29,955 bases of DNA. It comes from a virus. The DNA is taken from positions 1-29,955 of IMG/VR virus record IMGVR_UViG_3300017740_000045; one strand, 5' to 3'. The notes beneath the pieces are model-generated. The model was not told where the DNA came from. It worked only from the letters and a program-made list of their open reading frames with translations, and searched no databases. Shown here piece by piece: positions 1 through 29,955 of the stretch (within the stretch, counting starts at the first letter, position 1; each line of letters opens with the position of its first letter). The position numbers were made by a program, and so were the translations under genes.

Positions 1-416
1 AAATCTGGAACTTCATTTATTTCATTAACCCATTTAGGAAACTTGGGAATCTGTGCTTTTACATCATCGATCGCTTCACAGATTGCTTCGATTTCTTTAT
101 CATAATATTTGACTTCTGGTATTTCTGATCTTACTTGATCTACAATTTCACAGAGTTTTTCTAACTCTTCATCATAATATTTTACTTCTGGAATATCTGG
201 TATATCTTTTCTTACGTCATTGATAAGACGTACAATTTCTGTTAGATCTGTTGCCTGCTCTACTTCTTCCTCAACAGTTTCTACAACCTCTTCTTTTTCA
301 ATATATTCCTCAACAGAAGGGAGTTCCTCTGCATTCTCTTCTGTTATAAAATCTTCGACTGATGGCAGATCATTAATGATCTCATCATCAATAGAAGGTA
401 ATTCTTCTTTAGACAT
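1..416 (-). CDS. Acidic repeat-containing protein, N-terminal part (runs off the window)
   Basis: Open frame from an ATG at 416 to the left edge, giving the first 138 residues with no stop. It begins MSKEELPSIDDEIINDLPSV. Residues 1-55 are strongly acidic (runs of Glu and Asp). Residues from about 57 carry a 24-residue repeat with the core P-E-V-K-Y-Y-D-(E/K)-E-(L/I)-E, followed by a helical-looking stretch ending in (S/A)-(E/Q)-I-P. Two full copies and a degenerate half copy are visible. The visible end is K-F-P-K-W-V-N-E-I-N-E-V-P-D-F. I associate this style of N-terminus with conserved cyanophage virion-associated proteins, but no function is established. It follows gp16 by 41 nt, and a GATAAATA late-promoter-like motif overlaps the gp16 stop. 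In T4 gp17 would be next, and this is not gp17. High confidence that it is a gene, low for its role. Confidence 0.8.
   Translation of the reverse strand, partial: MSKEELPSIDDEIINDLPSVEDFITEENAEELPSVEEYIEKEEVVETVEEEVEQATDLTEIVRLINDVRKDIPDIPEVKYYDEELEKLCEIVDQVRSEIPEVKYYDKEIEAICEAIDDVKAQIPKFPKWVNEINEVPD
100..191 (-). repeat. 72-bp periodic coding repeat (24-aa PEVKYYD unit)
   Basis: The 20-mers at 100-119 and 172-191 differ at only one position (tcataatattt followed by g or t, then acttctgg). The offset is exactly 72 nt, which equals 24 codons. The repeat encodes the K-Y-Y-D-x-E-(L/I)-E segment of the partial acidic protein. More copies may lie beyond the left edge. Confidence 0.75.
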
Positions 417-457
417 TCTATTAGTAACTTTTGTACTTCGGGATTTCTCTCCCAGAT

Positions 458-889
458 TTATTTATCTTCTTCCTTAAGTCCATCTTTTAACATCTTTGCT
501 AGATCTGCAGTTGATCCAACAAATAATGCATTGTTTACAGTTGATGGTCCTTTTGTTTGTTTCTCTTCCTCAACATCTTTTAGTTTTTTCTGAAGATCCA
601 TCAGTTTGTCAGTAGCATCAGCAACGTTTTTAATTAACTGCCCAGCAACTTCATATGCTCTAGGCATTTCACTCTCTTGTGCAAGTTCAAGAATACCATT
701 AATTGCCTCTTGCCCCTTTTCAATTATAGAATATAAATTACCTCTCGTATAATCATAATCTTTTTTTACATCATCAACAGTGTTTTTAATTTTTTCAACT
801 TTTTTTTCTATAACTTCTGGATGAAGAAGATCATCATTTGTATTAAAAGTTTCGTTTAGTCCGTCAAATTTTTTAGTCATAGATGTCAT
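458..889 (-). CDS. 16: gp16 small terminase subunit
   Basis: A 143-aa protein matching the cyanophage form of T4 gp16, the ring-forming small terminase that recognises viral DNA and stimulates the gp17 packaging ATPase. The diagnostic central block is Y-T-R-G-N-L-Y-S-I-I-E-K-G-Q-E-A at about residues 47-62, then L-A-Q-E-S-E-x-P-R-A-Y-E-V-A-G-Q-L-I-K at about 69-87. The C-terminal motif N-N-A-L-F-V-G-S-T-A-D-L parallels the N-A-T-V-F-M-G-S-P-T-E-L of T4. T4 gp16 is 164 aa, so this is slightly short, as is usual in cyanophages. The start ATG at 889 overlaps the gp15 stop in a TGATGA arrangement, which suggests translational coupling. A second in-frame ATG lies at 880 (residue 4) and cannot be excluded as the start. 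Confidence 0.92.
   Translation of the reverse strand: MTSMTKKFDGLNETFNTNDDLLHPEVIEKKVEKIKNTVDDVKKDYDYTRGNLYSIIEKGQEAINGILELAQESEMPRAYEVAGQLIKNVADATDKLMDLQKKLKDVEEEKQTKGPSTVNNALFVGSTADLAKMLKDGLKEEDK
459..466 (-). promoter_or_regulatory. Late-promoter-like motif GATAAATA
   Basis: The minus strand reads GATAAATA across the last codons and stop of gp16, 43 nt before the ATG of the downstream acidic repeat gene. It matches the NATAAATA form of the T4-type late promoter recognised by gp55/gp33-modified RNA polymerase. Assignment is by motif and position only. Confidence 0.45.
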
Positions 890-1887
890 CAGATACCACC
901 ACTAAATCCAAAGTCGTCTCCAACCTCAACCAAAGCATCGTCTGCAGCATCAATCTTATGAATAGATGCTCCACCCAAATGAGTTGTAATGGTACTTCCA
1001 TCTTGACCACGATTGACGGTAATTTTGTTTCCACTAATAGATTTGATGAACATTTCCTCTCCATCAATATCAATATAAGTTCCCTTAGTCAAAGTAGAAC
1101 CATCCGCAACCTCAAATGTTTTCACAGATATGGTTATGTCTGCAGCAAGAGTAGTTGCCGCATCTCCAGTGTAATTTTTGATTGCTCTTGGAGTTGAGGA
1201 GTAAGAAACTTCTCTTGTTGTATTTGAAGTATCTGTTCCAGTAAGATAACTGACAGTAGCCTTCTTGATAATATCCTTGGTTGCATTGGATGCAGGACCA
1301 AATAGATATGTTTTTGCAGTAAATCTAAATGTATAGAGAAGTACTCTTCTAGATGTAAAATCCCCCTCATAATCATCTTGCATGGTAATATTTTCCAAGA
1401 CGACAGGAATATCTCTTTTCTCTTTAATTGCCTCAACCAACTCTACTGATAAATTATATGCTGGTTGAAAATATGGTAAAATTTGCTCTACAATTTGAAG
1501 AGCATCATCATTTAACTTTGCCATAACAGACAGTTCAAACTGCATATTATATGGAACTGGCATATATGATTTCTTAGTCTCAGTCCCATCATTTGGGTCT
1601 TTTACAGTAAATGTCTGAGTTGTAGATACTTTTCTTGATGGATCATAAGTTAATCCAGTAAACTCAAAAGACATCCTAGGCAAAGTAATTGCAAAGGGTT
1701 TATTGAGGTCTGGAGACTGCTCCATCCTTGCTAAAAACTTCTGAGTAGGTCCGTATGCTAAAGGAACTTTTACAACGCTTACAACGTTATCTGAGGAGTC
1801 TTCATGCTTAATGCTGATATTGTTGAAGAGTGTACCAAAAGATATAATGGTCCTCCTCAATATTTCGTTGTAAAAATATTCAAACAT
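889..1887 (-). CDS. 15: gp15 tail sheath stabilizer and completion protein
   Basis: A 332-aa protein homologous to T4 gp15, the hexameric cap that completes the tail tube and sheath and provides the head-joining interface. Landmarks are the N-terminus MFEYFYNEILRR (T4 MFGYFYNSSFRR), the nearly invariant I-V-E-Q-I-L-P-Y-F-Q-P at about residues 133-143, and S-R-R followed by a beta-rich stretch ending Y-L-F-G-P near 178-196. T4 gp15 is 272 aa. Here a C-terminal extension from about residue 225 carries an I-D-G-E-E-M-F-I-K...V-N-R-G-Q-D-G-S module that also occurs in the gp7-like and DUF4815 proteins. The gene starts 39 nt after gp14, behind a CTAAATA motif and a duplicated ATAAAGATAT, and its stop overlaps the gp16 start. 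Identity is very secure; the extension's role is unknown. Confidence 0.95.
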   Translation of the reverse strand: MFEYFYNEILRRTIISFGTLFNNISIKHEDSSDNVVSVVKVPLAYGPTQKFLARMEQSPDLNKPFAITLPRMSFEFTGLTYDPSRKVSTTQTFTVKDPNDGTETKKSYMPVPYNMQFELSVMAKLNDDALQIVEQILPYFQPAYNLSVELVEAIKEKRDIPVVLENITMQDDYEGDFTSRRVLLYTFRFTAKTYLFGPASNATKDIIKKATVSYLTGTDTSNTTREVSYSSTPRAIKNYTGDAATTLAADITISVKTFEVADGSTLTKGTYIDIDGEEMFIKSISGNKITVNRGQDGSTITTHLGGASIHKIDAADDALVEVGDDFGFSGGI

Positions 1888-1900
1888 GTTAAAACCTACA

Positions 1901-1926
1901 ATATCTTTATCTTAAGATATCTTTAT
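1901..1926 (-). repeat. Direct repeat and palindrome in the gp14-gp15 intergenic gap
   Basis: On the minus strand two copies of ATAAAGATAT (1917-1926 and 1901-1910) are separated by CTTAAG. The centre TATCTTAAGATA (1908-1919) is a perfect 12-bp palindrome. It lies between the gp14 stop and the gp15 start, just downstream of a CTAAATA motif. It could be an operator-like site, an mRNA structure or chance in AT-rich DNA. Confidence 0.5.
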
Positions 1927-1930
1927 TTAG
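1924..1930 (-). promoter_or_regulatory. Late-promoter-like motif CTAAATA upstream of gp15
   Basis: The minus strand reads CCCTAAATAAAG, where TAA is the gp14 stop codon. It shares TAAATA with the T4 late -10 consensus TATAAATA. It lies 37 nt before the gp15 ATG. The same CCCTAAATA string precedes gp13. Weaker than the NATAAATA matches. Confidence 0.35.
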
Positions 1931-3375
1931 GGCATCCCGAATGGGTTCTGCTCGCTAAAGTCAATTATCTTATCTGCTTCAGTCTCAATATTAATATTAT
2001 CAGCAAATCCATCATCAGCTGGTTGTGCATCAGCAACTCTAAGGGCATAAGATGCTCCAGAAGTTGCGCCAACTATATTCTCTCCAAGAGAAAATTCTCC
2101 AGTAACAGTTCCTACTTCAAGAACATTGGTTGTAGAATTCCATGTCCTAACTCTTCCAGTAGTTCCACTAGAAGATCCTGTTACTACTTCATTGAATGCG
2201 AATGTTCCAGATCCAGTACTCTCAGAATTTCCAACAACAATAGTTGGTGCGACAGAATATCCAAGACCAGCATTTGTAATATAGATATTAGTTATGGTTC
2301 CAGCAGCACTAACTACGGCAGTTGCAGCTGCCGAAACTGTAGTGACTCCTGATAAGAATATCTCATTTGTAAAATTAATTATTGGATTATCTACATATCC
2401 AGAACCACCTGATGTTATTGTTACAATACCTACAACGCCATCTCCAATTGTTGTTGTAGCAGCTGCTCCAACTCCATCCCCTCCTCCAGAAAATCTTACC
2501 CCAGGTGCTACAGTATATCCAGCACCAGAATTGGCAATATTAACTGCTTGAACTGATTGTAATTTTGGATTTGCATTTAGATTACACACGTTAATACCAC
2601 CAATCATGGTGGCAATACCAATCGCTGCTGTACCGCCCGCTGGAGCGGATGTGACGCCTACTGTAGGTACGCTACTATACCCACCACCCCTACTAGATAT
2701 GGTGAATAATCTAACGCCACCATCAAAGATAGCGGAAGTTGCTGTAGCAGTTACCCCAGCACCAACTAAAGTAAGTGTTTGTGTGGGACCTTGAATAGTA
2801 TTGATTCCATCATCAGTAGAACCATCATAATCTTCACCAATTAAATTATTATCAACTTCTTCAATTCCAGTTGCAATAACTTCATCCTCCAACTGGAAGA
2901 GTTCACAATATAATTCATAGACATAAAGATCTTGTAGTTGATAATATGGTTTTGCATATTCAACATCTTTAATTTCATAAATTCTATCATCAAGTGGAAA
3001 CCAAATAAGATCTCCAGACTTGGGTCTTGTCGATAACTTTATATTTTCCTGATCTTGAATTAATGGAGTTATATAATTCTCAAATCTCTCTCTTGAAATT
3101 ATAAGTCTTACTTCATCTTTAGATTCAATACCAAATTTTGATAGTAAATTTCCTGCTCCAGAATACTGATCATAATTGTCAATATATGCTTCAAGAGGAA
3201 GTGCTATATCAAACTTTGATTGAACTACTTCTCTGATAACAGTATTTTCTGCCAAGTATTTTCTAGGTAGATAAAAAATATCCACCCCATAAGTTCTTAG
3301 TTGTTCATTAATCAAATCCTGAACAAGATTCTGTTCAGAAGATGTGCCCTGAGTGAAAAAAGGATTTAATACCAT
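1927..3375 (-). CDS. 14: gp14 neck protein with inserted Gly-rich repeat domain
   Basis: A 482-aa homologue of T4 gp14 (256 aa), which forms the neck with gp13 and joins head to tail. The T4-like core occupies about residues 1-175. It has Y-G-V-D-I-F-Y-L-P-R-K-Y near 29-40, the N-L-L-S-K-F-G-I-E-S-K-D-E-V-R-L block near 77-92, and G-D-L-I-W-F-P-L-D-D-R-I-Y-E-I at about 121-135 (T4 G-D-L-I-Y-F-P-M-D-N). Residues of about 190-455 are an insertion with at least four repeats of the form I-x-(N/S)-x-G-x-G-Y-x-x-x-P, followed by a G-E-N-I-V-G-A-T-S-G-A module. The gp14-type tail I-N-I-E-T-E-A-D...N-P-F-G-M-P closes the protein. The ATG at 3375 overlaps the gp13 stop by one base (TAATG), indicating coupling. 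Identity is secure; the insertion is the oddity. Confidence 0.92.
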   Translation of the reverse strand: MVLNPFFTQGTSSEQNLVQDLINEQLRTYGVDIFYLPRKYLAENTVIREVVQSKFDIALPLEAYIDNYDQYSGAGNLLSKFGIESKDEVRLIISRERFENYITPLIQDQENIKLSTRPKSGDLIWFPLDDRIYEIKDVEYAKPYYQLQDLYVYELYCELFQLEDEVIATGIEEVDNNLIGEDYDGSTDDGINTIQGPTQTLTLVGAGVTATATSAIFDGGVRLFTISSRGGGYSSVPTVGVTSAPAGGTAAIGIATMIGGINVCNLNANPKLQSVQAVNIANSGAGYTVAPGVRFSGGGDGVGAAATTTIGDGVVGIVTITSGGSGYVDNPIINFTNEIFLSGVTTVSAAATAVVSAAGTITNIYITNAGLGYSVAPTIVVGNSESTGSGTFAFNEVVTGSSSGTTGRVRTWNSTTNVLEVGTVTGEFSLGENIVGATSGASYALRVADAQPADDGFADNINIETEADKIIDFSEQNPFGMP

Positions 3376-4217
3376 TATCCTATCATATCAAGAGGTGGAA
3401 GTTCATATGTATTTGACATCTGCTCTCTGATTATTTCTAAATCCTTTTCAGCATCATCATATATTTGACGACCATTCAATTCAATTCCTCCAGGTAATTT
3501 AACTCCTTGGAACTTAATTAAATTTTGACCCCACTGTCTTTTCATCAATGCGGTTAGATATTTTTTTAAGAATGAATCATTGTAAACTCTAGTAAAATCA
3601 TTGGGATCTAAAAGTCTCCAACAATCAAGTACAATATACTCATCTTTTTCTACATTACCCCAATCAACATCCAAATATAATCTATCTTGTCTCTGATTAA
3701 ATCTTATTTGTTTTTCAGTATTCAATAGAAAATCAATATCAGAGAGATATGTTTTTGTCATTGCATATGACAACATTTCCATTGAATTGAAGAAATATAA
3801 ATCGTTCAAAAATAACTGATATTTTAGACTAAACATCCCACCAGATATTGTGCTATTATCAAATCTAAAGATTTTATTGATACCAATTATTGAAGGTGGA
3901 ACTTGAATATAATTACTATTTTCTTCGTATGAAAATGTTACACTGGCCCCATCAATATCAGTGCTTGCAGTTGTTGTAACAACCCCTTTTGGATCGTCTG
4001 CAGCATTACCTCTTCCCCTATCAATATCATCTTGGGTTATTTTATATTTTAAATATGTTTGAACTACACCATCAAAATGTCTCTCATGAAAATATTGTAG
4101 AGCATCATCCAAAAGATCATCTACTTGCTCGTCAGCAATATTAATTTCAAGGACTGGTGCCCCCAGTTGCCTTTTACAATAATTGATTAAATCTGATCTA
4201 CTTGCTGGTTGTGCCAT
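3375..4217 (-). CDS. 13: gp13 neck protein
   Basis: A 280-aa homologue of T4 gp13 (309 aa), the neck protein that binds the portal and, with gp14, closes the filled head for tail attachment. The N-terminal block I-N-Y-C-K-R-Q-L-G-A-P-V-L-E-I-N at about residues 11-26 is followed by D-E-Q-V-D-D-L-L-D-D-A-L-Q-Y-F-H-E and is typical of the family. The C-terminal block L-T-A-L-M-K-R-Q-W-G-Q-N-L-I-K-F-Q-G near 223-240 precedes L-P-G-G-I-E-L-N-G and is also characteristic. Unlike its neighbours it carries no inserted repeat module. It begins 25 nt after the 128-aa gene behind a CTAAATA motif. AGGAA lies about a dozen nt before the ATG, a somewhat long spacing for a ribosome site. Confidence 0.93.
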   Translation of the reverse strand: MAQPASRSDLINYCKRQLGAPVLEINIADEQVDDLLDDALQYFHERHFDGVVQTYLKYKITQDDIDRGRGNAADDPKGVVTTTASTDIDGASVTFSYEENSNYIQVPPSIIGINKIFRFDNSTISGGMFSLKYQLFLNDLYFFNSMEMLSYAMTKTYLSDIDFLLNTEKQIRFNQRQDRLYLDVDWGNVEKDEYIVLDCWRLLDPNDFTRVYNDSFLKKYLTALMKRQWGQNLIKFQGVKLPGGIELNGRQIYDDAEKDLEIIREQMSNTYELPPLDMIG

Positions 4218-4239
4218 ATATTCACAAGTTTCCTAACTG

Positions 4240-4246
4240 TATTTAG
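4240..4246 (-). promoter_or_regulatory. Late-promoter-like motif CTAAATA upstream of gp13
   Basis: The minus strand reads CACCCTAAATACAG over the stop of the 128-aa gene. The CTAAATA ends 23 nt before the gp13 ATG, a spacing close to that of the AATAAATA motifs before gp8 (20 nt) and gp25 (22 nt). Motif and position evidence only. Confidence 0.35.
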
Positions 4247-4629
4247 GGTGCTGATGAAACTGGATTAATTACCATTACATTACCACTTGCAAGAGGATAT
4301 GTAGTTCCTCCTTTACTTACTAATACATCAAACATATATCTTCCTTCAGTCGTCCCTCTTGTATTTACTGCACTTAATGCTAAATTAATTTTTCCATCAT
4401 ATGCGCTAGTAAAACCAACAGTCAATGAACTGGTTATTCCTAATGTAGCTCCAACTGCAACACTTTTTGATATTGCTGCAGATCCAGAATATCCAGTCAA
4501 ATCAAAGGCAGCATTCGACGTAGTAAAAACATTTAGATTAGCAGAAAAATTTGCTCCACCGTACATGGTCAAATTTACGCCATAAGGAACTCCTGAATCA
4601 GGATCAAAAGTAATATTTTTAGTTGCCAT
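4243..4629 (-). CDS. Small beta-rich putative virion protein (Ig-like/BppU-N-like)
   Basis: A 128-aa protein rich in Gly, Ser, Thr and Ala with alternating hydrophobics, so probably all-beta. The pattern 'NLxMYxGAxFSxxLxV', then F-D-L-T-G-Y-S-G-S-A-A-I-S-K-S near residues 42-56, and a late G-R-Y-M-F-D-V-L-V followed by A-S-G-N-V-M-V-I-N-P recalls a common small phage module. That module (D-L-T-G-Y, A-x-I-R-x-S ... G-x-x-x-Y-D-I ... G-x-V-x-V-x-P) is seen in BppU N-terminal-like and other baseplate proteins. The likeness is from memory, not a search. The start ATG at 4629 overlaps the stop of the 60-aa gene by 11 nt, with AGGAA about 8 nt upstream. Its place between the DUF4815 gene and gp13 suggests a virion component. 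Confidence 0.8.
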   Translation of the reverse strand: MATKNITFDPDSGVPYGVNLTMYGGANFSANLNVFTTSNAAFDLTGYSGSAAISKSVAVGATLGITSSLTVGFTSAYDGKINLALSAVNTRGTTEGRYMFDVLVSKGGTTYPLASGNVMVINPVSSAP

Positions 4630-4801
4630 CTACTATTCCTATTAGTTTCATTGTTTCTTGCTGCTTATAATATAATTTGCAAAAAGATTTTGCAATATTT
4701 TTTAATTCTTCACGATCATCACAACTATCTATCTGTGATGCAATCTTAGTATAAGCAAATTGCTTTGATAAGTTACTTAGTTCTATAGTATCAGGATCCA
4801 T
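4619..4801 (-). CDS. Conserved small cyanophage-type protein, unknown function
   Basis: A 60-aa protein starting MDPDTIELSNLSKQFAYTKI. It is predicted mostly helical and acidic in its first half, with two Cys (within D-S-C-D-D-R-E-E-L and K-S-F-C-K-L-Y-Y-K-Q-Q-E). There is no signal peptide, membrane segment or known catalytic motif. The pattern D-D-R-E-x-L-K-x-x-A-K-x-x-x-K-L-Y-x-K-Q-Q is one I associate with small conserved ORFs of T4-like cyanophages, always without assigned function. The ATG at 4801 overlaps the preceding stop by 11 nt and has a strong AAGGAG ribosome site, which supports both the gene and its start. Virion part, chaperone or regulator are all possible. Confidence 0.8.
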   Translation of the reverse strand: MDPDTIELSNLSKQFAYTKIASQIDSCDDREELKNIAKSFCKLYYKQQETMKLIGIVDGN

Positions 4802-5015
4802 GTATTAACTCCTTTAATAGAGATTTAATTTCGTTTAATTCACTTTTCATATTAGCAAAATCATCTTCAATGTTTTGTATCTTATCATTCTTTTCAGATT
4901 TGACTTCACGTCTCGCAAGATACTGTTTGTATTCTAAAGTGTTAACATTGACTACCGCATTGGTTACGGGATCTCTTGCGAGATCCTTATGACCATCCAA
5001 ATCGTAAAAATCCAT
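4791..5015 (-). CDS. Small coiled-coil protein, unknown function
   Basis: A 74-aa protein starting MDFYDLDGHKDLARDPVTNA. The N-terminal third (D-L-D-G-H-K-D-L-x-R-D-P-x-T-x-A-V-V-N) resembles a conserved cyanophage small-ORF opening. The rest is charged with heptad-like leucine and isoleucine spacing (I-E-D-D-F-A-N-M-K-S-E-L-N-E-I-K-S-L-L-K-E-L), indicating a coiled coil from about residue 40 to the end. I chose the ATG at 5015, one base after the DUF4815 stop (TAATATG). A TTG at 5030 would extend it by five residues into the upstream gene but has no better ribosome site. The coiled coil suggests an oligomerising or adaptor role (inference). Confidence 0.8.
   Translation of the reverse strand: MDFYDLDGHKDLARDPVTNAVVNVNTLEYKQYLARREVKSEKNDKIQNIEDDFANMKSELNEIKSLLKELIHGS
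4809..4814 (-). promoter_or_regulatory. Ribosome binding site AAGGAG for the 60-aa gene
   Basis: The minus strand reads AAGGAGTTAATAC directly before the ATG ending at 4801. This is one of the few strong Shine-Dalgarno sequences in the window and it fixes the start of the 60-aa gene inside the preceding gene's last codons. Confidence 0.7.
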
Positions 5016-5016
5016 A

Positions 5017-8000
5017 TTATGCGAAAGCAATTACTCTAAGATCTTTAACTCTAGGAACGAAACACTGACTCTTAGATATCAATGAAAGTTTAACCCTATA
5101 AGTCTTGAATGCAGGAAGTTGATCAACTGTAAATGTATATTCCCTGTAATCAATACTTTCACTATCAAATGCTTTTGTATTTGATTTAATAACGTATGAA
5201 TCAGATTCTCCGTTATTATTTTCTTCAGCAATCACTTGTCCTCTAGAATTCAAGTTTGAATACCCTGGGAAAGGTGTAAAGACTGGATCAAGTCCAGGTT
5301 CACCATTTATAGCAAAGAACGCTCTTAGATCAGCATCTTCTCCAACATGAGCAGCAACAATAATTTTAATTGAAGAAGCAGAATTTTCAAGAATAATTTC
5401 TTTCGAAATATACTGACATCCTGTAGGATCTTCCTCAATAGTATCTACTCTAGAATCTGTAGCGAAGTTTGTAATAACATCATTAACTCTATTTGAAGTA
5501 ATGATAGCATTAACTCTTTGAGCATCAATAACGGGACTTATGCGACTATCAGTCGTATTCAATGCAAGACTCATTTGCATTGATTTGCCACCAACAACAT
5601 TTGTCAACTTTAAGTCTTCATTAACTTTAGATGCAATCATTCTTGGAGTATCAAAATAATTCTTTTGATTTATTGTGATGTCTTCAAATCCCGCATCGAT
5701 ATATGGAATTTCATTTCCACTAAAACTCTTACTTGTGGTTGTTCTTACCTGAGCGGTAATATTTGTTCCAGGAACAGTAAGGTTTTGAACTTGTGGTGTA
5801 ATAATTTCAAATGGCATGTTTTGAGTAGCCCTTACATCTCGTCCACCAGTGGATTTCGTCTCTCCAATATAAAGTTTTGGATGACCAATGTCAGTGCTTC
5901 TATCAGTCCCTGTAGTGGCACTCATATCAATTTTAACTTTATATGAGTCAAAAGTAAATGGGTTCAGTTGAGTTACATTATTTAAATTGTGAGTTGCATT
6001 AATTCGTTGTAGGTTTATTCCAGAATTTTCATACTTGAATACTGGTGTTCCAACTGGATAAGTTCTTGGTTCAGACCCTCTAACAATGTTTCCACCAATT
6101 GTATTTCCAGAAACATTCGTATATTGAATAATTTCTTCTCCAATTAACAAACGTCCGACATTAGTTGTTCCAACACCAACACCTTCGAAGGATGAGAATG
6201 TTGTTGCACCGCCAACTACAATTCCACCAGTAGATCCTGAGGCAAATTCTGCAGTTAATTTAGTTGGTCTAACATCTGGAAGCACTCCAGATATTGTAAC
6301 CATATTATCTGCAAAATACATTCCATGATTTTGATGGTTGACTGTAAAGTGCGTTCCATCATTATCAATGTTAATGGTAGATATTTGAACATCACCACCA
6401 GTTCCGAGTCCAGCACTACCAGAAGAATTGAGTTCTGTGGTAATTCCTGAACTGTTGACATACATTAGTGTTTTTGCTGCACCAACAACAAATTCACCTT
6501 GAACATTATTAAATATAAGTTCATTAGTGATTCCAATTCCTGCAATTGTCAATCTTGCATTTGTGCCAACCGACGCTGCTCCAATAGTATCGATGCCAAC
6601 AACGTCACCGACCTGATATCCAGATCCACCATTATTTGCAATTGTTGCTCCACTAGCAACAATGCTTCCATTCACAATACTAATGTCCGCTGTTGCACCT
6701 CTACCGTTACCGGTAAGAGTGATAAGATTGACTCCAGTAAAGGTTTGACTTCCATCTGCAGGAGTGTATCCTAAACCAGCATTACTGATGTTAAGATTAC
6801 CTACAGCAGATGCTGCTACTCCTACCAAATCTCCAGTTGCATTTGTTCCTTGTTGTGAGAAAGTGTTTCCAATTTCATAAGAATCTGCTACTGTAGTTCC
6901 AAGACCAACTCTAATTTGTCTAGAGTTCATTATAATTGAATCTGGAAGAAGTTTTGGAATTTGATTATTCCCTCTTGTAAGTTCTGGACTATAGAATTCT
7001 ACAAATCCATTCTCAAGGAAATCTGCTCTATAGAGAGTAAACTTCAAATCTTCCCATTGACTTGGTTCCCATGTAGAAGCATTCTGCGATTTAAAGAGTG
7101 ATCCAAGATACGGTTGGTTTGAAATAAATGTATCAGTCAAAAGATCATTCTCACCAATTCTTGAGATATAAACACTATACTTGGTTGAGTTAGATGCTAA
7201 ACAAATTGCATATTCAGTTCCACCTTCGCAGTAGACAGGTGCTTTGAACTGAACATTTGTTGCAATAGATCCGTCAGCAGAAGTTTGAATTTCATCTGGA
7301 TCAAGAACAATTTCGGAGAATGGAAGAACTTTGGGTGAAGGAGCTCCATTTACCATTGTTCTCAATTGGAAGACGACGGGAATATCCATGTCATCTTTTG
7401 TTCTAAAGAACACATCACAACTAGTAAGGAAACAACCTGTATTGTCCTCAACTAAGAATGATTGTGCAAGCGGATCATACCAAGTAATAATAGTTTGAGT
7501 TCTTGATTGTGAAGAAACTACAGTACTTTCAAGAATCTCTGTTCCAAGATCTCTATTAACATTTCTACTTTGGAATTCATTTTTAAGTTCAACTCTTGCA
7601 TTCCTAACAGAAATGATATTTTCTTGAACTGTTTCCAATGTTCCAGAAGAGGCAAATCCTTCCTCTGCAATAGTAACTGCCGTATCTTGATTATTATCAA
7701 TATCATCAGTTAAAGTAAAGGTTTTAGTTCCAGTTTCAAACCTTGGGAAATTTAAGTTATTTGGATCTGGAATATAATAACTGCCAATTAAAGTAGCAGA
7801 TATATCAGAAATAAGTCTAATGTTTGCTACTTTTGCAATAGCACCACTTGTTTGACCACGGAGACTCATTCCCTCTTGTGCCCATCCATAATATTGACCT
7901 TGAGCTTCATTAGAAAGAGAGAATGTATCAACATTTAATATTGTTGATGTTGAAGAGTATGCACTTGACAAATCTTGCAAGTTATATGGATTTTGGCGGA

Positions 8001-11000
8001 AAGTTTTGGTTGGGGAATCGTAAGGACCTTCTCTGTGATTCGATTGTGATACTCTAAATCTGATAAAAGGTGCTGATGGAAGAGCAGTTGCGCCAACATC
8101 ACCAACAACAGGAGTGGTTCCAACAATAGTTTCTCCAACCTCAAATACACCAGACTCCATTGTAATTTCCATCAACTTAGGAACACAATACTTAGAAATA
8201 TCAACACCATCAAAGAATGCATAAAGTCTGGTAAGTGGTTTGACTTTCTTAGAAACAAACTCTACGTTTCTAGATCTCATGAATGGAATAAGATCTCTAC
8301 TTACAACTCTATCGCCAACAGATTCACGATCAAACTGTTCAGCAACAATTGTTCTTACACCGCTTCTAGAAGTAGTTCCAAACTCTCTTCTTGTTCTGAT
8401 TCTTTCTTCAGTAACTGAATCCGTTACTTGTCTGGTACTAGTACTGTGTCTTGCTCTACCACCCGGTCCTTGACGATGAATTGTATCAGGACCATTTTGA
8501 ATCACTCTTGTTCTAGTTGATTCAACTACATCAACACCAGTCCAGTTAGTTTCCCAAGAATCCCATATCATAGGACCAAATCCAGTTTGTGGATCAATAG
8601 TTCCAGCTTCAACAGCATCATTAAATGTTTCTACATAATTACCTTCTGTTTCAATAATTTTTGCTTCAAGTCTTGCAGTATCTACCCAATTATCAGATGC
8701 AGGTGTAAGTTCAAGAGTTCCATTCCAGAAACTAATTAAGAATGGAGTAACACTCTCAGTTCTAGTAGCAAAATTTTGTTTGATATATTCAACTTCGGCA
8801 TACTCAAGTGTTAAAACATCATTTTGTTTTCTAACATTATTTCCTTCAACTATATTGAAGTTTAAGTCTTCAGTTGGATCTGTATCAACAACTGGACCAA
8901 AAATCATATCAACAGAGTTTGTATAATGTCTTGGTCTCAGTTCATTATATTTTCTATCAATTGCATTATTGAGTTTGAATGAACTATCTTGTGCTAGGAA
9001 ATCATTAAAATTATCGACAAAGAATCCAGACTTAAATCTATTCAGTCCTTCACTATCAGCAATGAAAAGATTTGCAGTTTCTTTTTCTAAGAGGGAAAGA
9101 GTTGTGTAATATTCAAGACTCTTGATTCTATTTTCAAGTTCCTTGATATCTTCCATTCTAAATCTCTTATGTTGCATAAAAGATAATTTTGCATCTTCCG
9201 GACGATATAGATATGCAGGAAGATTAATTCTGCAAACTTCAATCGCATCATTAACAGGGTCTGGTCTCTGTGGATTATCTGATGGCGTTCCATATACAAC
9301 TTGGAATTTTCCATCTTTTGATAAAAATACTCTATCAACTCTTCCTTGATAGTATGAAACATCTGTCAGAATTGCTTCATCAGAAGCCAATACATTTGCT
9401 GCAGATTGTCCAGATCCATTAAATGATCTACCTAAGAATTCTAAAGGTGATCTAGACCCTTCAGTCGCAGTATAATTAGAAACTCTTGGTCTGATATCAA
9501 TAATATCAGAGTTTCTATAGATATCTACGGATTTAATTTCATCACTATAATCAAACTGTCCATATGAATTAACAGTTGTTATATCTCCATCATCAGTGCT
9601 AGAATATGAAGCACTTGAGAAATAAACTTTTATTTGCTTAGATGGAGCAGAAGAGTCACTCTTTCTCTTTACTCTACCATGAGAATAGAAAGTATCTTCT
9701 TGTCCAGTTTTAAATGTGTAGTTTGATGATATATTAAAACTAGGAGTTGAAAGAGTCGATACTAATGCAGATGCACTTGATTCTTGGAACTCTAAAGTTT
9801 CTCCTTCAATAAATGCAATTTCATTTTTGTAGAGGAAAGAGATTGAAGAATCATTTAATTTTTCCGCAACTATAGCAACAGAACCACTTGTTTGCCCAAT
9901 TAGTTGTTCACCAATCAACAATTCTGCAGTTGTAGTTGACTGAGTGTTTAATGATTGAAGAGAAACTTGAGGACAAGATGGTAAATTTGTATCAGAGGAT
10001 TCAAAAATACCATGAATTTCAATAATATCTGGAACATTCAATGAAATAACTTCATCTTCAACTCTGGTTCCGAAAGGATAATTTCCAAATGTAAGACCAT
10101 TATTTAAAGTGGTAGCACCAATTCCAGATCCTGCAAGTTTTGACAGATTTATAGTAACAGAATTTACTCTGTTTTTAATTTTTTCCTTTGCTTTTGGTTT
10201 TACTTTTCTAAGTGTTGCAATTAAAGTGGCACCAGTATCATTTGCACCCAAATTACGAATTTGTAAAGTATTTCCAGTCGTAGAGATATCAAATTTATCT
10301 CCACTTAATGCTTCTGTAACTCCATTAGATCTAACTAAAAGATATCTCTCTTCATCAAAGGGAAGGAAAGTCTCATTAGCACTGGATACAACTTGTGTAG
10401 ATAATTCATTACTTACAATATTTACAGTAAAAGTCTTTCTAATAACTAAAGAAGCTTCTGCAAGATCTACATTAGAAACATTGACTTTTGGTAAGGGGGT
10501 GAATAGAGAATTTCCGGATGAAGGTGCTAAGTTTGTTGTAAGAACTTTAAGATCAGTCACACTTAAAGTTGATGCTGGAAGGAATCCACTTGAAATTCCA
10601 GTTACTGCAGTAACTCCTTCTACAGAAATATGGGTTGTTCCTACACTAGTAACTCTACCAATAATAGGATCTCCGTCTAGTCCTGGTGTGGTGTCACTAT
10701 ATTGAATAAGATCATTTTCTTTTACAATATTTCCTGGGAATGATGGATTTGCACTTCTTATTGTACTTAAACCACTTGAAAGTGGACTTACTGTAGCAAT
10801 ACCAACTAAGAATTTATTAGATTGGATTACATCAGCACTGAAAGTATTAACTCCAACTACACCATTATTTGTTCCATATATTGACTTGACATCAGAAAGT
10901 CCATGCTCAGTAATAGCAATAGCAATTCTTCCATTTTGAATTCCATTAAAGGTGAGTTTTTCATTTGGTATAAATGTTCCACTGGTCTCATAGACCGTAA

Positions 11001-12552
11001 TTGCCGTTCCAGCAGAAACTGCATGTCTTAAGAAACCAGTAGCTCCACTATTATCACCTTTGACAAATGTTGGGATAGATAAAGTATGTGCCTGATTTAA
11101 TGCAATATCCGTAATTGTTTGAACATCATAGAGAGCAAGGTTCCACTCATTCTCGTTTGTATTAGATGTACTATATGATCCAGACTCTAATTTGAAGTCA
11201 TATATTCTTGCAACTCCAACTTCATTTCCTGGAAGAGTTTCTGAACTACTTCCAACTCTTTGATCTCTCAAACTTACAAAATAAGTATTACCAAGACCAA
11301 CTGTAGGTGTTCTATGAACCCTATTCAACCTAAGTGTTGGACCTGTATTGTAAATTATATTTTGATCTTCAATAGTTCTTGTCGTTCTTGGTTTATTAAC
11401 ATCCAAGTAAATTGCATTTAAGGTTTCAATTTCATATCCTTTAACATATGCTTTTCCTGGGGAGATTTTATATAGACTAAGATCATTACTAGGAGTTACT
11501 CCACCTGGAGTAAACTGCCCCGTATTAAAAATACCACCATTACCAACTCTATCATTTAAAGAGTTTAAAACTGTAACATCAAATGGTTTTACATAATAAT
11601 GTCCAGATTCATCAAAAGTTCTTCTAGCAAGAGTATCAGTTAAATCATTAAATCCAATACTACCACCAAAGATAGTTTTTCTAGATTCAGTTTGAAGAAC
11701 ACCATTAATTACTGTGGCGAGCAATATAAAATTATTATCATTAAAATCATCAAGTGCTTTTTTAAATAAACTTACACTAATTCTAAGTCTATCTGCACCT
11801 GGAGCTGCATAATTATTAAACCCTTGAGAATTATCATTAAGAGTTTCATCTAAATCTGCATTTATGATTTCTTCATTTACAAATAGTCCAATTCTATAAT
11901 TAGGATTATTTGAATATTGATCTAAAATTAAAGTTTCTTTATTTACAGATACAAAATTTCCCCTTATAAAATAAACTCCATTATCTATTTGAAAAGAAGA
12001 ACCAATAGCAGAGGCATCAGTTTCAATTGTTGATGCTAATGGAGATCCTGCAGCAATAGTGGTGTTTCCAAGTAAACCTGAAGAAATAATTTCACTGCAA
12101 GAAATTTGCTCTCCATCCAAAAATGTTTGAGATGAATTGTTTGATGTGCTAGAAGAGAGGTAGTTTACGTAAAGTGTAAGATTTCCATTCTCAGAATCTT
12201 CTGGTTGTAGAATAGAATCTACAAAAGCAGTTACTCCAGACCTTTGCCCAGTTATTTTTGTTCCAATTAACTGATCGGCATATGCAGATACAGGAACCCC
12301 TTGAAATGCATTCACTAATTGAACACAATAATATATTTGGTTATATCCAGTATTTCCTGGAATTACTTTAGCACCTTCTTTAAAAAAATGTTGACCAAAT
12401 TTTTCAATCTGGTCTTGCAGAATAGACTGAAGACTAGTTAATTCTCTAGCTTGTACAGGATATCCTGGTTTAAATAATACCTTATGATAATCGTTCGTGG
12501 AGTCAAAATCGTCAAAGTAGGGAGCTACATTGAGGTTCGTTTGTTGTGGCAT
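5017..12552 (-). CDS. Giant DUF4815-type virion structural protein (baseplate/fibre)
   Basis: A 2511-aa protein. The N-terminus has the DUF4815 signature: P-Y-F-D-D-F-D at about residues 12-18, then F-K-P-G-Y-P-V-Q-A-R-E-L-T-S-L-Q-S. Other blocks known from cyanophage structural proteins follow in order. A coiled coil E-D-I-K-E-L-E-N-R-I-K-S-L-E-Y-Y-T-T lies near 1133. An Arg-rich stretch at about 1345-1430 ends D-L-I-P-F-M-R-S-R-N, followed by R-L-Y-A-F-F-D-G-V-D. A beta block from P-L-A-Q-S-F-L-V-E-D (about 1695) runs to near 1845. GxGY modules lie near 1910-1990, HG and RG modules near 2070-2175, and a C-terminal domain with F-T-P-F-P-G-Y-S-N at about 2390-2511. Its place between gp8 and gp13 is where T4 has genes 9-12, so a peripheral baseplate or fibre-anchoring role is likely. 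Direct T4 homology is not evident. Confidence 0.85.
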   Translation of the reverse strand: MPQQTNLNVAPYFDDFDSTNDYHKVLFKPGYPVQARELTSLQSILQDQIEKFGQHFFKEGAKVIPGNTGYNQIYYCVQLVNAFQGVPVSAYADQLIGTKITGQRSGVTAFVDSILQPEDSENGNLTLYVNYLSSSTSNNSSQTFLDGEQISCSEIISSGLLGNTTIAAGSPLASTIETDASAIGSSFQIDNGVYFIRGNFVSVNKETLILDQYSNNPNYRIGLFVNEEIINADLDETLNDNSQGFNNYAAPGADRLRISVSLFKKALDDFNDNNFILLATVINGVLQTESRKTIFGGSIGFNDLTDTLARRTFDESGHYYVKPFDVTVLNSLNDRVGNGGIFNTGQFTPGGVTPSNDLSLYKISPGKAYVKGYEIETLNAIYLDVNKPRTTRTIEDQNIIYNTGPTLRLNRVHRTPTVGLGNTYFVSLRDQRVGSSSETLPGNEVGVARIYDFKLESGSYSTSNTNENEWNLALYDVQTITDIALNQAHTLSIPTFVKGDNSGATGFLRHAVSAGTAITVYETSGTFIPNEKLTFNGIQNGRIAIAITEHGLSDVKSIYGTNNGVVGVNTFSADVIQSNKFLVGIATVSPLSSGLSTIRSANPSFPGNIVKENDLIQYSDTTPGLDGDPIIGRVTSVGTTHISVEGVTAVTGISSGFLPASTLSVTDLKVLTTNLAPSSGNSLFTPLPKVNVSNVDLAEASLVIRKTFTVNIVSNELSTQVVSSANETFLPFDEERYLLVRSNGVTEALSGDKFDISTTGNTLQIRNLGANDTGATLIATLRKVKPKAKEKIKNRVNSVTINLSKLAGSGIGATTLNNGLTFGNYPFGTRVEDEVISLNVPDIIEIHGIFESSDTNLPSCPQVSLQSLNTQSTTTAELLIGEQLIGQTSGSVAIVAEKLNDSSISFLYKNEIAFIEGETLEFQESSASALVSTLSTPSFNISSNYTFKTGQEDTFYSHGRVKRKSDSSAPSKQIKVYFSSASYSSTDDGDITTVNSYGQFDYSDEIKSVDIYRNSDIIDIRPRVSNYTATEGSRSPLEFLGRSFNGSGQSAANVLASDEAILTDVSYYQGRVDRVFLSKDGKFQVVYGTPSDNPQRPDPVNDAIEVCRINLPAYLYRPEDAKLSFMQHKRFRMEDIKELENRIKSLEYYTTLSLLEKETANLFIADSEGLNRFKSGFFVDNFNDFLAQDSSFKLNNAIDRKYNELRPRHYTNSVDMIFGPVVDTDPTEDLNFNIVEGNNVRKQNDVLTLEYAEVEYIKQNFATRTESVTPFLISFWNGTLELTPASDNWVDTARLEAKIIETEGNYVETFNDAVEAGTIDPQTGFGPMIWDSWETNWTGVDVVESTRTRVIQNGPDTIHRQGPGGRARHSTSTRQVTDSVTEERIRTRREFGTTSRSGVRTIVAEQFDRESVGDRVVSRDLIPFMRSRNVEFVSKKVKPLTRLYAFFDGVDISKYCVPKLMEITMESGVFEVGETIVGTTPVVGDVGATALPSAPFIRFRVSQSNHREGPYDSPTKTFRQNPYNLQDLSSAYSSTSTILNVDTFSLSNEAQGQYYGWAQEGMSLRGQTSGAIAKVANIRLISDISATLIGSYYIPDPNNLNFPRFETGTKTFTLTDDIDNNQDTAVTIAEEGFASSGTLETVQENIISVRNARVELKNEFQSRNVNRDLGTEILESTVVSSQSRTQTIITWYDPLAQSFLVEDNTGCFLTSCDVFFRTKDDMDIPVVFQLRTMVNGAPSPKVLPFSEIVLDPDEIQTSADGSIATNVQFKAPVYCEGGTEYAICLASNSTKYSVYISRIGENDLLTDTFISNQPYLGSLFKSQNASTWEPSQWEDLKFTLYRADFLENGFVEFYSPELTRGNNQIPKLLPDSIIMNSRQIRVGLGTTVADSYEIGNTFSQQGTNATGDLVGVAASAVGNLNISNAGLGYTPADGSQTFTGVNLITLTGNGRGATADISIVNGSIVASGATIANNGGSGYQVGDVVGIDTIGAASVGTNARLTIAGIGITNELIFNNVQGEFVVGAAKTLMYVNSSGITTELNSSGSAGLGTGGDVQISTINIDNDGTHFTVNHQNHGMYFADNMVTISGVLPDVRPTKLTAEFASGSTGGIVVGGATTFSSFEGVGVGTTNVGRLLIGEEIIQYTNVSGNTIGGNIVRGSEPRTYPVGTPVFKYENSGINLQRINATHNLNNVTQLNPFTFDSYKVKIDMSATTGTDRSTDIGHPKLYIGETKSTGGRDVRATQNMPFEIITPQVQNLTVPGTNITAQVRTTTSKSFSGNEIPYIDAGFEDITINQKNYFDTPRMIASKVNEDLKLTNVVGGKSMQMSLALNTTDSRISPVIDAQRVNAIITSNRVNDVITNFATDSRVDTIEEDPTGCQYISKEIILENSASSIKIIVAAHVGEDADLRAFFAINGEPGLDPVFTPFPGYSNLNSRGQVIAEENNNGESDSYVIKSNTKAFDSESIDYREYTFTVDQLPAFKTYRVKLSLISKSQCFVPRVKDLRVIAFA

Positions 12553-12558
12553 AATTCT

Positions 12559-14112
12559 TTAGAACTGCAAAATAACTTTTATGTCTTCCTTTTGGTTTGA
12601 CGATCTTGTAATAGATGGTCTGTTATCAACGTAAATTATATTACCAGAATGTTTTTTAACCTCTGGGTTGGCAACACCACTCGCAAAGGTTTGACCAAGA
12701 TAGTATGTACGATTATTTATTACCGTAGATATACCTGAGAAGTTTTCATCAATAGTCAAATTTACTCCCGTAGATGGTGTAATTGTTAATGCTCCACCTG
12801 TTCCTGGAGATGATGTAAACTCCTCTAGACTAAATCCATATTGAGGTTGAGTCTGAGCAGTTCCTACAGTATTAAATCCGACAAGAGATCTGTCTTGCCA
12901 GTACTTAAGAACTCCAGTATTTTGATCATAACTTACAACCCTACCAACAGCTGTTGATCCTGTGGATATTGTTTGAGTGAAATACGAATCTGCAGTAAAT
13001 GTTGCAGTGCTATATCCAGATCCAACTAATTTTAATGCTCCAAGAGCACTGGCTTTATCTGCAGAGAGGATACTTGAAGATCCAAATTGCTCAGGATTTT
13101 CTACAACACCAACTCTGGCAATTTGATTTCCAGTTATAAAATCTGGATTGTTGTTATCATTTTCAATTCTAGAATACATGAGAACATTATATGCTCCCAA
13201 TTCTCTATATACATCTGCACCATGTCCACCTTGAGGTGACATTATAACATTAAAAGTTGGTCTTGTTGTTCCTGTTGGAACTCCGCCTGCTTCCAAATCA
13301 ACATTACCATATGTATAATCAGATCCTTGATTTGAAACAGTAACCCCACTTACTTGTTGATTTCCATCAATAATAATAGTGCATTCTGCTCCTGACCCAT
13401 CACCTTTAATTGGGACGGATGTGTATGTGGAGTTTGCAGTTCCAAGTCCAACACCTTTATTAGTAACAGTTACAATTTTAATTGAACCATCGACTGCATT
13501 ATCTCTGACTGCAGCATTATCAGTGGAAGTTGCCCAATCTGATGGAACAGGTAGATAATCTGTAGACTCAAATTTGGCAACATCGCTTGGTTTAATACTA
13601 AAAAGGTATTTCCAAATATAACCATCACCACTGGTTCCTGCAGATCTTGGTTCTAAATCTGTAAATGTTGGTTCATCAAGAGATGGTCTTCCGGAAGGAT
13701 TATCTACATCAAGTCCATTTTGAAGACAAATATAAACCCTAAAATCACTATTCATAACAAAATAATTTGCCAGATATAGTGATGTTGAACCGGAAACTAC
13801 AGCAGTATTGGATCTACTATAATCATGACGATACATGTCATAACTTGTTCCTGAGGACCAAACAAGTTTGGGTACAACTTGTCTTACATCAGCAGTATTG
13901 ATTTTTTTCAAGGCCACCATGGTGTCCCAATAATCATTTTCCTGATCAAAATTGTCTTTAGGTGATGGTGGATCAATATCCCAATCAACCTGATAATCTT
14001 CAGGATTAGTCAATCCAATAAAAGAATAATATGAATTGCTGGCATTAGAAACACCAGCAACAAAATTCTTTGCATTTAATATTCTAATCTGATCAGTTAT
14101 AATAGCAGCCAT
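12559..14112 (-). CDS. 8: gp8 baseplate wedge subunit with insertions
   Basis: A 517-aa homologue of T4 gp8 (334 aa), a dimeric baseplate wedge protein that binds gp7 and gp10 in T4. The G-D-G-Y-I-W-K-Y-L-F-S-I-K-P block at about residues 162-175 matches T4 G-D-G-Y-V-W-E-Y-L-F-E-I-P. The C-terminus H-S-G-N-I-I-Y-V-D-N-R-P-S-I...I-K-V-I-L-Q-F matches T4 H-S-G-E-M-I-Y-M-E-N-R-P-P-I. Two stretches have no T4 counterpart by eye. The first, residues ~205-285, carries G-D-G-S-G-A and Q-G-S-D-Y repeats. The second lies at ~345-480 between V-V-E-N-P-E-Q-F and the C-terminal block. The ATG is preceded by an AATAAATA motif and no clear ribosome site. The next gene begins 6 nt downstream. Confidence 0.92.
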   Translation of the reverse strand: MAAIITDQIRILNAKNFVAGVSNASNSYYSFIGLTNPEDYQVDWDIDPPSPKDNFDQENDYWDTMVALKKINTADVRQVVPKLVWSSGTSYDMYRHDYSRSNTAVVSGSTSLYLANYFVMNSDFRVYICLQNGLDVDNPSGRPSLDEPTFTDLEPRSAGTSGDGYIWKYLFSIKPSDVAKFESTDYLPVPSDWATSTDNAAVRDNAVDGSIKIVTVTNKGVGLGTANSTYTSVPIKGDGSGAECTIIIDGNQQVSGVTVSNQGSDYTYGNVDLEAGGVPTGTTRPTFNVIMSPQGGHGADVYRELGAYNVLMYSRIENDNNNPDFITGNQIARVGVVENPEQFGSSSILSADKASALGALKLVGSGYSTATFTADSYFTQTISTGSTAVGRVVSYDQNTGVLKYWQDRSLVGFNTVGTAQTQPQYGFSLEEFTSSPGTGGALTITPSTGVNLTIDENFSGISTVINNRTYYLGQTFASGVANPEVKKHSGNIIYVDNRPSITRSSNQKEDIKVILQF

Positions 14113-14131
14113 TTGACGGACTTTTTTTCTT

Positions 14132-14139
14132 TATTTATT
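14132..14139 (-). promoter_or_regulatory. Late-promoter-like motif AATAAATA upstream of gp8
   Basis: The minus strand reads CTAATAAATAAAG in the 32-nt gap between the giant gp7-like gene and gp8. It ends 20 nt before the gp8 ATG, which would leave a leader of roughly 15 nt. It matches NATAAATA, the T4-type late consensus reported for cyanomyoviruses. Confidence 0.55.
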
Positions 14140-14144
14140 AGAGA

Positions 14145-17100
14145 TTAAAGATCATAATTTTTAAATTTTAGGAAGTTTGATCTAACGACCATAGTCGCAG
14201 TTGAAATTCCAGATCCTTCTGCATAAGAAGAATAAGAATTTTCTTTACTTCTTGCTGCTATGTCAATTCTTCCCCAACTAAATGATCCAAAGAAGTCTGA
14301 GGTTGTAATTCCAGAGGATCCATAGTTGAATTGATTTACCTTGGCAAACACCCTACGTACATAAGTTGAAATTCCAGATATACTTGTGGAAATTGAAACT
14401 GCACTGTCAACTTCATAAACATTATCTGCAAAAACAGTTCCTAGTCCTACTGTGCTATCTGAGGCATCTAGGGATAATATAGAAGTTGAGCTAGATCCAA
14501 CATTAGAATTTTTAACAACAAAGTAATCATTTTTACTAATAGAACTAATTGTTAATGCCGTTCCTGCGATATTAGAATCTCTAAGGAAAGAATCATATGG
14601 AATGTGAATATCAAAAATAAGTTGTGTTCCAATTCCAACAGTGGTTGTCCCAAATCCAACAATTACACCATTATCTCCAGAGTAGGTATTTACAGATACC
14701 TCTTCAGTATTATGTGATGGTGGTGCGATTAAAACAACAGGAGCACTAGTATTAGTATATCCAGTTCCAGCATTGGTTATTGTTATACTTGTAACAACTC
14801 CTGCAGTAATAGATGATGTTGCGGTCGCTGTCGTTCCAAGTCCAACTGATTGAACTGTACTTCCAATAGTCACTACTGGAGCAGAACCATATCCTGATCC
14901 TCCATTAGAAATAGATATTGAGGATATTGTTCCCAATCCAGTAACAATAGCAGTTGCAGCTGCACTTACTTTGGAATCTTGTGAAATAAATTTAATTTTC
15001 TTTTGGAATGTTAAATCAGTATCATTCTCATTTTGAGAATCAAATGTTGGTCTCAAACTATCAACATATATTGCTGTAGATCCAACTCCAACAGATTTTG
15101 TAATATATGCACTAGGATTAATGACTGGTTCATAAAGTTCTCTATTTTTACCAATAGCAATCTGATCAATAAATATGTCTTCAGTCTGTTTGCACCAAAC
15201 AACTGGTCTTTCTAAAGTAACATCTTTAGTATTTCCAGGTCCAGAATATGAATTAGTTTGAACTATATTTGTAGATTTGATTAAATCCACAACTCTCTCA
15301 TCTTCATCCAAAGATGATGCTTGTCCAAGTGATGCATCATGTTTAATTTGAAGGGTATCACCCTTTTTAACAGTTTCAATTGTATTTCTAAAGATTACAT
15401 CAATATCTCCTGTTCCCTTATAGAACATAATACTAACAGAATCACCAACCTTCAATCCTTCAGTAAATGTTACAATACTTCCTCCATCAAAAGTATATCC
15501 TTCACCAGGAACTTGAAGTATGTTATTAACAAAGATAAGAAGAACATCTTGGACATTAATCTTAGATCCTTTTCCAGAAACAATTGAAATTGAGTTTCCT
15601 GCTAGAGACAGTGGGAAATTTTTTCTAGATCCATCAATAAAATCATTAATATCGTCTAAAACTTGCAATTGTCCAATAGACCAACCAGCAAATTTGTCAT
15701 TAATAACTTCATCTATGGTAATTTTAAACTCAGAGAAGGATGAAGTTGTTGGTATTCCTGTAGATCCACCAATTGGAACAGTTAATATTTCACCATTTCC
15801 AAATCCATATCCAGTATTTTTAATTGTAAAATCAATAACACTTGATCCTTGACCAACAACAATATCAACTACGGCACTGGTTCCAATACCAACGGAACTG
15901 GAAGAATATTGTAATGGAATATTTGAATAACTTAATGGGTCATCAAACACAACAAATGGTTGATTTGTTGATGTGTATCCAGACCCTGGATTTGTAATCG
16001 CTACACTTACAATATTACCACCACTAATAGCAGCGGTTCCGATAAATTCAATGTTTCCAGTTCCAGTGCTAGAAGTTCCAACACCAACATTAACTATAGT
16101 TTGAATTCCAACCCTATAACCAGAACCACTATTTCCAATACTAATCGAAGAAATAGTTCCAAGACCAGAAATTATAGCAGTTCCTCCAGCAGAAATTAGA
16201 GGTTGATATCCAAGACCTGCATCTGAACCTACTGAAACAATAATTCCCCCTTTAGGAAAACTAGAAATACCTACATCGGGACCAAGTGGAACTGTATTAG
16301 TTCCTTGGAAAGCGATTGAAGAAATACCCGATGATTCTGCAATTACGTATCCACTATTCAATCCAGGTGTTTGGAAAACATCATTAACTAAAATAACTGC
16401 ATTCTCAGTGGAAATTCCAGAAACATTTGAATCATTTTGTTCCAAAGTAAATTCGTTTGAAACAGCATTAAATTGACTTGATATATTATCAAAAATATAA
16501 TTTTTATGATAAGAATCATCAGAAGTATTTTGTACTCCAGATCTCATAAAACTTCTACCTTGGAAACTAGAACTTGTTGTTATACCAGTCCAATCTCTTT
16601 CATCTGGTGGATTTGTGGTAGATCCAATTGGAACATTTCCAAATGGTGCTTCTACAAAGTTTAAAATATTATCAATAATATTATAATTGCCAGAAATTTT
16701 AGTTACAAGAGTTCCCGTCCCATATCCAGACAAGACAGTTCCCAACCAAGGTCTACGAACTCTAATGGTATTTGTACTTCCAATACCTACACCTTCTATC
16801 TTCATAATCTCATTACCAATCTGAATAATATCAGATCCAAAGAAAGATGTAATTCCGCTAAATTTAATTACATTATCAACAGATTGAACTCGATCAGCAA
16901 GTACTGTTGTTACTGCTGTAGATACAACAGGAGACTGAATAACATTGTCAATAGCAACAATAACTTTAGCATTTTGATTTGTTGCTATGAATCTATGAGA
17001 AGTTCCAATACCAACACTTTCAAGATCTACAACTACTGGTATCGATTTGAGTGCATTTTCTGCACTGGTTGCAATTTTAATTAAATTATCATCAACTTTT

Positions 17101-20100
17101 ACAGCATATAAATTTTCATCTGGAAGGAATGTGGTGTTAGAAGTTCCAACAAAACTTGCTGTCGCAATACCAATGGCAGATGAAGCCGTTCCTACATGAT
17201 TATATCTAATTTTTTCTCCACTCACAAAGAAATGATTTGGAATTTTAATAGAGTTAGTTGTTACATTTATAACATCACTACTATTACCTAAGAAATATCT
17301 TTCAAAGATTTTTTCATTTTCATGAGTTAGTTCAAATTCTCTCTTAATATCATTATCTGTTCCAAAATATTCTCCAATAGAATCATTAATAGTTGCATTT
17401 GTAAAAGATATTTCAGATGCTAAATCAGTATTTTCATTTACAGATAAAGCATTCATGCATACATTGACCACTGTATTAATACTTGCATTTGGAGTAAATA
17501 CAAGAGATACAGTTCCTGCTGCAGAAACTCTAGATCCAAAGGTTCCAAGACCAGAAGCAGTTTCGATATTTGCATATTCAGTCATGTAAGTTTCACGACC
17601 TTGAGTAGTATCAACATAATCATCAACAACCACTATTTCAGACAACTGAATTGAAGAGTTGGTCGTATCAGTAACTTGAACTACAAAATATGCTCCATCA
17701 AAATTATTTGGATAGTCGGCAACGGTATTAATTCCAGGAGATCCCGATGAAGGTATGGTAGTAGTTCTTCCTTCAATTTGAGATCTTCTGAGATTTATTG
17801 TGCCAATTCCTGTAAAAGTATTACTAGAAAGTCCAACAACAATAGTGTTTATTGCTCCAGTTGTTGCAATACCAACAGCAGTTGGAATAAAATCTACTTT
17901 TAGATTAGTTCCGTCAATATATGCATGATATGTTCCAAGACCAGTTTCAGAATACTCTCCAATACTCGTTGACAATCTTCCATACTCTAACAATTCAATA
18001 TCAGATCCTTTATGAATAATATTTAATTCAGTTGCTTCAAATTCATCATTTCTTGAAATGTCTGGGTTAATATTAACTAGAACTTTTGCACTTGAATATG
18101 TGTGTCCAATTGAAACAATTGTCTTAGTTGTATTTGATGGTATTTCAATACTATCAGTATCAATTAGAACAACTCCACCAAGACTTGTACTGCCGGTTCC
18201 AAGTACAACATCATCCAAATTATATGAAAGTGTAGAGACATCATAATCATTAACTGAAGAGTTGACTGGGTGGAATTCCAAACGTCCATCAGTTCCAGTA
18301 ATCGAGAAGTCAAAAGAACCTTGATCATATGCAGTTTCAACTCTAGCATATTGATTCATGTATGCTCTAGAATTGTCATGAAGAAGATCAACAAGCATCA
18401 ATTGTCTTTGAGCTACAAATCTCTTATCTCTTATGTAAGTAATATATTTTTGGAATCTATTTGATGTGATTGCAAATGTATCAACAATACTAAAATCCGT
18501 TGGTCTTGGATTACTATTAAACTGACCACTAATATCATCAATTGATAAAACTCTATTTCCAATAGATTCGAAATAATCCGTTAAAATTCTATTTGAAAAT
18601 ATAATCTCATTAGAAATAAACTTAGAATTTTGAGATAAATTATTTTCAGTAACTAAATCAAAATCATAGACGCAATTTAAACTTGCAAATCCGTCAAGTT
18701 GATTGACTGCATTAACACTTGTAGTATTTGTTGTAAGTCCAACAGACATTACATTAGTGTTTTTTGTTTCCAGTTGATAATCAGAGAATTTTTTAAATCC
18801 TAAAGTATGATTGAGACTAGCAACCGAATCCTCCCAAGTGGAATATGGAACTTTTGATTTTAAAGAGTATGAGAAGTTTTGATAATAAAAACTATCTTGA
18901 ATTTTTTGAAGGTCATTATTTAAGAATCCAATATCATTTTGCCATCCTTTGATATCTTTTGAAAATGCATCTAAATTTATATAAACATCAAAACATTCTA
19001 TAGAAGATGCGATTCCTTGAGTTTTGGAACTAGATCCTTCTACAATCTCCCCAATAACAAATTTTTCAGAAGAAGAAACTCTAAGAATACCAGTTTTACT
19101 ATTCCAACTATCTACAATTCCTTTTGCCGAATCAGAAATTGCAGGTTCTCCTACAATATAATTATTTGTATTCAGTTCTACCTCAAAGGATGGAAAATGT
19201 TTCTGAGCAAGAATTTTTCCTGAAGAATTTACAGAATCAAATGTACCTACAATTTCCCCACTAGAAGTAAACTCAGACATATCAAATGATACATCTCCAA
19301 TACCACCAAGATTTTCATTGGTTGAAGTTACAGTAAACAACTGATAATCATATGCAGAAGAGTTATACCCCTTACCAGTTGATCCAACACCAACACTTAC
19401 ATTTTCAATTAAAACTTTATCTCCAGTAGTAAATGGGAAAGAATTGACTGTACTAAATCCTACGGATAAAGTTGCTGTTGCTATTCCTGAAGATGAATAA
19501 ACAATACTATTAATACCAACTCCAGCCCCACTTTCAGTTGGAATAATGGTTGGAGCAACAGCATTCATTCCTTTTGTATTTTCAAGAATCTCTACATTTG
19601 ATTTTCCTACAGTTACTTTTAAATCAACATCAGAAACAATCTTATTAGTTCTACCATCAAGAACAACTAATTTTGGAGGAATTGAAAATCCACGTCCAAA
19701 GGAAGTAATACCAATAGAATTAAACGATGCAAGAGAATTAATTTTTATAACTTGTGGTAAAATAGCGGTTGGAGTTAGAGTTTTATCAGATGGATAGTTA
19801 AATCCAATATCTTTAAGTGAAATTGATTTCACAGATCCAATACCAGAACCAACTGTTTCAAGTATTGCTCCATTACCAGCACCTGTTGTAACCGTGGTTA
19901 TTCCTGGCAGTGAGTAATAGTTTGAACCAGAATTTGTGATTTCAATTTTTGCAATTGGCCCATAAGTGTGGGTACAATCTGTTTCATAGGAAATATCAGA
20001 AGATGATCCATAGGATGATTCTTCGGGAACATCTTTAACAGAATATGTAAATGATGTAGTCGTTCCTACAGTAATTACATGTTTTCCATTGTAACCACTT

Positions 20101-23100
20101 TCTTTTGAGTTTATTTCATTTCCAGAAATAACTTCACTATCAACGAATATCCCTTCTTTGACTTCTGGAACATTAGTTTCTTTTACAACATCTAAAGTGT
20201 AATATAAAATTTGTGGAATATCTTTATTGACTGTTAATGTTGCTTTTGCACCAGAAGTTCCAACTTTACCATCTTTGATCAATTCAAAGTTGGAATTTAC
20301 TTTAGATGTATTCCAAACTTTAGTTAGATTTTTATCTGAATATAAATTAAATTCAAATGCGGAATAAGTTGTCCCTTGATTAGAGAATGCAAGCGATGGA
20401 TCTGATAAATCAAATTCAACTGTGGAATCTTTATATAAATCAATTGGTGGATTTATTGGATTGATGGTTCCATCAGAAGTACTTGTTATACTAACAACTT
20501 CTGGTTTATCTTGAATTGAGTTAAAATAAGTATTTGATAATTTTATTGTATTTCTATCTACACTGACAATATAGTATATTTTTTCATTTTCCAATCCTTC
20601 AGATGAAGTTGTGGCCGTATGAATTACCTTATCACCAGTTTCAAATCCATGATTTGGTAGTGAAATTGTATTTGTGGATGTATTGACTCCAGCAGTTGCA
20701 AATCCAATGGGATTGACTACAATTCTAGAATTATAGTCATTATATTTTACTGTTACTATACCAGTGTTTTGTGGGTTGACAGATACAAATATATTATGTG
20801 GAGAACTTAATCCATGAGTTGTTGCTGTAGAAACTGTGACCAAATTCCTTTGAACATTACCAGTAATTACATTATAGTTTGTGGTAAAACTGTGAGTATC
20901 TCCAGTACCTACTGTCCTAAAGAATAGCGTAGATGAGTCTGTATTTGCTCCTCCAACAAAACTTCCAGTAGTTCCAAGACCAACTCTAATAGTTGCGATT
21001 CCAATCAAATCTTCAGTTATTTTTGCAACAAATAATGTTTGACCATTCGTTAATGTTATTCCAACTCCAACATTGGTTTCATCTTGAACAATAATACCAT
21101 TTCCACCAGTTCCTGGAGAATATGTTAATTGATCTCCAGTGTTAAGGTTATGATTTTTGATAAAAATACTCTTAGTCGGAATAAATGCTTGAGTTGCACC
21201 AGATCCTGGATTTGCAAAAGAAATTGTTGTTCCTATCCCAACACCAGCAGTGGTTCCAAGTCCAACAGCACTTGCTGGATCAAAATAAATTTGCTTGTTT
21301 AGAGAATATGCATAATCAGTTTTAAATCCTGCATTAATTTTAATCTTTCTTGGATCTTCGTAGATGTGCTTACCGATGGTGTGAGAAGCACCTGTAGTCC
21401 CCTCTACTGCCCTCAAAACTCTAATTCTAGAGGATAGGGCATCTACGTTTAATACTTTAACTTTCTCTGTTCCAACACTAAGAATATCATTTTCTCTAAT
21501 GTTGGGATAATCTAAACTTCCATTGACTCTAAAGTAAGTGACGATACCAGTTACTCCATCAGTTCCTATAGCTACACCAGTGCTTCCTACTCCTGCTATA
21601 GTTAATCGATTAGTTTGAATTCCGGCGCTATAAGTTCCTTCAATTTGAGACGATGTTGTGGACAATCCAGAAATTGAAATCGTATCTATGTTTGTAAAAT
21701 TATGAGGATTATTGGCAAATATTAAATATTCACCTTTTTTCTCTCCAGGATAAAATTCAACATTTTCAATAATACTTGATGCAACACTAATATTACTTAC
21801 ATACTTTCCTTTTAATCTGCTTATTTTTGCAGATACATGATTTCCTCCAGTCCCATCATTATTAAATACCAACTCCTCATTAACTCTATATTCACTACCA
21901 CCAGTTGCTATACCAATACTTGAAATTTTTCCTGGAGTAGTTGCTGAAACTGTAGACGTTTGATTAAATTTATTTGGAATATACAAATATGGATATTCGG
22001 AATCTTCTTCAATTAAGTTAAGTGGTTGAGTATTTCTCTTCCATCCATTTGTTTCAATATCATAACCATCTTGATTTGATCCAAGTTCAAAATTAAATTC
22101 ATTAGGAATAGATTGATAGTTTTCTCCTATAATATATGGAAACACTGGTTCTCTATATTTTTCAAAAACTCCTGAAGTTGAAGAGAATTGATCATTAACG
22201 GTCATAAAATATGCATATGTTCCTTCTGGATAATCAGGTGTCACACAGAATCTTCCATTATTAATATCAAGTACGGAATCATCAGAAACTTCATTGTGAG
22301 TGTAATCTTCTACAAAAAATCCTTCAGGAAAAATTGAAGTTGATGGTCTACCATTTTTTAAATCTAGTTTATATCCAGACTTCATCGGGGATATTATTCC
22401 GCCAGTTTTTGTTTTATATCCATATGGTCCATAAATTGGATTGCCATCATATGCAAATCCAATAATTGGAGAGTGTTCATCTGATAGTTCTTCAACACCA
22501 TCAATTTTCTTTAAATCAGATTCTGCATAAAGAAGTTCTCCATCCTGATTTACAGAGGAAATAGATTCTCTCAACACTCTTGGGGCATATAAATGGCAGT
22601 ATTGAAGTCCATAATTGCCATCAGATATAATACCATCATCTTTAGAAAAATATGAGAAGTATTTTTGATATAGATTTACTCTCCAAGATTTGATATTTGC
22701 CTTAAACTCTGGTAGTACTTGAGTAGATCCTGAAGTAATTACATCAATTGATGTATTATCCTGAGAATATCCACCACCAGATTCTATGACATTTATAGAT
22801 ATTAAAGATCCATTCTCTACAATCGGTGTAAGAACACATCCAGAACCATCACCATTAACAATGAGGTCTGGGATTGAAAAATATTTACTACCAGAATTTA
22901 AAACAATAACTTGAACAATTCTTCCATTACTTAAAACTGGTTGGACTTGTGCATTAATACCAGAATCTAGTGTTATTTCTGGTTGATAATCCAAATTAAT
23001 AATATCAGAAGATCCATACCCAACACCAGTATTTTCAAGATGAACTGAGGTTATTTCACCTCTAACAACTGGTCGAATTTTTGCTTCAAATGTTTCTAAT

Positions 23101-26100
23101 CCTACAGAAGATATTCCAACTTTACCAATAAGACTTACTGAGATTTCTGGATAATTAAATACATGGGTTCCAACTCCAATAGAAGTTATATCAATATACT
23201 GCTTTGTTCTATAATAAAATTCTCTATCAGATTCTGACCCAATTTGGGAAAGATTAAATGAATTATCATCTACCTTAGTCACATAATATTCAGTGTTTGT
23301 AGAAAGTCCAGAAGCTATAGTTCCAACATGAGTATACTTTACAGTCTCTCCAGATTTATAATCATGATTTTCAATCTTAATTAAATTTGAAGACGTGCTG
23401 ATTCCAGATTCGGCAGATGCTGTTCTTTTCTTATTCTCATATCCAGATCCACCATCAACAATATTAATTGAATCAACGATTAATTTTTTACCTACAGATT
23501 GTAAAGAATGCCTACCAATACCATATGATGTCAAATATACTGTATTGATTCCAGAGATAGCATCTCCCTCGGTTCTATGCAATCTAACAGTTACATTATC
23601 AATAGTAGAAACAAAATATGATGAGTTAGTAACTATGCCAGCAATTCCACTTTGATCAGATGTTTTATAAATTACCTGTTCTGCATTTTTAAATTTATGA
23701 TACGTAGAAAATCCAATCCTAGATTGTGCTGATGTTGTGCCAATAACAACTTGATTTGATGATACATCTGCAAAGAAATCTGCATTATGGTTAACTTTTT
23801 TCATGTTAACTTGGCCAATTGCCCCAGATCCATTTCCACCAACAATTTTTAAAGTAGGAGTTTCTTCATAATCAAATCCAGGATCTATAATTTTAATTTC
23901 TTCAAAAGATCCAGAAACTGCAACATATCCTGTTGCTCCAGATCCAACAGAGTCTTTAATTATCAAATCAGGAACATTTATAGCATCAATATTAGTTCCT
24001 CTAGCAAGAACTTCAATATTTTCTATTTTACCATATTTAATTACATCTTTTGATTTGTAATTTAAAATTTCTACTCCATTAACTAAAATACCAGTAAAAC
24101 CAGATTTAGTTTCATTAATAGATCCATCGTCAATTGGATTAGAAATTTTTCTAAGTAATTTTTGAGGATTTAATTCTTTTCCATTGAATTGATATGGTTT
24201 AATTGTACTATTAGATACTGTAGTTTCTTCAGAAAGAGATACAAAGTTTGAGTTAAGTATATCATTTCTGCTTTTTGCAAACTTTATAGTAAATCCATCA
24301 ATTCTTTTTATAAAATACAATCCATCATCAAAAAGTCCAACACCTCTTACTTCTCTTGTAACAGAACTCCCTGACGCATCAATGTAGTTTTCACTAACAG
24401 TTTCTGCGGAATAATAAACAGTGTCTCCAGTATATAATCCATGTTCTTTTCCTGGACTAATTTTAAACTCACTTCCACTAAAAGTTCCAGAAAAAATAAC
24501 TTCTCTAATAGATAAATCTAATGGTTGTTTATTATAATTTGGAATAGATGGAGATGCAATTAAATAATCGCTACCATTTTTATATACATTACTAACATCA
24601 GTTGCATATTGGAAAATATTAGTAAAAACGTTGGATACGCCTTTCTGAATGATTCTTTTAATTTTATAAGTTAAGTTTAAATTTAAAAATCCTTGACCTT
24701 TGATAGTAAAAGACTTATTAGAAATTATATTAAATATATTTGTTTTCTTTTCATTACCTACACTTTCAATTAAATTGGCAGAATCTCCAGATTTGAAGTT
24801 ATGCTCAACATTCAAAGTTATTTTATAAGTATTATCTGATGAATCTAATAATTCTAATTTACTTACTTTGTATGAAGGTGCTACATTATAAAACCACTTA
24901 TTTGTTTTAAGGTTGTTCTCAGAGCATCCAAGAGTTGAAATATTAATAATTCCACCCTTTATTAAATTATTGGTATTTTCTACCAATTCAACATCACTTA
25001 AAACAGAGTTAACTCTGACTTTAATAATTTCATCCTGATCTAAATTAGATCTACCATATGCAAAAGTATTAACTCCTACAGTAGAAGCATCAGATATATT
25101 TCCTGTTACGTTTGTGATTCCAAAAAATTGAGTTAGAGATTTTGATGTATACGACACTACTCCTGTGGTGGTATCATCGTAACTGACATATAATTCTCCG
25201 GTAGATCCAAATCCAACGGTAGAATCTACATCAATTGATATAGAATCCGTAGATACATCTCCAATAACTTTAGTAGAAGGTTCTACTGCAAATTTACCAT
25301 ATAATGATCCATTAACATTAATATCTCTATTATATCCACCATCAAAACTAATCTTATAGAAAGTTTGACCATATCCAACCGATATTTTTTCAACATCAGT
25401 TATTGGAGAATATGCTTTCCCTATTTCACTATCAAACTTATATGCATCTTGATATAATGTTGCATTTTCTAAATTTGAAGGGTCTCCTTCTACTGCTTCT
25501 ACAACTAAACTATTAACAATTCTATATTGAGCATCAGAAGGTGCAACTAGAAAATCTCTAGGTTTAATTATTTGTACATCTTCATTATATAATGCTTTAA
25601 ATAAAATTTCAAACGATATATCTGTGCCCTTACTTAGATAAAAGTCTTTTGACTGTTTTATAAAAAGATTTTGATCTAATTCTGGAGTTAGTGATCTTTC
25701 TTCAAATCCAGGTGCTAATTGATGTTTTGTTTTTAATAAAAATTCTTTTAAAAATAAACAACTTAAGTTTTTAATTGTAGACTTATCTTTATGATCTTCA
25801 GATTCAGTTTCTTTAAATACTACTTCTTCTTTATTCAGTTCACTCTTGTATGAAGTGATTCCAACAAATCCTCTAATACATCCAGTAAACGAAAACTCAG
25901 TTTTTCCAGTATATGTAATTACTTCATCATCTATCTGCAAAAGACCATAAGAATCTGGAAACCCATTAGTTCCATATGGAGATCCTGCAACATCAACATT
26001 TATAGTTTCCGCATCAAACTCAATATCCCCATTTAACAATACAGATTCATTCAAATTTGTAGTATTATCTAATTTGATATATCTGTCAATATTTTGAATC

Positions 26101-26240
26101 AGATCAACTGGTCCACCTTGATACTCTTGCCCAAGATAATACTGTTTTAAAAATTGAGATATAAGAGGATAATCTTCCTGCACATAAGTGGGAAGTTGGT
26201 TAGATACGATAGTATTAAACTGAACTCTAGTTTCTGACAT
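14145..26240 (-). CDS. 7: Giant gp7-type baseplate wedge protein with repeat modules and YHYH domain
   Basis: An uninterrupted 4031-aa frame, about 40% of the window, between gp6 and gp8. Two blocks resemble the C-terminal third of T4 gp7 (1032 aa), the wedge initiator. One is K-D-F-Y-L-S-K-G-T-D-I-S-F-E-I-L-F-K-A-L at about residues 195-214 (T4 Y-D-F-Y-S-T-K-G-I-E-A-S-Y-K-F-L-F-K-V-L). The other is S-L-K-S-K-V-P-Y-S-T-W...H-T-L-G-F at about 2459-2480. About 2,200 residues lie between them: many HGhxxGD modules, GxGY modules and a YHYH-type domain (about 1180-1345, with I-G-F-A-Y-D-G-N-P-I-Y-G-P-Y-G-Y). A further ~1,550 residues follow, with more modules and a conserved R-S-G-V-Q-N-T block near 3240. 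The ATG at 26240 has only a weak purine-rich site upstream. Assignment to gp7 rests on synteny plus remembered motif similarity. Confidence 0.85.
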   Translation of the reverse strand: MSETRVQFNTIVSNQLPTYVQEDYPLISQFLKQYYLGQEYQGGPVDLIQNIDRYIKLDNTTNLNESVLLNGDIEFDAETINVDVAGSPYGTNGFPDSYGLLQIDDEVITYTGKTEFSFTGCIRGFVGITSYKSELNKEEVVFKETESEDHKDKSTIKNLSCLFLKEFLLKTKHQLAPGFEERSLTPELDQNLFIKQSKDFYLSKGTDISFEILFKALYNEDVQIIKPRDFLVAPSDAQYRIVNSLVVEAVEGDPSNLENATLYQDAYKFDSEIGKAYSPITDVEKISVGYGQTFYKISFDGGYNRDINVNGSLYGKFAVEPSTKVIGDVSTDSISIDVDSTVGFGSTGELYVSYDDTTTGVVSYTSKSLTQFFGITNVTGNISDASTVGVNTFAYGRSNLDQDEIIKVRVNSVLSDVELVENTNNLIKGGIINISTLGCSENNLKTNKWFYNVAPSYKVSKLELLDSSDNTYKITLNVEHNFKSGDSANLIESVGNEKKTNIFNIISNKSFTIKGQGFLNLNLTYKIKRIIQKGVSNVFTNIFQYATDVSNVYKNGSDYLIASPSIPNYNKQPLDLSIREVIFSGTFSGSEFKISPGKEHGLYTGDTVYYSAETVSENYIDASGSSVTREVRGVGLFDDGLYFIKRIDGFTIKFAKSRNDILNSNFVSLSEETTVSNSTIKPYQFNGKELNPQKLLRKISNPIDDGSINETKSGFTGILVNGVEILNYKSKDVIKYGKIENIEVLARGTNIDAINVPDLIIKDSVGSGATGYVAVSGSFEEIKIIDPGFDYEETPTLKIVGGNGSGAIGQVNMKKVNHNADFFADVSSNQVVIGTTSAQSRIGFSTYHKFKNAEQVIYKTSDQSGIAGIVTNSSYFVSTIDNVTVRLHRTEGDAISGINTVYLTSYGIGRHSLQSVGKKLIVDSINIVDGGSGYENKKRTASAESGISTSSNLIKIENHDYKSGETVKYTHVGTIASGLSTNTEYYVTKVDDNSFNLSQIGSESDREFYYRTKQYIDITSIGVGTHVFNYPEISVSLIGKVGISSVGLETFEAKIRPVVRGEITSVHLENTGVGYGSSDIINLDYQPEITLDSGINAQVQPVLSNGRIVQVIVLNSGSKYFSIPDLIVNGDGSGCVLTPIVENGSLISINVIESGGGYSQDNTSIDVITSGSTQVLPEFKANIKSWRVNLYQKYFSYFSKDDGIISDGNYGLQYCHLYAPRVLRESISSVNQDGELLYAESDLKKIDGVEELSDEHSPIIGFAYDGNPIYGPYGYKTKTGGIISPMKSGYKLDLKNGRPSTSIFPEGFFVEDYTHNEVSDDSVLDINNGRFCVTPDYPEGTYAYFMTVNDQFSSTSGVFEKYREPVFPYIIGENYQSIPNEFNFELGSNQDGYDIETNGWKRNTQPLNLIEEDSEYPYLYIPNKFNQTSTVSATTPGKISSIGIATGGSEYRVNEELVFNNDGTGGNHVSAKISRLKGKYVSNISVASSIIENVEFYPGEKKGEYLIFANNPHNFTNIDTISISGLSTTSSQIEGTYSAGIQTNRLTIAGVGSTGVAIGTDGVTGIVTYFRVNGSLDYPNIRENDILSVGTEKVKVLNVDALSSRIRVLRAVEGTTGASHTIGKHIYEDPRKIKINAGFKTDYAYSLNKQIYFDPASAVGLGTTAGVGIGTTISFANPGSGATQAFIPTKSIFIKNHNLNTGDQLTYSPGTGGNGIIVQDETNVGVGITLTNGQTLFVAKITEDLIGIATIRVGLGTTGSFVGGANTDSSTLFFRTVGTGDTHSFTTNYNVITGNVQRNLVTVSTATTHGLSSPHNIFVSVNPQNTGIVTVKYNDYNSRIVVNPIGFATAGVNTSTNTISLPNHGFETGDKVIHTATTSSEGLENEKIYYIVSVDRNTIKLSNTYFNSIQDKPEVVSITSTSDGTINPINPPIDLYKDSTVEFDLSDPSLAFSNQGTTYSAFEFNLYSDKNLTKVWNTSKVNSNFELIKDGKVGTSGAKATLTVNKDIPQILYYTLDVVKETNVPEVKEGIFVDSEVISGNEINSKESGYNGKHVITVGTTTSFTYSVKDVPEESSYGSSSDISYETDCTHTYGPIAKIEITNSGSNYYSLPGITTVTTGAGNGAILETVGSGIGSVKSISLKDIGFNYPSDKTLTPTAILPQVIKINSLASFNSIGITSFGRGFSIPPKLVVLDGRTNKIVSDVDLKVTVGKSNVEILENTKGMNAVAPTIIPTESGAGVGINSIVYSSSGIATATLSVGFSTVNSFPFTTGDKVLIENVSVGVGSTGKGYNSSAYDYQLFTVTSTNENLGGIGDVSFDMSEFTSSGEIVGTFDSVNSSGKILAQKHFPSFEVELNTNNYIVGEPAISDSAKGIVDSWNSKTGILRVSSSEKFVIGEIVEGSSSKTQGIASSIECFDVYINLDAFSKDIKGWQNDIGFLNNDLQKIQDSFYYQNFSYSLKSKVPYSTWEDSVASLNHTLGFKKFSDYQLETKNTNVMSVGLTTNTTSVNAVNQLDGFASLNCVYDFDLVTENNLSQNSKFISNEIIFSNRILTDYFESIGNRVLSIDDISGQFNSNPRPTDFSIVDTFAITSNRFQKYITYIRDKRFVAQRQLMLVDLLHDNSRAYMNQYARVETAYDQGSFDFSITGTDGRLEFHPVNSSVNDYDVSTLSYNLDDVVLGTGSTSLGGVVLIDTDSIEIPSNTTKTIVSIGHTYSSAKVLVNINPDISRNDEFEATELNIIHKGSDIELLEYGRLSTSIGEYSETGLGTYHAYIDGTNLKVDFIPTAVGIATTGAINTIVVGLSSNTFTGIGTINLRRSQIEGRTTTIPSSGSPGINTVADYPNNFDGAYFVVQVTDTTNSSIQLSEIVVVDDYVDTTQGRETYMTEYANIETASGLGTFGSRVSAAGTVSLVFTPNASINTVVNVCMNALSVNENTDLASEISFTNATINDSIGEYFGTDNDIKREFELTHENEKIFERYFLGNSSDVINVTTNSIKIPNHFFVSGEKIRYNHVGTASSAIGIATASFVGTSNTTFLPDENLYAVKVDDNLIKIATSAENALKSIPVVVDLESVGIGTSHRFIATNQNAKVIVAIDNVIQSPVVSTAVTTVLADRVQSVDNVIKFSGITSFFGSDIIQIGNEIMKIEGVGIGSTNTIRVRRPWLGTVLSGYGTGTLVTKISGNYNIIDNILNFVEAPFGNVPIGSTTNPPDERDWTGITTSSSFQGRSFMRSGVQNTSDDSYHKNYIFDNISSQFNAVSNEFTLEQNDSNVSGISTENAVILVNDVFQTPGLNSGYVIAESSGISSIAFQGTNTVPLGPDVGISSFPKGGIIVSVGSDAGLGYQPLISAGGTAIISGLGTISSISIGNSGSGYRVGIQTIVNVGVGTSSTGTGNIEFIGTAAISGGNIVSVAITNPGSGYTSTNQPFVVFDDPLSYSNIPLQYSSSSVGIGTSAVVDIVVGQGSSVIDFTIKNTGYGFGNGEILTVPIGGSTGIPTTSSFSEFKITIDEVINDKFAGWSIGQLQVLDDINDFIDGSRKNFPLSLAGNSISIVSGKGSKINVQDVLLIFVNNILQVPGEGYTFDGGSIVTFTEGLKVGDSVSIMFYKGTGDIDVIFRNTIETVKKGDTLQIKHDASLGQASSLDEDERVVDLIKSTNIVQTNSYSGPGNTKDVTLERPVVWCKQTEDIFIDQIAIGKNRELYEPVINPSAYITKSVGVGSTAIYVDSLRPTFDSQNENDTDLTFQKKIKFISQDSKVSAAATAIVTGLGTISSISISNGGSGYGSAPVVTIGSTVQSVGLGTTATATSSITAGVVTSITITNAGTGYTNTSAPVVLIAPPSHNTEEVSVNTYSGDNGVIVGFGTTTVGIGTQLIFDIHIPYDSFLRDSNIAGTALTISSISKNDYFVVKNSNVGSSSTSILSLDASDSTVGLGTVFADNVYEVDSAVSISTSISGISTYVRRVFAKVNQFNYGSSGITTSDFFGSFSWGRIDIAARSKENSYSSYAEGSGISTATMVVRSNFLKFKNYDL
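22180..22710 (-). other. YHYH-type domain within the gp7-like protein
   Basis: Residues of about 1180-1345 contain I-I-G-F-A-Y-D-G-N-P-I-Y-G-P-Y-G-Y and, about 55 residues later, L-D-I-N-N-G-R-F-C-V-T-P followed by P-E-G-T-Y-A-Y-F. This is the layout of the YHYH family (G-x-A-x-D-G-x-P-I-Y-G-P-Y ... N-G-x-x ... Y-H-Y-H). The histidines of the naming motif are replaced, giving Y-A-Y-F, so any metal- or ligand-binding role of those residues is probably absent. Domain limits are approximate. Confidence 0.65.
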
Positions 26241-26257
26241 GTTATGATTTTATCTTC

Positions 26258-28342
26258 TTAGTATGAGATTGAACCTGATGAGGATGATCCAGATGTAGAT
26301 ATGGATGTTTGTGTTGATGTTTGTGTTGATGTGGATGCCTGTTGAGTAACTACATTAGAAGTAGAAGCAGAAGAACCTCCAACTCCATTTCCAGTTACAA
26401 TATTTGTATCCGGACCCCCAGAACGGACTAGATTACCATTTGAGTAACTAGAAGATACAATATAACTTGATGCAGATGGATCTAATCCAGATGCTATATC
26501 ATCAACAACAGTTTCAAAAATACTGCTACTTATATCTAGTTGCAAATAAAGATCCTGTAATCCAACAACATCATTTGAAGTTGGAGTTGCTTCAATTTCA
26601 ATAACTGATTGACCATCTTTAGTCTTTCCAGCCAAAACATTTACTGGATTTAAAGTAACAGTGCCACTTACATAATTAATTGTTCCAACATTACGTCTTA
26701 CAATAGTTGGTGTTTGAGACCCTACTGATGGTAATGTGAACAAGAACAAAGATCCTGTTACTCTATTTGTATCAGGTATATCTGATAGATATACATTTGA
26801 TTGAACTCCAGCAATTCTAAATGCTGAAGTCTTAATGTTATACCCACTCATATTTTTAATATGAAAAGAATTTCCAAAAGAAATTTGATATTCTGCGAAA
26901 GTGTCTAAAACAACTCTCAAATCTCTTCTCATTGCCACAGTTGTGATATTTGAAGTCACTGATTCATGACTATCATCAACCATTTTTAAGAATTTACTAT
27001 ACTTAAATCTTGCACCATATTTGTTTAGCTCAGTTGACTCAGAATATTTTGTCGTATTGTTTTGAACAATAGTAGAAACATATGCAGATGATGGTGCAAA
27101 ATTAGTATTGTAGTAAATTTTTGTATTTACTTCCAGATACAAATATTTCAAATCTAAAATCTCTGGTACAATACCAGCAACAGAATATTTCTTCAATTTT
27201 GTTTTAATATTTTCTTTGATCAAATTAGGAATAAAATCACCAAATCTTGGTTTAATACTAATGAATACCTTACCATATTGTGGTGGAACTAATTCCTCAC
27301 CACCAAAAACAGAGATTGATTCAGTTTCTGGATAAATTTTTGCGGGAATAATCGTTTCATAGTCATTTGCAGTTAATGCTCTATTCTGAGAAGCATAAAT
27401 TCTTGGTGCAAACTTCTTAATCGACTCTACACCTTCAATAGATTCTCCCCCAGATGCAGATATTCCTGTAGTTAGAAGTGAAATACCAGCAGTTACTGTA
27501 TATTCTTGAGAATTTCTTGTATAAACCAATCTTCCTGCAAAAGTAAATTGATTTACTCCATTTGCAGCATCACCACTAGATGTAATATAATTTACAGTAA
27601 TAAAATTATTATCTTCAAGTTTATTTCCAAAAATACCATCACCAAAAATAACTTGATATCTTTCATCTTCAACTTCTTGAAGGTAATATACTTTAGAATC
27701 AGATTTGATGTCAAAAAGACTATCTTGGCGACTATATGTTACACTCTTAGTTGATTGTTCATTTGGTCTTACACTAACTGATATTAGATTAGTATCAATT
27801 CCTGGATTTTGTAAAACAAACTTTTGATTTGGAGTTCTTGCACTATTTGTAAAGTTTGAAGTTAATAGACTTCCTTCGTATATGAAAATATCATTAAATG
27901 ATGCAATAGAATCAACAACAGGGACTGTTATATCTTCTAGTATACAGAAAGTATATGACTGCCTACCAAAAGAACCTTGACTAGTAGATACAATACCTTT
28001 CTTAAGAGTGATTGTACTAGGTACAGGTGTTATATTTGATGTATCAACGAAAAAACTAACAGTTGATGATGCTGCTTTTCTTGATCTGGGAAGATATCCA
28101 ATATTTCTTGCTAAAGATACGACATTCTCTCTTAATGTCGCACTATCAATAAACACTTCGTTTGCGACCATGTTCGCATTGTATGAAGTGATGTAGGTGT
28201 TATATGCCAAAACATCGAGGATTGTTGAAAGGTTAGACCCTTCAAAATCATAGTCAGTGAAATTGGAGTTTTCCTTTAGATATTCTCTAAGTGTTGTTTT
28301 AACCTGACCAAAGTCTAGGTTTGTGAAATTAGCTAGTGGCAT
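26258..28342 (-). CDS. 6: gp6 baseplate wedge subunit
   Basis: A 694-aa homologue of T4 gp6 (660 aa), the wedge backbone that dimerises to join neighbouring wedges and surround the central hub. The N-terminal signature F-T-D-Y-D-F-E-G-S-N-L-S-T-I-L-D-V-L-A-Y at about residues 27-46 continues with N-T-Y-I and is nearly identical in pattern to T4 F-L-D-Y-D-F-E-G-S-R-L. L-A-R-N-I-G-Y-L-P-R-S near 77-87 matches T4 A-Q-D-N-G-Y-L-P-T-S. A-L-T-A-N-D-Y-E-T-I near 323-332 is also family-typical. The last ~55 residues form a Ser/Thr/Gln/Gly-rich tail encoded partly by a 12-bp tandem repeat; T4 gp6 has no such tail. It starts 2 nt after gp25, with the AGG of the gp25 C-terminus as ribosome site. Confidence 0.95.
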   Translation of the reverse strand: MPLANFTNLDFGQVKTTLREYLKENSNFTDYDFEGSNLSTILDVLAYNTYITSYNANMVANEVFIDSATLRENVVSLARNIGYLPRSRKAASSTVSFFVDTSNITPVPSTITLKKGIVSTSQGSFGRQSYTFCILEDITVPVVDSIASFNDIFIYEGSLLTSNFTNSARTPNQKFVLQNPGIDTNLISVSVRPNEQSTKSVTYSRQDSLFDIKSDSKVYYLQEVEDERYQVIFGDGIFGNKLEDNNFITVNYITSSGDAANGVNQFTFAGRLVYTRNSQEYTVTAGISLLTTGISASGGESIEGVESIKKFAPRIYASQNRALTANDYETIIPAKIYPETESISVFGGEELVPPQYGKVFISIKPRFGDFIPNLIKENIKTKLKKYSVAGIVPEILDLKYLYLEVNTKIYYNTNFAPSSAYVSTIVQNNTTKYSESTELNKYGARFKYSKFLKMVDDSHESVTSNITTVAMRRDLRVVLDTFAEYQISFGNSFHIKNMSGYNIKTSAFRIAGVQSNVYLSDIPDTNRVTGSLFLFTLPSVGSQTPTIVRRNVGTINYVSGTVTLNPVNVLAGKTKDGQSVIEIEATPTSNDVVGLQDLYLQLDISSSIFETVVDDIASGLDPSASSYIVSSSYSNGNLVRSGGPDTNIVTGNGVGGSSASTSNVVTQQASTSTQTSTQTSISTSGSSSSGSISY
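26304..26327 (-). repeat. 12-bp tandem repeat in the gp6 C-terminal tail
   Basis: Two perfect tandem copies of gatgtttgtgtt (plus strand), with a partial third copy adjoining, encode Gln-Thr-Ser-Thr repeats. The unit is a multiple of three, so copy-number slippage would change tail length without breaking the frame. Confidence 0.8.
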
Positions 28343-28344
28343 TT

Positions 28345-28746
28345 TTACCTAGTTTGTTGCAAAACAAATTGTAATTCTTGTGGTGGTATATCAGCTCCAA
28401 TAATTTCGTATGTTAGAACAACATCAAAACTATTGTTATCAAAATCAGGAGAAGTTACAACTTTTACTGTATCAACCCTTGGTTCAAAGTTTTCAATAGA
28501 TTCAGTAATTTGATCTTTAATGATTAATGCTGATAATTCATCAATATTATCGAAAAGTGATCTGTTGATGTTAGATCCAAACGATTCATCGAAAAATTTC
28601 TCACCAGGGATTGTAAATACAATGTTTCGTATAGAACGAGCAATTGCATTTTCATTTTTAAGTGTAATAATATCACTAGTCAGAGGATTACTCTGAAAAG
28701 TCATACTGATATCCTTAAAACCCTGACTTACCCTTTCTAAAGGCAC
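28345..28746 (-). CDS. 25: gp25 baseplate wedge / sheath initiator protein
   Basis: A 133-aa homologue of T4 gp25 (132 aa), the lysozyme-like-fold wedge protein that seeds sheath assembly. Landmarks are N-E-N-A-I-A-R-S-I-R-N-I-V at about residues 30-42, G-E-K-F-F-D-E-S-F-G-S-N near 48-59 (T4 G-S-R-P-F-D-P-E-F-G-C-D), and the hallmark E-P-R motif in I-E-N-F-E-P-R-V-D near 87-95. The start codon is GTG (plus-strand cac at 28744-28746), unusual in this window. No good ribosome site is visible, but an AATAAATA late-promoter-like motif lies 22 nt upstream. The gene precedes gp6 by 2 nt, so the two are almost certainly co-transcribed. Confidence 0.94.
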   Translation of the reverse strand: MPLERVSQGFKDISMTFQSNPLTSDIITLKNENAIARSIRNIVFTIPGEKFFDESFGSNINRSLFDNIDELSALIIKDQITESIENFEPRVDTVKVVTSPDFDNNSFDVVLTYEIIGADIPPQELQFVLQQTR

Positions 28747-28767
28747 AAGAATGCTGCGATTATATCT

Positions 28768-28775
28768 TATTTATT
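28768..28775 (-). promoter_or_regulatory. Late-promoter-like motif AATAAATA upstream of gp25
   Basis: The minus strand reads TTAATAAATAAG in the 40-nt gap before gp25, ending 22 nt before the GTG start. It is a candidate late promoter for the gp25-gp6-gp7 transcription unit. It matches NATAAATA. Confidence 0.55.
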
Positions 28776-28786
28776 AAGGTATCAGA

Positions 28787-28963
28787 TCAAAATTCATTGA
28801 GTGTCATTGGATCAGTCTCTGAGATGACTTCATCAACCTCAAAAAGGTCAGTTTCCTTAAGGGAATCACGTTTTTTGGGTGTCTGATTGTCATTTGCAAT
28901 CTCACGAAGCATCTTCTGATGCTGATTATTCGCTAAATTGTCTAAAAAATCATGATTTTCCAT
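28787..28963 (-). CDS. Small acidic protein, unknown function
   Basis: A 58-aa protein starting MENHDFLDNLANNQHQKMLR and ending D-P-M-T-L-N-E-F. It is hydrophilic and acidic overall, with a basic patch (P-K-K-R) in the middle and no Cys, membrane segment or signal peptide. The frame is open further upstream to 29110, but that part lies within the 228-aa gene in another frame. The ATG at 28963 has a good AGAGGA site, so this start is preferred. It overlaps the end of the 228-aa gene by 14 nt. I do not recognise a family. Confidence 0.75.
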   Translation of the reverse strand: MENHDFLDNLANNQHQKMLREIANDNQTPKKRDSLKETDLFEVDEVISETDPMTLNEF

Positions 28964-29636
28964 CAGTTTCCTCTGTTTTTGGTAGATTTTCTCTTTCTTT
29001 TGCTGTTTTCCAAAAATATTCGTCTTCACGACCCATTCCAAGTCTCTCAAAACCATTTTCAACTTGGTAATATTCAGTCGAAACCTTAAAATCAGGCATT
29101 TTTGGTTCAACAGGTGTTAAACTATTATCAAAAATACGCATTCTATTATTTGGATACAATGCATATTGCCCATTATCTAGTTCGATTAGATTATGTGACT
29201 TATGTTCTGCTGGATTCTCACTTGTTGCATAATCAATCACATCAGGATCTTGATGATAGTTGTCTAATGTACAAACATATGTACCTTTCTGTATGCCAAA
29301 GTCTCTTGTATACAATTCATAGTCCATACTACCAATAAATTGCTTACATGTTGCAACAACACCATAATCCATACAGTTCCAGAACTGTAGGTTAGGAAGG
29401 TCCATATCGGGGTCTGGGACCTCTGGAGACGAGAGGAAGGCACTAATAGGTAGTTTATCATACATTGCGGCATATTCAGGTAAATATGTCTCAAAATAAA
29501 AAGTGCGCCCAGGCATCGATTTACACGATACCCAAACGCCTTTTACAAATTCACCATGACCACTTTGATGGTCAGTTAGATATTCTTTACGTACCCATAC
29601 TTCCACTGCAGGAAGATTGCATATAAGTGCAGCCAT
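28950..29636 (-). CDS. Conserved cyanophage-type protein, unknown function
   Basis: A 228-aa soluble protein starting MAALICNLPAVEVWVRKEYL, rich in aromatic residues and Asp/Tyr. Distinct blocks are P-G-R-T-F-Y-F-E-T-Y-L-P-E-Y near residues 43-56, Q-F-W-N-C-M-D-Y-G-V near 84-93, G-T-Y-V-C-T-L-D-N-Y-H near 118-128, and H-N-L-I-E-L-D-N-G-Q-Y-A-L-Y-P-N-N-R near 147-164. The overall pattern is one I associate with a conserved T4-like cyanophage protein of unknown function. No enzymatic motif or membrane segment is evident. It lies upstream of gp25, separated by the 58-aa gene. There is no strong ribosome site before the ATG. Being next to structural genes makes a virion or assembly role possible but unproven. 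Confidence 0.85.
   Translation of the reverse strand: MAALICNLPAVEVWVRKEYLTDHQSGHGEFVKGVWVSCKSMPGRTFYFETYLPEYAAMYDKLPISAFLSSPEVPDPDMDLPNLQFWNCMDYGVVATCKQFIGSMDYELYTRDFGIQKGTYVCTLDNYHQDPDVIDYATSENPAEHKSHNLIELDNGQYALYPNNRMRIFDNSLTPVEPKMPDFKVSTEYYQVENGFERLGMGREDEYFWKTAKERENLPKTEETDGKS
28969..28974 (-). promoter_or_regulatory. Ribosome binding site AGAGGA for the 58-aa gene
   Basis: The minus strand reads AGAGGAAACTG directly before the ATG ending at 28963, inside the 3' end of the 228-aa gene. It decides the start over the longer upstream open frame. Confidence 0.65.
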
Positions 29637-29656
29637 GATGTATTCATATAACTACA

Positions 29657-29803
29657 CTATTTACCTTGTCCACGATAACGCTTCTTTGCTCCATTACGAG
29701 ACGACGCGGCGTATTTCGTATGCTTACCATTCCCTTGACGAGTTTTTTTCGGGAGAGGTTCAATAAAATCCCCTCCTGATAATGATTTACTTCTTGCTGC
29801 CAT
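29657..29803 (-). CDS. Small highly basic protein, unknown function
   Basis: A 48-aa protein starting MAARSKSLSGGDFIEPLPKK and ending Y-R-G-Q-G-K. About fifteen Lys, Arg and His residues against only Asp-12 and Glu-15 make it strongly basic. The C-terminal half (G-K-H-T-K-Y-A-A-S-S-R-N-G-A-K-K-R-Y-R-G) is likely flexible and could bind nucleic acid or an acidic partner (inference). A strong AGGAG lies 6 nt upstream of the ATG. The gene follows the glycosyltransferase-like fragment by 13 nt and precedes the 228-aa gene by 20 nt. I recognise this as a type of small ORF common in marine T4-like cyanophages, without known function. Confidence 0.82.
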   Translation of the reverse strand: MAARSKSLSGGDFIEPLPKKTRQGNGKHTKYAASSRNGAKKRYRGQGK

Positions 29804-29809
29804 AATAAT

Positions 29810-29814
29810 CTCCT
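29810..29814 (-). promoter_or_regulatory. Ribosome binding site AGGAG for the 48-aa gene
   Basis: The minus strand reads AGGAGATTATT directly before the ATG ending at 29803, just after the stop of the upstream gene. It supports this very short frame as a real gene. Confidence 0.7.
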
Positions 29815-29816
29815 AA

Positions 29817-29955
29817 TCAAATAACACGCATCTTTTCATGACCCACACGAATGCGAGGATCACACCAAATATCATATCCCATCTCTTTAGCATCTAAACA
29901 GAATGAGACATCCTCACCACACATGTCCTGAACACTCCCACTCTCAAAGACTTGC
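29817..29955 (-). CDS. C-terminal fragment of a putative glycosyltransferase-like protein
   Basis: The last 45 residues of a frame that enters from the right edge and stops at TGA (29817-29819). The readable part contains C-G-E-D-V-S-F-C-L-D-A-K-E-M-G-Y-D-I-W-C-D, then P-R-I-R-V-G-H-E-K. The pattern G-E-D-x-x-F-C-x-x-A-x-x-x-G-Y-x-I-x-x-D-P ... V-G-H is typical of the C-terminal part of GT-A fold glycosyltransferases. There the E-D pair and the late His contribute to the catalytic and metal site. The active form, donor and acceptor cannot be judged from this fragment. It is probably part of the same transcription unit as the 48-aa gene, 13 nt downstream. Confidence 0.7.
   Translation of the reverse strand, partial: QVFESGSVQDMCGEDVSFCLDAKEMGYDIWCDPRIRVGHEKMRVI

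Follow-up and report, generated by a model that had tools for sequence, protein, structure and literature searches.

Neck and baseplate proteins of a marine T4-like cyanophage have in common a single homologous module, a pair of Gly-rich GxGY units, and this pair is a domain that has no name in Pfam or NCBIfam. The working module is a pair of ∼45-residue GxGY units, which together are predicted to make one small all-β domain. We consider that it is probably an ancient accretion domain, likely to protrude from its carriers and to offer a docking or low-affinity adhesion surface. The units have common ancestry and are inherited vertically, with no current exchange inside the locus.

The module was studied in a virus contig of 29,955 bases (the window, meaning the whole stretch of DNA analysed), the nearest relatives of which are the Synechococcus phages Bellamy and S-SM2. 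The gene order on the minus strand is gp25, gp6, a gp7-like gene, gp8, a DUF4815 gene, three small ORFs, gp13, gp14, gp15 and gp16. The S-SM2 counterpart of the gp7-like protein is annotated as the gp7 baseplate wedge initiator. The carriers of the module and the positions of its copies are given in Table 1.

Table 1. Carrier proteins, GxGY copies and SGA/GE companion modules in the window (bit scores of GxGY modules are those of the pair profile unless stated)
Feature	Positions	Strand	Evidence and remarks
gp14 neck protein (head closure Hc2), 482 aa	1927–3375	−	Pfam PF11649, E 3.3e-24; phrog_460, E 3e-122; four units, at about nt 2688, 2526, 2406, 2268
gp14 two-unit module 1 (units 1 and 2)	2455–2757	−	63.2 bits
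gp14 two-unit module 2 (units 3 and 4)	2200–2472	−	67.5 bits; E 3.5e-24
SGA/GE module directly after the gp14 array	2059–2193	−	54.6 bits
DUF4815 (VrlC-like) structural protein, 2511 aa	5017–12552	−	PF16075, E 1.1e-52; phrog_358; two units, near nt 6777 and 6627
DUF4815 two-unit module	6562–6843	−	20.2 bits, E 2.2e-6
DUF4815 span with four SGA/GE modules	8119–12264	−	profile matches
DUF4815 SGA/GE modules	12091–12264, 10948–11067, 9778–9912, 8119–8178	−	38.7, 44.5, 44.7, 13.8 bits
gp8 baseplate wedge protein, 517 aa	12559–14112	−	PF09215, E 3e-16; phrog_438; two units, near nt 13446 and 13315
gp8 two-unit module	13261–13521	−	43.1 bits, E 1.6e-13; gap in T4 gp8 there
gp7-like baseplate wedge initiator, 4031 aa	14145–26240	−	phrog_2885, E 0; S-SM2 annotation; units include those at nt ∼23870, 23440, 23030, 22890, 22775, 21890, 19920, 16120, 15990, 14900, 14760
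gp7 module, residues 734–811	23808–24041	−	27.1 bits
gp7 weak single unit, residues 915–939	23424–23498	−	7.3 bits; 10.8 bits with unit profile
gp7 module, residues 1016–1084	22989–23195	−	11.8 bits
gp7 two-unit module, residues 1097–1163	22752–22952	−	25.3 bits; also matches gp8 family phrog_438
gp7 module, residues 1429–1486	21783–21956	−	10.3 bits
gp7 two-unit module, residues 2089–2157	19770–19976	−	32.0 bits
gp7 SGA/GE module, residues 2372–2405	19026–19127	−	26.1 bits
gp7 two-unit module, residues 3351–3436	15933–16190	−	36.0 bits
gp7 degenerate third unit, residues 3438–3499	15744–15929	−	13.3 bits
gp7 two-unit module, residues 3758–3843, modelled separately	14712–14969	−	66.3 bits; AlphaFold2 model

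In T4, gp14, gp7 and gp8 belong to the same families and stand in the same gene order as the carrier proteins of the window, and the core domains of T4 gp14 (PF11649) and gp8 (PF09215) are matched by their cyanophage counterparts. However, the T4 proteins are far shorter than the cyanophage versions and lack the module. The structure of T4 gp14 (PDB 9mkb) could be aligned to residues 2–157 of the window gp14 only, and the alignment with T4 gp8 leaves a gap in the T4 protein at the site of the gp8 module; the modules are therefore insertions relative to T4. In gp14, the N-terminal core corresponding to T4 gp14 is followed by the inserted array and then by a conserved C-terminal tail. A scan of the T4 genome gave no GxGY unit at the profile threshold.

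The original prediction had placed four units in gp14, about 14 in the gp7-like protein, two in the DUF4815 protein and two or three in gp8, and these places were borne out, with two units in gp8. In the gp7-like ORF, nine units scored above 6 bits with the profile iterated over 11 phages, and ∼14 are counted when the degenerate ones are included. The pattern of the original prediction, taken literally, was dropped as a means of counting, as it was too strict (three matches in gp14, one in gp7).

As had been proposed, all window proteins were scanned with a profile built from the four gp14 copies alone, which is the unbiased test, the two-unit profile having been trained on relatives. This gp14-only profile matched the gp7-like protein with 23.6 and 19.7 bits (whole-protein E 4e-9), the first unit of the DUF4815 protein with 11.5 bits and gp8 with 7.2 bits. 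The best of 20 local shuffles over all window proteins reached 7.1 bits, so that gp8 is marginal with this profile. Iteration over seven phages yielded ∼100 copies above 6 bits versus one in the reversed and shuffled controls, and iteration over 11 phages yielded 135 copies above the same threshold versus one in reversed sequence; within the region scanned in these 11 phages, all 135 reside in gp14, gp7, gp8 and DUF4815. The two-unit profile was significant in each of the four proteins, at 67 and 63 bits in gp14, 66 in gp7, 43 in gp8 and 20 in DUF4815 (E 2e-6 or better throughout). In the PHROG collection, the gp14 array also matched wedge, tail fibre and virion structural families, and a part of gp7 matched the gp8 family. 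The profile matches and the clean controls uphold the view that neck and baseplate proteins have one homologous module in common.

It could be argued that these matches are convergent Gly-rich β-turn motifs or low-complexity sequence, alike in composition and with no common domain behind them. The motif is indeed short and rich in Gly, Ser and Thr, and gp8 lies at the margin of the gp14-only profile. We find this explanation hardly credible, because reversed or shuffled sequences of the same composition are almost devoid of matches, the pair profile with its fixed spacing reaches significance in each of the four proteins and matches a single one of 177,635 PDB sequences below E 10, and a confident fold is predicted in two of the proteins.

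Among ∼1,900 hits, the gap between consecutive unit anchors is nearly always 35–60 residues, with a peak at 40–50. Each unit would consist of three strands, with the G-x-G-Y turn placed between the second and the third. Three strands per unit are seen in the AlphaFold2 models, which cover the whole of gp14 and a single gp7 pair (residues 3758–3843). The structure prediction suggested for a tandem array produced a confident all-β model for that of gp14, with pLDDT mostly 93–97 over the array and 94–97 over its module 1, where one lower block lies near residue 260. The gp7 pair is likewise modelled as all-β, with core pLDDT mostly 91–97 and two lower blocks (74 and 85). When this gp7 model was compared with the PDB, the matches were weak (Z of 3.6 or less) and mostly Ig-like; they include xylan-binding domains and depolymerases, and T4 gp18 is absent from them. 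Foldseek gave no significant match for the gp7 pair in the PDB. A kinship with aIF2-γ, raised by the matches of the gp14 model (residues 196–450), was rejected and read as a generic barrel made by the companion module described below.

We observed that the GxGY pair is not the only shared element. A second module of SGA/GE type, with the consensus GEKITGQSSGATGRVASWNSDTKILEVYLNSGTFIVGETITGQES, is found in gp14, gp7, gp8 and DUF4815 (66 matches above 8 bits over 11 phages versus none in reversed sequence), and a third module links the C-terminus of gp15 with gp7. It appears that these phages build their virion proteins from a small common kit of β modules.

The sharing had originally been taken as a sign of duplication or recombination within the locus. 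This does not hold as a current process. All 11 phages have four copies in gp14, and the copies of gp7, gp8 and DUF4815 recur in orthologous slots. In the tree of the units, the slot label required 38 changes against a shuffled mean of 109, whereas the genome label required 114 against a shuffled mean of 99 and a within-slot permutation mean of 112; as the trees were built on 32-residue windows, single branches carry little weight and the finding lies in these label tests. For 109 of the 135 copies the nearest neighbour was the ortholog, and for three it was a same-genome paralog. Similarity was 0.365 for orthologs, 0.150 for same-genome paralogs and 0.146 for paralogs from different genomes. 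As the copies cluster by slot and not by genome, exchange within the locus is not supported. That copies are even now duplicated and exchanged by recombination among the neighbouring genes is thus very improbable. The homology of all copies does imply duplication at some time, and the similarity between same-genome paralogs exceeds expectation by a very small margin (0.150 versus 0.146, p about 0.007), but the clustering by slot and the scarcity of same-genome nearest neighbours speak strongly against a present-day process.

Nor is the sharing peculiar to this locus. Twenty PHROG families were matched by 24 diverse pairs, among them head closure, several baseplate wedges, hub-lysozyme, tail fibres and unnamed virion proteins, and genome scans of related cyanophages gave extra copies in ORFs for tail fibres, with the hub-lysozyme gene of phage Sf-CH8 as a further carrier. 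The statement that four proteins carry the module is therefore true in the window, but tail fibres and hub-lysozyme carry it outside, and a sharing limited to four proteins merely mirrors the contents of the window.

A search of the repeat regions against Pfam and NCBIfam returned no family, and no Ig-like family was among the Pfam matches of the 24 pairs up to E 1. With the gp14 array alone, tblastn (low-complexity filter on) retrieved just seven phage records. We found no description of the GxGY motif in a search of papers outside subscription journals, so that an earlier description may exist. A parallel is offered by the Ig-like accretion domains of phages (Big, I-set and others), which are likewise small β domains, inserted or appended, and scattered over virion proteins; according to a view quoted in PMC9230969, they have been proposed to be weak binders of cell-surface carbohydrate. 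In contrast to these, the GxGY units match no Pfam Ig family and have a distinct signature, and the copies studied here appear to be vertically inherited.

The pair profile led to one solved relative. Of the 177,635 PDB sequences, the sole match below E 10 was Dpo31, where hmmsearch aligned profile positions 11–70 with chain residues 445–506 (E 1.6e-6), covering both GxGY units at the correct spacing; phmmer with the gp14 array gave no match in the PDB, and Dpo31 was reached by the profile only. Dpo31 (Dpo36; PDB 28lx, 28mg and 8ck1) is the tailspike of the marine podovirus Carin-1, and according to its authors the domain D3* (residues 434–536) is an Ig-like insertion that stands out from the β-helix, is soluble alone and has a distant DALI similarity to sugar-binding Ig-like domains (PMC13317679). 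D3* resembles the cyanophage module in having two GxGY motifs ∼50 residues apart and in being an insertion in a virion protein. It differs in that Dpo31 has a single module in a trimeric β-helix depolymerase of a podovirus, whereas here the module is repeated in T4-like neck and baseplate proteins.

A kinship of the module with domain I of the T4 sheath protein gp18 is supported but remote. Domain I is a six-stranded barrel. Residues 222–312 of the gp14 model superimpose on gp18 residues 99–188 (3foa) with a Z of 5.4 and 3.1 Å over ∼76 residues at 18–20% identity. In hhalign, the pair profile scored 21.4 against domain I (P about 0.002, behind which stands a shallow domain I alignment with Neff about 2) and placed GxGY on GSNY, while controls gave at most 13.0 (20 column shuffles) and 8.2 (reversed). 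When 17 T4 virion proteins were scanned in 137 windows, the five best-scoring windows all lay around gp18 domain I. Single gp14 pairs were unconvincing against domain I (P 0.03–0.14), the generic pair profile being needed. T4 gp18 has degenerate motifs, GSNY and GKNY, in register in both half-units, GKNY not being present in all relatives. The domain (PDB 3FO8, 3FOA) is thus, like the cyanophage pair, an inserted β domain with two degenerate units; however, it sits in the sheath and has an α helix, whereas the cyanophage units are in gp14, gp7, gp8 and DUF4815. The S-SM2 sheath protein gp18 has no GxGY unit.

Domain I of T4 gp18 protrudes outward with no inter-subunit contacts, docks the retracted long tail fibres and binds the baseplate, a binding role known in T4 alone, and the substitutions G106S, S175F and A178V block fibre retraction (PMC3004832). 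G106 is the first Gly of GSNY in a numbering without the initiator Met, as A178 requires.

From these relatives we infer that the cyanophage copies would also protrude and bind. In the proposed mechanism, an accretion domain that tailed-phage virions carry within conserved core proteins or as an addition to them would here decorate gp14 in the neck ring, gp7 and gp8 in the baseplate wedge, and the DUF4815 protein, and its partners may be the phage's own fibres, neighbouring virion parts or host surface glycans. The common exposed function, perhaps adhesion, that had been suggested for the module is plausible in this light: protrusion is described for D3* as well as for gp18 domain I, and the longer gp14 of phage S-SSM7 bears, within its array, a Laminin_G_3/ConA-like (lectin-like) domain (E 7.6e-6, just below the Pfam cut-off). 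The supposed functions of the two relatives differ, being fibre docking for T4 gp18 and possibly glycan contact for Dpo31.

The module might instead be structural cement, its pairs packing on neighbours (for example gp14 on gp15, or gp7 on DUF4815) and making the particle more rigid without binding any external ligand. The C-terminal region of T4 gp14 contacts gp15 extensively in the virion (PMC12270204), so that the cyanophage gp14 array could be partly buried, and a copy number and slot fixed in 11 phages are what a defined assembly role would predict. We consider a cement role unlikely, however, since D3* protrudes from its spike and is soluble alone (PMC13317679), gp18 domain I is free of inter-subunit contacts (PMC3004832), and the tail fibres, hub-lysozyme, wedges and head closure proteins that carry the module have no common interface.

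Somewhat less doubtful, though still not favoured, is the proposal of a carbohydrate-binding module directed to the cyanobacterial surface, in which case the docking by gp18 domain I would be a separate, later use. The distant likeness of D3* to sugar-binding Ig-like domains (PMC13317679), the xylan-binding domains and depolymerases among the weak matches of the gp7 pair model, the lectin-like domain of S-SSM7 gp14 and the presence of the module in tail fibres are consistent with it. Yet the structural matches are all weak, and the neck lies far from the host surface, an odd position for a receptor binder. The preferred reading, a protruding docking or low-affinity adhesion domain, has a bolder form that we put forward only tentatively: the pair could be homologous to both gp18 domain I and D3*, and could form a docking surface from neck to baseplate that holds fibres or glycans and replaces the fibritin whisker and sheath docking of T4.

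Marine T4-like phages have giant neck and baseplate proteins, which rank with the largest proteins of phages and for the most part lack annotation. Naming one module in ∼20 structural families would assign a large share of this mass a role that can be tested. Through the remote kinship with gp18, a conserved motif would be connected with a classical T4 mutation in fibre retraction. Alongside the Ig-like accretion domains, the GxGY module may represent a second such kind, and thereby provides material on how virions gain adhesion and docking surfaces.

Besides the GxGY module, we observed a second module, of the SGA/GE type, which is common to the same four proteins (gp14, the gp7-like protein, gp8 and the DUF4815 protein). 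Profile search returned 66 matches above 8 bits for it across the 11 phages and 0 on reversed sequence; no counterpart was present among the Pfam hits. A third module, with the consensus IQIDDEVMLIKSVSGNKLTVRRGQDGTT, is common to the C-terminus of gp15 and the gp7-like protein, and also gave 0 matches on reversed sequence. Residues 1254-1352 of the gp7-like protein form a YHYH domain (PF14240 in Pfam; E = 3.8e-22).

Positions of the additional modules and the YHYH domain in the window
Feature	Window positions	Strand	Location
SGA/GE module	2059-2193	-	gp14
SGA/GE module	19026-19127	-	gp7-like protein
SGA/GE modules	8119-8178, 9778-9912, 10948-11067, 12091-12264	-	DUF4815 protein
SGA/GE module	12904-12963		inside gp8 coordinates
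Third module	940-1086, 16695-16832, 21360-21479		gp15 C-terminus and gp7-like protein
YHYH domain	22185-22481		gp7-like protein

The gp7 region of S-SKS1 (L086, 16000-28283) is read not as a single ORF but as several shorter ones (707, 1571 and 494 aa), reflecting either split genes or sequencing frameshifts. An additional gene, encoding an 814 aa protein, lies between gp7 and gp8 in P-TIM68 (L084:17789-20233), and this interval in S-SCSM1 (L407:20510-21863) holds an additional 2OG-Fe(II) oxygenase and a baseplate-like gene.

In S-SSM7, gp14 (L409:36704-38992) is 762 aa long, and a Laminin_G_3/ConA-like domain (residues 323-448) is nested within its GxGY array. A GxGY match was also observed in Sf-CH8, in the gene for its baseplate hub and tail lysozyme (L431:579-2834).

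In the phages collection, T4 fibritin (wac) matched 1,427 records, Synechococcus not being among the ten commonest organism names; gp14, in contrast, matched 378 Synechococcus records.

Follow-up and report, generated by a model that had tools for sequence, protein, structure and literature searches.

Genes at the locus

The window, which is the whole 29,955-base IMG/VR virus record that was analysed, carries the following baseplate genes:

5017-12552, minus strand: VrlC-type protein, 2,511 aa (DUF4815, PF16075, E 1e-52; VrlC in relatives)
12559..14112, minus strand: gp8 wedge protein, 517 aa (phrog_438, E 1e-163; Pfam Phage-Gp8, E 3e-16), with two GSGY beta modules
14145..26240, minus strand: gp7-type baseplate wedge protein, 4,031 aa, calculated mass 434 kDa, no internal stops
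26258..28342, minus strand: gp6 wedge protein, 694 aa (phrog_219, E 2e-187; Pfam Gp6 domains)
28345..28746, minus strand: gp25 wedge protein, 133 aa, named by its position and size and by its S-SM2 counterpart

The gp7 gene sits between those encoding gp6, which would be the expected partner of its product, and gp8 in the baseplate operon, and the gene order gp25-gp6-gp7-gp8-VrlC is conserved in relatives. The PHROG profile search assigned the window gp7 to phrog_2885 (baseplate wedge subunit) with an E of 0 and 3,861 bits. The alignment comprised residues 1-3393 against positions 5-3359 of the 4,179 in the profile, together with a second stretch, and covered nearly the whole protein. An assembly artefact or a chimera was ruled out by end-to-end alignments, both to independent contigs (3,649 residues, 93-95% identity) and to the gp7 of the cultured Synechococcus phage S-SM2 (4,029 residues, 51% identity). 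The VrlC-type protein is itself very large for a baseplate protein. The run of structural genes also holds small ORFs at 28950-29636 (228 aa) and 4243-4629 (128 aa), the latter of which looks by eye like a small beta-sandwich protein.

Homology of the two conserved blocks to T4 gp7

A preliminary description of this DNA had considered the ORF to be a gp7 with a very large, module-rich insertion splitting its core, and the BLASTP, HMM and hhalign comparisons given below confirmed it. That proposal was founded on two T4 gp7-like blocks placed near residues 201-217 and 2460-2480. Both blocks proved to be real, at slightly different positions: block 1 (KGTDISFEILFKALYNE) occupies residues 204-220 and block 2 lies at about 2462-2482. 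By plain BLASTP, the stretch 193-224 containing block 1 aligned with T4 gp7 727-758 at 53% identity (pairwise E 3e-6), and block 2 was found within a match of residues 2395-2507 to T4 gp7 816-909 (E 1e-3). HMMs of the corresponding core pieces, named B and C, were then built from non-T4-type sequences only. The B HMM matched T4 gp7 at 724-758 (30.5 bits, E 2e-10) and the C HMM at 862-890 (13.1 bits, E 7e-5), that is, in the T4 order, and both also picked out the equivalent positions in the gp7 of four other Straboviridae. The best scores among 2,000 shuffles of T4 gp7 641-1032 were 5.5 and 7.2 bits for the two HMMs.

The profile alignments with hhalign agreed with the preliminary expectation of homology to T4 gp7. 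The region B+V of the window protein (162-325) aligned with T4 gp7 731-829 with an E of 2.4e-11, running through Pfam domain V of gp7 (T4 766-861), which corresponds to window residues of about 225-325. The approximately 100 T4 residues between the two blocks, formerly regarded as a spacer, are therefore mostly homologous domain V, which rules out domain V of T4 as the counterpart of the insert. Piece C aligned with T4 gp7 865-890 (E 3e-4) with a probability of only 39%, which makes it the weakest link. When the compact gp7 family was used instead, the values were 1.2e-27 for A+B+V, A being the N-terminal piece of the core, and 2e-17 for C; the homology of C to T4 gp7 rests on these compact relatives and on its position. 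Both the SKGT-type helix and beta domain V of the T4 gp7/BW3 family and, downstream of domain V, the C element (S..W...H..GF) are present in the window gp7.

A phmmer search of the whole window gp7 against PDB sequences gave no match, and a profile was required. Pfam Gp7 domains were not found in it up to an E of 1. Neither the N-terminal region of about 640 residues of T4 gp7 nor its domain VI was found in the window gp7, whose chain begins directly with A, and BLAST against T4 gp7 1-640 gave nothing above chance level.

Core pieces and insertion points

The gp7 chain was divided into the following pieces, whose boundaries are good to perhaps ten residues:

26061..26240, minus strand: core piece A, residues 1-60, predicted to be helical; all compact gp7s have an N terminus matching HMM columns ~6-60
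25761..26060, minus strand: small insert, residues 61-160, an alpha module of ~100 aa absent from most compact relatives
25266..25760, minus strand: core piece B+V, residues 161-325, with the SKGT-motif helix (204-220) and beta domain V
18978..25265, minus strand: giant insert, residues 326-2421 (2,096 aa, about 226 kDa), beta-rich modules
22104..22706, minus strand: YHYH-type domain in the insert, residues 1179-1379 (Pfam PF14240)
18747..18977, minus strand: core piece C, residues 2422-2498 (IQDSFYYQNFSY...STW...NHTLGF), located by HMM and hhalign
14148..18746, minus strand: C-terminal extension, residues 2499-4031 (1,533 aa)
17451-18581, minus strand: three tandem repeats of ~125 aa after C, residues 2554-2930, within the C-terminal extension

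As read from these profile matches, the core is shown to run in the order A, B+V, C, to be cut by about 100 and about 2,100 aa, and to be followed by about 1,530 aa more. The insertion had been estimated at about 2,200 residues; its large size stood, and the figure itself had to be lowered to 2,096 aa since domain V had been counted as spacer. Likewise, the split between V and C held, and a second one, the insert 61-160 between A and B, had been missed. The long C-terminal part previously put at about 1,550 residues was also found, with 1,533 residues following C.

In the phages Desulfovibrio phage 7757, BUCT-ZZ01, pf16, Cr30 and DLP6, A directly abuts B, and some 50-490 residues lie between domain V and C. 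The distance from V to C is roughly 50-500 residues in compact relatives, and the order A, B+V, C was present in 154 viral contigs with measured V-C gaps of 100-502. The insertion point is defined because these compact relatives carry the same pieces with short V-C gaps. In T4 gp7, only about 33 residues lie at the true insertion point. For comparing gaps among phages, residues were counted from about 90 past the SKGT motif. By that count the V-C gap was 14-16 in T4-type phages, 91-489 in other compact gp7s, 1,468 in ACG-2014e, 1,498 in S-PM2 and 2,057-2,623 in the remaining cyanophages. The comparison of insert length across cyanophage gp7s that had been suggested at the outset thus gave about 1,470-2,620 aa in all those sampled. 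The split core is a general design of the sampled cyanophage gp7s and no oddity of the window contig. In phylogenetic trees all gaps above 1,000 fell in one clade, whose support was weak (FastTree 0.93, UFBoot 58), and a single origin of the giant insert is not claimed.

Composition of the insert and of the C-terminal extension

With self-trained module profiles, about 11 GSGY beta modules were identified in the whole window gp7, together with six gamma modules and several alpha modules, in agreement with the repeat modules described earlier between the two blocks. The alpha module at 61-160 (profile match 90-159) is repeated at 327-415 (profile match 340-399), with a further match at 2034-2101. 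A YHYH-type domain had also been announced. The domain is there (PF14240 over residues 1254-1352, E 3.8e-22, 79.6 bits against a curated cut-off of 25), and one copy was detected in every cyanophage gp7 tested; the literal motif is not, the window gp7 reading YCHLY and the other cyanophage gp7s tested having none.

Most compact gp7s have between one and three GSGY modules in their V-C gap. The number of beta modules in the insert was 0-1 in Desulfovibrio phage 7757, BUCT-ZZ01 and pf16, 2-3 in Marzo, ACP17 and DLP6, and 7-12 in cyanophages. The Marzo module matched Pfam Gp18_dom_I (E 4e-5), and a profile comparison of the compact gp7 module with domain I of the T4 sheath protein gp18 gave an E of about 5e-6. 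No Pfam match to the gp18 family was obtained for the modules of the window gp7 itself, which share the GSGY profile with those of Marzo, and their link to the gp18 surface domain is made by way of these relatives. Besides gp7, the window gp14 (1927-3375) has four copies of the GSGY module and gp8 has two, and VrlC matches it weakly; one surface module is spread over several virion proteins.

The genome of S-SSM7 has a second gene annotated as gp7, SSSM7_103 (26075-32867 in the stretch examined), with no gp7 core in the part read. This gene carries a homologue of window residues 3159-3628, a part of the C-terminal extension. Being a separate gene in S-SSM7, that part of the extension may be able to act in trans.

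Structure predictions

The model of residues 1-1200 of the window gp7 had a mean pLDDT of 72, with values of 80-94 over most of 580-690 and 730-1180, and its insert part was all-beta. Within it, residues 318-392 resembled a tail tube protein domain from phage Mystique (Z 9.7, rmsd 2.1 over 75), and residues 452-531 resembled a common small beta barrel. In a Foldseek search of the PDB with this model, the highest-ranking matches were all low-probability multi-domain ones, followed by common small beta barrels; the matches listed did not include T4 gp7, which tells nothing either way.

A compact natural relative was folded in place of the window core. The mean pLDDT of this model was 58.6, with C at low confidence, and its best PDB match was T4 gp7 (Foldseek E 6e-6). 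Residues 1-350 superposed on T4 gp7 642-879 with a Z of 10.3 over 193 residues; the rmsd was 24 A because the domains are placed differently. The module region of the same relative folded at high confidence and resembled the T4 gp18 surface domain 99-188 (Z 8.4, rmsd 2.7 over 77). In this model, the order and folds of the compact core pieces agree with those of T4 gp7.

Relatives and previous annotation of giant gp7 proteins

The closest described system is the gp7 of S-SM2, annotated as 'baseplate wedge initiator' (ADO97439, 4,156 aa), which belongs to phrog_2885 and has the same modules, split core and gene place as the window protein. No fundamental difference between them was found, and the annotation of S-SM2 is silent on the split core. 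In T4 gp7 (1,032 aa), the SKGT-type helix, domain V and the C element follow in the order of the window protein, and the gene order is the same, but it differs in having about 640 extra N-terminal residues and a domain VI after C, and in having no module insert. A complete A, B+V, C core was also found in the gp7 of the phages Marzo (Stenotrophomonas, 503 aa), ACP17 (Acidovorax, 482 aa), Melnitz (Methylophilales, 896 aa) and HTVC008M (Pelagibacter, 1,016 aa). Between V and C these carry one to three of the beta modules seen in the window gp7, but the insert is of about 170-460 aa as against some 2,100 in the window, and most of them are without the insert between A and B.

The database name gp7 is already on the giant proteins of S-SM2, S-SSM7, P-HM2 and others, a known family to which the window protein belongs. 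Of the split core and its insertion point, no account was found in the non-subscription literature that was searched. The gp7s of P-RSM4, S-PM2, ACG-2014e and HTVC008M are labelled 'structural' or 'hypothetical' and have the same core by profiles. According to one paper, pelagi- and cyanomyophages have no T4 gp7 and use VrlC in its place (PMC7029224). Our profile comparisons do not support this statement, because the 1,016-aa 'putative structural protein' AGE60389 of HTVC008M (2936-5986 in the stretch examined) matched both the A/B/V profile (E 1e-35) and the C profile (E 2e-22) and adjoins gp8 and VrlC. Replacement of gp7 by VrlC was ruled out, as HTVC008M has both genes; the window VrlC gave no significant match to the B and C profiles. 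In the work of Sullivan et al., gp7 was assigned solely to the non-cyanophage core, and its divergence was remarked on (PMC3037559).

The presence of a giant chain in the virions of relatives is supported by proteomics. S-SZBM1 virions contain a 6,619-aa 'baseplate wedge initiator' detected with 71 peptides (PMC9146016), whose gene carries block B, and a 1,938-aa wedge protein of S-CREM2, assigned to gp7 by gene order only, was detected with 91 unique peptides (PMC10665884).

Proposed role of the split gp7 and alternative explanations

Six copies of gp7 are found in T4 (PMC3004832), where the protein joins two gp6 chains in a three-helix bundle and a triangular 'trifurcation', an arrangement shared by TssG and its two TssF partners (PMC6300606). 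The BW3 protein is the attachment site of receptor-binding proteins in most studied baseplates, with its globular middle and C-terminal parts turned towards the periphery (PMC10811340). The window protein is the gp7-type wedge protein (BW3, the counterpart of T4 gp7, TssG and P2 gpI) of a T4-superfamily cyanophage. Taking these data together with the profile matches, we consider it likely, as the simplest model, that the insert and the C-terminal extension make up the baseplate periphery. By analogy with T4, pieces A, B and C would fold back together with two gp6 chains to give the helical bundle and the trifurcation. The insert and the extension would leave this core as beta-rich arms directed to the baseplate periphery, where they could act as a docking platform for fibres. 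These arms would take over the job of the 640-residue N-terminal part of T4 gp7, which is missing here, and of gp10, gp11 and gp12, whose genes have been reported missing in cyanomyoviruses (PMC2984593). A single protein would then probably make up an outer baseplate for which T4 needs several. The peripheral position, the copy number in the window phage and the docking of fibres are inferred from the baseplates cited; no cyanophage baseplate of this type with a known structure was found.

Insertions in the wedge core holding a spike or a fibre are known in smaller form. Vibrio phage XM1 (gp17/gp16) has a gp7 ortholog whose domain I comprises residues 1-79 and 107-133, with the loop 80-106 binding a spike (PMC10457771). 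The wedge protein gp31 of Anabaena phage A-1(L) has an inserted domain to which the long tail fibre is attached (PMC10966104). The analogy is drawn from the published descriptions, and these insertions have 27-100 residues as against 2,100 in the window.

Three other explanations were weighed. It could be argued that the gp7 core is present in its first part only, block 2 being a chance resemblance, given that C is short and that its direct T4 match is weak, both in the pairwise alignment and in its hhalign probability. This explanation is largely refuted and hardly tenable: C is strongly conserved in compact relatives, always after B+V, the gp7s of all five Straboviridae were matched at the corresponding place by an HMM excluding them, and its score is well above those of the shuffles. 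The chain might also be cut after synthesis, so that the core pieces and the insert would be separate in the virion. Peptide proteomics is compatible with cut chains, and the separate gene for a part of the extension in S-SSM7 indicates that contiguity is not always needed. However, B/V and C share one reading frame in every full-length relative examined, and we regard such cutting as very improbable.

The insert could, finally, be mainly a host-recognition device, either an adhesin or a receptor-binding arm, and no structural platform. The YHYH-type domain in it belongs to a type considered as putatively host-recognizing (PMC7029224), and the wedge proteins of the BW3 family carry receptor-binding proteins (PMC10811340). 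Nevertheless, identity to the window protein among 38 relatives was 0.87 for A, 0.75 for B+V, 0.73 for C and 0.69 for the insert, and no hypervariable stretch appeared in the insert in 50-residue windows, the lowest of which was 0.54, unlike typical receptor-binding tips. In addition, other groups of cyanophages, freshwater ones included, keep the module order at 31-37% identity. A hypervariable adhesin finds no support in this conservation, and host recognition as the main function seems unlikely, although less so than cutting of the chain. The insert being nearly as conserved as the core, the comparison favours a structural periphery over a variable adhesin.

Beyond the structural periphery proposed for the window phage, the V-to-C junction may be a general growth point of contractile baseplates. 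A core of about 35 kDa would have grown module by module into a chain of about 430-720 kDa, giving a covalent outer layer (about 2.6 MDa for six copies here) in place of the T4 gp10-gp12 pins. We put forward this generalization tentatively, as a possibility for which the odds are somewhat unfavourable.

T4-like cyanophages rank with the most abundant viruses of the ocean, and their outer baseplate has been so far unexplained. The presence of gp7, the residue ranges of its core and the shared insertion point provide a testable model of the baseplate periphery. The natural gp7s also form a graded series, from about 15 to 2,600 inserted residues, in which it can be studied how a wedge core tolerates insertion. 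Finally, the core profiles can be used to name 'virion structural proteins' of several thousand residues. By these profiles, giant gp7s were recognized in the stretches examined of S-PM2 (S-PM2p081, 2073-11219), P-RSM4 (12168-28498) and ACG-2014e (11980-22467). In one annotation scheme, the cyanophage proteins bear different cluster numbers: 826 in S-PM2, 643 in P-RSM4, 507 in P-HM2 and 1204 in S-SM2 and S-SSM7.

Follow-up and report, generated by a model that had tools for sequence, protein, structure and literature searches.

The window (the whole stretch of viral DNA analysed here, 29,955 bases) contains an uninterrupted open reading frame at 14145..26240 on the minus strand that encodes a protein of 4,031 amino acids. 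This protein matches phrog_2885 ('baseplate wedge subunit') with 3861 bits, and its gene lies between a gp6-like gene at 26258-28342 (phrog_219) and a gp8-like gene at 12559-14112 (phrog_438); we refer to it as the gp7-position protein. Residues 726-758 of T4 gp7 show a weak local match to its first 450 amino acids (E 0.007, with a single sequence), and a 16-row profile of its N-terminal part did not match T4 gp7. A further reading frame that adjoins the baseplate genes (28950-29636, minus strand) matches phrog_3704, ferredoxin. The sole Pfam match of the 4,031-residue protein is to the YHYH family, PF14240 (79.6 bits, cut-off 25; E 3.8e-22), over residues 1254-1352 (nucleotides 22185-22484; profile positions 90-186 of 193), and this is the single place in the window where PF14240 was found. 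The initial annotation, which had proposed a YHYH-family domain within a baseplate protein, is thus borne out.

The core of the domain spans residues 1185-1377 (22110..22688, minus strand), as supported by a profile match over these residues, the PF14240 match, an hhalign comparison with a cellular profile and an AlphaFold2 model. The succession HSPIIGxAYDG, LDxxNGR and GTYAYF that makes up the core of PF14240 is present, and both HSPIIGFAYDGNPIYGPYGY and GTYAYF can be read in the window's letters. HSPIIGFAYDG lies at residues 1256-1266 (22443..22475, minus strand) and retains H1256 and D1265. GTYAYF (residues 1340-1345; 22206..22223, minus strand) had been interpreted as a YHYH motif altered to YAYF; judged by the cellular rows, it is instead the usual C-terminal motif of the family. 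When 62 gp7-type and 55 cellular rows are compared by hhalign (E 7.6e-54, probability 100), GTYAYF pairs with GTYAYF and the window's Q-Y-C-H-L-Y-A-P with cellular N-Y-H-H-H-Q-N-P, and MAFFT concurs. Both tyrosines and the phenylalanine of GTYAYF occur in 77/77 cellular rows (from the best 80 of 551 hits). In a set of 86 rows that includes a stand-alone YHYH protein of Cyanophage S-RIM14 (L085), the downstream motif has both tyrosines in every row and the phenylalanine in 85, and GT(Y/F)AYF is also present in all 13 phage rows with both naming histidines intact.

A Deinococcus YHYH protein, L085 and 85/85 cellular rows (best 80 of 551 hits) all carry the YHxH motif, from which the family takes its name, upstream of the HSPIIG region; the histidine pair thus belongs elsewhere in the domain than had first been supposed. 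At this place the window reads Y-C-H-L (residues 1214-1217; 22590..22601, minus strand), about 125 residues upstream of GTYAYF, as assigned by profile–profile and MAFFT alignments. In the window, C1215 and L1217 take the place of the naming histidines, the second and fourth letters of YHYH, and H1216 corresponds to the variable third letter of YHxH. The absence of both naming histidines had therefore been recognised correctly, but at the wrong motif. On the alignments, the window's domain is to be filed as a divergent, motif-less descendant of PF14240.

Unlike the norm for PF14240, the N-terminal half of the domain is not contiguous with the core in the window. It was located, by an iterated profile and by profile comparisons via intermediates, at residues 655-754 (piece B, which contains TGILVNGVEILNYK; 23979..24278, minus strand). 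A possible further N-terminal piece (piece A, residues 529-573; 24522..24656, minus strand) is weak, scoring 10.4 bits in the iterated profile. An insert of repeat modules of about 430 residues (755-1184; 22689..23978, minus strand), seen as a 426-aa gap in the profile match, separates the N-terminal half from the core, and a second insert (574-654) separates pieces A and B. The N-terminal half and the weak first piece thus fall outside the span of 22180-22710 originally given for the domain. By contrast, in cellular rows the N-terminal half comes immediately before the core (gap -25 to 60), and the domain is contiguous in 77/77 of them (from the best 80 of 551 hits).

The distance between the halves varies among phages. 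In 148 other phage ORFs, mostly S-RIM14-type gp7, the N-terminal half lies a median of 241 aa before the core, scoring roughly 40-55 bits in the S-RIM14-type proteins with a profile built from cellular rows and six phage loci; in 16 window-type relatives it lies about 450 aa before the core and scores 10-20 bits. For the window, the non-iterated profile gave 4.7 bits at 705-729. The iterated profile, from which the window was left out, gave 99.3 bits at 655-759, and neither 200 shuffles nor one reversed copy exceeded 7.6. The score is inherited in the sense that the profile includes close relatives of the window. Stepwise comparisons of the N-terminal half are strong (S-RIM14-type versus cellular, E 2.3e-14; window-type versus S-RIM14-type, E 3.3e-18), whereas the direct comparison of window-type with cellular rows is weak (E 4.7e-4, probability just 32); the link between window and cellular proteins therefore runs via intermediates. 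The view that gp7-type rows lack the N-terminal half was rejected, as it had covered only about 150-170 aa upstream of the core and the half was found farther upstream. The insert itself (755-1182) resembles other stretches of the 4,031-residue protein, with blastp E values down to 2.4e-10 (composition correction off). It also weakly resembles an Hc2-like protein (1927-3375, minus strand; E 1e-4) and the gp8-like protein (12559-14112, minus strand; E 3.4e-5), again with composition correction off, and these two proteins seem to carry the giant protein's repeat modules.

Histidine loss was counted across cellular and phage rows. Of 337 matches, 42 identical and 23 incomplete ones were removed, leaving 272 for the count of splitting and histidines; the profile-based residue count left out 40 identical phage rows and 23 incomplete rows (11 phage, 8 cellular and 4 from the phageN set). 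The cellular set is mostly Bacteroidota and was drawn from a single scan (best 80 of 551 hits). The text pattern used for finding rows forced the YDG aspartate and restricted the HSP letter, so the counts for these two residues were taken from profile-based searches instead. On that basis, the GHP histidine, both naming histidines, the HSP histidine and the YDG aspartate occur in 77/77 cellular rows (from the best 80 of 551 hits). The Deinococcus protein, which escaped the text-pattern row finder, is without the HSP histidine; this histidine is present in 84/85 cellular rows (best 80 of 551 hits). The window is also missing the GHP histidine, the third conserved one, and retains one (H1256) of the four histidines invariant in cellular rows. 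On a Deinococcus plasmid (L082, 2425-4501), a HupE/UreJ family gene comes directly after a YHYH gene, a possible metal link.

Of 157 split phage rows including the window, 156 have neither naming histidine and one (L196), which carries a different kind of insert, has both; the GHP histidine is kept in three of the 157. Both naming histidines are present in 11 of 26 contiguous phage rows, and at least one in 19. In 12 phage rows the N-terminal half was not detected (at least eight of these have little upstream sequence), and one (L175) has both naming histidines. L196 and L088/L089 (a 1,186-aa ORF of S-RIM14) carry an inserted stretch that resembles a cupredoxin, with a C-x2-H-type motif, within the YHYH domain or next to it. 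This insertion splits the domain in L088/L089, where the YHYH site reads YYYT. Pfam models did not match the stretch at E of 1 or below.

The three histidines tend to be lost together. In 20 stand-alone or N-half phage rows, the GHP histidine and the second naming histidine were both present in six, both missing in 13 and discordant in one, which kept the second naming histidine only (Fisher p 1.8e-4); the naming histidines are linked with each other in the same 20 rows (p 0.003). These p values serve as a guide only, the 20 rows being related. Joint loss of the GHP and naming histidines is as expected of one site. In a tree of 110 of the 269 rows, made without the motif columns, 46 of 49 gp7-type rows, including the window, form one group (SH-aLRT 88); L088, L206 and L250, then called gp7-type, fall outside it. 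L175 and L196 had been reassigned by hand to the stand-alone set before the tree and the linkage count, and a grouping by flank similarity was discarded because it lumped repeat-bearing stand-alone proteins with gp7. The loss of histidines is a property of the gp7-type lineage and not of the window's phage alone. Intact and altered YHxH are intermixed in the other phage group, which makes repeated loss of the site probable. One YHYH protein from a contig titled as a Euryarchaeota MAG (L093) clusters with the phage proteins, and this contig is perhaps a binned virus contig.

The core is nonetheless strongly kept. The HSP histidine and the YDG aspartate are present in 180/180 phage rows outside the earlier N-half list (profile-based count), and the EDY aspartate, the LD aspartate and the NGR arginine in 179/180 of the same rows. 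Among 40 relatives, identity is 73% in the bin 1251-1300 and peaks at 79% in the bin 1301-1350, with the rest of the 40 bins at 50%-74%. These relatives were picked by similarity to the YHYH domain, which biases the comparison in its favour. A decaying remnant without a role would fit the lost histidines and the large inserts, but is very unlikely, because near-invariance of several core sites in the phage rows requires purifying selection.

The distribution of the core follows that of gp7. Searching with the core matched 463 of 50,697 phage records, and with the first 300 residues of the protein 491; by group totals, which are not record-by-record overlaps, the core and the gp7 start are found in 372 and 373 Synechococcus records, 61 and 61 Cyanophage records, 24 and 24 Prochlorococcus records and 5 and 5 Marine records. 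Apart from a single Actinomycetia record, every match of the core is to a cyanophage or marine record. This pattern bears on the idea that the domain is a carbohydrate- or receptor-binding module of the baseplate. One phage YHYH protein, L206, joins the domain to seven matched CBM_5_12 stretches, which suits a binding role and speaks against a structural one, and PMC7029224, in the parts available to us, places YHYH among domains linked to carbohydrate binding; a conserved pocket could hold a common glycan. On the other side, the core ranks among the best conserved regions of the protein and is nearly as frequent in cyanophage records as gp7, unlike a fast-changing receptor binder or a determinant of host range, and structure searches of the models returned no lectin fold (weak evidence). 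We regard a binding module as unlikely.

In AlphaFold2 models of the core (pLDDT 87.7, pTM 0.80) and of a Flavobacterium YHYH protein (pLDDT 89.1, pTM 0.84), the elements around the motif follow one another in a similar order. Predicted YHYH proteins of viruses match the core model, including one of 573 aa from S-RIM14 (E 5.3e-11, TMq 0.48, 132 columns) that, by its size, is probably the protein of L085. The BFVD matches of the core model also include predicted YHYH domains in Mimiviridae and Megaviridae proteins. The PDB searched by sequence held no solved YHYH relative, Foldseek of the core and cellular models against the PDB returned no chain up to E 0.001, and VIA-align gave Z of at most 2.2 for the cellular model and none of 2 or above for the core; such absence does not prove a new fold. 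NCBIfam models did not match the core. For YHYH, a widespread domain of unknown function, these sequence and structure searches found no solved relative.

Literature on the family, in the portions available to us, contained no statement of histidine loss or of a split domain, and PMC11992049, as far as it was accessible, merely lists the family among diatom Pfams. The sole explicit enzymatic prediction that we found for phage YHYH domains is that of PMC7824862 (2021), the accessible part of which predicts a Zn-dependent tail hydrolase with three histidines, not further specified there, and an aspartate and gives AOO14285.1 as example. Under this prediction the window's domain would still bind Zn and cleave the host envelope. 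AOO14285.1 belongs to the same protein family as the window protein; every row retains H1256 and D1265, and most retain H1216. Yet the published example itself reads Y-A-H-L at the YHYH site, so that the prediction rests on a protein without the naming histidines; the window keeps the aspartate, but with the GHP and both YHxH histidines missing, any triad drawn from the four cellular-invariant histidines is broken. A tail-associated hydrolase is accordingly quite improbable for the window, and the label 'YHYH domain' on cyanophage gp7 is not to be taken as enzymatic.

We favour a reading, at a probability of roughly 0.55, in which the YHYH domain of gp7 no longer has the ancestral metal site and serves the wedge as a structural or docking module. 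The joint loss of three linked histidines, the large inserts, the high conservation of the core and its near-equal frequency with gp7 in cyanophage records all point to such a role. The gp7 domain descends from PF14240, in whose cellular members the GHP histidine and the two YHxH histidines probably form a metal site, as suggested by their linked loss together with the published prediction. The cyanophage gp7-type domain has lost all three, with rare exceptions at GHP, and retained its fold-defining core (HSPIIGxAYDGxPxYG, EDY, LDxxNGR and TPxYPxGTYAYF), and inserts of beta-repeat modules opened it between its halves. We infer that the N-terminal half still packs on the core and that the domain most likely forms a rigid node in the wedge, structural or for docking, with the repeat modules looped out. 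Against this stand H1216, H1256 and D1265, which remain and may form another metal site. The initial suggestion of a binding rather than a catalytic or metal-binding domain may hold, since the three histidines are gone and 0/156 split gp7-type rows have a naming histidine, but the YAYF motif is no evidence for it. More tentatively, and with somewhat less confidence than doubt, a secreted metal-site domain may have been captured by a cyanophage baseplate, lost its site early in the gp7-type lineage and been made into a scaffold by nested repeat insertion, its pieces now spread over about 850 residues and the repeat arms held out from the wedge.

Compared with known systems, the window protein has the same gene position as T4 gp7, between gp6-like and gp8-like genes, but is 4,031 aa long versus 1,032 aa. 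Its closest counterpart is AOO14285.1, the structural protein at the gp7 position of Cyanophage S-RIM14 (L083/L087), which is of the same type and has a split domain; in S-RIM14-type rows the insert is shorter (median 241 aa for the group to which they belong) and the N-terminal half easier to recognise. The 579-aa YHYH protein of the same phage (L085) shares the YHYH domain and a C-terminal GTYAYF with the window but is contiguous, with HYHYH intact; its C-terminal region resembles PHA depolymerase, below the model cut-off (29.7 of 150 bits). Secreted cellular members, such as a Flavobacterium protein with a T9SS sorting domain (L109), have the core motifs in common with the gp7 type. In the cellular proteins the GHP and YHxH histidines are kept and the halves are contiguous, whereas in the gp7 type the histidines are lost and the halves lie apart. 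The histidine-intact contiguous domain and its histidine-less split counterpart thus provide a natural comparison pair for the role of the histidines.
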